Shown here piece after piece: positions 1 through 58,104 of a stretch of 58,104 nucleotides of DNA; within the stretch, counting starts at the first letter, position 1; each line of letters starts with the position of its first letter. The notes below the pieces were generated by a model. That model was not told the origin of the DNA and ran no database searches. It saw only the letters and a program-made list of their open reading frames with translations. Origin of the DNA: an uncultured Prevotellaceae bacterium (lineage in GTDB: Bacteria; Bacteroidota; Bacteroidia; Bacteroidales; Muribaculaceae); contig ONKD01000010.1 in assembly GCA_900318345.1 (NCBI GenBank), positions 1 to 58,104 on the forward strand. Direction: 5' to 3'. The position numbers were made by a program, and so were the translations under genes.

Positions 1-78
1 GACGACGACGTCGATAGGCGGCAGGTGCACGGGCGGCAACGTCCTCAGCCGAGCCGTACTAATCACCCGAAAGCTTTC
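1..78 (+). rRNA. 23S ribosomal RNA, 3' end (partial)
   Basis: The first bases carry the conserved end of bacterial 23S rRNA: a run of GACGACGAC followed by GATAGGC and, later, CCGTACTAATCACCCG, which corresponds to the last helix of domain VI. The gene starts outside the window. The 3' boundary is estimated from the end of the conserved segment. The 236-base spacer to the 5S gene contains GC-rich self-complementary stretches that probably form the processing stems, and I see no tRNA in it. Confidence 0.93.
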
Positions 79-314
79 TTTGGCGCGAATCCGCGCGCCT
101 GTTCCGTCCGTTAAGGCCGGAAGTGCGCGGCGCGGGAGTGGCGCGTAAAAATGAATATCACGCATGCGTTTGAGGCATGCCCGATGGTTTTCCGGTTAGA
201 TATCCGGTCATCGGTCGCGGGATTGGTTCTCGCCGAGCGTTCCCCCGATGGTCTTTTTAAGACATCACAGCCGCGGCGCAAGCAAGGTGCGCCGTCAGGG
301 CTGAAAGGTAAAGA

Positions 315-417
<103 letters not shown>

Positions 418-418
418 A

Positions 419-458
419 GAGAGCGACTCGAAGCAATTTGGGCCGCTCTCGTTTTTTT
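419..458 (+). terminator. rRNA operon terminator
   Basis: GAGAGCG at 419-425 pairs with CGCTCTC at 444-450, giving a 7-bp GC-rich stem followed by a run of seven T residues. This is a classic Rho-independent terminator placed directly behind the 5S gene. Confidence 0.85.
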
Positions 459-512
459 GTATATGATTATAGTTGTGAATGGTTATTTTTAGTAACTTAG
501 CAAGTTTTATGA

Positions 513-2723
<2,211 letters not shown>

Positions 2724-2744
2724 GTAAAGTTTAGAAAGACTAAG

Positions 2745-2781
2745 AGACACGACCTGATTGATTAAAGGCCGTGTCTTTTTA
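2745..2781 (+). terminator. Terminator of the GH97 gene
   Basis: AGACACG at 2745-2751 pairs with CGTGTCT at 2770-2776 and runs into a T tract, 22 bases after the GH97 stop codon. Confidence 0.75.
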
Positions 2782-2792
2782 TAGGTGGGAAA

Positions 2793-2832
2793 GCAAAAAA
2801 AGAATGGGCAACCAGCCGAAGCATGGTCACCC
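2793..2832 (-). terminator. Terminator of the tRNA-Asp unit
   Basis: On the minus strand GGGTGACCA (2832-2824) pairs, with G-U wobbles, with TGGTTGCCC (2814-2806), and is followed by a run of seven T residues. It lies just downstream of the tRNA-Asp remnant and completes a promoter-tRNA-terminator unit. Confidence 0.7.
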
Positions 2833-2847
2833 AAATCCTCTCTCCAC

Positions 2848-2900
2848 TGCGGTGTGTACGTGACTCGAACACGCGACCCCCTGCGTGACAGGCAGACACC
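2848..2900 (-). pseudogene. tRNA-Asp(GTC) lacking its D arm
   Basis: The anticodon arm (stem CTGC/GCAG around loop CTGTCAC, anticodon GTC), the variable GGGTC, the T arm (GCGTG, loop TTCGAGT, CACGT) and the 3' acceptor strand ACACACC plus discriminator G are all intact and match tRNA-Asp. The 5' acceptor piece GGTGT directly abuts the anticodon stem, so about 23 nt comprising positions 8-26 with the whole D arm appear deleted. An alternative reading, in which the upstream bases replace the 5' half, gives no acceptor pairing. No CCA is encoded. A TACCTTTG promoter box and a terminator frame it, so it may still be transcribed, but it is unlikely to be a working tRNA. Another Asp tRNA must exist elsewhere. 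Confidence 0.75.
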
Positions 2901-2942
2901 ATCATGTGAATGCTACGGGAAATTTCTTTTCCAAAGCGACTG

Positions 2943-2950
2943 CAAAGGTA
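2943..2950 (-). promoter_or_regulatory. -7 box of the tRNA-Asp unit
   Basis: TACCTTTG on the minus strand sits in the context GCAGTACCTTTGCAGTCGC, which is the same as at the tRNA-Lys promoter at 54433-54440. The shared context suggests a stable-RNA promoter with an intact core even though the tRNA itself is damaged. Confidence 0.7.
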
Positions 2951-2999
2951 CTGCAAGTTTTTGAACTGACAAAGGATTTTCCAAGAAATTTTTCAAAAA

Positions 3000-3088
3000 A
3001 ATATCACACCATCTGTTAATATTCTGAATATCAATATTGTAAATAATGGTCAATTGAGGTAAATCAGAGCATCTGATGGTGTGATATT
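3000..3088. repeat. 14-bp inverted repeat, arms 61 bp apart
   Basis: AATATCACACCATC at 3000-3013 is the exact reverse complement of GATGGTGTGATATT at 3075-3088. The 61 bases between are AT-rich and contain no gene. It lies between the tRNA-Asp unit and the end of the receptor gene. It could be a MITE-like relic or a long-stem transcription stop. There is no further evidence for either. Confidence 0.6.
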
Positions 3089-3106
3089 GCAAGATGAAGC
3101 AGTGTT

Positions 3107-5416
3107 TTATAGTCGTTCTTTCTCGCTGGCGCCGGCACCGGTGCCCTTGTACTTGCTTTGGGTGGCGTTGAATTTGTAGCGGACGGTGAATTCCACCTCA
3201 CGCGAGTCATTACGGGAATTCTGCCACAGGGTGCGTGCTCCGTAGTTCAACCGGACTTGGTCCTGCGAATTTAACAGGTTATGACCTTTAACCATCACCG
3301 ACAGGTGGTCCCCGAGGAACGATTTGGTAACGCTCAGGTCAAGACGATATCTGGCCTTAGTGAGTGATATATTCTCCTGATCCCCCTTGCTGGTAAAAGA
3401 GAAATCGGCACTGGCTGTTAGGGTGGGAGTCAACCTGAAGTTGTTGTTGAACTGTGCAATCCAGATGGGGCGCTCGGGGCTGATGATACTAGCGGGTGAA
3501 GGTATCTTGATCCATTCCTTCATCATGCCCATCGTGAGAGAGGGCTGATAGAGGCCGAATCGTGGACTGAGTGTTACCATCAGCATCACGGCATCCTCGT
3601 TATCGACATTCTCGCGGTAGAGCCATGTTATCGACTCGCTGCCAGGAACCTCGCGACCCACGTTGACAATATGGTCATCGGTGTGTTTATAGTTCAGCAT
3701 CAAGGTTACCCAGCGGTACATGGCCATGAGCGAGGCTTCGTGACGGATCGATGGCTTGAGCATGGGGTTACCGCTCTGCCACGTGAAACGGTTGGCATAG
3801 GTTACGCTACTGCTCAATTCATGATAGTAGGGTCGCTTGATCTTCGCCGCGTAGTTCGCTATAAGCTGCACTGGTCCCACTGCAGCCATAAATCCCACAC
3901 TGGGGAATAGATGATGGTAACTGCGGCTCTGCTCGGCGATGCGTACGCCCTGATTGTAGTAATTGGTTGTCACGTTCTCGTTGCGCAGTCCCACCTTCAT
4001 TTGGCCAAAGGGCAACTGACGGGCATACTCAGCAAACAGGATGTAGTTGTTTTCGCGTTGCTCGGTGAACGACGTGGGCACGATTTGCTCGAGGTTAATG
4101 TACTCGTCGTTGCGTCGAGTGTGGTCAAACTCGGTGCCCACTTCCAAATTGCCGCCCCACAGGTTCCACGAGAGCACGAGTTTGGTTGCGCATAGTTGGT
4201 TGCGCACCACGTTATTGCTGGTCACGGTGCGGCTCTGCTGCTCCTGACTCACCTCATCATTATAATGCGTCTCGCGGTTTTTGAAGAAGACATAGTCGGT
4301 ATTGAAATCGATGGAAGTTTTGCCCATCTTACCATTGTAATAGGCATTGAGTGTGTGAGGCATATTGTGCTTGGTGGACTCGTATAGGCTATTGTCCAGG
4401 TGGTCATAGAACTGGCCATTGGCAATTACATCGGCTGTGAACGTGCCACAAGTGCGGTCCAGGAAATAAGCCTTTGTGTCATAACGGAAACCTGCCGAAT
4501 GGTTGTCGTTGAAGATGTAGTTGGTGCCGATTGAAGTATAGAGCGAGTTGTAGTGGGATTTGATATCCATCAGCTCGTCCATATGCCACAGGGTATCGGC
4601 TTTTACGTCAAGGATGACATCATCGTCTTGCTTGCTGCGGCCGTCGTTGTACCACACGCTGCCGAACACATCAAGCCCCTTGTGGCGGTAGTTCCAATTT
4701 GTGCCTAAGTCCAGGTCAGGACGCTCGGCCGCATAATAGGACGCCTGGGTGTTGAAACTGAAGCCCTCGCCTTGAGGACGCTTGGTCTTGATGAGGATGA
4801 CCGACTCGACCGTGGCATCATACTTCGCCCCAGGATTGGTAATCAGCTCCACGCTCTGGATGTCCTCGCTGCTGAGTTGGTCCAGTTCGGTCTGGCTCTG
4901 CAGTTTGCGACCGTTGATGTAAATGAGCGGCGTGCCCTTGCCGAAGACCTCGATGCCGTCCTTCTTACGCTGCACGCTAGGGAGGTTCTCAAGCACGGCC
5001 TTAGCGGTACCCACCTTACTCAACAGGGTGTTTTCCACTTCGGTCTTGAGGCCCTCGGTCGTCAGTTTAAAGGCGGGGCGCTGGCCCTTGACTACGACTT
5101 CGCCCAGCATGGTCGCCTCGGGTTCCAGTGCGATGGTGCCCAAGTTGCTGCCTGCTGCATCTAGCACCAGCGTCTTGTAACCCAGATAGGAAATCTTTAA
5201 AATCGGTTTTGATGCATTGCCGGAGATATTGAAAGTTCCGTCATTGCTAGTCGTGGTTCCTGCCACAAAGGCGTTGTCGCTGGCATTGAGCAGCACCACG
5301 TTAGCAAAGGGGACTGGAGCCTGTGTCTCATCGACCACGCGTCCTGTAAATGTGTCGGCGGTGGCCGTCATCACTGTCAGTAGCGCCATCATCAATGTGA
5401 AAAAGTATCTTCTCAT
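3107..5416 (-). CDS. TonB-dependent receptor-like outer-membrane beta-barrel protein
   Basis: A 769-residue outer-membrane protein. It has a signal peptide (about 1-20), then a carboxypeptidase-regulatory-like beta-sandwich (about 22-105; TGRVVDETQAPVPFANV), then a plug-like segment (about 105-215, with a KVGTAKAVLENLPSV-type motif), then a barrel rich in alternating aromatic strands to the C-terminus. This architecture matches the outer-membrane barrel family 3 group of Bacteroidota. It has no SusD partner nearby, so a complex-glycan substrate is not implied and a small ligand or signalling role is as likely. No lipoprotein or sigma/anti-sigma pair adjoins it. The N-terminal MRRYFFTLMMALL supports the start. 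The transported ligand is unknown. Confidence 0.85.
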   Translation of the reverse strand: MRRYFFTLMMALLTVMTATADTFTGRVVDETQAPVPFANVVLLNASDNAFVAGTTTSNDGTFNISGNASKPILKISYLGYKTLVLDAAGSNLGTIALEPEATMLGEVVVKGQRPAFKLTTEGLKTEVENTLLSKVGTAKAVLENLPSVQRKKDGIEVFGKGTPLIYINGRKLQSQTELDQLSSEDIQSVELITNPGAKYDATVESVILIKTKRPQGEGFSFNTQASYYAAERPDLDLGTNWNYRHKGLDVFGSVWYNDGRSKQDDDVILDVKADTLWHMDELMDIKSHYNSLYTSIGTNYIFNDNHSAGFRYDTKAYFLDRTCGTFTADVIANGQFYDHLDNSLYESTKHNMPHTLNAYYNGKMGKTSIDFNTDYVFFKNRETHYNDEVSQEQQSRTVTSNNVVRNQLCATKLVLSWNLWGGNLEVGTEFDHTRRNDEYINLEQIVPTSFTEQRENNYILFAEYARQLPFGQMKVGLRNENVTTNYYNQGVRIAEQSRSYHHLFPSVGFMAAVGPVQLIANYAAKIKRPYYHELSSSVTYANRFTWQSGNPMLKPSIRHEASLMAMYRWVTLMLNYKHTDDHIVNVGREVPGSESITWLYRENVDNEDAVMLMVTLSPRFGLYQPSLTMGMMKEWIKIPSPASIISPERPIWIAQFNNNFRLTPTLTASADFSFTSKGDQENISLTKARYRLDLSVTKSFLGDHLSVMVKGHNLLNSQDQVRLNYGARTLWQNSRNDSREVEFTVRYKFNATQSKYKGTGAGASEKERL

Positions 5417-5545
5417 TAGTCTATAGGTTTTTAGTTAGTTTCATCTTACCGGCAGCAAACAGACCTGCCGTTTTCCCTATAGACGTTGACCACCCTACCA
5501 AAAGTTGCAGTATCCCTTACTTTTTTTCGAGAAAAATAAAAAAAG

Positions 5546-5580
5546 TGCTCCGTAACGGCAAAAATATTAGCGTTACGGAG
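5546..5580. repeat. Palindrome TGCTCCGTAAC...CGTTACGGAG downstream of ATPase 1
   Basis: TGCTCCGTAAC (5546-5556) and its inverse CGTTACGGAG (5571-5580) form a hairpin 18 bases beyond the stop codon of the ATPase gene. The same motif recurs in five alternating copies upstream of that gene and once more at 24646-24677, so the gene is bracketed by it. On the minus strand the hairpin is followed by a T-rich stretch and may double as a terminator. Confidence 0.75.
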
Positions 5581-5597
5581 GGGTAAAGTGCGTATCT

Positions 5598-7016
5598 TTA
5601 TTGGAATAAATCGTCAAGGTTAATCACCTTTGGGATACTGCCAGAATAAGCATTTTGTTTGATTCCAGACGAGGTGACCATCGTTAACATCAATGCTTTG
5701 CGGGTTCCCGTTTCATTCCTGAACTGTTCCTGTCGTTCTATCAAGTGTTGATAGTATTCTTTTTTGATCTCATAAGGAGTCAATGAATACTTCATTTCGC
5801 ACAAGTTGATGACTTGGTCGCGGCGATCAATCACCATATCAATCTGTGCTCTATTGTCATCATTTCGGCCACGCCATGAGCAGACGTTGCTCAGGATACC
5901 AGCGATGCCTAGTGCTTGCTTTAACTGGGGCACATGGGTAAAGCAGACTTGTTCAAACGCATATCCGCTCCATGCACGGCGTGCTGGGTTGTCTATCATA
6001 TTACTCCATGTGTGTTCATCGTTGTGAGATGTCCCTGCGACAAAATGTAAATAGAAAAGGATGTATAAGTCACACAGTTGATACATGGCATCACGCTCCT
6101 TTTTTCCAAAACCGTTGTATCGACGCACAAAATCACAACTGCACAGGTTATTGAGAATTTCGGTAAGCATACCGCCATTTGACATTTTGAGCACTTCCCG
6201 AATTTCGTTACGAGTCATTCCCTGACCTCGCTTGGCTAATAAATTGACCACATTTCGATAATTGGTTGAATCATTGAACAGGGAACGGAATAGGAAAGTA
6301 TACTCGGTTCTCAATGGAGCATTAATACCGAAAAACAAATCATCTATGTTTTGGTATACACTCTTGTCTTTCCTGAGCATACTCAAGTAATAGGGTGTTC
6401 CTCCCGTTACCATGTAGCAATCCACAATCTGTTGGCGGGTCCAACCCATGCCGGCATGTTTTAGATACGTTTCTGCTTCATGCAATGTAAATTGCTCAAG
6501 TTTGATACTGCACGTGAGCCGGTTGTATAAGCCACCCTTGTTGCCTATCAGTTTGCTCATCATCCATGTAGTAGCTGAACCACACACAACAAGTTTAAGG
6601 TTATTTCTTGTTGAAGCAAACATATTCCAGAAAGATTCTAACGCCTGCAGGAACTTGGAGCGGGGCACATCCATCCATGGCAGTTCGTCAAAAAAGATGA
6701 TGATCTTTTCTTTTTTTAAATTGGTAATATAGTGTTCCAGCTGATCAAATGCCTCAAACCACGTGTTAGGGATTGGATATACACTGTCGGCGTATTTGTT
6801 GAGTTGTTTATTGAACAAGGCCAACTGGTCACGGCGTGATCCTTGATATATACCCGAAGTATAAAAGTCAAAATTATCACCATAGAATTGTTTCACGAGG
6901 AAAGTTTTGCCAATCCTGCGACGGCCGTACACGGCAATAAATTCAGCCTTATCAGATTCAGTACACGCCTGAAGAATTCCAATTTCCCGTTCTCTACCAA
7001 TAATCTCATTTGCCAT
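5598..7016 (-). CDS. AAA ATPase with C-terminal PD-(D/E)XK-type domain (ATPase 1)
   Basis: A 472-residue archaeal-type AAA ATPase (PF01637/DUF234-like). The Walker A GRRRIGKT lies at 31-38 and Walker B IIIFFDE at 105-111. The middle is a winged-helix region. The C-terminal part shows a nuclease-like D393...E407-x-K409 set (QIDMVI, then CEMKY). The reading frame stays open for 55 codons further upstream, but those codons merely translate the palindromic repeats, so I chose MANEIIG at 7016. A TATATTTG box lies 23 bp upstream. The family is abundant in Bacteroidales and its biological role is not established. Base composition is more AT-rich than neighbours, suggesting transfer. Nuclease activity is an inference from motif spacing only. 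Confidence 0.85.
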   Translation of the reverse strand: MANEIIGREREIGILQACTESDKAEFIAVYGRRRIGKTFLVKQFYGDNFDFYTSGIYQGSRRDQLALFNKQLNKYADSVYPIPNTWFEAFDQLEHYITNLKKEKIIIFFDELPWMDVPRSKFLQALESFWNMFASTRNNLKLVVCGSATTWMMSKLIGNKGGLYNRLTCSIKLEQFTLHEAETYLKHAGMGWTRQQIVDCYMVTGGTPYYLSMLRKDKSVYQNIDDLFFGINAPLRTEYTFLFRSLFNDSTNYRNVVNLLAKRGQGMTRNEIREVLKMSNGGMLTEILNNLCSCDFVRRYNGFGKKERDAMYQLCDLYILFYLHFVAGTSHNDEHTWSNMIDNPARRAWSGYAFEQVCFTHVPQLKQALGIAGILSNVCSWRGRNDDNRAQIDMVIDRRDQVINLCEMKYSLTPYEIKKEYYQHLIERQEQFRNETGTRKALMLTMVTSSGIKQNAYSGSIPKVINLDDLFQ

Positions 7017-7038
7017 AATTTCTATTATTTTTCGGCCA

Positions 7039-7046
7039 CAAATATA
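7039..7046 (-). promoter_or_regulatory. -7 box of ATPase 1
   Basis: TATATTTG on the minus strand, 23 bp before the chosen ATG. The first copy of the GTTACGGAGCA motif (7059-7069) occupies the place where the -33 element should be, as an operator would. Confidence 0.6.
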
Positions 7047-7058
7047 ATGAATTTTTGA

Positions 7059-7177
7059 GTTACGGAGCAGTAAAAATGAAAAATAGTGCTCCGTAACCCT
7101 ATTTTTTTTGACGTTACGGAGTGGTATAATGTGAAAATAGTGCTCCGTAACCCATTTTTTTAAGGCGTTACGGAGCA
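7059..7177. repeat. Five alternating inverted copies of GTTACGGAGCA at the ATPase 1 promoter
   Basis: Copies lie at 7059-7069, 7087-7097 (inverted), 7112-7121, 7141-7151 (inverted) and 7165-7177, giving a regular array of about 27-bp half-periods. Neighbouring copies can pair to form overlapping hairpins. The array covers the -33 region of the ATPase gene and continues to the end of the RsiV-like gene on the other side. It resembles an operator array or a REP-type palindromic element. Confidence 0.8.
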
Positions 7178-7212
7178 ACAAAAAAAGTTTGTGAGTCTAT
7201 GATTATAGTCTT

Positions 7213-8055
7213 TTACTCGGTGTAGTCGATGAGCTCCAGGCCGTAAGGGGTGAAGAGGCGCTTCATTTCCTCGGGCTTGAGCATGTAGGGGTAGATGGGG
7301 GCGATAATCATGCCCTGGGCATAGCTGGCGATCTCATAGACCTGATAGACCGCGTGCAGGACCAAATCGTCGATGAAGAAATCGCGCGGTAGGGGCAGCA
7401 GGCCGTTGTCGGGGATGAACAGCTGGTCCTTGTCGTAGTCGTATTCCTGCTTGATGCTCCTCAGGATTGTGTTGCGCAGCAGGGTGGTGTCGGCGATGAC
7501 ATCCTCGAGCGCAACGGCTTTCTCGTTCTTGAGGTCATAGGTGACGTAATTGTTGGCGTATATACCATGCGCAGCTCCTGCCATATAGGAATTGGTCGAC
7601 AGGCGGTAGGTGAGCAGGCGATCGGTCATTTTTTCCATGATCACTTTCACCTCGCTGGTCGATAACTTGCCGTCATCATCCTTAACAGAGGTGACAGGCG
7701 TGAATCGCTTGGCGTCATAGTCGGTATAGTTACTAGGATCGAGCAGGAAGTCGGTGACCATGTCTAGCTGGTTGAGCTCGGCACTGTCAACCATGGCACT
7801 CAACAAAGCCTGTTGCAGTGCGGTGCAGGGCTTGCCGTTGATGACTTCAGGCCAAAAGGCCGTGAACGTGTTGTTAAAGTAGAGCGTGTCGCGCTCCTCA
7901 TCATAGTAGGAGAACATTTTCTCCACCTTGATGTTGCTGAACTGGCACAGGGTGCTGTCTATCTCTTGCTCTGGCGAGCTTAGGCTTTTCTGTCCACAGG
8001 AACACATGGTTGCCACCGCGATTGCCGCAAGGGCGATAATGAGGATCTTTTTCAT
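7213..8055 (-). CDS. RsiV-like DUF3298 lipoprotein
   Basis: A 280-residue lipoprotein with a lipobox ending in TMCSCG (Cys about residue 20). The AGAAHG motif and the later DVIADTTLLRNTIL region resemble the DUF3298/RsiV C-terminal domain found in lysozyme-binding anti-sigma factors and many secreted Bacteroidota proteins of unknown role. No sigma factor adjoins it, so an anti-sigma function is not supported here. The start at 8055 is preferred over an upstream in-frame codon because it begins the signal peptide MKKILIIALAA. It is followed by the ATPase 1 repeat array. Confidence 0.8.
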   Translation of the reverse strand: MKKILIIALAAIAVATMCSCGQKSLSSPEQEIDSTLCQFSNIKVEKMFSYYDEERDTLYFNNTFTAFWPEVINGKPCTALQQALLSAMVDSAELNQLDMVTDFLLDPSNYTDYDAKRFTPVTSVKDDDGKLSTSEVKVIMEKMTDRLLTYRLSTNSYMAGAAHGIYANNYVTYDLKNEKAVALEDVIADTTLLRNTILRSIKQEYDYDKDQLFIPDNGLLPLPRDFFIDDLVLHAVYQVYEIASYAQGMIIAPIYPYMLKPEEMKRLFTPYGLELIDYTE

Positions 8056-8110
8056 TGTTATGGTTGTCGTTATGGTGATTTCTAGCCGCAAAGGTAGTGA
8101 ATTTTGGGAA

Positions 8111-8145
8111 TAAAAAAAGTAAATCCTCGACTCACGTCGGGGATT
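8111..8145 (-). terminator. Terminator facing the RsiV-like gene
   Basis: AATCCCCGAC and GTCGAGGATT (minus strand, 8145-8122, one G-U/mismatch) form a hairpin followed by ACTTTTTTT. It closes the transcript coming from the MeaB/Nudix genes before the RsiV-like gene begins. Confidence 0.7.
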
Positions 8146-8395
8146 GCTTAACTAATTAACCTTCTAATACCATTAACATAAACCTTAAACATTCTTGTTT
8201 TACTTTTTCTGAGAAAACAACTGTCTCGCGACACTCGGATTCTCATAACCTTAAAAACTAATACCATGAAAAACCGATGCAAATGTAGTGCCAATATGTT
8301 ATATAACATAATTTTGAAGCATTAAAACGCTAAAAATCCACAAAAATTAACATAATTAAATACAATTACCAAGGGATTTTACATCCATTAACAAT
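8146..8395. other. Non-coding AT-rich stretch
   Basis: Between the terminator and the hairpin at 8396 I find no gene of credible length. A leader-like sequence (AACCTTAAAAACTAATACC, then ATG at 8266) of the kind that precedes Bacteroidales outer-membrane genes is followed by only 19 codons. It could be the head of a deleted gene. Confidence 0.4.
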
Positions 8396-8428
8396 CCATG
8401 GCCGCTAGAATCCTTGTAGCGGCCATGG
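8396..8428. repeat. 12-bp perfect hairpin downstream of the Nudix gene
   Basis: CCATGGCCGCTA (8396-8407) and TAGCGGCCATGG (8417-8428) pair perfectly around a 9-base loop, 36 bases after the Nudix stop codon. There is no T run, so it is either an RNA-stabilising stem or a pause site, with the true terminator at 8111-8145. Confidence 0.6.
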
Positions 8429-8464
8429 TGCTGGAGAGGGTGATATGTGCTAAAAAGTAGTGGA

Positions 8465-8989
8465 CTATCGGCGGGTGAGGGTAGCGAAATAGATCATGTC
8501 GATCTCCTCGTAAGAGAAATCGCTGCTGAAGAAGTTGCCCGTCTTGAGTTTCAGGCAGTGGGACAGGCGTTCCAGGGCCTGTTCAAACATCTGCTGGTGG
8601 TCAAAGGCCAGCGTCGGCAGTTGGTCGATGGGGAACCAACGCGCCACGCGGGCATCGTCGCCGCCCTGCACTTGCTGCACGCGCGTGAGGGTGAAATAGG
8701 CGATGGAGATGACGCGCTCGCGCGGGTCGCGGTCGGGCGTTGCAAAGGCGCCCAGCTGCTCGATATTGGTCACTTGGAGTCCGGTTTCCTCGAGCAGTTC
8801 ACGACGTGCACCGTCAGGGGCATCCTCATCGATGTTGAGGAAGCCTCCAGGGAAAGCCCAGCAACCCTTGTAGGGCTCGCCACCGCGCTCGATGAGCAGC
8901 ACGTTGAGGTGCAGGCCGTCGTAGCCAAACACAACGCAGTCGGTGGTCACTGCTGGATGCGGGTATCGATAGCAATAGTTTCCTTCCAT
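8465..8989 (-). CDS. Nudix hydrolase
   Basis: A 174-residue cytoplasmic Nudix protein. The Nudix box Gx5Ex7REUxEExGU is complete from Gly49 to Leu71 (E55, REL at 63-65, EE at 67-68), so metal binding and cleavage of a nucleoside-diphosphate-linked compound are expected. The N-terminal HPAVTTDCVVFGY and the C-terminal extension resemble the NrtR/ADP-ribose pyrophosphatase-like group of Bacteroidota, but no winged-helix regulatory domain is evident. It lies 4 bp after the PrcB-like gene and probably shares the meaB transcript. The substrate is unknown. Confidence 0.88.
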   Translation of the reverse strand: MEGNYCYRYPHPAVTTDCVVFGYDGLHLNVLLIERGGEPYKGCWAFPGGFLNIDEDAPDGARRELLEETGLQVTNIEQLGAFATPDRDPRERVISIAYFTLTRVQQVQGGDDARVARWFPIDQLPTLAFDHQQMFEQALERLSHCLKLKTGNFFSSDFSYEEIDMIYFATLTRR

Positions 8990-8993
8990 ACCG

Positions 8994-9476
8994 TCATTTT
9001 TCCAGATAGAAGATCGTCATCTTGGTGTCACTGGCAGGTTTGTCAATGGCCACAGCGGTAAAGGGCACCATCGAGTGGGCCATCTTGTCGCCTTTCTTGA
9101 CATGGTAGCTGAATACCATAACGTCGTTGTCGGTCACCTTGACTGCAACGGGTTCGATGGCAGTAGCGCGTTTAGTCTCGGGCAGGACGATGGCCACGAC
9201 ATATTGCTTGCTCCAGTTCACCGCGGTGGGCAGGCCGCCCATTGTGGCCGCCTTGCCAAAGAAGGCATCAAAATCCTGCTCGTTGTCAATGATGAGGCGT
9301 CGTTGCTTGGAGCAGTCCACGTCGTTGCGCACGTAGTAGTTCTCTAACGTGGTGTAATGGATGGGGGTGGCGACGTTATCGATCTTTTGAGCCGCATACA
9401 TTTTGTCCATGAAGGAGCAGTTGCAGCACATCAGCAGCAGGGCACCTACGGCAAGAATAATTGTCAAGTGTTTCAT
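8994..9476 (-). CDS. Exported PrcB_C-like protein
   Basis: A 160-residue secreted protein, probably a lipoprotein (hydrophobic start, Cys-rich LLMCCNCS). The centre and C-terminus (NWSKQYVVAIVLPETKR, then KVTDNDVMVFSYHVKKG and a final YLEK) resemble the PrcB_C fold, a small beta domain. The match is by eye only. The start overlaps the meaB stop by 4 bases (ATGA), indicating translational coupling, although no functional link between a GTPase chaperone and an envelope protein is obvious. Confidence 0.55.
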   Translation of the reverse strand: MKHLTIILAVGALLLMCCNCSFMDKMYAAQKIDNVATPIHYTTLENYYVRNDVDCSKQRRLIIDNEQDFDAFFGKAATMGGLPTAVNWSKQYVVAIVLPETKRATAIEPVAVKVTDNDVMVFSYHVKKGDKMAHSMVPFTAVAIDKPASDTKMTIFYLEK

Positions 9477-10624
9477 TTCTTGGAGTGTTCGTTGGTGATT
9501 TTATTGTAATAGAAGTTGAGCACGTCGCTGGCGGCGACAAACGAGGTCTGCTTGCCAGCCAGCACCGTATCCTCCTTGATATTGAGCAGGCGCTCGATTT
9601 CGGGGTCAAAGTAGAAGCGCGCCAGCAGTTGCTCGTTGATGGTCTCGCGCATCCAGTAGCGCTCCTGCTCGTGACGTTTCTCGTCAAAGTAGCCGCTTGC
9701 CTTGACGTGGGCAAAGTAGCGGTCAATCATGTCCCACACCTTGTCGATGTCCAGGTCATAGTAGCCCGAGTAGGTGATGACCTCGGGCAGGAAGCCGCTT
9801 GGGGGTAGGGGATAGAGGTGGAGCGCGTTGCGGAACTGTGCCGCAGCCAGTTTGGCGCGCTCGACGTTGTCACCGTCACACTTGTTGATGACGATGCCGT
9901 CGGCCATCTCCATGATGCCGCGCTTGATGCCCTGCAACTCGTCGCCCGTTCCTGCGAGCTGGATGAGCAGGAAGTAGTCCACCATCGAGTGGACGGCAAT
10001 CTCGCTCTGTCCCACGCCTACGGTCTCGACAAAGATGGTGTCATAGCCTGCAGCCTCACACAGCACAATCGTCTCGCGCGTCTTGCGGGCCACGCCACCC
10101 AGCGAACCTGCTGAGGGGGAAGGGCGAATGAACACGTCGGGCTCGATGGCCAGGCGCTCCATGCGCGTCTTGTCGCCCAGGATAGATCCCTTGGAACGCT
10201 CGCTGCTGGGGTCGATTGCCAGCACAGCCAGTTTATGGCCTTGCTTAATGACGTGCATACCGAAGGAGTCAATCGATGTGCTCTTGCCTGCGCCAGGCAC
10301 GCCCGTGATGCCGATGCGTCGCGAGTTGCCCGTGTAGGGGAGGCATTTCTCGATGACCTCCTGGGCGATGATTTGGTGCTCGGCATTGCGGCTCTCGACC
10401 AGCGTCACCGCCTGTCCCAGCACAGCGCGGTTGCCCTTGCGGATGCCCTCAACATACTCGGCTGGCGAGAGTTGAGGTTTGCGCTTGCGTTTCAGGTAAG
10501 GATTTACAATGGGTGGCTGTTCCACACCGCTGTTTACCTGCAATCCGGTGAATTGCTCGTCATTCTCGGGATGGTGCAATTCGGGACACTCTTCGGTGTG
10601 CTGTGTAATTCTTGTCTTTGCCAT
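9473..10624 (-). CDS. meaB: MeaB/ArgK-type G3E GTPase (methylmalonyl-CoA mutase chaperone)
   Basis: A 383-residue GTPase with the P-loop GVPGAGKST at 108-116, the DPSS motif near residue 140, an ETVGVGQSE segment and the NKCDGD base-recognition motif. These are the hallmarks of MeaB, which protects and reloads adenosylcobalamin-dependent methylmalonyl-CoA mutase. The N-terminal 50 residues are a poorly conserved extension. The mutase genes are not in the window, so the partner must be encoded elsewhere. It heads a tight three-gene run with the PrcB-like and Nudix genes. Confidence 0.92.
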   Translation of the reverse strand: MAKTRITQHTEECPELHHPENDEQFTGLQVNSGVEQPPIVNPYLKRKRKPQLSPAEYVEGIRKGNRAVLGQAVTLVESRNAEHQIIAQEVIEKCLPYTGNSRRIGITGVPGAGKSTSIDSFGMHVIKQGHKLAVLAIDPSSERSKGSILGDKTRMERLAIEPDVFIRPSPSAGSLGGVARKTRETIVLCEAAGYDTIFVETVGVGQSEIAVHSMVDYFLLIQLAGTGDELQGIKRGIMEMADGIVINKCDGDNVERAKLAAAQFRNALHLYPLPPSGFLPEVITYSGYYDLDIDKVWDMIDRYFAHVKASGYFDEKRHEQERYWMRETINEQLLARFYFDPEIERLLNIKEDTVLAGKQTSFVAASDVLNFYYNKITNEHSKK

Positions 10625-10668
10625 TATATCAGTTGTATGTTTTAATTCTAAGTATGTTTAGTATCGCC

Positions 10669-10709
10669 AATAATTCTTTAACCTCTAACCTCTAACCAGC
10701 GCAAAGCGC
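10669..10709 (-). repeat. Hairpin followed by GGTTAGA heptamers
   Basis: Read on the minus strand, just after the DUF1573 stop codon, there is a small hairpin AGCGC-TTT-GCGCT followed by three GGTTAGA-type units ending in GGTTAAAG. A second hairpin-plus-GGTTAGAGG stretch occurs behind the PatB/MalY gene at 53089-53120. This points to an interspersed 3'-end element. Confidence 0.55.
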
Positions 10710-11807
10710 TCAATCAATGATGCCCACGAGCCTGATGGTAACGCGGGGATTATCTGGGTCGTTGCTCATGAGCGTGAGCGGCACGTTAAGCATGTGTTCC
10801 TGCTGGCATGAGGTGTCCACCGTGACAGTGATGGTCGCCTTCTTGCCGCGCTTGACCTCTTGCCGGTCAGCGCTCAATGTGATGCCCTCGCCCTGCGGTA
10901 CCCACAGTCGCCTGATGGCGAGCCGCTCTTTGCCTTTGTTGGTAATGGTGAATGTGCGGGTAACCACCTCGCCGGCCTTCATGGTGCCGAAGTCAAGACG
11001 CTCGTCACAGTCCACAGCAATGACGGGTGCGTCGGCGCGTTGCTTGTCGGTGAGGTTGTCAAAATTTTCCATCACCTGTGCCATCACTTGGATGTCGGCA
11101 GCTCCCTTGGCTGCCGTTGATGTGGGCGATAACGGCCTGCACTCCATGGTGAGTGTGTCCACATTCAGTCCCCACAGGGGAGCATATCTCGAGGCATAAT
11201 GTACCGTGAGTGCTGTGACACGTGCCGGCGGCACGGTGTCGGGAACCACAGCCGGGCGGATGTGTGGCTTGGCTCCTGTGACGCTCACCAGCATCGTGTC
11301 GGTCGAGGCATTATAGGCGCTCAGGTACTGTGTGCTGCCCTTGCCCTTTACCAGCTCGCCAAAGGGGATGACCCGTTGGCTGATGCGCAGGTCGCCAGCC
11401 CTTATCGGGTATTCCTTATCGAGCGTCGCATCGGTGGGGATGACGTTGCCGCTTATCTCTAGGATGGTGCGCTTGGTATCGGTGTTGGTGAATATGATGG
11501 CTTGTTTAGTGAACTGGCCGGGGCGCCCCGAGGGATTGTAGGACAGGCTGACCGTTGCCGTGTCGCCAGGCATGATGGGTTGCTCGGGATAATCAATGCC
11601 CGTGCATCCGCATCCCACCTGCACCTTGACAATCAACAGCGGCTCGGTGCCCGTGTTCTTGACCCGCAGCTGGCAGTGGGCCTTGCCGTCCTGCTCGCGG
11701 ATGACGCCAAAGTCGTGATGCCGCTCGAGCCAGGTGGCTTGAGGCTGTGCCACAAGGCTGAGTGCCACACTAGCGAGCAACCATGCTATGAGCAAGATGC
11801 GTTTCAT
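10710..11807 (-). CDS. DUF1573 domain protein, larger paralogue
   Basis: A 365-residue secreted protein (signal peptide about 1-20). The N-terminal part has the DUF1573 signature: HHDFGVI, a VKNTGTEPLLI segment, and VGCGCTGIDYP with conserved Cys. A related Ig-like/ASH-type repeat follows near residues 265-365 (DFGTMKAGEVVTRTFTITN). Such proteins are widespread in Bacteroidota and their function is unknown, probably extracytoplasmic. It lies 22 bp downstream of its shorter paralogue, in the same direction. Confidence 0.85.
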   Translation of the reverse strand: MKRILLIAWLLASVALSLVAQPQATWLERHHDFGVIREQDGKAHCQLRVKNTGTEPLLIVKVQVGCGCTGIDYPEQPIMPGDTATVSLSYNPSGRPGQFTKQAIIFTNTDTKRTILEISGNVIPTDATLDKEYPIRAGDLRISQRVIPFGELVKGKGSTQYLSAYNASTDTMLVSVTGAKPHIRPAVVPDTVPPARVTALTVHYASRYAPLWGLNVDTLTMECRPLSPTSTAAKGAADIQVMAQVMENFDNLTDKQRADAPVIAVDCDERLDFGTMKAGEVVTRTFTITNKGKERLAIRRLWVPQGEGITLSADRQEVKRGKKATITVTVDTSCQQEHMLNVPLTLMSNDPDNPRVTIRLVGIID

Positions 11808-11829
11808 GCTCTGTCTTTAGTGATAATGG

Positions 11830-12228
11830 TTAGTTTTTGGGCACAACAGTTCCCTCGATGCGCAAGACCGTCGTGCGCTCCTTGCCGTTGGTCTTGATTT
11901 TCACGGTTTTCCTGAATGCGCCAGGACGACCGATGGGGCTGAAGGTCACCTTGATTTTGCCCTTCTTGCCCGGCTTGATGGGCTTGGAGGGGTACTCGGG
12001 GCGTGTGCAGCCGCACGAGGCCGTCGCGTCGATGATGAGCAGCGGTTTGTCACCGGTGTTAGTGAACTCAAAGTTGCAAGACACGGGACCGTTGGCCTCC
12101 TTGATGGTGCCAAAATCGTGGCTCTTGACCGTGAACTTGGCCTCGGCATACTTGTCATCGGCCCACAGGGCGGTAGCCACCATGCACATCGCGAAAAACG
12201 CTATAAAAAACCTTTTAGTCATTGTCAT
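11830..12228 (-). CDS. DUF1573 domain protein, short paralogue
   Basis: A 132-residue secreted protein: signal peptide to about residue 23, then a single DUF1573 domain (SHDFGTIKEA, FTNTGDKPLLI, ASCGCTRPEYP, PGKKGKI, GRPGAFRKT). It parallels the N-terminal third of the next gene, with which it forms a tandem duplication. Only 18 bp separates it from the end of the DUF3791 gene upstream and no terminator is visible there, so read-through from that module is possible. Confidence 0.87.
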   Translation of the reverse strand: MTMTKRFFIAFFAMCMVATALWADDKYAEAKFTVKSHDFGTIKEANGPVSCNFEFTNTGDKPLLIIDATASCGCTRPEYPSKPIKPGKKGKIKVTFSPIGRPGAFRKTVKIKTNGKERTTVLRIEGTVVPKN

Positions 12229-12246
12229 ATATTAATTAATTAAATG

Positions 12247-12468
12247 CTATGCGAATTTACCCTCTATCAGTTCTTTGTGAAGCAATTGGTAATTGTAACC
12301 GGCGCTTTGATAATAAAGGCCCGTTTCGAGATCTAATATTTTGTCATAAAGCTGAGAATTATAGACCGCGTCCAGCCCTTCCTTAACTGTGAGCCCGAAG
12401 TCTGTTATTACCCTTATGACCAAGTTCTTGGTGAGTGTATCAATTAAAAATTTAACTTCGTTGTTCAT
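12247..12468 (-). CDS. DUF3791 protein (third gene of DUF3990 module)
   Basis: A 73-residue helical protein with the DUF3791 pattern: a start like EVKFLIDTL, then GLTVKEGLDAVYNSQLYDKI and LETGLYYQS. Its ATG overlaps the DUF3990 stop (ATGA), a coupling typical of toxin-antitoxin pairs. DUF3791 genes are commonly found beside DUF3990 genes in gut bacteria. The role as antitoxin or chaperone is inferred from context only. It is AT-rich compared with flanking genes. Confidence 0.8.
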   Translation of the reverse strand: MNNEVKFLIDTLTKNLVIRVITDFGLTVKEGLDAVYNSQLYDKILDLETGLYYQSAGYNYQLLHKELIEGKFA

Positions 12469-12950
12469 CTTCTTTTCAATTGTTCAATAGCTCTCTCTGT
12501 GCCAAAGTAGTACTGGCGGTTCAGTTTGCGATAGGCTAACTCCTTGGCAAGGGTTTCAAGATCGATTACGCCCTCGTTGTATCTCTCAAGCTGAAAGGCG
12601 ACCCCATCGTCTGCAACTGGACCAATAACAATATCAAATGGATGAGTAAAACCCGTTTGAGATGCATTGCGATTGGAATTGACAAATTCAGCCCATTCGG
12701 CACTTACCTCATCAGGGAACACCTTAATGTTCAAATCATTTCCATGCATACAATCGTCATCGAACTCAAAAACAGTAACAATAGGATTGCCATAACCCAT
12801 GATGCGTACCCGTCTTTGGGCCATTGCCAGAGCTTGTGTTTCAATATCGGTAAGATAAAAACCTTTCCCGAAATCCTTATCAGCAAGACTTTTTGATAAG
12901 TCGATGACCTCTATAGCGACATTTGAGCCGTGGTAAAGTTTTTTGATCAT
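12465..12950 (-). CDS. DUF3990 protein, ADP-ribosyltransferase-like fold
   Basis: A 161-residue protein. The LYHGS motif near the N-terminus and the DFGKGFYLTD motif about 30 residues later resemble the H and Y motifs of PARP-type ADP-ribosyltransferases (compare HGS and FGKGIYFAD). A later YFGTERAIEQL could supply the third, acidic position. I recall DUF3990 as belonging to the ADP-ribosyl clan. A toxin-like transferase is therefore plausible but not shown. The start at 12950 was chosen because its ATG overlaps the stop of the preceding DUF3791 gene (ATGA). An in-frame start 27 bases earlier would lie inside that gene. Confidence 0.8.
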   Translation of the reverse strand: MIKKLYHGSNVAIEVIDLSKSLADKDFGKGFYLTDIETQALAMAQRRVRIMGYGNPIVTVFEFDDDCMHGNDLNIKVFPDEVSAEWAEFVNSNRNASQTGFTHPFDIVIGPVADDGVAFQLERYNEGVIDLETLAKELAYRKLNRQYYFGTERAIEQLKRR

Positions 12951-13171
12951 ACCAGCGCCCCTCCATTGCGATGACAAATGACAGATAAATCGTCAATCGC
13001 ATCACTGATTGACAGCTGATGCTCTGCTTCATAGCACTCATCAAGGAAATTCAGACCCTTGAAGCGGTTCAAATAGGAATACGCCTGTTTATTGCTCAAG
13101 CCATACCTGTTGGCAAAAGCGCTCACACAATATATGATATAAGTTATCCTATTTTGAGTGTCTCTTTCCAT
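12947..13171 (-). CDS. DUF3791 protein (first gene of DUF3990 module)
   Basis: A 74-residue helical protein of the other DUF3791 subgroup: YIIYCVSAFANRYGLS, QAYSYLNRFKGL, FLDECYEAEHQLS and a C-terminal DLSVICHRNGG. It leads a three-gene translationally coupled unit, DUF3791-DUF3990-DUF3791. The upstream open frame to 13204 overlaps the promoter box, so I start at 13171 (MERDTQN). The two DUF3791 proteins are not obviously similar to each other and may do different jobs, for example regulation and toxin neutralisation. Confidence 0.8.
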   Translation of the reverse strand: MERDTQNRITYIIYCVSAFANRYGLSNKQAYSYLNRFKGLNFLDECYEAEHQLSISDAIDDLSVICHRNGGALV

Positions 13172-13201
13172 TTGTCTGTCTAAAAGAAAACATCTAACCT
13201 G

Positions 13202-13209
13202 CAAAGTTA
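13202..13209 (-). promoter_or_regulatory. -7 box of the DUF3791/DUF3990 module
   Basis: TAACTTTG on the minus strand, 30 bp upstream of the chosen start of the first DUF3791 gene. It fits the TAnnTTTG consensus. Confidence 0.6.
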
Positions 13210-13355
13210 GGAACTTTTTTTGTGATACATGTGTTAAAACGGGAAATTTTGATGATGTTGTAAAGATGATGTCATGAAATGTTGAATGATTAAAAAAAAG
13301 TGGTTATTTTTGCACCATTACTGCAAAGAATATTAACTTTTAAATCATAATAATT

Positions 13356-14204
13356 ATGAAGAAATCAAGATTACTCATTGTCCTGCTGCTGATGCTGGTT
13401 GCCGCTAGCGGCTATGCCCAGGAAAGTTACCGCGAGGCCGTGAAGGAATATCTGTCGGTATTAGGTCCGGCCGACGAGATGAAGTCAGCCTTATATGAGA
13501 TGAACGAAACCTTTTTTGTGCCGAGTAGCAATGTGGACTATGACATGTTGACCGAGCGTTATTTCAAGGAGGTGTTTAATGACCAGTTGATAGACATGTT
13601 TGAGCCCATGATGAAGGAGCGCAATGTCACAGAAGCCGACTTGAGAACTCTCAATGAAATGTTGGCAACCCCCAAATTCCAAACATTTATAGCTCATCAG
13701 AACGAGTGGCTTGAAAAGTTGAGCCAGATATCGGATGAATGCATATCAAAACTCAATGATGGTGAAGAGCCTAAGAACATTCAAGTGAATAAAGACATCG
13801 ATGCCGATTATGCCGCCAAATTCCAAAAGATGTGGAAAGAAAGTGGTAAGGAGGAGGCATCAATAGGCCTCTATGACAAATTATCTCTTGACGAGAATAC
13901 TGAGGAGTTTGCAAAAATCGGTAAATACAAGACCTGGCTCGCAGACAATTTTGGCACGATAGCCCTGAATGCGGCTTATGGCACCTTGACACTTGAGGAT
14001 TTTGACCTTGGCATGAAATTATACACTAACGAGTCTTACCGCAAGGCCACAGACACATCGGACATGAATGTTTTCAGCGTAGTTGGCCCAACTGCTGAAA
14101 TCATCATAAATTATCTCGACTGGATGGAATCTCAAGGTGCTCAGCCGAGCGAGAAGTTTCTAGCCCTCAAGGTTTTAATGCAGTCCATGAATTTTAAGCC
14201 TTAG
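13356..14204 (+). CDS. Secreted alpha-helical protein, possibly DUF2059-like
   Basis: A 282-residue protein with a clear signal peptide (cleavage after about ASGYA, residue 21) and a mostly helical, charged remainder without cysteines. The arrangement YREAVKEYLSVLG followed by a long helical part loosely resembles DUF2059 proteins, but I cannot assign it firmly. It has its own TATTTTTG promoter box at about 13304 and its own terminator, so it is a single-gene unit. No catalytic motif was recognised. Confidence 0.75.
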   Translation: MKKSRLLIVLLLMLVAASGYAQESYREAVKEYLSVLGPADEMKSALYEMNETFFVPSSNVDYDMLTERYFKEVFNDQLIDMFEPMMKERNVTEADLRTLNEMLATPKFQTFIAHQNEWLEKLSQISDECISKLNDGEEPKNIQVNKDIDADYAAKFQKMWKESGKEEASIGLYDKLSLDENTEEFAKIGKYKTWLADNFGTIALNAAYGTLTLEDFDLGMKLYTNESYRKATDTSDMNVFSVVGPTAEIIINYLDWMESQGAQPSEKFLALKVLMQSMNFKP

Positions 14205-14238
14205 AATTATTCAGCTTAAGGCTGCTCAACCTTACTAC

Positions 14239-14285
14239 CATCGGCTGGTGTCATGATGTTCATGGCATGAGCCGATGCTTTTTAG
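14239..14285 (+). terminator. Terminator of the secreted helical protein gene
   Basis: CATCGGCT (14239-14246) pairs with AGCCGATG (14270-14277) and is followed by CTTTTT. Confidence 0.8.
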
Positions 14286-14337
14286 GCCTATTATCCAATA
14301 ATTGTAGTGTGAAAAGACCCATTTCAGTTCTTTTTTG

Positions 14338-14345
14338 TATATTTG
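14338..14345 (+). promoter_or_regulatory. -7 box of the tricorn-like protease gene
   Basis: TATATTTG matches the Bacteroidota consensus. It lies 37 bp upstream of the ATG at 14383 and overlaps the 5' end of the open frame, which is one reason to reject a TTG start at 14335. Confidence 0.65.
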
Positions 14346-14382
14346 CAGGATAAAACCCAATCAAATTTATAGAATCTTATTT

Positions 14383-17300
14383 ATGAAGAAAATTTTGCTT
14401 TCTCTCGCCGCAGTGACGGCGATGACAGCGATGGCCGACACGCCATTGTGGATGCGCTATGCGCGCATTTCGCCTGACGGCAACAAAATCGCGTTCTGCT
14501 ACAAGGGCGACATCTATGTGGTGCCCTCAACTGGCGGACAGGCTGTGCAGTTGACCTCACAGTCGAGTTATGAAACCATGCCCGTGTGGTCGCCCGACGG
14601 CACGATGCTGGCCTTTGCCAGCGACCGTAAGGGTAACAATGACATCTATGTGATGCCATCCACCGGCGGACAGCCCAAGCAGCTCACGCGCAATAGCGCC
14701 GGTGAGACGCCATGGACCTTCAGCCCCGATGGCAAGTACATCTATTACAGTGCCTCCATCCAGGACCCCGCGAGCAGCATGCTGTTCCCCAGCGGCCGCT
14801 TGACCGAGGTCTATAAGGTGCCTGTTGAGGGTGGCCGTTCCACCCGTGAGCTGGGCACCCCTGCCGAGTACATCTGCTGGAATAAGACTGGAGACTATTT
14901 TGTTTACCAGGACCGCAAGGGCGGCGAGGATGAGTGGCGCAAGCACCACACCTCGTCAATCACGCGCGACATCTGGCGCTATGATGCCAAGACTGGCAAG
15001 CACACCAATCTGACCGACATCGGCGGTGAGGACCGCAATCCCGTCCTCAGCCCCGACGGCAAGACGGTCTATTTCCTGAGCGAGCGCAATGGTGGCTCGA
15101 TGAATGTCTATTCGATGCCCATCGATCGTCCCAGCCAGCTCAAGGCCGAGACCAACTTCACGGTCAATCCCGTGCGCTTCCTCTCTATCGCTAACAACGG
15201 CACCCTGTGCTTTACCCAGGACGGTGAGCTCTACACCATGCGTCAGGGTAGCCAGCCCAGCAAGCTGAACATCAGCCTGTGGCATGACGACAGCGACCAG
15301 ATCCAGAACATGTCGTTCACGCGTGGCGCTACCGATGCTGCCGTCTCGCCCGACGGCAAGATGGTCGCCTTTGTGGTGCGCGGCGAGGTCTTTGTGACTT
15401 CGGTGGAATACAGCACCACCAAGCGTGTCACCAGCACCCCCGCTGCCGAGAATTGGGTATCGTGGGGCGCCGACAACCGCACGCTGGCCTATGCCACCGA
15501 GCGCAACGGCAACTGGGAGCTCGTACTCGCCACCATGGATCGTGAGGATGATCCCAACTTTGCTAATGCAACCATTATCAAGGAGGAAATCCTGTTGCCC
15601 TCCAAGACCGTGGAGCGCACCCGTCCCTGCCTCTCGCCCGACGGCAAGAAGTTGGCCTTTATCGAGGACCGTTTCTGCCTCAAGGTGCTTGACCTCAAGA
15701 CCAAGCAGGTGACCCAGGTGACCGACGGCTCGACTTGGTATGAGACCAACGGCGAGTTCAACTACTCGTGGTCGCCCGACGGCAAGTGGTTCGCCCTCGA
15801 GTTCATCGGCAACCAGCGTGACCCCTACACTGACATCGGCATTGTGCCTGCCACTGGTGGCACAATCACCAACATCACCAATAGCGCCTACATCAGCGAG
15901 GATCCCCGCTGGGTGATGGAGGGCAACGCCATCATGTTCCGCAGCAACCGTCTCGGTATGCGCAGCCATGCCTCGTGGGGCTCACAGGACGACGTCTTCC
16001 TGGCCTTTGTCAACCAGGATGCGCTCGATCGTTACAACCTCAACAAGGAGGACTATGAACTGCTGACCGAGGCCGAGAAGGAGGCCAAGAAGGCCGAAGA
16101 AAAGAAAGCCGAGGAAGCTAAGAACAGCAAGAGCAAGAAAAAAGGCAAAAACACGGCAGCTGCCTCCAAGGCCGATGACAAGGGCGTGAAAGTAGAACTC
16201 GAGGACATCGAGGACCGCATCGTGCGCGTGACGCCCAACTCGAGCAACATCTCGGGCTGCATGATTACCCCCGACGGCGAGTCGCTCTACTACCTGTCGG
16301 CATTTGAGAAGGGCTATGACCTGTGGAAGATGGACCTGCGCAAGCACGAGACCAAGCTGCTCAACAAGATGGGTGGCGGTGGTGCCGACATCCAGGCCAG
16401 CAAGGACGGCAAGACGCTGTATGTGCTGGGCGGCAGCAAAATGCAGAAACTCACCGTGGCCGGTGATAAACTCACGGGCATCGACTACAAGGCCGACATG
16501 AAGATGGACCTGTTTGCCGAGCGTGAGTACATGTTCAACCACGTGGACAAGCAGATTGAGAAACGCTTCTACAACCTGACCTATCACGGCTGTGACTGGA
16601 AGGCCAATGTGGAGACCTACCGCAAGTTCTTGCCCCACATCAACAATAATTATGACTATGCCGACCTGTTGAGTGAGTTGCTGGGCGAGTTGAACGCTTC
16701 ACACACCGGTGGTCGCTACTATCCTACCAGTGGCGAGGCTACATCCGACCTGGGTCTCATCTATGACTGGAACTACACCGGCAATGGCCTCATGGTTGAC
16801 GAGGTGATCGTCGGCGGCCCCGTGGCTAAGGCCAAGAGCAAAATCAAGCCCGGTGTTGTTCTGGAGCAGATCAACGGCACCTACATTAACCTGGAGAACG
16901 ACTATACCGAGCTGCTCAATGGGCAGGCCGGCAAGAAGGTGTTGCTCTCGCTGTTCGACCCCAATACCGGCAGACACTGGGAAGAGGTTGTGAGACCCAT
17001 TAGCAAGGGTGCGCTGAGTGACCTGATGTACAAGCGTTGGGTAAAGCGCAATGCCCACATCGTCGATAGCCTGTCCAATGGCCATCTGGGCTATGTGCAC
17101 TTGGAGTCGATGAACGATGCCAGCTACCGCGACATCTATAGCGACGTGCTGGGTAAATACAACAAGCGCGACGGTATCGTCATCGATACCCGCTTCAATG
17201 GCGGTGGTCGCCTGCACGAGGACATCGAGGTGCTCTTCAGCGGCAAGAAGTACTTTACTCAGGTCGTTCGCGGTCGTGAGGCCTGCGACATGCCCAGCCG

Positions 17301-17640
17301 CCGCTGGAACAAGCCTAGCATCATGCTCCAGTGCGAGGCCAACTACAGTAACGCTCACGGCACGCCATGGGTATATAGCCATGACAAGTTGGGCAAGCTG
17401 GTGGGTATGCCTGTTCCTGGCACGATGTCCAGTGTGTCGTGGGAGAGGCTGCAAGACTCATCGCTCATCTTCGGTATCCCCATCATCGGTTATCTGCTGC
17501 CCGAGGGCAACTACCTCGAGAACACTCAACTCGAGCCCGACATCAAGATTGCCAACAATCCTGAAACCGTGGTCAACGGCGAGGACCTGCAGCTCAAGGC
17601 CGCTGTCGAGGAGTTGATGCGAGAGTGCGGACTCAAATAA
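14383..17640 (+). CDS. Tricorn-like S41 family peptidase
   Basis: A 1085-residue exported protease. After the signal peptide (about 1-18) come PD40/WD40-type beta-propeller repeats (recurring SPDGK motifs, about 20-640), interrupted near residues 560-610 by a highly charged Lys/Glu-rich linker. Then follows a core region, a PDZ domain (about 790-840) and the S41 catalytic domain. The nucleophile is probably Ser989 in EANYSNAHG, followed by GMPVPGTM and the ENTQLEPDI end block seen in tricorn homologues. Such enzymes degrade peptides, here in the periplasm judging by the signal. It is monocistronic with its own promoter. Confidence 0.93.
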   Translation: MKKILLSLAAVTAMTAMADTPLWMRYARISPDGNKIAFCYKGDIYVVPSTGGQAVQLTSQSSYETMPVWSPDGTMLAFASDRKGNNDIYVMPSTGGQPKQLTRNSAGETPWTFSPDGKYIYYSASIQDPASSMLFPSGRLTEVYKVPVEGGRSTRELGTPAEYICWNKTGDYFVYQDRKGGEDEWRKHHTSSITRDIWRYDAKTGKHTNLTDIGGEDRNPVLSPDGKTVYFLSERNGGSMNVYSMPIDRPSQLKAETNFTVNPVRFLSIANNGTLCFTQDGELYTMRQGSQPSKLNISLWHDDSDQIQNMSFTRGATDAAVSPDGKMVAFVVRGEVFVTSVEYSTTKRVTSTPAAENWVSWGADNRTLAYATERNGNWELVLATMDREDDPNFANATIIKEEILLPSKTVERTRPCLSPDGKKLAFIEDRFCLKVLDLKTKQVTQVTDGSTWYETNGEFNYSWSPDGKWFALEFIGNQRDPYTDIGIVPATGGTITNITNSAYISEDPRWVMEGNAIMFRSNRLGMRSHASWGSQDDVFLAFVNQDALDRYNLNKEDYELLTEAEKEAKKAEEKKAEEAKNSKSKKKGKNTAAASKADDKGVKVELEDIEDRIVRVTPNSSNISGCMITPDGESLYYLSAFEKGYDLWKMDLRKHETKLLNKMGGGGADIQASKDGKTLYVLGGSKMQKLTVAGDKLTGIDYKADMKMDLFAEREYMFNHVDKQIEKRFYNLTYHGCDWKANVETYRKFLPHINNNYDYADLLSELLGELNASHTGGRYYPTSGEATSDLGLIYDWNYTGNGLMVDEVIVGGPVAKAKSKIKPGVVLEQINGTYINLENDYTELLNGQAGKKVLLSLFDPNTGRHWEEVVRPISKGALSDLMYKRWVKRNAHIVDSLSNGHLGYVHLESMNDASYRDIYSDVLGKYNKRDGIVIDTRFNGGGRLHEDIEVLFSGKKYFTQVVRGREACDMPSRRWNKPSIMLQCEANYSNAHGTPWVYSHDKLGKLVGMPVPGTMSSVSWERLQDSSLIFGIPIIGYLLPEGNYLENTQLEPDIKIANNPETVVNGEDLQLKAAVEELMRECGLK

Positions 17641-17699
17641 CAAATGTTAATTGTGATTAAAAATTCTGAAACCGGAAGAGCCATGTCATTGTTTTGTAG

Positions 17700-17707
17700 T
17701 ACTTTTG
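17700..17707 (+). promoter_or_regulatory. Possible -7 box of a short transcription unit
   Basis: TACTTTTG fits TAnnTTTG and lies 18 bp before a 34-codon ORF. No TTG is found at the expected distance upstream, so the call is tentative. Confidence 0.45.
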
Positions 17708-17725
17708 CGGCTAAAAATTTGGAAG

Positions 17726-17830
17726 ATGTCGCTTTTTATCACAAATATCATTCAAGATTATCATGCGTTAAACGCGTTATCTTTCAGTGCTTTTTCGGTT
17801 GAAAAGAATTATAATCAAGTGAATAGATGA
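17726..17830 (+). CDS. 34-residue small ORF, possible leader peptide
   Basis: ATG at 17726 is preceded by GGAAG and opens a 34-codon frame (beginning MSLFITNIIQ) with the TGA at 17828-17830, exactly where the 5' arm of a strong terminator begins. The unit thus consists of a promoter-like box, a short ORF and a terminator, directly before the SemiSWEET gene, which has no promoter of its own in the 25 bp after the terminator. It could be a small protein, a leader controlling termination, or chance. No match to a known leader peptide and no run of a single codon is visible. Confidence 0.4.
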   Translation: MSLFITNIIQDYHALNALSFSAFSVEKNYNQVNR

Positions 17831-17866
17831 CATTGTGGGGCTCAATTTGGGCCCCACAATGTTTTT
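17830..17866 (+). terminator. Strong hairpin terminator ahead of the SemiSWEET gene
   Basis: ACATTGTGGGGC (17830-17841) and GCCCCACAATGT (17851-17862) form a 12-bp perfect stem followed by TTTT. It ends the short unit and must be passed to reach the SemiSWEET gene, so it may act as an attenuator. Confidence 0.8.
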
Positions 17867-17891
17867 AATAACTATAACTCAATAAAGAATT

Positions 17892-18185
17892 ATGATGGAC
17901 TTTATCTCCACTCACTTGACCGACATTGTCGGTTACGCAGCATCCATTTGTATGATTCTGGGTTATATGCCCCAGGCGATCTATACGATACGCACTCATG
18001 ACACTGAGGGTATCGCCGTGCCCACCTTCCTGATGATGGGAGTGGGTGGCCTCTTCTTTGCCATCCAGGGTCTCTTGCTCAAGAACTGGCCTCTGCTCAT
18101 CACCAATGTCATCACCACCACCTCAAGTGCCATCGTCTTTGGCATCAAGATGTATAATGACCACTGGAAAAAGGATAAGAAATGA
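17892..18185 (+). CDS. SemiSWEET-type PQ-loop transporter
   Basis: A 97-residue membrane protein with three predicted helices (about 8-27, 40-60, 65-85) and the PQ motif in GYMPQAIYTIRT of the first helix. This is the half-size bacterial SWEET fold, which dimerises to transport small sugars down a gradient. Length and motif match the family. Adjacent ATG codons (MMDF) make the start ambiguous by one residue. The substrate is not predictable from sequence. Confidence 0.9.
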   Translation: MMDFISTHLTDIVGYAASICMILGYMPQAIYTIRTHDTEGIAVPTFLMMGVGGLFFAIQGLLLKNWPLLITNVITTTSSAIVFGIKMYNDHWKKDKK

Positions 18186-18192
18186 TGTGCTA

Positions 18193-18219
18193 GCGGGACG
18201 GGTCAATGGCCTGTCCCGC
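18193..18219 (+). terminator. Hairpin after the SemiSWEET gene
   Basis: GCGGGAC (18193-18199) pairs with GTCCCGC (18213-18219). No T run follows, so it is a weak terminator or an RNA-end stabiliser. Confidence 0.45.
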
Positions 18220-18391
18220 GGTCATAATTGTAGAAATTAAAAAGTATCATTTTTCTTTGGCAAGTCAGAAATAATCTGTAATTTTGAAAACTCTACTCCA
18301 CTGCCCCATAGCGAGCCAGCTGGAAAAGAAAACATAAACGCAGATTAACCTATTGATAAACAATAACTTTTAATTATACACTAGATGATTT

Positions 18392-21157
18392 ATGAGACTT
18401 AAACTGTTTTTGCTATTAGCACTCTTTGCCACCTTGCCGATGCTGGCGCAACGTGCAGGTGTGCAAGGCGCAGTGTTTGATGCCAAAAGCGGGTTGCCCG
18501 TTGTAGGAGCGACCGTGATTCTTGACAATCAAGGCAATGCAGCTACGACAGACTTAGAGGGTTTGTTCATCATCGATGATGCGATCCCCGGTCCCGACAA
18601 GCTGCTGATCCTCGCTTATGGCTACAATGACTGGTCATGTGACGTCACCATTACCCAAGGTATGGTGGAGAACTTGGGCACAATTCAGATTGAGCCTGTA
18701 TCCTTTGAGAGCGCACAGGCGCTGGAGTTCCGCAACAACGTGGCCGATATGGCACTGTCGGAGTCGCAGCTTGAGGACGAGGAAGGCAACACCCAGGAAG
18801 TCGCCCTGTTGAGTGGCGCTACCGACAACCCCTTCTACCAGGCTTCTAGTTACACCTTCAGCACCGCGCGTTTCCGCATCCGTGGTTATGAGAACCAGAA
18901 GACCGAGACCTACATCAACGCCGTGCCGTTTAATGATGCGATCCGCTTCTCGTTCAACTACTCGATGACCGGTGGCATGAACCAGGCTTTCAGGAACAAG
19001 ACCATCGGCCTGGGTCTGGAGGACAACAATTACGGTTTTGGTGGCATTGGCGGTGCCAACAACATCAAGACCTTCGCGGCAGACTATGCTCCCGGTACAC
19101 GTTTGAGTCTCGCTTACACCAACGGCAACTACCGCTGGCGTGGCATGGTCACTCACGCCACGGGCTTGAACAAGCATGGTTGGGCAATGACAGTTTCGGC
19201 TGTAGCACGTTATGCCAACGAGGGCGTTTATCCCGGATCGTTCTACAACAGTTGGGGCTACTTCCTCGCGTTGCAGAAGGTGTTCAATCCGCAGCACTCG
19301 CTGTCGTTGACCACCTTTGGCGCACCGACCAAACGTGCTGCCAACTCCGCTATCTATGAGGAGTGCGGCCTCCTGGTGGGCAGCAACATGTACAGCCCCG
19401 ACTGGGGTTGGCAAGAGGGCAAGAAACGCAATTCCAAGGTGGTTGAATCATTTGACCCCACGGTCATCCTCAATTGGCTGTGGAAGCCCAATGATCACAC
19501 CTCGCTGAACACAGGTTTAGCCTATCACAAGTCATTCTACAGCAAGGCAGCGCTCAACTGGCACAAGGCCGCCGATCCGCGTCCCGACTATTACCGCTAC
19601 CTGCCGTCCTATTTTGACGTGAATAGCGAAGCCTTTGACGTCTATTACGATCGTTGGCACAGTGAGAGCGAATATACACAGATCCGTTGGGATGACTTGT
19701 ATCAGACCAACTACCTGAATAATCAGGAAGCTGACCAGACTGGAGTGGAGAAGGGTTCGACCTACATCCTCGAGAAGCGTCACAGCAACCAGTCCAGCTT
19801 CACGCTGTCGTCGGTGCTCAACAAGCGTTTTTCCAATCAACTGACGATGCAGACCGGTGCTAATGCCAATTACACCTTATCATCCTACTACAAGACCATC
19901 AAGGACCTGCTGGGTGGCCGCTACTGGCTCGACATCGACAACTTCAGCGAGCGCGACTTCCCCGAGAACCCCGACATGGCACAGAACGACCTTGACAGAC
20001 CCAATGGCAAGGTGGGTGAGGGAGACCGCTTCGGCCATGATTATGATATCTTGACCTTCAAGGCCCAGCTGTGGCACCAGTGGGTGCTCAACCTGGCCAA
20101 GTGGGAACTGTTTGCCAGCGTCAAGGGTGACTACTTCCAGTTCCAGCGCGATGGTAAGATGCGTAACGGCCGTGCCCCCGAGAACTCCTATGGCAAGGGC
20201 GATACTCATCGCTTTTTGACCTATGGCGCTAAGGCTGGTGTCACCTATAAGCTCGATGGCCGCAACAATTTCACGGGCCATGTATTCTATGGCACCGAGG
20301 CTCCGCGCCCCTATGACGCTTATATCTCGTCTCGCACCAAGGATGACGTGATTGACCTCAAGGTGGAGAAGATTTTCTCGGCTGACCTGAGCTATGCGAT
20401 GAACTTCCGCAACTTCAAGAGCGTGGTCACTGTCTTCTTCACCGACCAGCGTGACAACACCGAGCGCACCGCCTTCTATGACGACCAGTACAGCACCTTC
20501 TGTAATTTTGCCCTCACGGGTGTTCACAAGCAGTACAAGGGCGTTGAGGTGGGCCTGAGCTACAAGTTGTCACCATCATTGACAGTGAGTGGCGCAGCCA
20601 ACATCGCACGCTATCAGTATAAGAACCGTCCCATCGGTACACGCAGCTATGAGAATGGTGTGCAGGAAGATGTTACCCAGACGGTTTACCTCAAGAATTT
20701 CTATATTGCAGGCTCGCCCCAGGAGTGCTACATGCTGGCCTTCAACTGGTCGGGTCCCAAGATGTGGTTTGTTGAATTGAATGGCGCTTGGATGAACCGT
20801 TCCTATGTGAGCATTTCGCCCGTTCGCCACGTTGAGATGCCCACTCTGTACACGATGGCCAACAGCGAGGAACACCTCCAGCAGATGATTGCTGACATCA
20901 GCCAGCAGGAGAAACTCAACGAGGCTCTGGTGATCAATGCCAGCATCGGCCATGTGATCTACATCAATCGCACGGCATCGTTCAACATCAACTTGAACCT
21001 GAACAATATCCTTGATAACAGGAATATCCAGACTGGTGGTTACCAGCAGGGTCGTATCGACACCAAGGATATCACCAACACTTCAACCAAGTTCCCCAAC
21101 AAGTACTATTACGCACAGGGCTTCAAGATGTTCTTGAACCTGGGCCTGAAGTTCTAA
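18392..21157 (+). CDS. TonB-dependent receptor of a DUF5689/nuclease locus
   Basis: A 921-residue outer-membrane receptor. It has a signal peptide (about 1-19), a carboxypeptidase-regulatory-like domain (about 22-110; VFDAKSGLPVVGATV), a plug region (about 150-230; FRIRGYENQKTETYING-type segment) and a large beta-barrel to the final LGLKF. It is transcribed with a DUF5689 lipoprotein and an endonuclease/exonuclease/phosphatase-family enzyme. In this context the receptor probably imports products of the enzyme, for example nucleic-acid fragments or phosphoesters. That is inference. It is not a SusC with a SusD partner. A 200-bp upstream region holds no clear TAnnTTTG box. Confidence 0.9.
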   Translation: MRLKLFLLLALFATLPMLAQRAGVQGAVFDAKSGLPVVGATVILDNQGNAATTDLEGLFIIDDAIPGPDKLLILAYGYNDWSCDVTITQGMVENLGTIQIEPVSFESAQALEFRNNVADMALSESQLEDEEGNTQEVALLSGATDNPFYQASSYTFSTARFRIRGYENQKTETYINAVPFNDAIRFSFNYSMTGGMNQAFRNKTIGLGLEDNNYGFGGIGGANNIKTFAADYAPGTRLSLAYTNGNYRWRGMVTHATGLNKHGWAMTVSAVARYANEGVYPGSFYNSWGYFLALQKVFNPQHSLSLTTFGAPTKRAANSAIYEECGLLVGSNMYSPDWGWQEGKKRNSKVVESFDPTVILNWLWKPNDHTSLNTGLAYHKSFYSKAALNWHKAADPRPDYYRYLPSYFDVNSEAFDVYYDRWHSESEYTQIRWDDLYQTNYLNNQEADQTGVEKGSTYILEKRHSNQSSFTLSSVLNKRFSNQLTMQTGANANYTLSSYYKTIKDLLGGRYWLDIDNFSERDFPENPDMAQNDLDRPNGKVGEGDRFGHDYDILTFKAQLWHQWVLNLAKWELFASVKGDYFQFQRDGKMRNGRAPENSYGKGDTHRFLTYGAKAGVTYKLDGRNNFTGHVFYGTEAPRPYDAYISSRTKDDVIDLKVEKIFSADLSYAMNFRNFKSVVTVFFTDQRDNTERTAFYDDQYSTFCNFALTGVHKQYKGVEVGLSYKLSPSLTVSGAANIARYQYKNRPIGTRSYENGVQEDVTQTVYLKNFYIAGSPQECYMLAFNWSGPKMWFVELNGAWMNRSYVSISPVRHVEMPTLYTMANSEEHLQQMIADISQQEKLNEALVINASIGHVIYINRTASFNINLNLNNILDNRNIQTGGYQQGRIDTKDITNTSTKFPNKYYYAQGFKMFLNLGLKF

Positions 21158-21223
21158 TCATCCATCACAGTTTTAAATTCAACAATCAATCAAGATATTA
21201 ATAAAACAAACAATACAATCACT

Positions 21224-23503
21224 ATGAAACGTTTTAATTATTATCTCAGCCTGATGCTTCTGTTGGTGTTCACCGCTGCTTGCAGTGATGAGTTTGACCA
21301 GCCGCCCATGGTGATTCCCACCGCCGAGCACCATGCCAACATGACCATCGCTGAATTCAAAGCCAAGTACTGGCAGGATGCTGTCAATTACATTGACACC
21401 GTCAAGGAGGATATCGTCATCCATGGTTGGGTGACCAGTAGCGACGAGAGCGGCAATATCTACAAGGCACTCTACATCACCGACGAGTCGGGTGCCGGAC
21501 TGACTATCTCGATCAACCAGAACAGCATGTACAACACCTACCGCATCGGCCAGGAGGTCGTGATACCGATGAAGGATTACTTCGTGGGCAAGTACAATGG
21601 CCAGCAGCAGTTGGGTTATCCCCAGTGGTATGCCCAGCGCAGCGTGTGGGAAGCTACCTTCCTGCCCCAGGCCATGTGGGAGTCGATGGTCGAGATCAAC
21701 GGCTTGCCTGATCTTTCTAAAGTGGAGCCCGTGGACGTTAGCATCAAAGACTTCCAGGGCAAGACCGATGGCGAGACGCTGAGGCAGTATCAGGGTAAGC
21801 TCGTGCGCATCTCTGGCGTTCACTTCACCGAGGCTAACGGTGTACTGACCTACTCAGAGAAAGATGCCACTACCAATCGCACCCTCGCTGACGAGAGCGG
21901 CAACCAGCTTGTTGTCCGTACCAGTAACTATGCTGACTTCCGCGCTGATGTGCTGCCTGATGGCGACATCGACGTGATAGGCTTGCTCAGCTTCTATGCC
22001 ACCAGCCAGAATTCTTCAGGCACATGGCAGTTCTACCTGCGCAGCATCGACGATGTGGTAGGTGGTGGTCAACCTGGTTCCTTGTCCAACCCCTACAATG
22101 TGGATATGGCTATCAAGGCTCAGAACGACGGTTCTAAGGGCTGGATGGAAGGTTATGTTGTTGGTGCCGTTGCTCCCGAGGTTACCACTGTGAGCAGCAA
22201 TAGCCACATCGAGTGGCAGGCTCCTACCACCCTCGGCACCACCCTCGTGCTTGCCGATGATCCCAACTGCACCGATTACACCAAGTGCATCATCATTGCG
22301 CTGCCCCAGGGCTCACCCTTCCGCACCGATGCCAACCTTGTTGAGAACGAATGGTTGTACAAGAAGCAAATCAAGGTGAAAGGTACCTTTGCAACCTATA
22401 TGGGTGCTGCCGGTATCACTGGCAACACCGGCTCAAGAGAAGAGTATGTATTGCCCGCCGCTCCTCCCAGGGATGGTGTGACCCAGCTGAACGAGGGATT
22501 TGAAAGCGCTATGCCCAGCGATTGGTTCAACGTTCAGTTGAGCGGTACCAATAATTGGTATCAAAGGACATTTGACAATAACGGCTATGCAACCATGACT
22601 GGCCACAATGGCAAGAACCCGCCATTTGACTCATGGTTGATCACTCCTGCACTCGACATCAAGAATGCAACCAGCAAGGTATTCTCATTCCGCACCCAGG
22701 TGGCTGGATACAACAGCACGACAACGTCATTTGAGGTCTATGTACTCAATTCGTCTGACCCCGCTGCAGCTACTGTCAAGGTGAAGCTGAATCCCGCTAT
22801 CGCCCAGGCATCCTCAACGTCCACCTACAGCAGTTGGGTGAACTCGGGTGACCTTGACCTGAGCCAGTGGGCCGATGGCATCTACTTCATTGGTTTCCGT
22901 TACTATGCACCCGAGTCCGAGAACTATGCTACCTGGTGTGTCGATGACGTGAAATTCGGCATGGGTGGCAACACGCCTCCCACTCCCACAGCCACCAACC
23001 GTGGTGACTTTGAGACGATGGGCTCCCCCAGCGGTCAGTACAATACTTGGACTTCGACCAACGGTTGGGTAGCAACCAACAGCATGCTGCTGGCAGGTGG
23101 TGACAAGGACAGCAACCCCAACTTCATCTTCATCGGTTTCATGACGGGCAGCGAGACTGAGTATGCTTATGCTCCCACCCTGAACGGTAAGACCACCAGC
23201 GTGGGCACGCTTGTGTCGCCGGTTATCCATGGTGGCATGACCAAGCTGCAGTTCAACTATGGAGCAGCCATGTCCGATAAGAACTTGTCATTCAGGATTG
23301 ACGTGAAGCAGAATGGCAGTGTAGTGAAGACGTGGACTGTGACCAACAGCAATGTCACCCAGCGCCAGGCTTATACTTTTGCCGAGAATTGCTCCATCAA
23401 TGGCGACTTTACCATCGAGATTACCAACCTGTGCCCGTCTAACTCGACGAGCAACAAGGACCGCGTCTCGATTTGGAACCTTGTGTGGGACCCCGCCCAG
23501 TAA
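21224..23503 (+). CDS. DUF5689 domain lipoprotein with lectin-like C-terminal domains
   Basis: A 759-residue lipoprotein (lipobox TAACS, Cys about 20). The N-terminal half contains two OB-fold-like DUF5689 segments (IHGWVTSSDESGNIYKALYITDE at its core). The middle and end resemble choice-of-anchor/cleaved-adhesin jelly rolls (FNEGFES-type opening, WLITPALDI, WCVDDVKF). It sits 66 bp behind the receptor gene and 31 bp before the nuclease gene, so it is probably the surface partner of this transporter, in the place a SusD would take. OB folds suggest nucleic-acid binding, which remains untested. Confidence 0.85.
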   Translation: MKRFNYYLSLMLLLVFTAACSDEFDQPPMVIPTAEHHANMTIAEFKAKYWQDAVNYIDTVKEDIVIHGWVTSSDESGNIYKALYITDESGAGLTISINQNSMYNTYRIGQEVVIPMKDYFVGKYNGQQQLGYPQWYAQRSVWEATFLPQAMWESMVEINGLPDLSKVEPVDVSIKDFQGKTDGETLRQYQGKLVRISGVHFTEANGVLTYSEKDATTNRTLADESGNQLVVRTSNYADFRADVLPDGDIDVIGLLSFYATSQNSSGTWQFYLRSIDDVVGGGQPGSLSNPYNVDMAIKAQNDGSKGWMEGYVVGAVAPEVTTVSSNSHIEWQAPTTLGTTLVLADDPNCTDYTKCIIIALPQGSPFRTDANLVENEWLYKKQIKVKGTFATYMGAAGITGNTGSREEYVLPAAPPRDGVTQLNEGFESAMPSDWFNVQLSGTNNWYQRTFDNNGYATMTGHNGKNPPFDSWLITPALDIKNATSKVFSFRTQVAGYNSTTTSFEVYVLNSSDPAAATVKVKLNPAIAQASSTSTYSSWVNSGDLDLSQWADGIYFIGFRYYAPESENYATWCVDDVKFGMGGNTPPTPTATNRGDFETMGSPSGQYNTWTSTNGWVATNSMLLAGGDKDSNPNFIFIGFMTGSETEYAYAPTLNGKTTSVGTLVSPVIHGGMTKLQFNYGAAMSDKNLSFRIDVKQNGSVVKTWTVTNSNVTQRQAYTFAENCSINGDFTIEITNLCPSNSTSNKDRVSIWNLVWDPAQ

Positions 23504-23534
23504 TCACATCTTGACCCATTATATTAAAATTGAC

Positions 23535-24620
23535 ATGATCAAGAAAGCATTATTCATGGCCCTGGCGCTGGTGGCTTTGCTGCCAGCCAAGGCTTTTTGC
23601 CAGGATGAGGCTCCCGAGCAGGAACGCCGCTACACGATGTATGGCGTGATGTTCTACAACCTGGAGAACCTGTTCGACACCATCAACAACAACGGGAACT
23701 ATGACAAGGAGTTTTCCCCGCTGGGTGCCCGTCAATGGAATGGTACCAAGTACTGGCAAAAACAGCACAACATGGCCTATGCCATCAGCCAGATGGAGGT
23801 GAAGGGCTCGCCTGCCGTGGGTCCCGTCATCATCGGCGTGAGTGAGATTGAGAACATCACTGTGCTGCAGGACCTCGTGCGCCAGCCCGAGATCAAGGAC
23901 CGCCGCTATCAGATTGTTCACCATGACAGTCCCGACCGCCGTGGTGTCGATGTGGGACTGCTCTACAATCCCCGCTTCTTCAAGGTGCTTAATGTGACCA
24001 ATCAGCGCATTAACAATTATCTGCCTGACTATCCCGAGTTCCGCTCGCGTGACCAACTCTGCGTCACTGGCATGCTCGCTGGTGAGAAGGTATCAGTGTT
24101 AGTCAACCACTGGCCCTCGCGACTGGGAGGTGAGGAGGCTTCGAGCTACCTGCGCGAGGCTGCCGGCCGCATGGCACGTGCCACAATCGACTCGCTGCTG
24201 CTCGATGACCCCAACCAGGGCATCATCTTCATGGGCGACTTGAACGACGACCCGCAGAACCGTAGCTGCAGCGAGGCACTCGGTGCCAAGAAGGAAATCA
24301 AGGACTGCATCGAGCCCGGCTCGTGCTTCAACCCCTGGTGGAATATCCTCAACAAGGGCATCGGTACCCTGGGTTACAAGGGTAACTGGAACCTGTTTGA
24401 CCAGATTATTTTCACCAACTATTTCCTGAAGAACTATGACAGCAAGGACAAGCCCACCTTGACCTTCTCGCGTGCCGAGGTGCTGAACCGCAAGTTCCTC
24501 CGCGGCGATGAGGGCGACCGTCAGGGCTATCCCCTGCGCACCTATTCCTCGGGCATTTTCACTAACGGTTACAGTGACCACTTCCCCACAATGATCTATT
24601 TGGTCAAGGAGGTCAAGTAA
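23535..24620 (+). CDS. Secreted endonuclease/exonuclease/phosphatase-family enzyme
   Basis: A 361-residue exported enzyme with a signal peptide to about residue 20. The EEP family motifs follow in order: FYNLENLFD (Asn), IIGVSEIEN (metal-binding Glu), VLVNHWPSR (His), FMGDLNDDP (Asp/Asn) and the terminal SDHFPT (Asp-His). Possible substrates are DNA, RNA or phosphoesters. The start at 23535 is chosen over an upstream frame that overlaps the DUF5689 gene, because it begins the signal peptide MIKKALFMALALVALLP. It closes the receptor operon and is followed by a terminator. Confidence 0.9.
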   Translation: MIKKALFMALALVALLPAKAFCQDEAPEQERRYTMYGVMFYNLENLFDTINNNGNYDKEFSPLGARQWNGTKYWQKQHNMAYAISQMEVKGSPAVGPVIIGVSEIENITVLQDLVRQPEIKDRRYQIVHHDSPDRRGVDVGLLYNPRFFKVLNVTNQRINNYLPDYPEFRSRDQLCVTGMLAGEKVSVLVNHWPSRLGGEEASSYLREAAGRMARATIDSLLLDDPNQGIIFMGDLNDDPQNRSCSEALGAKKEIKDCIEPGSCFNPWWNILNKGIGTLGYKGNWNLFDQIIFTNYFLKNYDSKDKPTLTFSRAEVLNRKFLRGDEGDRQGYPLRTYSSGIFTNGYSDHFPTMIYLVKEVK

Positions 24621-24642
24621 CCCCATTAGGAATATCGTAAAC

Positions 24643-24687
24643 GACTGCTCCGTAACTATAAAATGGTGACGGAGCAGTTATTTTTTT
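24643..24687 (+). terminator. Terminator built from the ATPase 1 palindrome motif
   Basis: ACTGCTCCGTAAC (24644-24656) pairs with GTGACGGAGCAGT (24666-24678), followed by a long T run. The stem is the same TGCTCCGTAAC/GTTACGGAGCA motif that flanks ATPase 1 about 17 kb away. Confidence 0.85.
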
Positions 24688-24774
24688 GTAAAAGGGAATT
24701 ACGTGGCGGGGTTGCATTGGTCTATGTCAGTTGGTTTTTTGTCGATTATATTTGTTATTGTGTTGAGGGTTGAT

Positions 24775-24782
24775 TACCTTTG
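24775..24782 (+). promoter_or_regulatory. -7 box of the two-component system
   Basis: TACCTTTG, with TTG at 24752-24754 about 20 bp upstream. It lies 34 bp before the kinase ATG. Confidence 0.65.
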
Positions 24783-24816
24783 CAATAGGTAAAAATCAAT
24801 AAACCGATTAGACGAT

Positions 24817-25887
24817 ATGACGACTATTGGCGATAACAAGCAAGGGTACCGCAACCTGCTGCTGCACATCCTGTGCTGGGCGCTGCTTTTTATCGTGCCG
24901 CTGTTCTTTCATGGCTCTGACGAGAACTGGACGATGGTGTGGCACCGGTACCTGCGCGGACTGGGGGCATCGGTGTCCTATCTGCTGGTGTTCTATGTGA
25001 ACTACCTGTGGATTGTGCCGCGCTACATGCTCAACAAAAAGGACTGGAAACGCTTCCTGCTCATCAATTTGCTGGTGCTGGTGGCTGGTTTGCTTCTGGT
25101 GGACCTGTGGCATGTCATCATCAATAACTTCATGCCCGAGCTGGTTGACAAGAGACCCAAGGGCAGGAGGTATTTCTCGCGTGTGCCGCGCTACTTCTAT
25201 GGCTCCCTGGTCAACATCCTGTTCATTGCCCTGGCCGTGGCGGTGCGCATGTATCAGCGCTGGCAGCACCTCGAGGAGGCGCGCAAGGAAGCCGAGGCTG
25301 CCCGTGCCGAGGCCGAGCTGAGCAACCTGCGCAACCAGTTGAACCCCCACTTCCTGTTGAACACGCTCAACAACATCTATGCGCTCATCGCCTTTGATCA
25401 GGACAAGGCCCAGACGGCCGTCGGCGAGCTGAGCAAGCTGCTGCGCCACGTCCTTTACGAGAATCAGCAGGACTATGTGCCGCTATACAAGGAGGCCGAC
25501 TTCATGCGCAACTATATTGAGCTGATGAAAATCCGCGTGACCGACAATGTGAAGATTGTGGATAACATCACCGTGCAGCCCAACGACTCGACCCCCGTGG
25601 CGCCCCTCATCTTCATCTCGCTACTGGAGAACGCCTTCAAGCACGGCATCTCGCCCCAGGGAACGGGCGAAATCAACATCGCGCTGTCGCAGGTGGCCGG
25701 CGATATCACCTGTGAGATACGCAACACCCACTATCCCAAGCGGGAGAACGACAAGAGCGGGTCGGGCATCGGCCTGGAGCAGGTGAGCCGCCGTCTCGAG
25801 CTCATGTACCCCGACAGTTACACCTGGGAAAAGGGTGTGATTAATGACGGAAAAGAATACTTCTCTAAAATCACCATTAAGAAATGA
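24817..25887 (+). CDS. LytS/YehU-type sensor histidine kinase
   Basis: A 356-residue kinase: four predicted transmembrane helices in the first 150 residues, a short coiled coil rich in Ala/Glu (about 148-170), the His_kinase phosphoacceptor box with His178 in QLNPHFLLNTLNNIY, and a C-terminal ATPase domain (ENAFKHG near 270, SGIGLEQVSRRLELMYP). There is no separate sensory domain, so the signal is presumably perceived within the membrane segment. Its stop overlaps the regulator start by 4 bases, confirming a two-gene operon. Confidence 0.93.
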   Translation: MTTIGDNKQGYRNLLLHILCWALLFIVPLFFHGSDENWTMVWHRYLRGLGASVSYLLVFYVNYLWIVPRYMLNKKDWKRFLLINLLVLVAGLLLVDLWHVIINNFMPELVDKRPKGRRYFSRVPRYFYGSLVNILFIALAVAVRMYQRWQHLEEARKEAEAARAEAELSNLRNQLNPHFLLNTLNNIYALIAFDQDKAQTAVGELSKLLRHVLYENQQDYVPLYKEADFMRNYIELMKIRVTDNVKIVDNITVQPNDSTPVAPLIFISLLENAFKHGISPQGTGEINIALSQVAGDITCEIRNTHYPKRENDKSGSGIGLEQVSRRLELMYPDSYTWEKGVINDGKEYFSKITIKK

Positions 25888-26609
25888 TCATCAAGTGTGC
25901 CATCGTTGACGACGAGCCGCTGGCCGTGGAACTGCTGGCGAGCTATGTGAAAAAGATACCGTTCCTGGAACTGTGTGGCAAGTACAACAACGCCACCGAC
26001 GCCCTGCATGGCATCACCGAGGATGCCGTGGACCTGCTGTTCCTGGATATCCAGATGCCCGAGCTCAACGGACTGGAATTAAGTAAAATGGTGCCCGAGA
26101 ACACCCGCATCGTGTTCACCACCGCCTTTGACCAGTATGCCGTTGACGGCTTCCGCGTCAATGCGCTGGACTACCTGTTGAAGCCCATCAGCTATGCCGA
26201 CTTCCTGGAGGCATGCAACAAGGCGCTGCAGTGGTTCCAGCTCGTGCAGCAGCAGGGTGAGTCCTCGCCCGCAGCCGCCGCCGAGGAAATCAAGAGCATC
26301 TTTGTCAAGAGTGAGTACAAACTGTTGCAAATCAACCTTGACGACATCCGTTATATCGAGGGACTCAAGGACTATGTGAAAATCTACACCGAGCAGTCGC
26401 CTCATCCCATCCTGTCGTTGATGAACATGAAGGCCATCGAGCAGATGCTGCCCACCTCACGTTTCATCAGGGTGCACCGCTCCTTTATCGTGCAGAAGAG
26501 CAAAATCCGCGAGATCGAGCGCAACCGCATCGTCTTTGGTGATGTCTACATCCCCATCGGCGACAGCTACAAGCAGGCCTTCCAGGACTTCATCAACGCC
26601 AAGTCATAA
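25884..26609 (+). CDS. LytTR-family response regulator
   Basis: A 241-residue regulator: receiver domain (1-120) with the phosphoacceptor Asp55 in FLDIQMPELNG, acidic DDE at 8-10, Thr/Ser and Lys in the expected places (TAFDQYAVDGF, LLKPI), and a C-terminal LytTR DNA-binding domain (about 140-238; YIEGLKDYVKIYT, RVHRSFIV). It is cotranscribed with the LytS-type kinase. Targets are unknown. Such regulators bind imperfect direct repeats upstream of their genes, and none stands out here. Confidence 0.95.
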   Translation: MIIKCAIVDDEPLAVELLASYVKKIPFLELCGKYNNATDALHGITEDAVDLLFLDIQMPELNGLELSKMVPENTRIVFTTAFDQYAVDGFRVNALDYLLKPISYADFLEACNKALQWFQLVQQQGESSPAAAAEEIKSIFVKSEYKLLQINLDDIRYIEGLKDYVKIYTEQSPHPILSLMNMKAIEQMLPTSRFIRVHRSFIVQKSKIREIERNRIVFGDVYIPIGDSYKQAFQDFINAKS

Positions 26610-26745
26610 TTCAACGTCGCCATGTTTCGGGAAATTCAAGCAAATTTGTTTTAATTTCCCGCCCGCAGGGCGGTTAAAATTCAAGCAGATGAATTATGTC
26701 ACGGCCACTCGCCCTCTAGTTCCTCTAAAGTGCCCTTTTTAAAAA

Positions 26746-26832
26746 AATCGATTATTTCTCTTGCGTAATTAAAAAAATATTACGTCCTTTGCATTATTAA
26801 ATTTTAATAATGCTTTTTTGATAATCGATTAT
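26746..26832 (+). promoter_or_regulatory. Palindrome cluster at the ATPase 2 promoter and start codon
   Basis: Three dyads lie in 87 bp: CGTAAT...ATTACG (26764-26784), the 10-bp-arm palindrome GCATTATTAA-ATT-TTAATAATGC (26791-26813), and ATAATCGATTAT (26821-26832), whose end overlaps the ATG. A near copy of the last, AATCGATTAT, lies at 26747-26756. A CCTTTG between the first two may be part of the -7 box. The layout suggests an operator controlling transcription and perhaps translation. Confidence 0.6.
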
Positions 26833-27976
26833 GGCTAGGGACAAGAAGACAAAGCTTAAAAATCCATTTGTAAATCAGGGTTATATCGACCCCGAGTACT
26901 TTTGCGACCGTCAACAAGAGACTGAGTTGATGCTCAACCACTTTGAGAACGGACGCAATATCACCCTTGTTGCCCCGCGTCGAATAGGAAAAACAGGCCT
27001 GATTAAGCATCTTTTTCACCACATCGAGTCGCAAAACAAGAATGCGATTTGCCTTTACATTGACATTTTTGCCACTAAAAACTTGCGTGATTTTACCGAA
27101 ATGTTCGGCTCGGTCGTCTTTAACGGCTTTGTCAAGCGTGAAAAGTCATTTCTACAGAAGGCGACAACCCTCTTGAGCAGCCTGCGCCCGGTGTTCTCGA
27201 CCGACCCGTTCACGGGTGTGCCCAAGGTGGCCATCACCGTAGAGCCATCGCGTGCCCAGCTGACCATCCAGCAGATTTTTGAGTGGCTGGCCAAGAGCCG
27301 CCGCGAGATCTACATTGCCATCGATGAGTTCCAGCAAATCGCCAACTACCCCGAGGACGGCACCGAGGCCCTGTTGCGCTCCCACATCCAGTTTGCAGGC
27401 GGCGTTCACTTCATTTTCGCCGGCAGCAAGTTCCACCTCATGGCCGAGATGTTCGGTTCGCCCAAGCGCCCCTTCTTCCAGAGCACCGAGACGATGGACC
27501 TACGTCCCCTGGATAAGGAAGTGTATTACCAGTTCGCCAGCGCCTTCTTTGTGAAAAAGCGCGGTAGTCTTGATCACGACACCTTCATCCAGCTCTATGA
27601 CCGTTTCGACGGCCACACCTGGTATATACAGAACGTGCTCAACAGGCTCTATGAGAGCTGCCAGCACGTCAAAACCATGGAAGAGGTGAACCGCGAGACC
27701 GTTCGCCTTGTTGAGAGCAAGTCACCGCAATACGAGAGCCTGGCGCAGTTCCTCTCCTCCAACCAGTTCAATCTCTTGAAAGCCATCGCCAGCGAGGGCA
27801 TCGTCGCCGAGCCCATGGGCGGCAAGTTCATCCGTCAGCACAACCTACTCTCACCCAGTATCGTGCAGTCGGCCCTGCGCGGCCTCCTCGACAAGGAAAT
27901 CGTCTATCGCACTCCTCAGGGCTACATCGTCTACGACCGCTTCATGTCCATCTGGCTAAAGCGCACCTTCGGCTGA
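26831..27976 (+). CDS. Archaeal-type AAA ATPase without nuclease domain (ATPase 2)
   Basis: A 381-residue ATPase: Walker A APRRIGKT at 48-55, Walker B YIAIDEF at 161-167, a sensor-like FAGSKFHLM segment and a C-terminal winged helix (about 290-380; LLKAIASEGIVAEP, SPSIVQSALRGLLDKEIV). It belongs to the archaeal-ATPase group but, unlike ATPases 1 and 4, I see no PD-(D/E)XK-like residues at its end. ATG at 26831 lies within a palindrome. It is a single-gene unit and its partner or substrate is unknown. Codon use is close to that of the neighbours except at the AT-rich 5' end. Confidence 0.85.
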   Translation: MARDKKTKLKNPFVNQGYIDPEYFCDRQQETELMLNHFENGRNITLVAPRRIGKTGLIKHLFHHIESQNKNAICLYIDIFATKNLRDFTEMFGSVVFNGFVKREKSFLQKATTLLSSLRPVFSTDPFTGVPKVAITVEPSRAQLTIQQIFEWLAKSRREIYIAIDEFQQIANYPEDGTEALLRSHIQFAGGVHFIFAGSKFHLMAEMFGSPKRPFFQSTETMDLRPLDKEVYYQFASAFFVKKRGSLDHDTFIQLYDRFDGHTWYIQNVLNRLYESCQHVKTMEEVNRETVRLVESKSPQYESLAQFLSSNQFNLLKAIASEGIVAEPMGGKFIRQHNLLSPSIVQSALRGLLDKEIVYRTPQGYIVYDRFMSIWLKRTFG

Positions 27977-28035
27977 TCAGCATCGTCCCAGGCTGCCCCT
28001 GCCTGTAGAGATTGTTGTTTAAACCCCATCGAGCA

Positions 28036-28662
28036 TCACGCCTTGTGAATCTTGATGCGGAAGCCGATAATGGTGCAAATCACCACGGCAAACCAGCAAA
28101 TGGCCACTGAGTTGACATGTAGCGCCGGAACTGTATATGTCAGCAGAAACACAGCACACAGCAAGGCCAATACTCCGTACATGAGCGAGGCAATGCCCAC
28201 CTGCTTCGCATTGGTGAGTTTCCCCGTGAGGAAAAAGTCACATGGCCTGTGCATATCTATTACGAGAGACAGAATGATCAAGGTGAATATGATCATATTG
28301 GCAATTTCATGATAAAGGACTCCGCCGTCTTCGCCGATGAAATGGCGCGTGGCGATCGCAATGATCCAAGAGGCAACGGTAAAAATGCCCGTAATGACCT
28401 CGATGATGATGCTCACGCGAGTGCGCTCCACAGGCTCAGAGTATGGGTCAAAACCCACGTTCCTTTTAGCCCCGTCGCCAGGGAATCTGTACAGAATATA
28501 AACCCCAGCGACAATCGTGAGGAACAGTACCGTGAACACCGACAAGACAGACGTCAGAGTGCTCATCTTACCCATCCCCATGAGCACGAGCAACGGAATG
28601 ACGATAATGGCCTCGATGACGGCCAGTGCGACAAATGCACGATTTCTATTTAATGGTTTCAT
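28036..28662 (-). CDS. Six-helix membrane protein, paralogue 4 of 4
   Basis: A 208-residue protein with six predicted membrane helices (about 10-28, 35-57, 83-104, 118-138, 156-178, 183-204) and a hydrophilic stretch between helices 2 and 3. It shares with the three following paralogues the pattern EVITGI...SWIIA in helix 3 and a KQV-type motif before helix 5 (LTNAKQVGIA). I do not recognise the family. It ends the run that begins with the SPFH and Arc-type genes, so a membrane role connected with SPFH is possible. Confidence 0.75.
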   Translation of the reverse strand: MKPLNRNRAFVALAVIEAIIVIPLLVLMGMGKMSTLTSVLSVFTVLFLTIVAGVYILYRFPGDGAKRNVGFDPYSEPVERTRVSIIIEVITGIFTVASWIIAIATRHFIGEDGGVLYHEIANMIIFTLIILSLVIDMHRPCDFFLTGKLTNAKQVGIASLMYGVLALLCAVFLLTYTVPALHVNSVAICWFAVVICTIIGFRIKIHKA

Positions 28663-28664
28663 AA

Positions 28665-29297
28665 CTATTTCGCTTTATCAAGTAGGATCTTGACCACAAT
28701 AAAGTAGATTAAAAATAATGTAGATAATCTACCGTCAATGATTAGGTAGAATTTAACTGAAATGCAGTAACCGACGAGCGCCAAAGCCAGAACCAATGCC
28801 AAGATGCGGCTTGCACGTATGGCAATTCTCACCTGCTTCATGTTGGTCAAGTTGCCCATTTCAGCTATAGCACCCGGTTTATATGCCTGAATGAGCAGGA
28901 TCGCAACCATCAAGGTAATGATTGACCAAGTGAAAATCAGGCTGTAGTTCACACTTCCGTCTGTACCAATTAACAGATGAGAGGCCAGAGCAATGATCCA
29001 GGCAACGATCACTAACAGTCCTGAGGCAATCTCAAATAACGTTCCCTCCTGCGAGCGCCCCACATGCACCGCCTCGACATCAAACCCGTTTTGGGCCTTA
29101 GGCTCATTGGCCGGGCACTTAAACATGATGAAAAGGAAGACCACGGCCGAGACAACCATCACGATCGTCGCCGGAATCAAGAATGCCTTTTGATCCATTT
29201 CATTATTATCAACAGCGAGGAAGGCAGCGATGACCACGAGCAGGAACGAGATGAGCCCCACTATCCCCATGAGATTTTTTCTTTTTATCGGCTTCAT
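28665..29297 (-). CDS. Six-helix membrane protein, paralogue 3 of 4
   Basis: A 210-residue polytopic protein with the same helix layout as its neighbours and the shared FEIASGLLVIVAWIIALAS segment in helix 3, followed by NLTNMKQVRIA before helix 5. It is separated by 2 bp from paralogue 4 and 12 bp from paralogue 2, which implies co-translation. Function unknown. No catalytic motif is visible. Confidence 0.75.
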   Translation of the reverse strand: MKPIKRKNLMGIVGLISFLLVVIAAFLAVDNNEMDQKAFLIPATIVMVVSAVVFLFIMFKCPANEPKAQNGFDVEAVHVGRSQEGTLFEIASGLLVIVAWIIALASHLLIGTDGSVNYSLIFTWSIITLMVAILLIQAYKPGAIAEMGNLTNMKQVRIAIRASRILALVLALALVGYCISVKFYLIIDGRLSTLFLIYFIVVKILLDKAK

Positions 29298-29309
29298 TTT
29301 AAACAGTTA

Positions 29310-29990
29310 TTATTGCTTGTTGGAGTGATTATCGTCAAGCAGCTTTTCCACATCCTCCTGGCTGGGTTTAACATTCTTGATAGACATATCCCAAATGAAA
29401 AGACCTATCAGGGCAACAACCAATATGCCTGGCAGAATTTTAACCATCGCATTTGAAGGCAGCAGATATCTAAGGGTATCGGACAGAACAACCAATGCAC
29501 TGACTAGCCCCATCGCATGAATGCGGATGGCATGCTGCTTGACCTGCTTAATACCCAAGGGCTCCCACATGCCGCCAAATCTCTTGGGCAGATAGTTGTC
29601 AACAAGGCACAGGATGGCTGTAATCGTGCAAATCACAATACTATTGGAACCGTGATCAGTGCCCATGCCGAGCAGGCCTTTCCTGAAGATGAGCACCCAT
29701 GCAATGAACAGGATGACCGCTGTAATCACGTCACAACTCATTCCCGCAAGGGTGGGCCTCAGTTTGATGGTTTGGCTCTCGTGTCCATCCTTCGCCTTGC
29801 CGGACTGCTCCGGACCTTGTTTGCGCGATTTCATGATTTTGACGACATTGACAACGACACCAAGCGCACAGATAACGGCTAGCGTGTTGAAAAGAAAACT
29901 ATCGATGAAACCTGTGTGGCGCAAATAATATAGTCCCGGCACAAAAAGCAACGAGAGGCCAATCATTACTATTGGTTTAGGATTTTTCAT
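29310..29990 (-). CDS. Six-helix membrane protein, paralogue 2 of 4
   Basis: A 226-residue polytopic protein of the same family. The shared helix 3 reads CDVITAVILFIAWVLIF and the pre-helix 5 motif is LGIKQVKQHAIR. It has a longer charged segment between helices 2 and 3 (KSRKQGPEQSGKAKDG) and a hydrophilic, acidic C-terminal tail of about 25 residues. Function unknown. Confidence 0.75.
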   Translation of the reverse strand: MKNPKPIVMIGLSLLFVPGLYYLRHTGFIDSFLFNTLAVICALGVVVNVVKIMKSRKQGPEQSGKAKDGHESQTIKLRPTLAGMSCDVITAVILFIAWVLIFRKGLLGMGTDHGSNSIVICTITAILCLVDNYLPKRFGGMWEPLGIKQVKQHAIRIHAMGLVSALVVLSDTLRYLLPSNAMVKILPGILVVALIGLFIWDMSIKNVKPSQEDVEKLLDDNHSNKQ

Positions 29991-30072
29991 GATGATAGGG
30001 TTTTGTCGTTTCTACATCTTTATGGATGATTTTTACTGTCTTAAAGCACGAGATGTCCCGAGAATAGGTGCT

Positions 30073-30714
30073 TTACTTGATTGATGAAAAGCAAAACTTA
30101 GAAGCGAAGATCAGCACAAACGATAACCCCATGGCAATGATGAACCATTCACCCACTTTGCTATCGCCAGGAATCAAAAATGCGCAGATCAGGAACACTG
30201 CACAGATGAGGCCCAGAGCCCGCTTGCGATAGATGCACATCTTGAGCTGCTTTACATTGAATGGTGAGATGCCCATTGTCTTGTGGAAATAGGCCGAAAC
30301 ATGAAACCAGATGGCGCCTACCGTGCAAAGCCCGGCTATCTTCAAGCTTGTGTAGCCATCTTGGGCAAGCGATGGCCAGTCACGCAGTATCAGTATCCAC
30401 GACACGATGAGCAATATCGCTGTGATGAACTCACACACGGTCCCGCCCCACGTGCGGCTGATTTTCAAGCGACGGATATCCTCAGATGCCTTCTCCTCTT
30501 CTTCCATCTCTTTGAGATCGGCAGCGAAGGCCTCAGGATCAACTCGTTTCTGAATCAATTTCACGGCTATAGCCGCGGCTCCTATAATGATAATAAACAG
30601 CCATGACCAGCCTTTAGGGATGATTTCTGCCTCCCTTAAGCCTATATAGGCAACGAACAAAACTGCGCAGATAACCGTCATGATTATCGTCATCTCCTTT
30701 TTGCCTAGTTTCAT
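30073..30714 (-). CDS. Six-helix membrane protein, paralogue 1 of 4
   Basis: A 213-residue polytopic protein, first of the four tandem paralogues. Helix 3 reads CEFITAILLIVSWILIL and the pre-helix 5 motif FNVKQLKMCIY. An acidic patch (KEMEEEEKASEDIRR) lies between helices 2 and 3. It begins 69 bp after the Arc-type gene. Function unknown. Confidence 0.75.
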   Translation of the reverse strand: MKLGKKEMTIIMTVICAVLFVAYIGLREAEIIPKGWSWLFIIIIGAAAIAVKLIQKRVDPEAFAADLKEMEEEEKASEDIRRLKISRTWGGTVCEFITAILLIVSWILILRDWPSLAQDGYTSLKIAGLCTVGAIWFHVSAYFHKTMGISPFNVKQLKMCIYRKRALGLICAVFLICAFLIPGDSKVGEWFIIAMGLSFVLIFASKFCFSSIK

Positions 30715-30783
30715 AACTCTATAATCTTTTTGGTTAATAATACATTACTGGCGCTCATGCGCACATCTTATCACATGACTCGG

Positions 30784-30990
30784 TCAATCAGTGCCATTGT
30801 CCTCGACTTGATTATCGAGATCGGTTTTCTTCTTCTTGGGCAGACGGCGGGCCTTGCGCAGCGCCTCGGTGATGATCCACTGCAACTGGCCGTTGGTGGA
30901 ACGGAACTCGTCGGCTGCCCACTTTTCAATGGCATCCATCGTGTCGCTATCGACACGCAGGATGAAACTCTTTGTGGCTTTCTTTGCCAT
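30784..30990 (-). CDS. Arc-type ribbon-helix-helix protein
   Basis: A 68-residue protein: SFILRVDSDTMDAIEKWA forms the beta-strand and first helix, and STNGQLQWIITEALRKA the second helix, of an Arc/MetJ ribbon-helix-helix fold. A Lys-rich tail follows. It follows the SPFH gene in the same direction, a pairing I recall from other Bacteroidota, so it may be an autoregulator or a small partner of the SPFH protein. Confidence 0.8.
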   Translation of the reverse strand: MAKKATKSFILRVDSDTMDAIEKWAADEFRSTNGQLQWIITEALRKARRLPKKKKTDLDNQVEDNGTD

Positions 30991-31017
30991 AGTCTGCTAA
31001 TTCTTTATGCGGATTTT

Positions 31018-31111
31018 AATGCGAATTTCGCAAATGGAACTAATTACACGAATTGTGATATCTTTCGCTAAATCTGTTTAATTCGCGAAATTCGCATTAG
31101 CCCCGCAGGGT
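31018..31111. repeat. Large inverted repeat of an interspersed family
   Basis: TAATGCGAATTTCGC (31018-31032) and GCGAAATTCGCATTA (31085-31099) are exact inverse copies, followed by GCCCCGCAGGG. The sequence CCCTGCGGGGCTAATGCGAA, read on the minus strand here, is found again at about 56340 on the plus strand, so this is an interspersed repeat of the genome. It sits between the SPFH and Arc-type genes. Confidence 0.65.
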
Positions 31112-32079
31112 TATTGGTTAAGTGTGCCGGTGTTGACCACGGGCTGGGCCGACTCGTCGGCGCACAGGACAACCAGCAGGTTGCTCACCATGGCGGCCTT
31201 CTTGTCCTCGTCAAGCTCGACAATGTCGTCGGCCGACAGTTTGTCAAGGGCCATCTTCACCATGCTCACGGCGCCCTCGACAATCTTCTCACGGGCGGTG
31301 ATGATGGCGCTGGCCTGCTGGCGGCGCAGCATCACGGCAGCGATCTCGGGAGCATAGGCCAGATAGTTGATGCGGGCCTCGACCACCTCGATGCCGGCGA
31401 GCGACAGGCGCTCATTGAGCTTGCCCTCGAGCTGCTCGTTGATCTCGTCGCCACCCGAGCGCAGGGTCAGTTCCTTGGTGTTCTCATCGTTGTCGTCATA
31501 GGCATACTGGCCGGCCACCTGACGCAGGGCGGCATAGCTCTGCACGCTCACAAAGTCTTCCAGGGCGCGCATCAGCCCCTTGGCGTTGCCGCTCAGTGTA
31601 CCGTCTGATGAAGCCATGGTCTGTGAATCCACCTCAAACAGGGCCTTATAGGTGTCCTTCAGTCTCCACACAAGCACCAGACCGATCATCACGGGGTTAC
31701 CCACCTTGTCGTTGACCTTGATGGGCTCGGCGTCCAGGTTGCGGGCACGCAGCGAGACTTTCTTGGTGCCATAGAAGGGGTTGATCCAGTAGAAACCCGT
31801 GCGGGTGAATGTGCCGCTATATTTGCCGAACCAGGTGGTCACGCGGGCCGTGTTGGGCTCGAGCATCATGAATCCGTTCAGGATAAACAATTCACCAATC
31901 AATAACAGCACACTAATGATAAGCAGGATGGTTGGGAGAATGCCGTGACTAGGAAGGTCATACATGACAATGGACCTGTAAATGCCCCATACACCGAGAA
32001 CCGGCAACACGAGAGCGACAAACAGCATAAAGAAACCGTTCATTGTCACACCTTTGAAATTAAATTCTTTCGTTTCCAT
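31111..32079 (-). CDS. SPFH/Band 7 domain membrane protein
   Basis: A 322-residue protein with two N-terminal membrane helices (about 13-32 and 46-68) followed by an SPFH domain (about 70-260; [40 protein letters not shown]) and a helical tail with the [18 protein letters not shown] segment that is typical of slipin-like scaffolds. Such proteins organise membrane microdomains as oligomers. Co-orientation with four small polytopic membrane proteins suggests possible clients. A -7 box TATCTTTG precedes it. Confidence 0.9.
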
Positions 32080-32130
32080 AATATAATGATTTTAAAAGTT
32101 GGTTATTAAATTGATATCATTTTGATATCG

Positions 32131-32138
32131 CAAAGATA
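32131..32138 (-). promoter_or_regulatory. -7 box of the SPFH gene
   Basis: TATCTTTG on the minus strand, with a TTGACA about 21 bp further upstream. It probably drives the SPFH-Arc-membrane protein series. Confidence 0.65.
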
Positions 32139-32314
32139 TGTACAAAAATAATTCCATGTCAAGTGTTTTATATCAATTTAACACAATTTTAACCAAACCA
32201 GCTGTATTTAGTTAAAATATGCAAATTCTGTGCTTAACGTGGTGAATTTGTGGCAAAAACACTATTTTTGTGATGATTAATTGTCCCTAGTGGACGCAAT
32301 ACCACATTATAGTT

Positions 32315-32671
32315 ATGAAAAAATTGCTCATATTCTTGATTATTTTGGCTGCAATCATGTATTTCACGCGGCCCTCTAGCGAGAAGCACAAGCAGGCTAT
32401 CGCCGACGATATTGTCAAGGCCTCGGCCCAGGGTGGACTGGACAGCACGGCCATTGTGTGCTGGGACTTTGAGGGGAAGAACGAGGAATTGCTCAAGCTG
32501 GCCAAAGAGAACCCCGAGGAGGCCCGCAAGAGGGTGGCCGAGGAAGTCGGGAAAACCCTCAAGGTAAAAGACTTCTACCTGTGCAATGTGGGCACCGTTA
32601 CCTACAATGGTAAGGAACAAAATGTGACACTTGGTGTGTTTGGGCACGTTTTTTGCACTGGAGTGAAGTGA
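32315..32671 (+). CDS. Small membrane-anchored protein with a GVFGHVF domain
   Basis: A 118-residue protein with one N-terminal helix (LLIFLIILAAIMYF) acting as anchor or signal. The C-terminus KDFYLCNVGTVTYNG...VTLGVFGHVF is clearly related to the end of the next protein (NYVVCSVGRMSIGD...VSLGVFGHVF) and resembles DUF4359-type sequences. A TATTTTTG box lies at 32263-32270. The two genes form a pair sharing a domain of unknown role. Confidence 0.7.
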   Translation: MKKLLIFLIILAAIMYFTRPSSEKHKQAIADDIVKASAQGGLDSTAIVCWDFEGKNEELLKLAKENPEEARKRVAEEVGKTLKVKDFYLCNVGTVTYNGKEQNVTLGVFGHVFCTGVK

Positions 32672-32720
32672 AGTTTTTTTAATATGGTTTTGAAAATTGA
32701 CATTTGATAAAGATTAGATT

Positions 32721-33662
32721 ATGGAATTTCACATGATTAGGAACGGTAAACAGGAAGGCCCGTTTACCGTCGAAGAGTTGTCACAGCAGGGTATCACTCC
32801 CGAGAGCGAAGTGTGGGCTCCGGGCATGGCCGACTGGATGCAGGCTGGCGATGTGCCCGAGCTGACCGCCGTGTTGCAGCGGGCCGAGTTTGAGGCCTCA
32901 CAGCAGGCCGCCCGTGCCGCCGAGAACCAGCCGACCATGGGACAGCCTTATGAGCCCTCAACCCCTCCGGGCTATTTCCCTCCCCAGACTCCACCGCGTG
33001 GCCCCATTGTGGAACCCGAGAAGAAAAGCGGCTGCACGCCGTGGCTCATCGCCGCTTTGATCTTGGCCATCCTGTTTGGCACCATGGTGTTTACTTGTCC
33101 TGATCGTCCGGCCCATGAGCAGGCCATCCAGGAGGTGACCAAGGCTTGGGTGGGCGACAAGGTTGACGAGAACCTGGGCTCCATTACTGGCGTAGGAGGC
33201 GTCTTTGGCGACCTCATCAACAAGGCTCTCAAGGAGTTGACGGGCATTGGCACCGACAAGGTTATTTCAAAATATCTCGACGTGAAGAACTATGTCGTTT
33301 GCTCGGTGGGCCGCATGAGCATCGGCGACAACGAGGAAAAGATGGTCTCGCTGGGCGTGTTCGGCCACGTGTTCACCTTTGGCAAGGAGGACATCGAGAA
33401 AGCTTGGACCCGCGCGATGGACGACTATGAGTCGCGCAACCACGTGACCCCGCCCCCCGCTCCCCAGCCCCAGCAGGACGAGGAAGAAGAGGGCCTGCCC
33501 GAGGAGGATGCCATCACCAATGACCCGATGGCGCTGCCCGACAGCATCATGGGCGTCGAGATTCCTGAGGGCATGGACAGCATGGTCAACCAGATGGCCA
33601 ACGAAGCCCTCCGCATGGCCAAGGAATGGGCCAAGCAGCAAATCGACAAACTGGGAAAATAA
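32721..33662 (+). CDS. GYF_2 domain membrane protein with DUF4359-like domain
   Basis: A 313-residue protein in four parts. An N-terminal GYF_2/DUF4339 domain (1-55; FHMIRNGKQEGPFTVEEL and VWAPGMADW), a Pro-rich linker, a single transmembrane helix (about 112-130), and an extracytoplasmic domain (about 135-235) sharing the GVFGHVF block with the preceding protein, then an acidic, Pro-rich tail. GYF_2 domains mediate protein contacts and occur on many Bacteroidota membrane proteins, including the dispanin-type protein at 35932. The role is unknown. A hairpin ends the gene. Confidence 0.82.
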   Translation: MEFHMIRNGKQEGPFTVEELSQQGITPESEVWAPGMADWMQAGDVPELTAVLQRAEFEASQQAARAAENQPTMGQPYEPSTPPGYFPPQTPPRGPIVEPEKKSGCTPWLIAALILAILFGTMVFTCPDRPAHEQAIQEVTKAWVGDKVDENLGSITGVGGVFGDLINKALKELTGIGTDKVISKYLDVKNYVVCSVGRMSIGDNEEKMVSLGVFGHVFTFGKEDIEKAWTRAMDDYESRNHVTPPPAPQPQQDEEEEGLPEEDAITNDPMALPDSIMGVEIPEGMDSMVNQMANEALRMAKEWAKQQIDKLGK

Positions 33663-33686
33663 GGAACCACGACACCCAGCACTCAA

Positions 33687-33730
33687 CACGCCGGACAGCC
33701 GCCAATCACGGGCTGCCCGGCGTGTTTCAT
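33687..33730 (+). terminator. Long hairpin after the GYF_2 gene
   Basis: ACACGCCGG (33687-33695) pairs with CCGGCGTGT (33718-33726), extended by CAGCC/GGCTG inside. Only a short T run follows, but the stem is long and stable. Confidence 0.65.
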
Positions 33731-33799
33731 TGTGGGCGCTCAAAATGGCCGGAACAGGAAATCGGGATGAAAAAATAGGGCTGATTTATAAATTTATTG

Positions 33800-33807
33800 T
33801 ACCTTTG
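33800..33807 (+). promoter_or_regulatory. -7 box of tyrS
   Basis: TACCTTTG, 44 bp upstream of the tyrS ATG. No T-box-like leader is visible in this interval. Confidence 0.6.
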
Positions 33808-33851
33808 CCCTTCAATAGTGAAATAACCAACTAAAAACGATAATAACAACG

Positions 33852-35144
33852 ATGAATTTTGTAGAAGAACTGAAATGGCGCGGCATGATCAATGACATCA
33901 TGCCTGGTGCCGAGGAGCAACTCAACAAGGAAATGACCAGCGGATATGTGGGCATCGACCCCACTGCCGACTCATTGCACATCGGCCACCTGGTGGGCGT
34001 GATGATGCTCAAGCACCTGCAGCGTGCAGGACATCGCCCCATCGCCCTCATCGGCGGTGCCACGGGCATGATCGGCGACCCCTCGATGAAATCTCAGGAG
34101 CGCAAGCTCATCGACGAGGAGACCCTGCGCCACAACCAGGAGTGCATCCGCCAGCAGCTGGCCAAGTTCCTGGACTTTGACAGCGACGCCCCCAACCATG
34201 CCATCGTGGTGAACAACTATGACTGGATGAAGGAATTCAGCTTCCTGAGCTTCATCCGCGACATTGGCAAGCACATCACCGTCAACTACATGATGGCCAA
34301 GGACAGCGTCAAGAAGCGCCTGGCCGCCAATGCCGATCATGGCATGTCGTTCACTGAGTTCTCCTATCAGTTGCTGCAGGGCTACGACTTCCTGTACCTC
34401 TATGAGCACGAGGGATGCAGGCTCCAAATGGGCGGCAGTGACCAGTGGGGCAACATCACCACCGGCACCGAGCTCATCCGTCGCATCAACGGCGGCGAGG
34501 CCTATGCCATCACTTGCCCGCTCATCACCAAGAGCGACGGCACCAAGTTTGGCAAGACCGAGGGCGGCAACGTGTGGCTTGACCCGAAGCGCACCTCACC
34601 CTACAAGTTCTACCAGTTCTGGATCAACGTGAGCGACGAGGACGCCAAGAAATACATCAAGATCTTCACCGCCCTGCCTCAGGACGAAATTGAAGGACTG
34701 ATTGCCGAGCAGGAGAAGGATCCCGGCCTGCGTCCGCTGCAAAAACGCCTCGCCAAGGAAATCACCACCATGGTACATAGCGCCGAGGACTACGAGATGG
34801 CCGTCGAGGCTTCACAGATCCTGTTCTCTAACAAGGCCAAGGACATCCTGCACAAGATCGACGAGCAGACGCTTCTCAATGTGTTTGAGGGCGTGCCCCA
34901 GTTTGAGGTTCCCCGCAGCGCCATCGATGAGGGCACTCCGATGATCTCGCTGCTGACCGATGTGGCTGCCGTATTCCCCAGCAAGGGCGAGATGCGCAAG
35001 CTGACCCAGGGCGGCGGCGTGAGCATCAACAAGGAAAAGCTGGCCGATCCCAACATGCCTGCCAGCGCTGACCTGCTGCTCAACGGCAAGTACATCCTGG
35101 CCCAGAAGGGTAAGAAGAATTATTTCCTGCTCATTGTCAAGTGA
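33852..35144 (+). CDS. tyrS: Tyrosyl-tRNA synthetase
   Basis: A 430-residue class I aminoacyl-tRNA synthetase. The HIGH signature is in SLHIGHLVG (about 43-48), the KMSKS counterpart is KFGKTEGGN (about 233), and the Tyr-binding elements GYDFLYLYE and GGSDQWGNI lie between. The C-terminal S4-like domain (about 360-430; [27 protein letters not shown]) binds the tRNA. Length and motif order match the bacterial TyrRS family. It charges tRNA-Tyr in the cytoplasm. It is monocistronic, followed by a tRNA-Gln gene with its own promoter. Confidence 0.97.
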
Positions 35145-35181
35145 TTTCGTCTCATTGACGTAAAAAAAACCGATAAAAAGG

Positions 35182-35210
35182 TTGTAAATCAAAAAAAAGC
35201 AGTAATTTTG
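35182..35210 (+). promoter_or_regulatory. Promoter of tRNA-Gln
   Basis: TTG at 35182-35184 and TAATTTTG at 35203-35210 are spaced by 18 bp, 42 bp before the tRNA. Confidence 0.65.
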
Positions 35211-35252
35211 CACCGCATTTAGGATAGGCAACTGTCCTGATGACATAGGGAT

Positions 35253-35326
35253 TGCCTTGTAGTGTAATGGTAACACAACGGTTTTTGGTGCCGCATTTCC
35301 TGGTTCGAGTCCGGGCAAGGCAACCA
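35253..35326 (+). tRNA. tRNA-Gln(TTG)
   Basis: The cloverleaf is complete: acceptor TGCCTTG/CAAGGCA, D stem GTGT/ACAC, an anticodon stem with one A-C mismatch at its base around the loop TTTTGGT (anticodon TTG), a T arm CTGG/CCGG with TTCGAGT, and an encoded CCA. It is followed by a terminator. Confidence 0.93.
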
Positions 35327-35331
35327 CAATA

Positions 35332-35363
35332 AAGGAGAGAACACTTGATGTCCTCTCCTTTTT
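35332..35363 (+). terminator. Terminator of tRNA-Gln
   Basis: AAGGAGAG (35332-35339) pairs with CTCTCCTT (35353-35360) and runs into five T residues. Confidence 0.85.
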
Positions 35364-35538
35364 GTATTGTTACATGGCTCCATTGTCTCCTTGTAGCCCT
35401 CATCAGCCCTCATCCGATCCGAGGACGAGCATTCGCCGTGCCTTGAGCGTGAGGATGCCCAATAGTAAGGTTGTTTTTGTTGTTTTCCCCTTGTTGTTCT
35501 GGTTGTTTGAAAGGTTTGCGCCAACCCGTCGCATTTTT

Positions 35539-35913
35539 TTACCAGTCGAAGATGTTGCGCAGCAGCCACCAGGCAAGCACCATCACTAAAAACAGCCAGA
35601 TGAGCAGCGGTGCGTTCAAGCGTTGATATAGGCGCGGCCGACGCGTGCGTTGGCTCTCGGCAAACAGACACACGACAATCCACGGGATAGCCACCATCAT
35701 CATCGCATTATAGCCGAAGGCCTCCTTCACGTCGCCGTTCAACAGCGCATGGATGGCCCGCTGGCTGCCGCAGCCAGGGCACTTGTAACCCGTGATGGAT
35801 AAAAATGTACACTGCGGAAACACGCTTGACGTTGCCGGGTCGAGCGCATAATAAATGAAGCCCAGCACCAGTAGCACGGCGATGACTAAAACGATGACCA
35901 ATGTGCGCCGCAT
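35539..35913 (-). CDS. DUF2752 membrane protein
   Basis: A 124-residue protein with three membrane helices (about 5-22, 65-85, 100-118). The signature CPGCGSQRAIHALLNGD after the first loop defines DUF2752. The function is unknown. It lies 18 bp behind the dispanin-like gene in an arrangement common in Bacteroidota, so the two probably act together in the membrane. Confidence 0.9.
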   Translation of the reverse strand: MRRTLVIVLVIAVLLVLGFIYYALDPATSSVFPQCTFLSITGYKCPGCGSQRAIHALLNGDVKEAFGYNAMMMVAIPWIVVCLFAESQRTRRPRLYQRLNAPLLIWLFLVMVLAWWLLRNIFDW

Positions 35914-35931
35914 GACGCTTGCTGTTATCTG

Positions 35932-36441
35932 TTAGGGCATGCTCGACACTTGCAACAAGGAAATCAGCGGCATACTGAGGATTCCCAAGATGATCGAGAC
36001 GATACACCACCAGGCGCCAACCTCGCTGGCGCGCTTTGCTCCCTCGATATCGCCCTCGCGGTACTTGCTGGTCACCTTCATTGCATAGATGATGGCAACG
36101 ATGCCGGCAGGCAGGCAGCACAACACGGTCGTGATGATGGCCCACACCAGATTGGTGGGCGGGCACGGCTCGGGAGCGCCCTCGGGCTGGGTGTTGACGG
36201 GTTGGGAATTCATGGGTTGCTGCGCAGGGGCGGTATTCTGGGGCTGAAGGGGCTGTCCAACTGTGGCAGGCTCATCTACAACCTCATACAAGCCCTCCAA
36301 CTCGGGGACTTGGGTGATTTTTACCCAGTCGCTGAGACCAGGGTGCCACACATAGGCACGCGATGTGAGTGCCAGCTCTTTGATGCCGTCAGCGTCAACG
36401 GGACCCGACTGCACGCCATTATGATTAATCCAATACTGCAT
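35932..36441 (-). CDS. GYF_2 plus CD225/dispanin-like membrane protein
   Basis: A 169-residue protein: GYF_2 domain at 1-48 (YWINHNGVQSGPVDADGI, VWHPGLSDW), a Pro/Gln-rich linker (about 58-90), and a C-terminal two-helix CD225/dispanin-like region (NLVWAIITTVLCCLPAGIVAIIYA, then VGAWWCIVSIILGIL). The promoter is one of the best in the window. Together with the DUF2752 gene it forms a two-gene unit. Confidence 0.9.
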   Translation of the reverse strand: MQYWINHNGVQSGPVDADGIKELALTSRAYVWHPGLSDWVKITQVPELEGLYEVVDEPATVGQPLQPQNTAPAQQPMNSQPVNTQPEGAPEPCPPTNLVWAIITTVLCCLPAGIVAIIYAMKVTSKYREGDIEGAKRASEVGAWWCIVSIILGILSMPLISLLQVSSMP

Positions 36442-36473
36442 AATACCTGGTTATTGTTTGGTTCAGTAAGTGG

Positions 36474-36503
36474 CAAAGATACAATTATTTTTATAAACGG
36501 CAA
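36474..36503 (-). promoter_or_regulatory. Promoter of the dispanin/DUF2752 operon
   Basis: On the minus strand TTG (36503-36501) and TATCTTTG (36481-36474) are separated by exactly 19 bp, the Bacteroidota consensus spacing. The -7 box ends 33 bp before the ATG. Confidence 0.75.
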
Positions 36504-36522
36504 TCAATTGTGCCACGCATTA

Positions 36523-37377
36523 TTAAAAATCGCTGAAGAATTTGGGACGGATGAGCAAGCCGATGCGCAAGCGTGAGTGGAACTGGTTGTAGTCGAGCAA
36601 GCTTTCGCCATAGCCGTTGTAGTACTGCAGCATGATGAACTGGTTAGAGTTGTGGTTGATGCGATAACCCAGCTGCATGATGGTGTTGAAGTTCAGGTTC
36701 CAGCCCTTGCGCTTGACCAGCGTCATGTCCAACACCCACTTGTCGTCGGAGCTCACGGCCTGGAAACCAGCCTGGTAGATGCCGCTGTAACGCAGGATGT
36801 CGCGGTTATACTCGCCATCGATGATGGGTATCCAGAACTTGGCATGCGCCATCAGGAAGGGGGAGATATAGGCCTCGCCAGCCACCGAGAATTTGTTCCA
36901 GCTGCGCGAATGAATGCCGTCACGGCCGTTGGACTCGTGCTCCAGCATCACGGTGAGTTTGCCGATGAGGCGGTTCTTCATGATGATGTGCCGTGACAGA
37001 CCCACACCTGGGTTGAAATTCAGGTCATGGAACGGCAACGAGCGCTCAAACACGTTCCACATCGCCTTTTGGGTGTAGAACAGGTAGAGGTAGGAGTGGA
37101 ACGGCAGCACACTCTTCGTCAGGCGCTGCTGGAAGCTGATTTGGAACTTGACATCGCTATTGTGCTTGTCGGGGATGCCACCCAGCACTGTGCCGCCCAC
37201 AAAGTAGGTATCTTTGTACAGGCTGAAGTAGGGCCTGCTGTCCAGTTCCTTGCGGATGCTGTCGGCGGTCCACCTTTCATTGGGTACCTCTATATCAACG
37301 ATCTGACCAGCAGCGGGAAGGTGCATTCCCATCAGCAAAGCTGTTACTAACAGTAGTTTGTACCAATTGTTTTTCAT
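36523..37377 (-). CDS. Outer-membrane phospholipase A
   Basis: A 284-residue beta-barrel with a signal peptide (about 1-24). The catalytic motif HESNG gives His147 and Ser149, and Asn161 in SWNK is 14 residues after the His, as in E. coli OMPLA (His142, Ser144, Asn156). The C-terminal YYNGYGESLLDYNQ block is also typical. It hydrolyses phospholipids that reach the outer leaflet of the outer membrane, as a barrier-repair or stress enzyme. It is a single-gene unit. Ca2+ dependence and dimerisation are expected from the family. Confidence 0.92.
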   Translation of the reverse strand: MKNNWYKLLLVTALLMGMHLPAAGQIVDIEVPNERWTADSIRKELDSRPYFSLYKDTYFVGGTVLGGIPDKHNSDVKFQISFQQRLTKSVLPFHSYLYLFYTQKAMWNVFERSLPFHDLNFNPGVGLSRHIIMKNRLIGKLTVMLEHESNGRDGIHSRSWNKFSVAGEAYISPFLMAHAKFWIPIIDGEYNRDILRYSGIYQAGFQAVSSDDKWVLDMTLVKRKGWNLNFNTIMQLGYRINHNSNQFIMLQYYNGYGESLLDYNQFHSRLRIGLLIRPKFFSDF

Positions 37378-37462
37378 TGAGTTTTATTTGGAATGATGAT
37401 AATTAATCAAGAAAAATCATGTAATTATAGCCCCTTTTTGGGGTGATTGATGGCAGTGCGCG

Positions 37463-38158
37463 TCACAGTCCTATCAACCACTTGATGAGGAACCACAGCG
37501 GCGGCACCAGCAAGGCGGGCAGCATGTTGAGCACGTGGCAGTCCTTGATGCGCAGCAGCGACAGCCCCGAGCCGGTGATCATCAGGCCACCCACGATGAG
37601 CAACTCGGCCATCAAGGCATCACTCACGGCAGTGCTGGAAATCAGTGCCACACCATAGAACAGGCCCTGCCACAGGAACAACACGGGTGCCGCCAATAGC
37701 ATACCGATGCCGTAGGTCGAGCCAAAGATGGTCGCCGTCACCAGGTCGAGCGTGGCGTTGGTGAACAGGAACGTGTGGTCCCCCTCCAGCGCGCTGATGA
37801 CAGGACCCAGCATCGACAACGGCCCGATGCAATAAACCAGTGTTGCCGTTGCCAGGCCATCGGCAAGGCGTGGGCCGCTGCTACCCTTGCTCTTGCGATC
37901 CACAAGGCGGTGAAAACGTCCATCAATGTCGAGCGACACTCCCACGATGCTGCCCAGTGCCATAGCGGCAATGAACAGCACGGGATACTGGCTCTTGGGC
38001 AGGTTAGTCACCACCGCGTTCAGCCCGATGGCAAAGCACGCCAGCCCCAGCGCGTCATAGAGCACATTCTTGTATTTGTCCTTAGTTCCCTTGTGCAGAG
38101 CAACTCCAATGAGGGTCCCCGCCACAATGGTGCAAGTATTGACAATAGTTCCAATCAT
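37463..38158 (-). CDS. DUF554 membrane protein (YdfK family)
   Basis: A 231-residue polytopic protein with about seven helices. The start MIGTIVNTCTIVAGTLIGV and the GLATATLVYCIGPLSMLG and FGSTYGIGM blocks are characteristic of DUF554. It is probably a transporter of unknown substrate. It is only 15 bp downstream of the ATPase 3 gene and in the same direction, so it may be transcribed with it. Confidence 0.9.
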   Translation of the reverse strand: MIGTIVNTCTIVAGTLIGVALHKGTKDKYKNVLYDALGLACFAIGLNAVVTNLPKSQYPVLFIAAMALGSIVGVSLDIDGRFHRLVDRKSKGSSGPRLADGLATATLVYCIGPLSMLGPVISALEGDHTFLFTNATLDLVTATIFGSTYGIGMLLAAPVLFLWQGLFYGVALISSTAVSDALMAELLIVGGLMITGSGLSLLRIKDCHVLNMLPALLVPPLWFLIKWLIGL

Positions 38159-38173
38159 AACTTCATTTCATTT

Positions 38174-39346
38174 TCAATAGGTCATACCGAAGGTCCATAA
38201 TGGAATCTGATTTCCCGCTCCGATTTCCAAGTCATCTTTCACAACATAGGCATTAGGCACATTCTTGACTTGACGGCTGCTTTTTTTCTTACCGCCCACT
38301 TCAAATGTGATATCCCCGATTTCAAAGTCGGCTATTCTCGAAGCGATGATGTCGCTAACGACCCTCATCTGGTTGTAAAAGAATGTCTCGCGGATGTTCC
38401 CGATGTCGGTCATCGCACCGCCCATGACATACGCAAGATTGGTATTGTCAAGATACACTTTCTCGACTTTGCCCAGGCCTCTGATTCCTCCCGTATCATC
38501 CCGCAGTTGCCCTATCATGCCGGCTTTTTCCATATAAACAAAATAGTCAGGCAGCACATTACGGCTCACACCCACTACTGTGGCTAGGGAATCCATCACG
38601 GGTTTAAAAGGCACGCTCTTGGATATGATGCTCAACAGGTGGCGCAGTTTTCGTCCTGTTGCCACGGTCATTTTAGCATACTGTGGGATGTCAATGTCCA
38701 TGGTCTGCTCCACAATCTGATTGAGAATCATCTCAAACTGCGGGTCACCACCAAACGGATAATACCCGTGTTGCAGGTACTCATGGAACCATGGCAACGG
38801 ATGTGCGACACCATCCAGTTTCACCTTGCAGGCCAGCACATCAGCCAATGTGGCAACAGGAAACTGCAAACCATGAAACAGCGCCAGATATTCACGGAAT
38901 GACAAACCTTGCATCCGATAAATGGGTGACCTGCGGCTCAAGTCGGCCTCACCATGAGTGATATCTAGTATCGAGGAGCCGGTGAAGGAAACATTCAGGT
39001 CGGGATGGCTATCGTAGATCTGTTTGAGTTCTTGTGACCAGTTACCATATTTGTGGATTTCATCAATGAAAAGATGCTGGCCTCCCTCACGGGCAAACTT
39101 GTCGGCCACATCTATGAGCGAATGGGAGGAGAAGTAAACATTATCAGCCGAGACATAGAACATCTTCTTCTGGCCGCGGTGCTCATGTATATATTGTAAA
39201 AACAATGTCGTTTTCCCGACACCGCGTGGACCAACCAAACCAAACATCTGCCGCTCCCAGTTAATTTGGGAGTACATGTAGCGATGAAAAGCTATCGAGA
39301 CAGCGTCAACGCGCTGCTCCATAATTCTTGTTAAAGTGGCATCCAT
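38174..39346 (-). CDS. AAA_14/DUF4143-like ATPase (ATPase 3)
   Basis: A 390-residue ATPase: Walker A GPRGVGKT at 39-46, Walker B LFIDEI at 92-97 followed by HKYGNW, and a sensor-like FTGSSILDI. The C-terminal half is DUF4143-like with a weak PD-(D/E)XK pattern (DFEIGDITFEVGGKKK). The middle LSFREYLALF is typical of the family. Its promoter is overlaid by two palindromes built on TTGCACAAA. Function unknown. An alternative start is Met9 (MEQRVDAV). Confidence 0.85.
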   Translation of the reverse strand: MDATLTRIMEQRVDAVSIAFHRYMYSQINWERQMFGLVGPRGVGKTTLFLQYIHEHRGQKKMFYVSADNVYFSSHSLIDVADKFAREGGQHLFIDEIHKYGNWSQELKQIYDSHPDLNVSFTGSSILDITHGEADLSRRSPIYRMQGLSFREYLALFHGLQFPVATLADVLACKVKLDGVAHPLPWFHEYLQHGYYPFGGDPQFEMILNQIVEQTMDIDIPQYAKMTVATGRKLRHLLSIISKSVPFKPVMDSLATVVGVSRNVLPDYFVYMEKAGMIGQLRDDTGGIRGLGKVEKVYLDNTNLAYVMGGAMTDIGNIRETFFYNQMRVVSDIIASRIADFEIGDITFEVGGKKKSSRQVKNVPNAYVVKDDLEIGAGNQIPLWTFGMTY

Positions 39347-39361
39347 ATCTCATTTTTTCGG

Positions 39362-39429
39362 CAAAGATACAAAATTGCACAAAAATTTGTGCAATTTTTG
39401 ACATTTTTTGCACAAAAATTTGTGCAAAA
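39362..39429 (-). promoter_or_regulatory. ATPase 3 promoter with two TTGCACAAA palindromes
   Basis: The -7 box TATCTTTG lies at 39369-39362 on the minus strand. Immediately upstream are two copies of the 20-bp palindrome TTGCACAAAAATTTGTGCAA, near 39375-39394 and 39408-39427, spaced by about 33 bp. The first covers the place of the -33 element. This is a strong candidate operator. Confidence 0.75.
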
Positions 39430-39519
39430 TGGAGGGTTTCTAGGGAAGTCGGGCTTAAATGGGGGGATGGGAATAGGGTTAAAAAGCGTTGGGATTCATG
39501 GTATAAAGGGAATAATCGC

Positions 39520-39527
39520 TATATTTG
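39520..39527 (+). promoter_or_regulatory. -7 box of the GH89 gene
   Basis: TATATTTG, 31 bp upstream of the ATG. A -33 TTG at the usual distance was not found. Confidence 0.6.
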
Positions 39528-39558
39528 CGTCCTCAACCACAATCGATTATACTGAAGT

Positions 39559-41745
39559 ATGGCAAGAAGATTCATCACATGTGCAATCATCCTGCTGGTG
39601 ACCATGGCTGCCAGCGGCAAGATAAACAGTGACGTGGAGCAGGCTACGTCCCTAGCCGAGCGGTTATCTCCGCGATTGGCTGGCAAAATTCAATTCCAGA
39701 GCATCACGGCAGATGAAGGCCGTGACGTGTTCACCCTCGAGAGCCAGGGCCGCAAGGTCATCATCGGCGGCAATAATGCCAACTCGATGGCAGTGGGCCT
39801 GAACCGCTACCTGAACCGCTACTGCAAGACGACGGTGTCGTGGTATGCCGACGTGCCCGTCTCGCTCCCCGATGTGTTGCCCGACGTGCCGGCCGCCGAG
39901 CGGGTGGCAGCCCGCGTGCCGCAACGTTTTTTCCTCAACTACTGCACTTGGGGCTACACGATGCCTTTCTGGCAATGGCAGGATTGGGAACGCCTCATCG
40001 ACTGGATGGCCTTGAACGGCGTGAACCTGCCGCTCGCCATCACGGGACAGGAAGCGGTGTGGTACAACGTGTGGACCAGCATGGGCATGAGCGATGAGCA
40101 AGTGCGCTCTTACTTCACGGGACCGGCCTACCTGCCGTGGCACCGCATGGCCAACATCGACGGTTGGTGTGGTCCCCTGCCCAAGGAGTGGCTAGAGCAT
40201 CAAACGGCCCTGCAGCAACGCATCGTCGAGCGAGAGCGGGCGTTGAACATGCGCCCCGTCTTGCCTGCATTTGCAGGACATGTGCCTGGCGCCTTGCGTG
40301 ACTTGTATCCCAAGGCTGACATCCAGGCCCTGGGTGGCTGGGCTGGCTTTGACGAGCAGTACCGCACCTATTTCCTCAACAGCGAGGATCCCCTCTACAG
40401 CCGCATCCAGCGCATGTTCCTCGAGGAGCAGACGCGCCTGTTCGGCACCGACCACATCTATGGCATCGACCCGTTCAACGAGGTGGACCCGCCCAGTTTT
40501 GACCCCGACTACCTGAACAAGGTCACCCGGCACATCTATGAGAGCCTCACCGCCGTGGATCCCCAGGCTGAATGGCTGCAGATGGCGTGGTTCCTCTATT
40601 ACCAGAGCGGCGACTACACACGTGAGCGCACCCGCGCCATGCTCACGGGCGTCCCACAGGGCAAGATGACGATGCTCGACTACTACTGCGAGTACAAGGA
40701 GATGTGGCGCGAGCACGACGGTTTCTATGGCCTGCCTTTCATCTGGTGCTACTTGGGCAACTTTGGCGGCAACACCAACGTGCAAGGCCGCGTCAAGGAG
40801 GCTGGCGAGCGCATCGAGCGGGCCCTGCAGGAGTGTGGCGATAACCTCGTGGGCATCGGTTCAACGCTCGAGGGACTGGACATCCAGCAGTTCCCCTACG
40901 AGTACATTCTTGAGAAGGCATGGGACTTTGGCAAGACCGATGAGCAGGTAATCAATGAATTGGCCGATCGTCATGCGGGCTTTGAGAGCGCTCCTGCCCG
41001 CCAGGCATGGCAGTTGCTCTATAATGACGTGCTTGATATTACACCCGGCAACTTTGCCGCACCGCTGCCGTGCTCCTATCCCGAGTTTGGCAAGGAGAGC
41101 CGCAAGGTCGAGTATGAACCGCGCGACTTGCTCGCCGTGTGGGACTACCTGTTGGCTCAGGATAACGCCACCACCGATGCTATGACCATCGACCTCGTGT
41201 GGGTGGGACGGCAACTGCTCGGTGACCTGTTCCTCGTTGAGAAACAGGCCTTTGACATGGCGCTAAAGCAACAGGACAGAGAAGGCATTTTCGCCCAGAG
41301 TAACCTATTGTTTGAATTGCTGTCCGACATCGACATCTTGAACAGCCATCACCCCCAGGCAACACTCTCACACTGGTTGCAGCAGGCGCGAGACCTGGGC
41401 TCGACCCCTAAGGTTAAGGACTATTATGAGATGAACGCTCGTCGCCTCATCACCACCTGGGGAGGGCTCCTCAATGACTACGCCTGCCGCTGCTGGAACG
41501 GCCTCATGTGGGATTATTACACCAAGCGATGGGAAATCTACATCCGCGAAGCCACGGTTGCCATCATATCCCGTAAGGCCTTTGACGACAAGTCCTTCCG
41601 AGCCCAGGCCGACAAATTCCAGCAAAAGTGGGTTAACTCGACCGAGGAAGTCTTGCAGGGCACCTCCGAGCAGGATGTCCTCACCCACTGCCGTGACCTG
41701 CGCGAGAAATATCGCCTGCAACTCGACAAATGGATTTCTAACTGA
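39559..41745 (+). CDS. GH89 alpha-N-acetylglucosaminidase
   Basis: A 728-residue exported hydrolase of family GH89 with a signal peptide (about 1-20), an N-terminal small domain, the catalytic barrel (about 110-460) and a helical C-terminal domain. The catalytic pair is Glu308 in DPFNEVDPP and Glu438 in STLEGLDIQ, each eight residues earlier than Glu316 and Glu446 of human NAGLU, so the spacing is conserved. It removes alpha-linked GlcNAc, for instance from mucin O-glycans or heparan-type chains. It stands alone with its own TATATTTG box (39520-39527). Confidence 0.95.
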   Translation: MARRFITCAIILLVTMAASGKINSDVEQATSLAERLSPRLAGKIQFQSITADEGRDVFTLESQGRKVIIGGNNANSMAVGLNRYLNRYCKTTVSWYADVPVSLPDVLPDVPAAERVAARVPQRFFLNYCTWGYTMPFWQWQDWERLIDWMALNGVNLPLAITGQEAVWYNVWTSMGMSDEQVRSYFTGPAYLPWHRMANIDGWCGPLPKEWLEHQTALQQRIVERERALNMRPVLPAFAGHVPGALRDLYPKADIQALGGWAGFDEQYRTYFLNSEDPLYSRIQRMFLEEQTRLFGTDHIYGIDPFNEVDPPSFDPDYLNKVTRHIYESLTAVDPQAEWLQMAWFLYYQSGDYTRERTRAMLTGVPQGKMTMLDYYCEYKEMWREHDGFYGLPFIWCYLGNFGGNTNVQGRVKEAGERIERALQECGDNLVGIGSTLEGLDIQQFPYEYILEKAWDFGKTDEQVINELADRHAGFESAPARQAWQLLYNDVLDITPGNFAAPLPCSYPEFGKESRKVEYEPRDLLAVWDYLLAQDNATTDAMTIDLVWVGRQLLGDLFLVEKQAFDMALKQQDREGIFAQSNLLFELLSDIDILNSHHPQATLSHWLQQARDLGSTPKVKDYYEMNARRLITTWGGLLNDYACRCWNGLMWDYYTKRWEIYIREATVAIISRKAFDDKSFRAQADKFQQKWVNSTEEVLQGTSEQDVLTHCRDLREKYRLQLDKWISN

Positions 41746-41790
41746 TAATTCAATAAGCGGCAGCGTGGTCCCGTATCCCTTCCCGCTTGT

Positions 41791-41814
41791 AGAGACGCAA
41801 AATTTTGCGTCTCT
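41791..41814. repeat. AGAGACGCAAAATTTTGCGTCTCT palindrome
   Basis: A 24-bp perfect palindrome with 12-bp arms lies 46 bp after the GH89 stop codon. Similar AGAGACGCAAAA hairpins are a familiar interspersed repeat of many genomes, so this is probably a REP/MITE-type element that may also act as a transcript end. Confidence 0.75.
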
Positions 41815-41946
41815 CTGAGTCATCCCTCCACGTCCCTGTGGTTCCGTATTGCGGGTTGCCATCCCGCACCTTCGCCCGTCGTGGTTCCCGCTCGTTGGAG
41901 CGGTTCTTTTTTCAGGCTAACAATGATGGCACACCCTTTTTTTTAC

Positions 41947-41954
41947 TACCTTTG
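41947..41954 (+). promoter_or_regulatory. -7 box abutting the LOG gene start
   Basis: TACCTTTG ends only 5 bp before the ATG at 41960. If this box is used the transcript would begin at or within a few bases of the start codon. Confidence 0.6.
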
Positions 41955-41959
41955 TGCCC

Positions 41960-42541
41960 ATGAAACGTGAAAAAAGAGGCAATGTTTGTGTTTTTTGCGC
42001 GTCTAGCGCAAATATCGACTCTCGCTACCTGCAGGCAGCGCGTGATTTGGGCGCGTTGCTCGCCAGGGAAGGCTGGTGCTGTGTGAATGGTGGTGGTGCT
42101 GTGGGCTTGATGGGTGCCGTGACCGATGGCGCCCTCGACGCCGGTGGCGAGGTGACGGGTGTGATTCCCAAGTTCATGGTCGATAACGGGTGGTGCTATG
42201 ACCGCTTGGAAGATGTGATCATTACTGCCGACATGCATCAGCGCAAGCACATGATGAGCGACATGGCCGATGCTGTCATTGCGCTGCCCGGCGGTGTGGG
42301 CACTCTCGAGGAACTGCTTGAGACCCTCACATGGCGTCAGTTGGGACTGGTCAAGGTGCCTGTCATCATCTTGAACACGCTGGGCTACTATGACGCGTTG
42401 CTCCACATGCTGAGCCATGCCATTGACGAGGGATTCATGAAGCCCTCTCACGCCCAGTTGTGGCAAGTGGCGGCAACGCCTCAAGAGGCCATTGACCTGC
42501 TGGCCAACAGTGCCACGGTGGAGTTTGAATCCAAGTATTAA
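41960..42541 (+). CDS. LOG family (lysine decarboxylase-like) nucleotide hydrolase
   Basis: A 193-residue Rossmann-fold protein. The PGGVGTLEE motif at 110-118, the GGGAVGLMGAV segment at 44-54 and ITADMHQRKHMM match the LOG/TIGR00730 family, which releases cytokinin-like bases from their 5'-monophosphates in plants and has a general purine-ribonucleotide 5'-monophosphate phosphoribohydrolase activity in bacteria. The GTG codon at 41954 overlaps the -7 box, so ATG at 41960 is preferred. It starts the hemD/rnpA gene cluster. Confidence 0.9.
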   Translation: MKREKRGNVCVFCASSANIDSRYLQAARDLGALLAREGWCCVNGGGAVGLMGAVTDGALDAGGEVTGVIPKFMVDNGWCYDRLEDVIITADMHQRKHMMSDMADAVIALPGGVGTLEELLETLTWRQLGLVKVPVIILNTLGYYDALLHMLSHAIDEGFMKPSHAQLWQVAATPQEAIDLLANSATVEFESKY

Positions 42542-42556
42542 TGCCCTAGAATAGCC

Positions 42557-43408
42557 ATGCCTCAAGTCGCCGATAGTGTTGTGATGCAACGTCCTGATAC
42601 CGTGGAGCCCTACTATGCTCCACAGTATGTTGACGGCTTTCCCCACACCCAGGCCGGGGATTCGACGCTCGAGAGCATCAATTCATTGCCGGTCATGGAA
42701 CTGCCACCCAAGGGCGAGGCGCAACAGTTCGCGAGATCCCCGTTGCATGACACCCCGTCGATGGTCCTGCTCATCGCCGGACTGCTGGCTGTGGCATTGA
42801 GTTACCACACGGGCTACAAGTATATCGAGAACTTTTTCCATTACATGTTCTCGACACGGCGGCGCGAGAACCTCTTTGAGGACCACACGGTGAATGAGAC
42901 CAAAATACTCGCGGCACTCATTGCCAACACTTGCATTGTCGAGGGCTTGATTGTTTATCTGGCGGTACAGTTCTTGAAACCTGCGCTGGCTGCTTCGCTA
43001 CAGTCGAGCGTGTTTCCTCATGTGCTGGCGTTCACGGGTATGGCATTGGGCTTTTATATCGTCCAACGACTGGTTTTCATGGCGTTAGGCTTTACGTTTA
43101 CCGACAAAGTGAGCTCGGGATTGTGGCTCGACGGCTTCAAAGCCACACAAGCGTTTTTGGGGCTTGTGCTGTTACCTGTGCTGGTACTTTTAATGGTTTA
43201 TCCGACTCATAGCAAAATGCTATTAATTGTCGCGACCATACTGTATTCGGTAGTCCGTTTCATCTTTGTTTGTAAGGGGATTAGAATTTTTTATAGCAAA
43301 TTGTCATCGATTATCTATTTTATTTTGTACCTTTGCGCCGTCGAAATCGTCCCTTTAGTCATTTTGACAGGCGTAACTATCTGGATTTGTGGTACTTTAC
43401 AGTCATAA
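42557..43408 (+). CDS. DUF4271 membrane protein
   Basis: A 283-residue protein with a hydrophilic N-terminus (about 1-65) and about seven membrane helices. The arrangement FSTRRRENLFEDHTVNETK after the first helix fits DUF4271, a Bacteroidota-specific membrane family next to hemD. It lies 15 bp behind the LOG gene and 7 bp before hemD, so the three are cotranscribed. The function is unknown. Confidence 0.88.
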   Translation: MPQVADSVVMQRPDTVEPYYAPQYVDGFPHTQAGDSTLESINSLPVMELPPKGEAQQFARSPLHDTPSMVLLIAGLLAVALSYHTGYKYIENFFHYMFSTRRRENLFEDHTVNETKILAALIANTCIVEGLIVYLAVQFLKPALAASLQSSVFPHVLAFTGMALGFYIVQRLVFMALGFTFTDKVSSGLWLDGFKATQAFLGLVLLPVLVLLMVYPTHSKMLLIVATILYSVVRFIFVCKGIRIFYSKLSSIIYFILYLCAVEIVPLVILTGVTIWICGTLQS

Positions 43409-43415
43409 AAACTAA

Positions 43416-44312
43416 ATGAACATTAAGAAGATTCTGGTCTCACAACCTAGGCCAACGTCCGAGAAATCTCCTTATTTTGACTTGGAGAAAAAATATGGTG
43501 TTGAAATAGTATTCCGACCTTTTATTAAAGTGGAGGGGCTCTCATCCAAGGAATTTAGACAGTCTAAAATCAATGTGCCCGACTATTCAGCCATTATCTT
43601 AACGGCAAGAACTGCTATCGATCATTTCTTCCGCCTGTGCAAGGAATTGCGTTACAATGTCCCCGATACGTTAAAGTACTTCTGTGTGAGCGAGACCGTA
43701 GCCCACTATTTGCAGAAGTATGTCATCTACCGTAAGCGCAAGATTTTTTACAGCGAGTCGGGTTTGATGGAGGATCTCATTCCCATCATCGCTAAGCACA
43801 ATAAGGAAACTTATCTGATGCCCGTGAGCGATGTTCACAACGACAAGGCTGTTGTGCTCGATAATAACAAGGTCAAGTATGTCAAGGCAGTGATGTACCG
43901 CACCGTGAGCAACAATTTCACTCCTGGCGAGACGTTTGACTATGACATGCTGGTGTTCTTCACTCCCGCAGGCATTAAGTCCTACACGACCAACTTCCCC
44001 GATTACAAGGATCGCAAAGTGGTTATCGCCGCTATGGGACAGACAACTCTTGAGGCTGCAACTAATGCTGGCCTTCAGGTAGATATCACTATCTCGCCTG
44101 AGGCTCCCTCGATGGCAAGCGCCATTGAGCAGTACCTGAAGAAAGCCCTTCTTGAGGAGGAAAAAGCTGCTGCTAAGGTTGCCAAGAAGGCGACCGAGAC
44201 CAGCAAGGCCAAAGACGATGCCGAGATGACGGCCGCTGAAAAACGCTCGGCTGCCGCCAAGAAAGCCGCCGCTACACGCAAGGCCAAAGCCGCTGCCGCC
44301 AACAAGAAATAA
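43416..44312 (+). CDS. hemD: Uroporphyrinogen-III synthase with a Lys/Ala-rich tail
   Basis: A 298-residue protein. The first 245 residues fit the HemD two-lobe fold: KKILVSQPRP, IILTARTAIDHFF, FCVSETVAHYL, MYRTVSNNF, FTPAGIKSYTTNF, AAMGQTTLEAA. The last 50 residues are a histone H1-like Lys/Ala run not needed for catalysis, which may bind RNA or nucleic acid. The assigned role is cyclisation of hydroxymethylbilane in heme biosynthesis, by similarity to proteins in the same Bacteroidota gene order (DUF4271-hemD-rnpA). A terminator separates it from rnpA. Confidence 0.85.
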   Translation: MNIKKILVSQPRPTSEKSPYFDLEKKYGVEIVFRPFIKVEGLSSKEFRQSKINVPDYSAIILTARTAIDHFFRLCKELRYNVPDTLKYFCVSETVAHYLQKYVIYRKRKIFYSESGLMEDLIPIIAKHNKETYLMPVSDVHNDKAVVLDNNKVKYVKAVMYRTVSNNFTPGETFDYDMLVFFTPAGIKSYTTNFPDYKDRKVVIAAMGQTTLEAATNAGLQVDITISPEAPSMASAIEQYLKKALLEEEKAAAKVAKKATETSKAKDDAEMTAAEKRSAAAKKAAATRKAKAAAANKK

Positions 44313-44334
44313 ACCGCAAGCAAGCGTTTTTTTA

Positions 44335-44367
44335 GGGGACATGGATGTAGTCATGTCCCTTTTTTTG
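44335..44367 (+). terminator. Terminator between hemD and rnpA
   Basis: GGGACATG (44336-44343) pairs with CATGTCCC (44352-44359) followed by eight T residues, with a TAATTTCG promoter-like box just behind it for rnpA. Confidence 0.85.
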
Positions 44368-44383
44368 TAATTTCGCACCTTGA

Positions 44384-44788
44384 ATGGATTACAAATTAAG
44401 TAAAGAAGAGAAATTGAGGAGCCGCACATCGGTTGAACGGCTGTTCGGCGAGGGAAAGTCGCTCATGGCTTTCCCCTTACGGGCTGTGTATCGCCTGCGG
44501 CAGCCTGGGGAGGCTCCTGCCCAATTCCTGATCACCATTCCCAAGAAACGCATCCGCAAGGCCGTGATGAGGGTCACGCTGCGCCGCCGCACCCGCGAAG
44601 CCTACCGCTTGAACCGGCGCCAGCTCCTGATTGAGCCGCTCGCCGATTTGGGATGCGGTGTGGACATGGCGTTCATCTATCTAGACAACACGCCTGCACC
44701 CTATAGCGTCATTAGCGAGAAGGTCACCAATTTGCTCACGCGCATCACCGCTGCAGCCATTGAGCAACAATCCCACACCCATGAGTAG
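44384..44788 (+). CDS. rnpA: Ribonuclease P protein component
   Basis: A 134-residue basic protein. The RNR signature region appears as [20 protein letters not shown], and the start [21 protein letters not shown] is typical. It is the protein subunit that helps the RNase P RNA cleave tRNA 5' leaders. The gene overlaps yidD by 8 bp, the usual rnpA-yidD arrangement. Its RNA partner gene is not in this window. Confidence 0.95.
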
Positions 44789-45044
44789 CTTCACTGACTC
44801 CATCGGCACCATCTGGCGCACCGTCTTGCATTACCTCGGGGTGTTGCTTATCCTGCCCATACGCTTTTATCAAAAATTCATCTCTCCGCTTAAACCGGCT
44901 ACCTGCCGATTCACGCCCTCATGCAGTCAGTATGCCATCGAGGCGATACGCAAGCATGGTCCTTTCAAGGGATTCTTGTTGGCGGTGTGGCGCATCCTCA
45001 GGTGTAATCCATGGGGTGGGAGCGGCTATGACCCCGTGCCATGA
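44781..45044 (+). CDS. yidD: Membrane protein insertion efficiency factor YidD
   Basis: An 87-residue protein: an amphipathic N-terminal segment ([19 protein letters not shown]), then [20 protein letters not shown] and [17 protein letters not shown], the full YidD pattern with three conserved Cys. It aids Sec/YidC-dependent insertion at the inner membrane. A TTG at 44760 opens the frame earlier, but ATG at 44781 gives the usual length. The stop overlaps the next start by 4 bp. Confidence 0.93.
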
Positions 45045-45688
45045 CTCCGATCATCGACATTCACACCCATCATCTTGATGCCGACGGGGCTCTCATCTCG
45101 GTGGCTCCTCAGGATTTCAACCCGCAACCTGGCAAGTGGTACTCGGTGGGATTCCATCCGTGGCATGCAATAGAAAAGCTCAACGATGAGGATTTTGAAC
45201 TCCTGGAGCGATGTGCCCGGCATCGTCAGGTACTAGCCATAGGCGAAACTGGCATGGATCGCACCCGTGGGGCCGAGCTGGATATACAGGCAGCGGTATT
45301 TGTGAGGCATCTTCAGCTAGCTCATGACTTGGGAAAACCTGTCGTGACGCATTGTGTGCGCGCCGCTCAGGACATTCTCGCTGCCCGCAGTAGAGCCCAC
45401 CTCGATGATGTGCCGCTCATCATCCATGGCATGCGGAGCAATGCCCATGTCGCTCGCACGTTGCTTGATGGCGGCTGCTATCTCTCCTTTGGCTCACGCT
45501 TCAATCCCGAAGCAGTGAACGCTACGCCACCTGACCGCTTGTTCATCGAGACCGACGAAGCCCCTGTTACCATCCTTGAGGTCGCTAGTCTGGTGGCGCA
45601 GGCCTCGCACCTTACCACCGATCAGGTCATCAGCCAGGCCTCTGCTAATGCTTGCCGCATCTTGGGCATTGGTCCAGTGAACGTGTAA
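45041..45688 (+). CDS. TatD-family metal-dependent hydrolase
   Basis: A 215-residue protein. The metal ligands are visible: HTHHLD at the N-terminus (HxH), GETGMD with its Glu, VVTHC with a His, LIIHGM with a His and a final ETDE. The length is somewhat shorter than the usual 250-260, mainly in the loops before the Glu. TatD proteins are metal-dependent DNases or related hydrolases. It is translationally coupled to yidD through an ATGA overlap. Confidence 0.88.
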
Positions 45689-45697
45689 ACACCTAAT

Positions 45698-45739
45698 AGT
45701 TAGCCCGAGGCGGTAACTGCCCCGGGCCAACTACTATTT
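45698..45739. terminator. Convergent hairpin between tatD and the Tyr-rich lipoprotein gene
   Basis: TAGTTAGCCCG and CGGGCCAACTA (imperfect, around a short inner stem) could end transcription from both sides. The hairpin is followed by a weak T-rich stretch on the plus strand. Confidence 0.55.
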
Positions 45740-45758
45740 CATTAACTTCAATACTGGT

Positions 45759-46268
45759 TTATTTCGATTTTTCACTGACGGCTGCTTCGGTCGCCCTTTT
45801 GGCAGCTGTTGCCTCAAACTTGGGAACAGTAGTCTTGATTGACGCAGAGCTGGCATCCTTGGCAGGTGCCCAGTATCCGGCAGGGCGATATACGGTGTAA
45901 CGGTAGAAGCGGCTGTCGGTAGAAAGGATCAGGAACCCGCGACTGTCATATCCGTAGTAGAGATAATCATAGTCACCATCGTAGTAGCGGATAACCAGGC
46001 GATCGCCATAGGTGTCCCAGTCAAAGTCCACATAGAGCGGGCCATAGTAAGGATCATAATAGGTATAGCGTCCGGTGTAGTTGGCATAGAAATCGTAGCG
46101 CACAACGTCTATTCCTACTAAGTCATACTCATAGGCTCCATTGTAGCCATAGTATGATTCCCAGCTGCCCACGATATCGTCGATGCGGTAAGGCGAATCC
46201 CATCCGTCACATGAGGTCATCGCCATCGCAATCACCCCAACAAGCAGTAAGTTGTATATCTTTTTCAT
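45759..46268 (-). CDS. Tyr/Asp-rich lipoprotein
   Basis: A 169-residue lipoprotein with lipobox MTSCDG (Cys about 20). Residues 30-135 hold an exceptional density of Tyr, Asp and Gly (RYTYYDPYYGPLYVDFDWD, DGDYDYLYYGYD), arranged as alternating strands that resemble a lipocalin-like barrel or a beta-sheet protein. No family was recognised. The C-terminal 35 residues are Ala/Lys-rich and probably flexible. A TACATTTG box on the minus strand lies about 37 bp upstream. Confidence 0.75.
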   Translation of the reverse strand: MKKIYNLLLVGVIAMAMTSCDGWDSPYRIDDIVGSWESYYGYNGAYEYDLVGIDVVRYDFYANYTGRYTYYDPYYGPLYVDFDWDTYGDRLVIRYYDGDYDYLYYGYDSRGFLILSTDSRFYRYTVYRPAGYWAPAKDASSASIKTTVPKFEATAAKRATEAAVSEKSK

Positions 46269-46304
46269 AGCTCAAAAGTTTTAATTGGTTATTGAATAGA
46301 TGTG

Positions 46305-46312
46305 CAAATGTA
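46305..46312 (-). promoter_or_regulatory. -7 box of the Tyr/Asp-rich lipoprotein gene
   Basis: TACATTTG on the minus strand, 37 bp upstream of the start codon. Confidence 0.55.
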
Positions 46313-46366
46313 GTGAAAAGTTGTCAATCAATGATTGGGTTTGAATGTTTTCTTCTTTTTTTCTTG

Positions 46367-46407
46367 AAAAAATGCGCGTGCCACCGGTGTGATATAGTGG
46401 CACGCGC
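46367..46407 (-). terminator. Terminator of the PorT-like barrel gene
   Basis: GCGCGTGCCAC and GTGGCACGCGC (46407-46374, 11 bp, perfect) are followed on the minus strand by ATTTTTT. Confidence 0.85.
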
Positions 46408-46442
46408 CACCCAGAGATTAACGTTTAATAGGCAAATAGCAC

Positions 46443-47117
46443 CTAAAAATTCACACCTATGTTTATAGTGAAGCACCCATTGTGCGTGTCGTTAAAGTCA
46501 TCTTGGCCAATATTGGAGAGGCCGATGTCGTAGCTAGCGTCCACGTAGAGCATATTGAAGCCCACACCACAGCCTAGCTTGAGTCCGCCGTCAAAGCGGT
46601 TGAAGTATCCATCGTCAAAAGAACTGAATGCTGTCCTTGAGCCATAGTTCTTGATGCTGCCATCGGTGCCTATAGCGAGATATCCGCCGGCGTAGGGCTG
46701 TATGCTTGTCTGGTTGCCCACAAAGTGCTTGTACTTAATGAGCAGGGGCACTTCAAGGTAGTTGAGGTCATAGGTGAACTTGTCTTGTCCAGACCCGCTC
46801 TTGCCGCCTTTTTGGCTGTAGTACAGTCCGCTTTCCAGGAATATCGGGGCGCGGTAGGTGAGTTGCGTTCCAGCCGCAAAACCTAGATTCAGGCTAGTCT
46901 TGACTCCGTTCCCGTCCAGCACGGGACTGTCGCTGCTCACGTGAGAGGCATTCATGCCCAGGCGCAGGCCGAAATAGTATCGGTGCCATGCAACATACTC
47001 GTTGCCGTGATGTCCAACCGTTTGTACTCGCGGACGGCTATATCTGTAGCCCGGCTGGGCCAAGGCTGGCATGGCCAGTAGCACACATAACAGGGTGAAG
47101 ATAACAGTCTTTTTCAT
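46443..47117 (-). CDS. Outer-membrane beta-barrel protein, PorT-like family
   Basis: A 224-residue barrel with a signal peptide (about 1-20, ending ALA). The segment FGLRLGMNASHV opens an eight-strand barrel with LNLGFAAGTQLTYRAPIFLESGLYYSQKG, LEVPLLIKYKHF and a final GCFTINIGVNF, all typical of the OMP_b-brl_2 family. Function unknown, possibly an outer-membrane porin-like or anchor protein. The start at 47117 (MKKTVIF) is preferred over an MI two codons earlier. Confidence 0.85.
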   Translation of the reverse strand: MKKTVIFTLLCVLLAMPALAQPGYRYSRPRVQTVGHHGNEYVAWHRYYFGLRLGMNASHVSSDSPVLDGNGVKTSLNLGFAAGTQLTYRAPIFLESGLYYSQKGGKSGSGQDKFTYDLNYLEVPLLIKYKHFVGNQTSIQPYAGGYLAIGTDGSIKNYGSRTAFSSFDDGYFNRFDGGLKLGCGVGFNMLYVDASYDIGLSNIGQDDFNDTHNGCFTINIGVNF

Positions 47118-47292
47118 AATCATGCCGTATTAAATTATTGTCATTTTTGCTGTTTAGACCCCAAGTTTTTTACAAGGTTTAAGCCCTAGGAACGCTAAAC
47201 CGATGAGTGCCCATTTAATCCAGACCAAGCAACCAAAATTGCCGACAAATGGCCGGCAAACAATGAGGTGAAATGATGGGGGAAAGATGATT

Positions 47293-48789
47293 TTACAGGT
47301 AGAGAAAATCCTTGAGATAATGTACCAGCGGTGGGGTGTGGAGCATCCTTGATATGGTGGAATACTGTATCTCAAGGCAGGTGACGAGGGTCACGGTCAA
47401 CAAAATGACAAAAAAGATGCACCAGCGCTTGAATGCCTTACGCCAGTGGCCCTCGGCCAGACGGCAAATCAAATATATCACCACGGGCACGAACAGCGGC
47501 TCAAAGGGTAGAGCATATCGAGCAACAGAGCCTGCCATGATATAGGCGATGATCGCATAGGTGATAGCGGGCCACCAAGCCCATGCGCCCATGTTCTCGT
47601 GGCGGCGCCAGCTGATAAACAGGTAATAGAAAAGCGCTATTCCGCCCAGGGCATACCACCCGTAAGAAAAACGGATAATGTAATTAAAGATGATGTTGTC
47701 TTCACCGACAGCTTGCCAAGGGAAGGGGGCGATAAACTGCAACGATAACGTCAACGGCAGCATGAAAAACTTGTGCCATGGGGAATAGAGGAAATAGAAA
47801 CCGATGAGTTTGCGGAAGGCGTGTCGAGACGGATCATGGCCATCGATATAGGCGACCTGCATGTCCCAGCCGCCGGCAGCGATGTCAGCATGCTGGTCAA
47901 AGGAGTAAGCTGCAAAGTAGTTTCCGGCAAACAGTGTAATCAGCAAGGCAGCCAGCATACCCAATGCAATCGCCCAATCTCGGCGCCAATGGGGTAGGGC
48001 AATGATGACCACGCCCAAAGCGATGAAATAGAGGAATGTGGTGCGCACGAGTGCCATGATGACACAAGCCACCACAAAGGTGATGATGTCGCGCCATGGG
48101 TGGTACCGCTCATCGTCTCCCGAGGCCATTGAAGCCATTGCATATCCCGACATCGATATCGCCAGGAACACGCTTGCTTCTTTCAGGATAATGATGCCCG
48201 ATAACAGGTAATAGGTGAGCAGGCAGGTGATCAACATGCCGCTAGTGAGCAGGGTGTCTATCGGGAGTGAGACACGCCCAGCCAGCAGGCGGCGTGTGGT
48301 CATGCCGGTCAATACCACCGCTGTGAGCGTGAACATGATGTTCATGGCTTGGGGCCAAATGACGCTTAGCCCTAACAGTTTCCATGACAACAGCATCATC
48401 AACGGGAACCCCTTGAAGACGGTGTATTGCGGGTTCACCCGGCCGTCATAGTGATACAAAGCCCACTTGTAATAACCGCGAGCGTCGTTCTTAATGTTGG
48501 GAATCTCAAGGTCATAGCCCTCCAGCGAAGTCCATTCCAGCAGGTTGATGTAGGAAAGGGTCATCAAGCCAATCGCCAGCACCAGCAGCACAACGCTAGC
48601 GGCTGTCGAGGTGCCTCGGGCTCGTGACAGCACAAATTTAGGTACCAGATAGGCCACCAGATAGGCCGCAAGAATGCGTGCGCCGTCGGCCATGCCAAAG
48701 TGGCTCGATGCTACCCCGCCCAGTAGGGCAAAGGCAATCACCTCGACAAGCATCACCATCATATTAGGCCTTGTGGCATCTGGTTTCAT
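47293..48789 (-). CDS. Polytopic membrane protein, glycosyltransferase C-like
   Basis: A 498-residue protein with about 11-13 predicted membrane helices. The loop between helices 2 and 3 contains YDLEIPNIKNDARGYYKWALYHYDG, and the overall plan resembles the GT-C or oligosaccharide-transfer type, but no conserved catalytic DE/DxD pair could be fixed. It is likely to act on lipid-linked sugars at the membrane. It is monocistronic, with a TATTTTTG box upstream, divergent from the glsA-like gene. Confidence 0.6.
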   Translation of the reverse strand: MKPDATRPNMMVMLVEVIAFALLGGVASSHFGMADGARILAAYLVAYLVPKFVLSRARGTSTAASVVLLVLAIGLMTLSYINLLEWTSLEGYDLEIPNIKNDARGYYKWALYHYDGRVNPQYTVFKGFPLMMLLSWKLLGLSVIWPQAMNIMFTLTAVVLTGMTTRRLLAGRVSLPIDTLLTSGMLITCLLTYYLLSGIIILKEASVFLAISMSGYAMASMASGDDERYHPWRDIITFVVACVIMALVRTTFLYFIALGVVIIALPHWRRDWAIALGMLAALLITLFAGNYFAAYSFDQHADIAAGGWDMQVAYIDGHDPSRHAFRKLIGFYFLYSPWHKFFMLPLTLSLQFIAPFPWQAVGEDNIIFNYIIRFSYGWYALGGIALFYYLFISWRRHENMGAWAWWPAITYAIIAYIMAGSVARYALPFEPLFVPVVIYLICRLAEGHWRKAFKRWCIFFVILLTVTLVTCLEIQYSTISRMLHTPPLVHYLKDFLYL

Positions 48790-48840
48790 ATTGACAGGAC
48801 TTGAAAAGTGCTTATAGTTGTTTTATTCGTTTTAGAGTTG

Positions 48841-48848
48841 CAAAAATA
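48841..48848 (-). promoter_or_regulatory. -7 box of the polytopic membrane protein gene
   Basis: TATTTTTG on the minus strand, about 50 bp before the start. Confidence 0.55.
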
Positions 48849-48911
48849 TAACATTTCATTGTTATTGACAAATTTTTCTTCTTATGCTTTTTCATTTTCG
48901 GGCAAAATATC

Positions 48912-48919
48912 TAACTTTG
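48912..48919 (+). promoter_or_regulatory. -7 box of the glsA-like operon
   Basis: TAACTTTG, 31 bp before the ATG. A second box, TAATTTTG at 48920-48927, follows directly and could be used instead. Confidence 0.6.
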
Positions 48920-48950
48920 TAATTTTGTAGAGTGATTGATTACAGTTAAC

Positions 48951-49778
48951 ATGAACGGCAAACTGGTGAAAATAGATGTGGATAATGTGCTCAGGACACG
49001 GCTCCCCAAGCACTATCGTTACATTCCGCGCTTTGTTGTGCGGTGGCTCGAGCGCACCATCTGCCAAGACCGCCTCAACACTATCCTCGAGAAAATGGCG
49101 GACAAGAACAGCGTGGATGCTGCTACTGCGGCGCTCGACGAGATGGGCATCACCGTAACGGCATCAGGTCTTGACATGTTACCCGATGGGCGTTACATGT
49201 TTGTCTCTAACCACCCCCTCGGTGGCTTGGACGGATTGGCGCTTATCTCGTTTCTTGGCAACCGTTACGCTCACAAAATCAAGTTTCTTGTCAACGACTT
49301 GCTCATGGCGGTGGTGCCATTGCGTGGCGTGTTCCTGCCGGTCAACAAGTATGGTCATCAATCACGCGCAGCCGCCAGCCAAATCGAGGAGGCACTTAAG
49401 GGCGATGACCAGTTCATCACCTTCCCGGCGGGACTGTGCTCCAGGATGCAACCCGACGGCACCATTGCCGACCTGCCGTGGCAGAAGGCCGCTGTCGTTC
49501 ATGCCGTCAACTACCAGCGCGATATCGTGCCCATCTACTTTGATGCCCGCAACTCGCGCTTCTTCTACCGTTTTGCCAACTGGCGCAAGCGGTTGGGCAT
49601 AAAGTTCAATATCGAACTCATTTTCTTGCCCAAGGAGATGCTCAAGCAGAGCGGTTCTAACCTGCGTTTTGTCGTCGGCCAGCCCATACCATGGTCATCG
49701 TTCGATGCCCGTGCGCCCAAGCAAGAGGCTGCCCGACTGCGTGATATTGTCTATTCCATGGCCACAATGCCATCATAA
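48951..49778 (+). CDS. glsA: PlsC-like O-acyltransferase, GlsA-like
   Basis: A 275-residue acyltransferase. NHPLGGLD holds the NHx4D catalytic motif of the PlsC/LPLAT family, and FPAGLCSR corresponds to the substrate-binding block. The next gene is a GNAT-type N-acyltransferase. This pair equals the glsA/glsB arrangement that makes glycine lipids in Bacteroides, where GlsB acylates glycine on nitrogen and GlsA adds the second chain. I therefore infer the O-acylation step. The frame is open upstream to a TTG, but ATG at 48951 fits better. It acts at the inner membrane. Confidence 0.8.
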   Translation: MNGKLVKIDVDNVLRTRLPKHYRYIPRFVVRWLERTICQDRLNTILEKMADKNSVDAATAALDEMGITVTASGLDMLPDGRYMFVSNHPLGGLDGLALISFLGNRYAHKIKFLVNDLLMAVVPLRGVFLPVNKYGHQSRAAASQIEEALKGDDQFITFPAGLCSRMQPDGTIADLPWQKAAVVHAVNYQRDIVPIYFDARNSRFFYRFANWRKRLGIKFNIELIFLPKEMLKQSGSNLRFVVGQPIPWSSFDARAPKQEAARLRDIVYSMATMPS

Positions 49779-49794
49779 CCATAAAAATAGCCCT

Positions 49795-50733
49795 ATGGAA
49801 CCTATAATTGATCCTATTCCCGTCGAACTCATTGAGCAGGAACTCACTCCTGAGCGTCTGTTGCGGCACACCAACAAGGCCGACAACGACATCTATGTCG
49901 TCACTGCGCACAACGCCCCCAACACCATGCGTGAGATTGGACGTTTGCGCGAAATCACTTTCCGCGCGGCTGGTGGCGGTACAGGCAAGGCGTGTGACAT
50001 CGACGAGTTTGACCTCATGGACCCGCCCTGCCGGCAATTGCTGGTGTGGAATCCCGATAAGAAGGAAATCATCGGGGCCTACCGCTTTATCGGCGGCTGG
50101 GACGTGAAAGTTAGCGGTCGTGTGCCACGCATCGCTACTGGACACCTGTTCAACTTCAGCGAGCGGTTCCTGAATGAGATACTGCCTGTGACCATTGAGT
50201 TGGGGCGCTCGTTCGTTCGCCCTGAGTACCAGTCAACGCGCGAAGGAGCAAGAGCACTTTTCGCTCTCGACAACCTGTGGGACGGCCTGGGGGCCCTCAC
50301 GATCATTTATCCCCAGGTCAAGTACATGTTTGGCAAGATGACGATGTATCCCTCCTATGTGCGCGACTGCCGCGACATGCTGCTGTGCTTCCTCAACCTT
50401 TATTTCGAGGACAAGGAGGGGCTGGTGGTGCCCATCGACCCGCTGCCCGACACCCGCAACGACGACCCCGAGCTGATGTCGCACTTCGTGGGCAACGATT
50501 TCCGCGAGGACTACAAGCGCCTCAACGCTTTCATCCGCCAGCATGGCATCAACATCCCGCCGTTGGTCAACGCTTACATGGGGTTGTCGCCCAAGATGTT
50601 GCTGCTGGGCACGGCCATCAATCGCGAGTTCGGCAACGTGGAGGAGACCGGCATCCTCATCAACCTCGACGAGATCGCCGACGAGAAGAAGCGTCGCCAC
50701 ATCGATTCCTATCTGGCGAACATCGAGCGGTAA
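49795..50733 (+). CDS. glsB: GNAT-type N-acyltransferase, GlsB-like
   Basis: A 312-residue protein of the hemolysin/OlsB-like acyltransferase group. LREITFRAAGGGTG, LGRSFVRPEYQ and the helical AFIRQHGINIPPLVNAYMGL block are characteristic. It is 16 bp behind the glsA-like gene. By analogy with Bacteroides it forms N-acyl glycine from acyl-ACP or acyl-CoA, the first step in glycine lipid synthesis. Start ATG at 49795 was taken because the frame upstream overlaps the previous gene. Confidence 0.82.
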   Translation: MEPIIDPIPVELIEQELTPERLLRHTNKADNDIYVVTAHNAPNTMREIGRLREITFRAAGGGTGKACDIDEFDLMDPPCRQLLVWNPDKKEIIGAYRFIGGWDVKVSGRVPRIATGHLFNFSERFLNEILPVTIELGRSFVRPEYQSTREGARALFALDNLWDGLGALTIIYPQVKYMFGKMTMYPSYVRDCRDMLLCFLNLYFEDKEGLVVPIDPLPDTRNDDPELMSHFVGNDFREDYKRLNAFIRQHGINIPPLVNAYMGLSPKMLLLGTAINREFGNVEETGILINLDEIADEKKRRHIDSYLANIER

Positions 50734-50746
50734 CCCCCGAATCAAT

Positions 50747-52381
50747 ATGAGAAGAACCGTCAAATTCTCTCTTCTTAGTCTAGCGCTGCTGTTCTTTTTA
50801 ACGGCAACAGGACAGGAGTCACTGGACTCCATCTTAAACATTAATGAAATTGACGTTCTCGGTGAAACGGTATTAATAACCGAATGCGGTCCAGGAGAGG
50901 TTGCCGCTGATGATATCAATTTTCACATTGGAATCATCATGAATGCCGGCAACAGCGAGTTGGCGCCTTACTACATCGCCTCCAACAATTGGGGCGCCAT
51001 CACTCAACAATACTCCACATTGCTTGACGCAGGTTTGTTTCATTACATGACTATCCACCCTGACCGGATATCATGGGGGGCAGGCCTTCAAATCATGGGC
51101 GGCTACGCATCGAGCGCTGGCTACGAGCACTATGACGGTAACGGTCAATTCAATGTGCGGCAACAGCATCCTGCTCGGCTGTGGATACAGCAAGCCTATG
51201 TTGAGGGGAAATACCGCAGCATCTTTGCTGTGGCGGGACAAAGGTGCAAGCAATCGCCCATCGTCAACGGCCGGTTGAGCAGCGGTGACCTCGTCTGGAG
51301 CACCAATTCCCGCCCGCCTGTAGGCATGCGCGCCGGTTTCATTGATTTCCAGGACATCCCGTTTACCAAGGGCTGGGTGCAGATTAAGGGCGAGTTCGGC
51401 TACTTCCGCCAGCTGGATGACAAGTGGCTCGAGAACCACTACAACTATTATAACCATTTCATCACCACGGACACATGGCTGCACTACAAGAGCCTGCATT
51501 TCCGCACCAATCCCAATCAGCCCGTCGTGTTCACCATCGGCGCCCAATCGGCCTGCCAGTTTGGCGGCACGGCCAAATACTACAAGGATGGTCAGCTTGA
51601 TCACACGGTCAAGATGGACGCCGACCTTAAGGCCTTCTGGCGCACCTTTATCGCGGGCAGCGGCGGCAACAGCGCGGGTGACTCGTTTGTCGAGGGCAAC
51701 CATCTGGGCACTTGGGACATCGCGCTCGAGTACAATCTGAATGACGGCAAGCAGTTGCGCGCCTACACCCAATGGCTATGGGAGGATGGCTCGGGTATCG
51801 GCAAGATGAACGGCTTTGACGGCCTGTGGGGACTGGAATACCGCAGCATGGGTGCTCATAGCTTGATCGATGGCGCTGTCATTGAATATATCGATTTCAC
51901 TAACCAGAGCGGCCCCATCCACTGGACTCCTAACGACCATGAGAGCACGGCCATTACCGGCCACTCCTCGGGCGCCGACGATTACTACAATAACTACATC
52001 TACAACGGCTACCAGAGCCGCGGCATGTCCATCGGTTCACCCTTTGTCAAGTCGCCGCTTTACAACCTTGACGGCTACATGCGCTACCGCGACAACGTGC
52101 TGCGCGGTTTTCATGTTGCCATGAAGGGCTATTTGAGCCCCGAATGGACATACTGCCTGAAAGGTTCATACCGCAAGGCATGGGGTACTCCACTCCTGCC
52201 CCGAGTGGGCAGCGTCGATGACTTCTCGATGGCGCTTGATGTTCAATATCATCCAGAATATAAGCTCAAGGGATGGGTGCTCAATGCTACTGTGGCCATG
52301 GACCGCGGCAAACTGTATGGCAACAACTGGGGTGGCATGCTGGGCATCACATATCGTGGCGCTTTTAACTTCAACAAGTGA
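50747..52381 (+). CDS. Wzi-like capsule assembly protein
   Basis: A 544-residue outer-membrane barrel with a signal peptide (about 1-22). The pattern of alternating strands with aromatic girdle residues and the VEGKYRSIFAVAGQRCKQSP and IEYIDFTNQSGPIHW blocks fit the Wzi/YmcA-type family that anchors capsule or exports surface polysaccharide. It lies 13 bp behind the glsB-like gene. Whether it is functionally linked to the lipids or merely cotranscribed is open. The frame upstream to 50543 translates the end of glsB and was rejected. Confidence 0.8.
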   Translation: MRRTVKFSLLSLALLFFLTATGQESLDSILNINEIDVLGETVLITECGPGEVAADDINFHIGIIMNAGNSELAPYYIASNNWGAITQQYSTLLDAGLFHYMTIHPDRISWGAGLQIMGGYASSAGYEHYDGNGQFNVRQQHPARLWIQQAYVEGKYRSIFAVAGQRCKQSPIVNGRLSSGDLVWSTNSRPPVGMRAGFIDFQDIPFTKGWVQIKGEFGYFRQLDDKWLENHYNYYNHFITTDTWLHYKSLHFRTNPNQPVVFTIGAQSACQFGGTAKYYKDGQLDHTVKMDADLKAFWRTFIAGSGGNSAGDSFVEGNHLGTWDIALEYNLNDGKQLRAYTQWLWEDGSGIGKMNGFDGLWGLEYRSMGAHSLIDGAVIEYIDFTNQSGPIHWTPNDHESTAITGHSSGADDYYNNYIYNGYQSRGMSIGSPFVKSPLYNLDGYMRYRDNVLRGFHVAMKGYLSPEWTYCLKGSYRKAWGTPLLPRVGSVDDFSMALDVQYHPEYKLKGWVLNATVAMDRGKLYGNNWGGMLGITYRGAFNFNK

Positions 52382-52851
52382 TGAAAAAGACAACATTATA
52401 TGATAGTAACCATTCCCCCTCTAAGATTAGAGGCGGTCAGGGGGCGTTGATAACAATCATCTGTACGGTTATGATCCTGTTAAGCGCCTGCACCCGAAAC
52501 CACGGTGACATCGGTATCTGGTTCGGCACGTGGCATGTCGAGTCCATCACGGTTGACGACGTGCCCGCCCAGGTCGAGGGCGACTACTTCTTCCAGTTCC
52601 AGAGCACGGTCTTCAGGGTGTCCCAGGTCTATGGCCACGAGCAGTTGGTCGAGAGCTTCGGCACATGGGAAGAAGGTGATGGCAAGATGACCATTAGTTT
52701 CCCTGACCCTGACGTCTTCTATATCCAAATGCCAGGCTTAGAGGACCACAACGACTTTACCGTCACTACCACCTCATCCCACGATGTCATTTTCTCGCGC
52801 GTCACCACCGCAGGCTCAACCGTCACCTATCATCTCCACAAGCAACCTTGA
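52381..52851 (+). CDS. Lipocalin-like lipoprotein
   Basis: A 156-residue lipoprotein with a lipobox LLSACT (Cys about 38) after an unusually long N-terminus. The mature part, IGIWFGTWHVESITVDD...VFRVSQVYGHEQLVESFGTWEE, is that of a small lipocalin-like beta domain. ATG overlaps the Wzi stop by one base (TGATG), so it is part of the operon. The function is unknown. Confidence 0.75.
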   Translation: MKKTTLYDSNHSPSKIRGGQGALITIICTVMILLSACTRNHGDIGIWFGTWHVESITVDDVPAQVEGDYFFQFQSTVFRVSQVYGHEQLVESFGTWEEGDGKMTISFPDPDVFYIQMPGLEDHNDFTVTTTSSHDVIFSRVTTAGSTVTYHLHKQP

Positions 52852-53125
52852 TTGTACCCTATCTGGCGGATGCCTCCCTAAAGCCTAAAACCCGCTTTCC
52901 CTGCGTGCAATCCCCTTTTTTCACATATAATTACCACGAATTTTCCATTAATTATATGATCAATTCACGGCAATTCACGTGAAAAAAATTTAAAAGTTTG
53001 TCCTTCTTGTCTTTCTTGTCTTCTAACCCAAGACCGTAGCGGCTTCGCGCCTTTGCGTGAGGCCAGGAAGCGGATGCCTCTCTATACTTTAACCTCTAAC
53101 CTCTATACTGCTCGCGCAGCGAGCA
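52852..53125. repeat. Non-coding stretch of interspersed repeats
   Basis: This 274-bp interval holds no gene. It contains GCGGATGCCTCCCT near 52866 and GCGGATGCCTCTCT near 53071, inverted AATTAC/GTGAATT-type segments (ACCACGAATTTTCC, CGGCAATTCACGTG) and TAACCTCTAACCTCTA, which resembles the stretch behind the DUF1573 gene at 10680. A hairpin GCTCGCTGCGCGAGC adjoins the stop of the next gene on the minus strand. It looks like a composite of Bacteroidota interspersed repeats. Confidence 0.5.
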
Positions 53126-54307
53126 TCACACCACGGCCTCCTCGAGTTGCTGCATGGCTTGGCGCAGGATAGAGCGGGGCACGGCGACGTTGAGGCGCAT
53201 GAAGCCGCTGCCGCCCTTGCCGAACATCGCTCCGTCGTTGAGGCCCAGGCGAGCCTTGTTGACAAACAGGTCGATGAGCGCATCATGCTCCAGCCCAAGG
53301 CCCGTGCAGTCGAGCCACACGAGGAACGAGGCTTGTGGCTTGATGGCCTTGATGCCCGGGATGTGGTCACGGCAATAGTCCACCACCATGTCGATGTTGC
53401 CCTCGATGTAGTCCAGGCATTGGCTGAGCCACTCGCCACCGTGGCGGTAGGCTGCGCGTGTGGCGGTCATCGACAGGAAGTTGGGCGCGCTCTGGCTGTT
53501 GGTCGTCAGCCAGTTGAAGAACGGAAGACGCAGCTCGGGATTCTTGACAACGCACCACGAACTCACAATGCCCGCAATATTAAACGTCTTGCTGGGGGCG
53601 CCCATCACCACGCCTACGGCGCGCGCGTCATCGCTCACGGTGAGGAACGAGGTGTGGCGGTGACCCTTGAGCATGAGGTCGCCATGGATCTCGTCGCTGA
53701 ACACGATGACGCCATACTGGCGGGCTAGGGCCGCCACTTGGCGCTGCACGTCGGCGCTCCAGGCGATGCCGATGGGGTTGTGGGGGTTGCACAGCACCAT
53801 CATGCGTGGTTGCTCCTCCTTGAAGATGCGCTCCAGTCCCTCGAGGTCCATCTCGTAGAAGCCGTCGGCCGTGCGCCTGAGGGCGTTGTTCACCACCATG
53901 CGGTTATTGCCCGTGATCAGCATCCTGAAGGGGTGATACACCGGCTCCTGGATCACCACGCGGTCACCGGGACGGGTGAAATGGTTCAATGCCAGTCCGA
54001 ACCCGTTCACGATGCCCCCGATGAAGCACACCTCGTCCTGGCTGAATTCCAGGCCGTTGCGCTCGCGCTGCCAGTCGATGATAGACTGCCAGTAATCCTC
54101 TAGGGGCACGCTGTAGCCATAGATGGGGTGTCCCTCGACGCGGTCAACCAGCGCCCGCGTGATCTCGGGGCAGGCAGCGAATCCCATATCGGCGACCCAC
54201 AAGGGGAGGATGTCGGTGCGTCCAAACATCTCTTGGCACATATCAATCATGACACAACCGCTGCCGCTGCGGTCAATCACGGTGTCGAAGTCATATTTCT
54301 TGTTCAT
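53126..54307 (-). CDS. PatB/MalY-type aminotransferase (C-S lyase)
   Basis: A 393-residue PLP enzyme of the aminotransferase fold I. The active-site lysine sits in GAPSKTFNIAG, with the family motifs CNPHNPIGIAW and FSDEIHGDL upstream and FLVWLDCTGL downstream. The DILPLWVADMGFAACPEI start is typical of the PatB/MalY subgroup, which cleaves cystathionine or other C-S bonds. I prefer ATG at 54307 to an upstream TTG. The physiological substrate is not predictable from sequence. It is a single-gene unit facing away from tRNA-Lys. Confidence 0.92.
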   Translation of the reverse strand: MNKKYDFDTVIDRSGSGCVMIDMCQEMFGRTDILPLWVADMGFAACPEITRALVDRVEGHPIYGYSVPLEDYWQSIIDWQRERNGLEFSQDEVCFIGGIVNGFGLALNHFTRPGDRVVIQEPVYHPFRMLITGNNRMVVNNALRRTADGFYEMDLEGLERIFKEEQPRMMVLCNPHNPIGIAWSADVQRQVAALARQYGVIVFSDEIHGDLMLKGHRHTSFLTVSDDARAVGVVMGAPSKTFNIAGIVSSWCVVKNPELRLPFFNWLTTNSQSAPNFLSMTATRAAYRHGGEWLSQCLDYIEGNIDMVVDYCRDHIPGIKAIKPQASFLVWLDCTGLGLEHDALIDLFVNKARLGLNDGAMFGKGGSGFMRLNVAVPRSILRQAMQQLEEAVV

Positions 54308-54410
54308 GCGATTTTTTATTAATGATGTGATAATGAGACACAAAAATAAGTGTTTTGCCGCAACTGAGACAAAAAAAGAAGATTTTTTTCAAAAAAAATC
54401 GCAAAAATAG

Positions 54411-54440
54411 TTTGTAGTTTAGAAAAAAGCAGTACCTTTG
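54411..54440 (+). promoter_or_regulatory. Promoter of tRNA-Lys
   Basis: TTTG at 54411-54414 and TACCTTTG at 54433-54440 are about 18 bp apart, in the same CAGTACCTTTGCAGTCGC context as the tRNA-Asp unit. Confidence 0.75.
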
Positions 54441-54462
54441 CAGTCGCAATTGAACAAACGAT

Positions 54463-54557
54463 GACTCCGTAGCTCAGTTGGTAGAGCAATTGACTCTTAA
54501 TCAATGGGTCGTCTCTTAATCAATGGGTCGTGGGTTCGAGTCCCACCGGGGTCACCA
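54463..54557 (+). tRNA. tRNA-Lys(CTT) with a 19-nt internal tandem duplication
   Basis: All arms of tRNA-Lys are present: acceptor GACTCCG/CGGGGTC, D arm GCTC/GAGC, anticodon stem ATTGA/TCAAT around loop CTCTTAA (anticodon CTT), T arm GTGGG/CCCAC and encoded CCA. The 19-nt segment CTCTTAATCAATGGGTCGT occurs twice in tandem (54494-54512 and 54513-54531). It duplicates the anticodon loop, the 3' anticodon stem and the variable region, making a 95-nt instead of a 76-nt gene. The extra bases would have to bulge from the variable region. The gene may be a pseudogene or a tolerated expansion. The promoter and terminator are intact. Confidence 0.85.
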
Positions 54558-54609
54558 AAAGGAAAGCCAAATAACTTGTAATGAGCCGTTTGGCTTTTTC
54601 GTTGCGTCA
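54542..54609 (+). repeat. Left direct repeat (tRNA-Lys 3' end plus terminator)
   Basis: From CCCACCGGGGTCACC, the end of tRNA-Lys, through the terminator to TTTTTCGTTGCGTCA, this 68-bp stretch reappears with a few mismatches at 56258-56325. It bounds ATPase 4 on the left and looks like one att-type end of a former insertion. Confidence 0.75.
54563..54599 (+). terminator. Terminator of tRNA-Lys
   Basis: AAAGCCAAA (54563-54571) pairs with TTTGGCTTT (54589-54597) and ends in T residues. A near-identical copy lies at 56279-56315. Confidence 0.8.
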
Positions 54610-54751
54610 CCCGTTGACGTATTTTGTCGAACTTGGGTTCAAAACGTTTCAGCGGTTTGTTTTTCTGATTAACTCAATTCTTTATTGCAGTCTAAAAACG
54701 AAAATCTGTGGAAAGCAAAGATCGTCTAGGAAAATGGCAATATTGCGCTAA

Positions 54752-54810
54752 AGTTCCCCTAGAAAAGTGTAATAATTACTTGGAAGTTCCCCTAGAAAAG
54801 TGTAATTTTG
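54752..54810 (+). promoter_or_regulatory. ATPase 4 promoter with direct repeats
   Basis: AGTTCCCCTAGAAAAGTGTA starts a 22-bp direct repeat present at 54752-54773 and 54785-54806, spaced 33 bp. The second copy overlaps the -7 box TAATTTTG (54803-54810), 24 bp before the ATG. The arrangement resembles an operator bound by a multimeric protein. Confidence 0.7.
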
Positions 54811-54834
54811 CGGCCTAAATAATTAGTTAACAAG

Positions 54835-56061
54835 ATGAAAAGAGAACTTGAGAGCAAGCTGTTAGAGTGGAAGAATAATCCCAGTCGCAAGCCTTTGATT
54901 GTTATGGGAGCAAGACAAGTGGGAAAAACGTATTTGTTACAGCAGTTTGGAAACAACCACTATGACCATGTTGCCTATATCAACTGTGACAATAATCCAC
55001 GTGTTGCCCATCTGTTTGCAGAGGATTATGATATGGAACGCATTATACTTGCCATAGGTGCTATAACCGGTGTACCCATCATAGCGGGAAAGACCTTGAT
55101 TATCCTCGATGAAATACAGGAACTGAAAAATGGTCTGACTGCATTGAAATACTTCTGCGAACAGGCATCGCAGCAACATGTAGCAGTGGCGGGTTCGTTG
55201 TTGGGTATCACTATGCACCATGGTGAATCGGCACCTGTCGGAAAGGTTGATATACTCAGTATGTATCCGTTGACTTATACAGAATTTCTTCAAGCTTTAG
55301 GTCAAGAGCAATTGGTGCAGGTCTTGAAGTCTAACGATTGGAAAACTATCCAGATGCTGAAATACGATTTCATCAAGTACCTGCGTATTTACTATTTTGT
55401 AGGTGGGATGCCAGAGTCAGTGCTGAAATATATTGAAACCCGCGACACGATGTCAGTAAGAGAGGTGCAGAACAATATTCTAGCCATTTACCGAAGCGAC
55501 ATGTCTAAACATGCCACTCCACAAGAAGTGGTGCGTATCACACAGGTGTGGCAATCTATACCCTCGCAACTAGCACGTGAGAACAAAAAATTCATCTATG
55601 GAGCCATCAAATCAGGAGCACGCGCACGAGAGTTTGAGCTGGCTATCCAATGGTTGCAAGACGCTGGGTTAGTAATTCGAGTGAATCGTGCCTCTAAGCC
55701 AAATCTGCCACTGAAATTCTATGAGGATCCGTCTGCATTCAAGCTATATTTGCTTGATGTTGGCATGTTGGGGGCATTGGGAAATGTGCCTCCTGAACAG
55801 TTGTTGACCAAGGATAACGAACTCTATGATAGCAAAGGTGCTATTACCGAGAATTATGTTGTAACCCAGATAGCAACTATGCGCGATGTGACAATGTGCT
55901 ACTATAGCAACGAGAACCATACCCTAGAAATTGATATGCTTCTGCAAGACAGGAGCAATATTTGGCCCATTGAAATAAAAGCAGAGGAAAACCTAAGATC
56001 AAAATCGTTGAGCACTTATGTCAAGAATAATCCGTCACTTACAGGATTACGATTCTCATGA
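54835..56061 (+). CDS. AAA_14/DUF4143-type ATPase with PD-(D/E)XK-like end (ATPase 4)
   Basis: A 408-residue ATPase: Walker A GARQVGKT at 25-32, Walker B LIILDEI at 88-94, a sensor-like AVAGSLLGI, the YPLTYTEFLQALG segment of the family, a DUF4143 middle, and a C-terminal D367...E380-x-K382 set (EIDMLLQ, IEIKAEE). It ends soon after LTGLRFS. Family members usually continue about 20-30 residues, so the C-terminus may be truncated at the edge of the insertion. AT-rich codon use differs from the upstream genes, a sign of transfer. The role is unknown. Confidence 0.85.
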   Translation: MKRELESKLLEWKNNPSRKPLIVMGARQVGKTYLLQQFGNNHYDHVAYINCDNNPRVAHLFAEDYDMERIILAIGAITGVPIIAGKTLIILDEIQELKNGLTALKYFCEQASQQHVAVAGSLLGITMHHGESAPVGKVDILSMYPLTYTEFLQALGQEQLVQVLKSNDWKTIQMLKYDFIKYLRIYYFVGGMPESVLKYIETRDTMSVREVQNNILAIYRSDMSKHATPQEVVRITQVWQSIPSQLARENKKFIYGAIKSGARAREFELAIQWLQDAGLVIRVNRASKPNLPLKFYEDPSAFKLYLLDVGMLGALGNVPPEQLLTKDNELYDSKGAITENYVVTQIATMRDVTMCYYSNENHTLEIDMLLQDRSNIWPIEIKAEENLRSKSLSTYVKNNPSLTGLRFS

Positions 56062-56257
56062 AAAATTAGATCTGATATATATTTCATTGCCCCAGGAAAA
56101 GAAGAGATACTGGAATGGATACCGAAAAACGGTTGACAAAAATGACAACCGAGATTGACACCTAATGACACCCGATGACAAAGTGCCAGTATAAGAAATT
56201 CATGGGAATCAGGCGGTTATAGTGCCAAATACTGTCATGCTGTGTTATGAATCAGAG

Positions 56258-56325
56258 CCCACCGGGGTCACCTTGAGGAAAGCCAAATGACTTGTAATGA
56301 GCCGTTTGGCTTTTTCGTTGTGTCA
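56258..56325 (+). repeat. Right direct repeat (copy of tRNA-Lys 3' end and terminator)
   Basis: CCCACCGGGGTCACC followed by AGGAAAGCCAAATGACTTG and the terminator stem repeats 54542-54609 with a few changes. It starts with the last T-arm and acceptor bases of tRNA-Lys, but there is no tRNA before it. The repeat brackets a 1.65-kb cassette holding ATPase 4. Confidence 0.75.
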
Positions 56326-56339
56326 ACCATTGGCTTTGT

Positions 56340-56400
56340 CCCTGCGGGGCTAATGCGAACTTTTAGCTCGGCGAAGCCAATTACGCGAATAAAATAATAC
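56340..56400. repeat. Interspersed repeat related to 31018-31111
   Basis: CCCTGCGGGGCTAATGCGAA and, further on, ATTACGCGAAT match the repeat between the SPFH and Arc-type genes. It lies just behind the cassette. Confidence 0.6.
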
Positions 56401-56463
56401 GAATTGATATGTTATAATTACCAACGCCGCCGCTGGTTCTCCCGCAAGTATTATGCCTCAGTC

Positions 56464-56592
56464 ATGCGACTGAAGGAGTTCTACGAGGAAAACGTAGGAG
56501 AGGCCTTCGCAGGCATCATGAGTGATTTTGCCCCAAAGCGGCTCGGTTTGAGAAAAATGGGTTATCTTTGCGGTGATATTTACACTGGTTAA
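56464..56592 (+). CDS. Short ORF of unknown nature, probable fragment
   Basis: An ORF of 42 residues from ATG at 56464 (MRLKEFYEENVGEAFAGI...) in a frame open since 56404. It does not resemble a protein I recognise. The charged, helical look and the absence of a clear ribosome binding site suggest a fragment of a longer gene. Confidence 0.25.
   Translation: MRLKEFYEENVGEAFAGIMSDFAPKRLGLRKMGYLCGDIYTG
56563..56570 (+). promoter_or_regulatory. -7 box of the AT-rich membrane protein gene
   Basis: TATCTTTG, 40 bp before ATG at 56611. It overlaps the end of the short ORF above. Confidence 0.5.
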
Positions 56593-56610
56593 TTTAATGA
56601 TTCTTTGCGA

Positions 56611-57024
56611 ATGATAGATTATCTCTTTTATTGTTATGATGTAAGGATAAAGAGGCTAGAGTGGAAATACCGTAACAAAAAATGGGCTTATATTAAAGTT
56701 GATTCGGGAGGCTCCTATGTTGCAATACTGCTTTCTATTCTTCTTTTTCCCATTATTGCATCAATAACTGGATTATTAATTGGATTATTTAGTGATGTCT
56801 TGAAACAGACTTCAATACTATTCATAATACTTCCAATGATTTCATTCGTTGTAATGGATCATTATTTCAATAAAAAAGAATACCATCAACGTGTCTATAG
56901 GAAGTATAAAAGCAAAGACATCTACATTCTACCCCTGTGGATTTTATATTTGATGTACTTTGTCTGTTCGGGTTTATGTATTCTACAAATACCATTATTA
57001 GATAAAATTTTGGATCCGATATAA
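56611..57024 (+). CDS. Small AT-rich membrane protein of unknown family
   Basis: A 137-residue protein with three or four hydrophobic segments (about 33-55, 60-82, 110-133) and a very basic N-terminal part (KRLEWKYRNKKWAY). A frame extends to 56605, but ATG at 56611 is favoured. Its A+T content is far above that of the housekeeping genes, as expected of recently acquired DNA. No family was recognised. Confidence 0.6.
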   Translation: MIDYLFYCYDVRIKRLEWKYRNKKWAYIKVDSGGSYVAILLSILLFPIIASITGLLIGLFSDVLKQTSILFIILPMISFVVMDHYFNKKEYHQRVYRKYKSKDIYILPLWILYLMYFVCSGLCILQIPLLDKILDPI

Positions 57025-57112
57025 GGAAGCAAGCATATCAAAAACCTTGTCTTTTGCGGCACCGCCCAATCAAAGTAGCTTTGCGAAGTAAAATCGCAAA
57101 ACTATTTTGATT

Positions 57113-57486
57113 ATGATTGACATCCAACAATTGACATCCCTGATCTCCGCGTTCCGCGTCGAGACCGAAAAATCTGCGATTAAGTGAGTGCAATGTCAAA
57201 CTTGTTTGAACATTGCCGAACGTGAGCAGATTATGCAAAGAAAGCACTCACCCGAACCTTTAGCCGACTGAAAGGGAGGCAAACCGTCGGCTCCATCCTC
57301 CAGGCCATCGCCGACCTGCTGGCCACAGCCACCAGCGAGACCGAGTACAACATCATCCGCTTCTGGAAGGAAACGAAAGGCTGCTGTTTTTTTGTTTTAC
57401 CTGGCCATCGCTGGCAAAGCATCACCAGAATCATTCATTTTGCTGCTCATTCGGGAAAATATTTGTATCTCACTCGCTGCCAATGA
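57113..57486 (+). pseudogene. Remnant of a tail-fibre-like or CTn-type gene
   Basis: A first fragment (57113-57187, MIDIQQLTSLISAFRVETE...) ends in a stop after 24 codons, and a second frame (57229-57486) continues with TVGSILQAIADLLATATSE and IIRFWKE. The two together look like the beginning of a Bacteroidales family whose members start with an ISAFRxETE...ILQxIADLL pattern. The join is broken by roughly 40 bp and a frameshift. A TAGCTTTG box at 57077-57084 lies upstream. I infer a degraded gene. Confidence 0.5.
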
Positions 57487-57497
57487 CATAATTATTA

Positions 57498-57505
57498 TAT
57501 ATTTG
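57498..57505 (+). promoter_or_regulatory. -7 box of the GH9-type gene
   Basis: TATATTTG, 20 bp before the ATG at 57526. Confidence 0.6.
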
Positions 57506-57525
57506 TGCCAAAATACTACTGAATC

Positions 57526-58104
57526 ATGAAACGAGTGTTAACATTCGCCATTGCAGCCTTGACGGCCATCACGTTGACAGCCCAGAGCGAAAGCATCCGA
57601 ATCAATCAAGTTGCTTTTTATCCGCAACAGTCCAAAATCGCAGTCATCGAGGGCTCCAAAGCCAAAAAGATGACCATCAAAAACACGGCCGATGGCAAAC
57701 GTGTGGGCAAAGCCAAGGCCTTGAGGACCAACACCTCGCCGTGGTCGAGCAAGAAACGTACCATCGTCGAAATCACGGGTATTACCGCCCCCAGCACCTA
57801 TGAGCTGTGCGTCAATGGCCAAAAGACCCGCTTTGACGTGCAGCCTCACGCATTGAACAACATAGCTCGTGCTGCGTTAAAGGCCTTCTACCTCAACCGC
57901 TCGGGCATCGCCATCGACGGCAAATATGCCGGTGTTTATGCCCGTCCCTTAGGACATCCCGACACCGGGGTCATGATTCATCCATCGGCAGCTTCGCCTG
58001 GCCGGCCTGCAGGCACCATCATATCCTCGCCGCTGGGCTGGTATGATGCCGGCGACTACAACAAGTATATCGTCAACTCATCCTATTCGGTGGGACTGAT
58101 GCTC
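57526..58104 (+). CDS. GH9 family glycosidase (partial, runs off the window)
   Basis: The first 193 residues of an exported glycosidase: a signal peptide (about 1-19), an N-terminal CelD_N-type immunoglobulin-like domain (about 22-105; IRINQVAFYPQ opening), and the start of a GH9 catalytic domain with PLGWYDAGDYNKYIVNSSY, in which the DAGD motif holds the catalytic-base region. It is expected to cleave beta-1,4-glucans or related chains in the periplasm or at the surface. The remainder of the gene lies beyond the window edge. Confidence 0.88.
   Translation, partial: MKRVLTFAIAALTAITLTAQSESIRINQVAFYPQQSKIAVIEGSKAKKMTIKNTADGKRVGKAKALRTNTSPWSSKKRTIVEITGITAPSTYELCVNGQKTRFDVQPHALNNIARAALKAFYLNRSGIAIDGKYAGVYARPLGHPDTGVMIHPSAASPGRPAGTIISSPLGWYDAGDYNKYIVNSSYSVGLML

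What the first reader, a model, noticed from the sequence alone, without database searches (positions are those of the whole stretch)
5546..56061. Four AAA+ ATPase genes, each with its own unrelated repeat array over its promoter
ATPase 1 (7059-7177, GTTACGGAGCA array), ATPase 2 (26746-26832, several palindromes), ATPase 3 (39374-39429, two TTGCACAAA palindromes) and ATPase 4 (54752-54806, 22-bp direct repeat) all have motifs that overlap or flank the -7/-33 region, yet the motifs are mutually unrelated. ATPases 1 and 4 have clear, and 3 a possible, C-terminal PD-(D/E)XK-like residues. The consistent layout suggests each protein recognises its own site, either as an autorepressor or as a site-specific nuclease/NTPase in a selfish or defence module. 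Repeats and motifs are seen directly. The link between protein and repeat is inference.
Basis: partly seen in the sequence, partly recalled or inferred. Interest (0 to 1): 0.75.

Follow-up and report, generated by a model that had tools for sequence, protein, structure and literature searches.

The report
ATPase genes carrying private promoter repeats
Several related bacterial ATPase genes, widely listed as possible virus-defence genes, each carry their own private set of evenly spaced DNA repeats at their start, and the gene comes and goes while the repeats often stay, which hints at a self-controlling and possibly selfish gene family.

Summary
It does not hold for ATPase 2 taken alone, although ATPase 2's family shows the pattern. 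PADLOC labels ATPase 4 PDC-S01 and ATPase 1 PDC-S27, untested phage-defence candidates.

Repeats at the promoter are a property of these protein families. They occur upstream of 61/68 (type 4), 58/67 (1), 43/50 (3) and 34/48 (2) homologues, against 52/276 control genes. Unit sequences differ from gene to gene, but the period is family-specific: 32-33 bp for types 3 and 4, 52-54 bp for type 1 where it repeats. The 33-bp array recurs in PDC-S01 genes of other phyla (48 of 78; controls 2 of 152). Site sequence tracks protein sequence (Mantel r 0.27).

In the window's genus arrays occur without their gene. The ATPase 1 site is in 24 of 101 genomes: 7 with ATPase 1, 3 with only a different ATPase, 14 with none. 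In two genomes ATPase 1 is 95-96% identical to the window's while the neighbouring gene is 74-76%.

Best reading: each ATPase binds its own array and represses itself, and ORF plus array is a laterally moving, perhaps homing, unit. Binding, repression and homing are inferred, not shown.

The parts
5598..7016 (-). ATPase 1: PF01637-type AAA+ with C-terminal PD-(D/E)XK motif; PADLOC PDC-S27
   Evidence: start at ATG 7016 by homology
7059..7177 (.). ATPase 1 array: five GTTACGGAG/CTCCGTAAC arms, 54-bp period
5546..5580 (.). further unit of the same site downstream of the ATPase 1 stop codon (brackets the gene)
7039..7046 (-). -7 box TATATTTG of ATPase 1
   Evidence: read
26831..27976 (+). ATPase 2: PF01637-type AAA+ with C-terminal winged helix (reading of the model), no nuclease motif seen
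26791..26813 (.). ATPase 2 palindrome GCATTATTAAA-T-TTTAATAATGC; not clearly significant against shuffles
38174..39346 (-). ATPase 3: AAA_14 ATPase with altered PD-(D/E)XK-like C-terminus
39375..39394 (.). ATPase 3 site copy 1, TTGCACAAAAATTTGTGCAA
39408..39427 (.). ATPase 3 site copy 2, 33 bp from copy 1
54835..56061 (+). ATPase 4: AAA_14 + DUF4143 (PD-(D/E)XK); PADLOC PDC-S01; ends about 25 aa before most homologues
54752..54773 (+). ATPase 4 site copy 1, AGTTCCCCTAGAAAAGTGTAAT
54785..54806 (+). ATPase 4 site copy 2, 33 bp on, overlapping the -7 box 54803-54810
54717..54740 (+). degenerate third copy of the ATPase 4 site
54542..54616 (+). tRNA-Lys 3' end plus following sequence, left copy of a 75-bp direct repeat (91%) flanking ATPase 4 and its array
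56257..56331 (+). right copy of that direct repeat
3107..5416 (-). neighbour 'dn769' (outer-membrane beta-barrel), used as flank to compare occupied and empty ATPase 1 sites
37463..38158 (-). DUF554 gene; in genome G460 the ATPase 3 array lies directly next to it with no ATPase

Best explanation
These are AAA+ ATPases with Orc1/Cdc6-like fold neighbours and a winged-helix region (ATPases 1 and 4 also with a PD-(D/E)XK nuclease motif), each paired with a private array of recognition sites at its own promoter. The protein most likely oligomerises along the array: the site sequence sets specificity, and the family-specific period (about 3 helical turns, 32-33 bp, in the ATPase 3 and 4 families) reflects the geometry of neighbouring subunits. 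In doing so it covers the -33/-7 region and represses its own gene. ORF plus array behaves as a laterally moving unit; when the ORF is lost or not yet gained, the array remains as a footprint or landing place. Shown: association, fixed period, covariation (type 4), different histories of gene and flank, ORF presence/absence at a retained array. Inferred: binding, autorepression, the physiological trigger.
For: Repeats (z>4) upstream of 61/68 (type 4), 58/67 (1), 43/50 (3) and 34/48 (2) homologues, against 52/276 control genes and 21/68, 23/68, 12/48, 13/49 downstream regions. Among upstreams with a scoring direct repeat the period is 32, 33 or 64-66 bp in 56 of 59 (type 4) and 32 or 33 in 36 of 40 (type 3); controls 1/276. 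Cross-phylum PDC-S01 genes 48 of 78 against 2/152 controls. Site tracks protein: Mantel r 0.267, best of 2000 permutations 0.153. All 13 hits of the type-4 site in G000, G338 and G352 lie in the array of the orthologous gene. Window homology to G352 and G338 covers array plus gene only. Five ATPase 1 homologues of the own genome have five different sites. Top fold neighbours: PAB2304 for ATPases 4 and 2, SSO1545 for 2, DNA-bound Orc1/Cdc6 for both. The direct-repeat span overlaps the -7/-33 region in 43/68 (4), 34/49 (3), 26/67 (1), 26/49 (2).
Against: No binding, repression or expression data. ATPase 2's own promoter is not clearly significant, and its family's 14-15 bp period also appears in 10 of 276 controls. 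A column-by-column search for specificity residues did not beat permutation. Arrays occur without the gene, so another factor might use them. 26 of 78 cross-phylum homologues scored below threshold. Of 6 other genomes with ATPase 1 at this place, 4 have the gene more similar than the flank but in 2 (G414, G422) the flank is more similar. In G422, G462, G464, G424 and G423 homology to the window runs past ATPase 4's end by about 150-240 bp, so array plus gene is not always the whole shared unit.
Confidence: 0.6

Rival explanations
1. Homing-type selfish gene: the nuclease cuts (or the ATPase marks) a solo array in a new host and the ORF is copied in by recombination between arms; later loss leaves a solo array that can be invaded again. 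The array is operator, target and footprint at once.
For: Same chromosomal position is occupied, solo or bare in one genus. ATPase 1 protein identity to the window exceeds flank identity by 10-21 points in G464, G420, G409 and G440; in G420 and G464 the nucleotide jump falls, at 100-bp resolution, at the ATPase 1 end beside the downstream unit. The nearest genome by flank among those compared (G437, 96.9% over the 257 residues on its contig) has only the solo array. 20 of 67 type-1 genes have an upstream-downstream match beyond the 99th percentile of mismatched pairs; the 12 examined are 50-82 bp copies of the site, 91-100% identical. A second PDC-S01-type ATPase sits among or beside the GTTACGGAG arms in G440, G462, G463, G478. 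ATPase 3 is missing as a clean ORF in G460.
Against: Sites stay intact beside the gene, so a cutter would attack itself. The ATPase 2 family has arrays without a visible nuclease motif. Some solos look like plain deletions: L422 keeps the first codons, L432 keeps the array joined to the stretch that follows the gene. In G414 and G422 flank identity exceeds gene identity. No cleavage data.
Confidence: 0.25
2. Phage-defence genes kept silent by their own product; phage DNA or a phage protein pulls the ATPase off the array and releases nuclease or abortive activity. Lateral mobility is that of any defence gene.
For: ATPase 4 = PDC-S01 (E 1e-165), ATPase 1 = PDC-S27 (E 1e-198) in PADLOC. PMC12988326 (passages read) calls PDC-S01 the fourth most common defence across prokaryotes. 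Foldseek also hits Avs3.
Against: PDCs come from genomic association, and that paper says validation is pending for most. The nine neighbouring proteins scanned gave envelope, regulatory, metabolic or no families, not defence ones; a defence island was not systematically sought.
Confidence: 0.2
3. The arrays are bound by some other host regulator or are promoter architecture; the ATPases happen to sit behind them.
For: Arrays remain well formed without the ATPase; in G460 the ATPase 3 array sits directly before DUF554.
Against: The type-1 and type-4 sites lie at one locus per genome, sites differ among paralogues in one cell, and the 33-bp array recurs with the same protein family across phyla.
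Confidence: 0.1
4. Chance repeats of AT-rich Bacteroidota promoters.
For: Some control promoters have simple repeats; ATPase 2's own palindromes are near chance level.
Against: Controls with 32/33/64-66 period: 1/276 and 2/152 against 56/69 and 48/78.
Confidence: 0.02

Closest known systems
PADLOC PDC-S01 and PDC-S27 (phage-defence candidates)
   Same: ATPases 4 and 1 match these models at E 1e-165 and 1e-198
   Different: In the passages and listings seen no promoter array, private site or solo array is described; validation said to be pending for most PDCs
Archaeal Orc1/Cdc6 initiators and their origin-recognition boxes; plasmid Rep proteins with iterons (iteron and ORB roles recalled)
   Same: AAA+ fold neighbours including DNA-bound Orc1/Cdc6; tandem sites upstream of the protein's own gene
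   Different: Sites are private to each paralogue and diverge fast; origin function not tested here; added nuclease motif in ATPases 1 and 4
Homing endonuclease genes (gain-loss cycle, recalled)
   Same: Nuclease motif, occupied and empty alleles, lateral spread at a fixed place
   Different: Recognition array is kept in the occupied allele; AAA+ motor; array lies at the promoter
PAB2304 (2qen) and SSO1545 (2fna)
   Same: 2qen is the top Foldseek hit for ATPases 4 and 2, 2fna the second for ATPase 2; both match the sequence profiles of the ATPase 1 and 2 families
   Different: Function of these solved proteins is not stated in the records seen; no array tested

Membership tests
PDC-S01 | match to the PADLOC profile | tested here: met
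   ATPase 4 E 9.6e-166; ATPase 3 only 1.1e-20
PDC-S01 | antiviral activity | not testable with these tools
   no assay; validation said to be pending for most PDCs
PDC-S27 | match to the PADLOC profile | tested here: met
   ATPase 1 E 1.3e-198
PD-(D/E)XK nuclease | conserved D...E-x-K triad | tested here: met
   ATPase 4: E380, K382 invariant, D367 at 90% or more of 54 sequences; ATPase 1: D393, E407, K409 invariant in 40; ATPase 3 altered, ATPase 2 none seen
Iteron-autoregulated AAA+ initiator (Orc1/Cdc6-like) | AAA+ with C-terminal winged helix, Orc1/Cdc6-like fold | tested here: met
   AF2 mean pLDDT 92.5 and 89.3; Foldseek neighbours; TM-scores of the named hits only 0.28-0.63; ATPases 1 and 3 were not modelled
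Iteron-autoregulated AAA+ initiator (Orc1/Cdc6-like) | tandem sites at own promoter | tested here: met
Iteron-autoregulated AAA+ initiator (Orc1/Cdc6-like) | acts as replication origin | not tested
Homing endonuclease gene | occupied and empty alleles at one site | tested here: met
Homing endonuclease gene | insertion destroys the recognition site | tested here: not met
   intact two-arm sites on both sides of ATPase 1 in the window and in G420
Homing endonuclease gene | site-specific cleavage | not testable with these tools
   -
Transposon with terminal repeats | same repeat at both ends | tested here: inconclusive
   type 1 20/67, others 6-8 of 49-69 beyond the 99th percentile; 9 of 12 type-1 examples direct, 3 inverted; a transposase was not sought

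The most novel reading that the evidence does not exclude
A previously unrecognised, cross-phylum class of selfish single-gene elements: Orc1-like AAA+ ATPase/nucleases that carry a private iteron array serving at once as operator, specificity tag and landing site. They spread by homing into solo arrays and diversify their site to avoid cross-talk among paralogues. Much of what is now counted as the PDC-S01 and PDC-S27 'defence' families would be these elements.
Probability: 0.25. Interest if true: 0.93.

Novelty: new variant of a known kind. Interest (0 to 1): 0.8.

Why it matters
PDC-S01 is reported as the fourth most common defence system across prokaryotes (PMC12988326, passages read) and as the most frequent individual locus in rumen genomes (PMC13356809, passages), and no mechanism appears in what was read. 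A private, readable array in front of most members gives each protein a predicted binding target that a gel shift can test. Paired site and protein sequences across phyla offer a specificity code to crack. The solo arrays raise the question whether these genes are defences, selfish elements or both.

Tried and rejected
Chance or promoter artefact: rejected for ATPases 1, 3 and 4 by shuffles and two sets of control genes. 33 of 309 controls were dropped because they shared the ATPase's own intergenic region; with them the control count is 67/309, without them 52/276.

Dispersed repeat family: not supported for the type-1 and type-4 sites, which lie at one locus per genome. For the ATPase 3 palindrome several single hits (L452, L454, L455, L458, L460, L465) look unrelated to the gene.

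Specificity residues by column association: no column beat the permutation maximum (observed 1.80, largest of 40 permutations 2.09).

Searching the order for the ATPase 4 repeat at one mismatch: only the own genome of 247 drawn.

Literature: searches listed no paper that describes arrays at these ATPases. The library holds only open PMC papers and mostly titles and abstract starts were seen, so this is weak evidence of novelty. Passages of PMC12988326 and PMC13356809 were read; all other papers were seen as listings.

Homologue sampling: loci were the best-scoring matches plus further listed matches chosen by hand, not a random draw. 240 loci were analysed and 4 dropped for lack of a start codon (L037, L042, L104, L148). 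For the z-scores 67, 48, 50 and 68 upstreams (types 1, 2, 3, 4) had 100 bp or more without N. The TGT anchor is imposed by the method; 40 of 149 loci gave no anchored site.
Full report
WHAT WAS CLAIMED. Four AAA+ genes in one window, each with its own unrelated repeat over its promoter, suggested that each protein recognises its own site.

THE FOUR PROTEINS. ATPases 1 and 2 match PF01637, ATPase 3 matches AAA_14, ATPase 4 matches AAA_14 plus DUF4143. PADLOC assigns ATPase 1 to PDC-S27 and ATPase 4 to PDC-S01, ATPase 3 only distantly to PDC-S01 and ATPase 2 to none convincingly. Conserved PD-(D/E)XK residues are present in families 4 and 1, altered in 3 and not seen in 2. AlphaFold models of ATPases 4 and 2 are confident (mean pLDDT 92.5 and 89.3); 1 and 3 were not modelled. 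Foldseek puts PAB2304 first for both, SSO1545 second for ATPase 2, and DNA-bound Orc1/Cdc6 high for both, though TM-scores are modest (0.28-0.63).

THE REPEATS IN THE WINDOW. Arrays of ATPases 1, 3 and 4 exceed dinucleotide shuffles strongly; ATPase 2's palindromes do not. The site pairs of ATPases 3 and 4 are both spaced exactly 33 bp.

FAMILY TEST. Homologues were sought in 149 genomes of the family: ATPase 4 type in 84, 1 in 45, 3 in 41, 2 in 39, at the cut-offs used. 240 loci were analysed, 236 with a usable start. Repeats with z>4 in the 160 bp upstream: 61/68, 58/67, 43/50, 34/48 for types 4, 1, 3, 2; downstream of the same genes 21/68, 23/68, 12/48, 13/49; other genes in the same loci 52/276 after dropping 33 controls that share the ATPase's intergenic region. 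Among upstreams with a scoring direct repeat, the period is 32, 33 or 64-66 bp in 56 of 59 (type 4), 32 or 33 in 36 of 40 (type 3), 14 or 15 in 25 of 29 (type 2) and 52-54 in 18 of 25 (type 1). In 276 controls, 28 score at all: 1 has the 33-bp class, 10 the 14-15 class, 1 the 52-54 class. The type-2 period is thus the least specific. Type 1 is mainly an inverted-repeat class (58 of 67 with scoring arms; controls 55 of 311, before the overlap filter). A -7 box (TAnnTTTG, 15-110 bp upstream) is present in 60/68, 62/67, 47/49 and 36/49 of types 4, 1, 3, 2 against 94/252 controls, and the direct-repeat span overlaps the -7/-33 region in 43, 26, 34 and 26 of them.

BEYOND THE FAMILY. A scan of genome contigs gave 80 PDC-S01 relatives with record titles from Bacteroidota, Bacillota, Spirochaetaceae, Fibrobacter, Akkermansia, Cyanobacteria, Chlamydiae, Elusimicrobiaceae and others. 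Of 78 with 100 bp upstream, 52 had a scoring direct repeat, 48 of them at 32/33 or 65/66 bp; 2 of 152 other genes in those loci did. Of 24 viral-contig relatives examined, 13 score at 32 or 33 bp, near-duplicates included. This removes explanations tied to Bacteroidota promoters alone.

COVARIATION. A repeated site anchored on TGT could be drawn for 109 of 149 PDC-S01-type loci; at 0.80 identity or more in 160 bp, 38/69 and 45/80 against 0/276 and 0/152 controls. The skeleton is roughly AAAGTTC, five or six variable bases, then AAAA(A/G)TGT; the TGT is imposed. Protein and site identity correlate (Mantel r 0.267; best of 2000 permutations 0.153). Catonella morbi (L253) and a Spirochaetaceae genome (L254) share the window's CCCCTAGAAAAGTGTA. 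The hunt for specificity residues was inconclusive.

PRIVACY AND CO-TRAVEL. The ATPase 4 site at two mismatches or fewer occurs 2, 4 and 7 times in G000, G352 and G338, always in the array of the orthologous gene. Window homology to those two loci covers array plus gene only. In G422, G462, G464, G424 and G423 the shared stretch runs on past the gene: there array plus gene is 91-96% identical and the following stretch 79-89%.

BRACKETING. In 20 of 67 type-1 loci the upstream and downstream regions match beyond the 99th percentile of mismatched pairs; types 2, 3 and 4 give 8/49, 8/49 and 6/69. The 12 type-1 examples examined are copies of the site of 50-82 bp, 91-100% identical, 9 direct and 3 inverted. 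Some hits of the other types are not array copies.

OCCUPIED, SOLO AND BARE SITES. The ATPase 1 site (two arms, 12-24 bp apart) is found in 24 of 101 genus genomes; the reversed control in 1. Seven have ATPase 1 beside it, at 89-100% protein identity. Of the other 17, three (G462, G463, G478) have a different, PDC-S01-type ATPase among or beside the arms, with its own repeat; G440 has both ATPases (PADLOC was run on the copies of G462 and G440). Fourteen have arms and no ATPase of any of the four types in the 3.6-9 kb held; 12 of these lie next to the same neighbour gene. G445 and G396 have the window's own two flanks with one unit between them. G399, G407, G413 and G421 lack arms at that place.

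LATERAL MOVEMENT. Protein identity of ATPase 1 and of the neighbour (window 3107-5416): G464 95.3 and 73.9, G420 95.7 and 75.6, G409 93.6 and 83.6, G440 89.5 and 71.9, but G414 89.1 and 92.0, G422 89.1 and 91.3. In nucleotides, read in 100-bp steps, G420 and G464 go from 65-78% to 92-94% at the ATPase 1 end beside the downstream unit. The nearest genome by flank among those compared, G437 (96.9% over 257 residues), has only a solo array. So gene and flank have different histories at a fixed place.

ATPASES 3 AND 4. The ATPase 4 site is in 21 of 101 genus genomes, reversed control 0: 10 with the orthologue at 80-100%, 2 beside a different ATPase, 9 with no orthologue in the fetched flank, some near contig ends; in 8 of these 9 no ATPase of the four types was found, in L438 only a distant 23% hit. 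G416 (L422) keeps array and first codons; G463 (L432) keeps the window's flank and the array, joined to the stretch that follows the gene in the window. The ATPase 3 palindrome occurs in 10 of 101; the orthologue is adjacent in G000, G423 and G440. In G460 the array joins DUF554 with the ATPase ORF cleanly absent, and G468 is similar. Some solos are thus decay products; whether others are landing sites is open.

MECHANISM. Best reading: the protein binds its array cooperatively, probably through the winged helix, and represses itself; the trigger and the output of the nuclease are unknown. Homing and phage defence are compatible extensions, scored as rivals because each makes a separate prediction.

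LIMITS. Homologues share ancestry, so counts are not independent. Nothing here shows binding.

Noticed in passing
window 54463-54557: tRNA-Lys(CTT) gene of 95 nt with an internal duplication of TCTTAATCAATGGGTCGT; its 3' end and the following sequence are repeated at 56257-56331, so ATPase 4 lies in a 1.7-kb att-like bracket.
   Followed up: partly
window 56046-56140: ATPase 4 stops about 25 aa before most homologues; the sequence after the stop codes a different tail.
   Followed up: partly
L401 4319-5710, L411 2675-4063, L412 2231-3619, L413 4182-5570: A second PDC-S01-type ATPase with its own AATCTCAAAAAGGTGTA repeat sits among or beside the GTTACGGAG arms, in two genomes (G440, G478) apparently inside the 21-bp spacer.
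   Followed up: partly
window 24646-24656: Single extra GTTACGGAGCA copy upstream of a histidine kinase gene; at the chance level.
   Followed up: no
L421, L428, L434: ATPase 4 array followed by a start codon of a frame not matching the ATPase (MRRRNYDE...), as if the promoter and array now serve something else; no ORF of 80 aa or more was listed there.
   Followed up: no
L233 control upstream: A control gene with palindromic ATTCTTTCCAAT repeats at its promoter; other families may use the same layout.
   Followed up: no
L455, L458, L460, L465: Recurrent single palindrome GCACCAAAATTTGTGC in a conserved context near a gene starting MGLIDDSKRI; a different repeat family.
   Followed up: no
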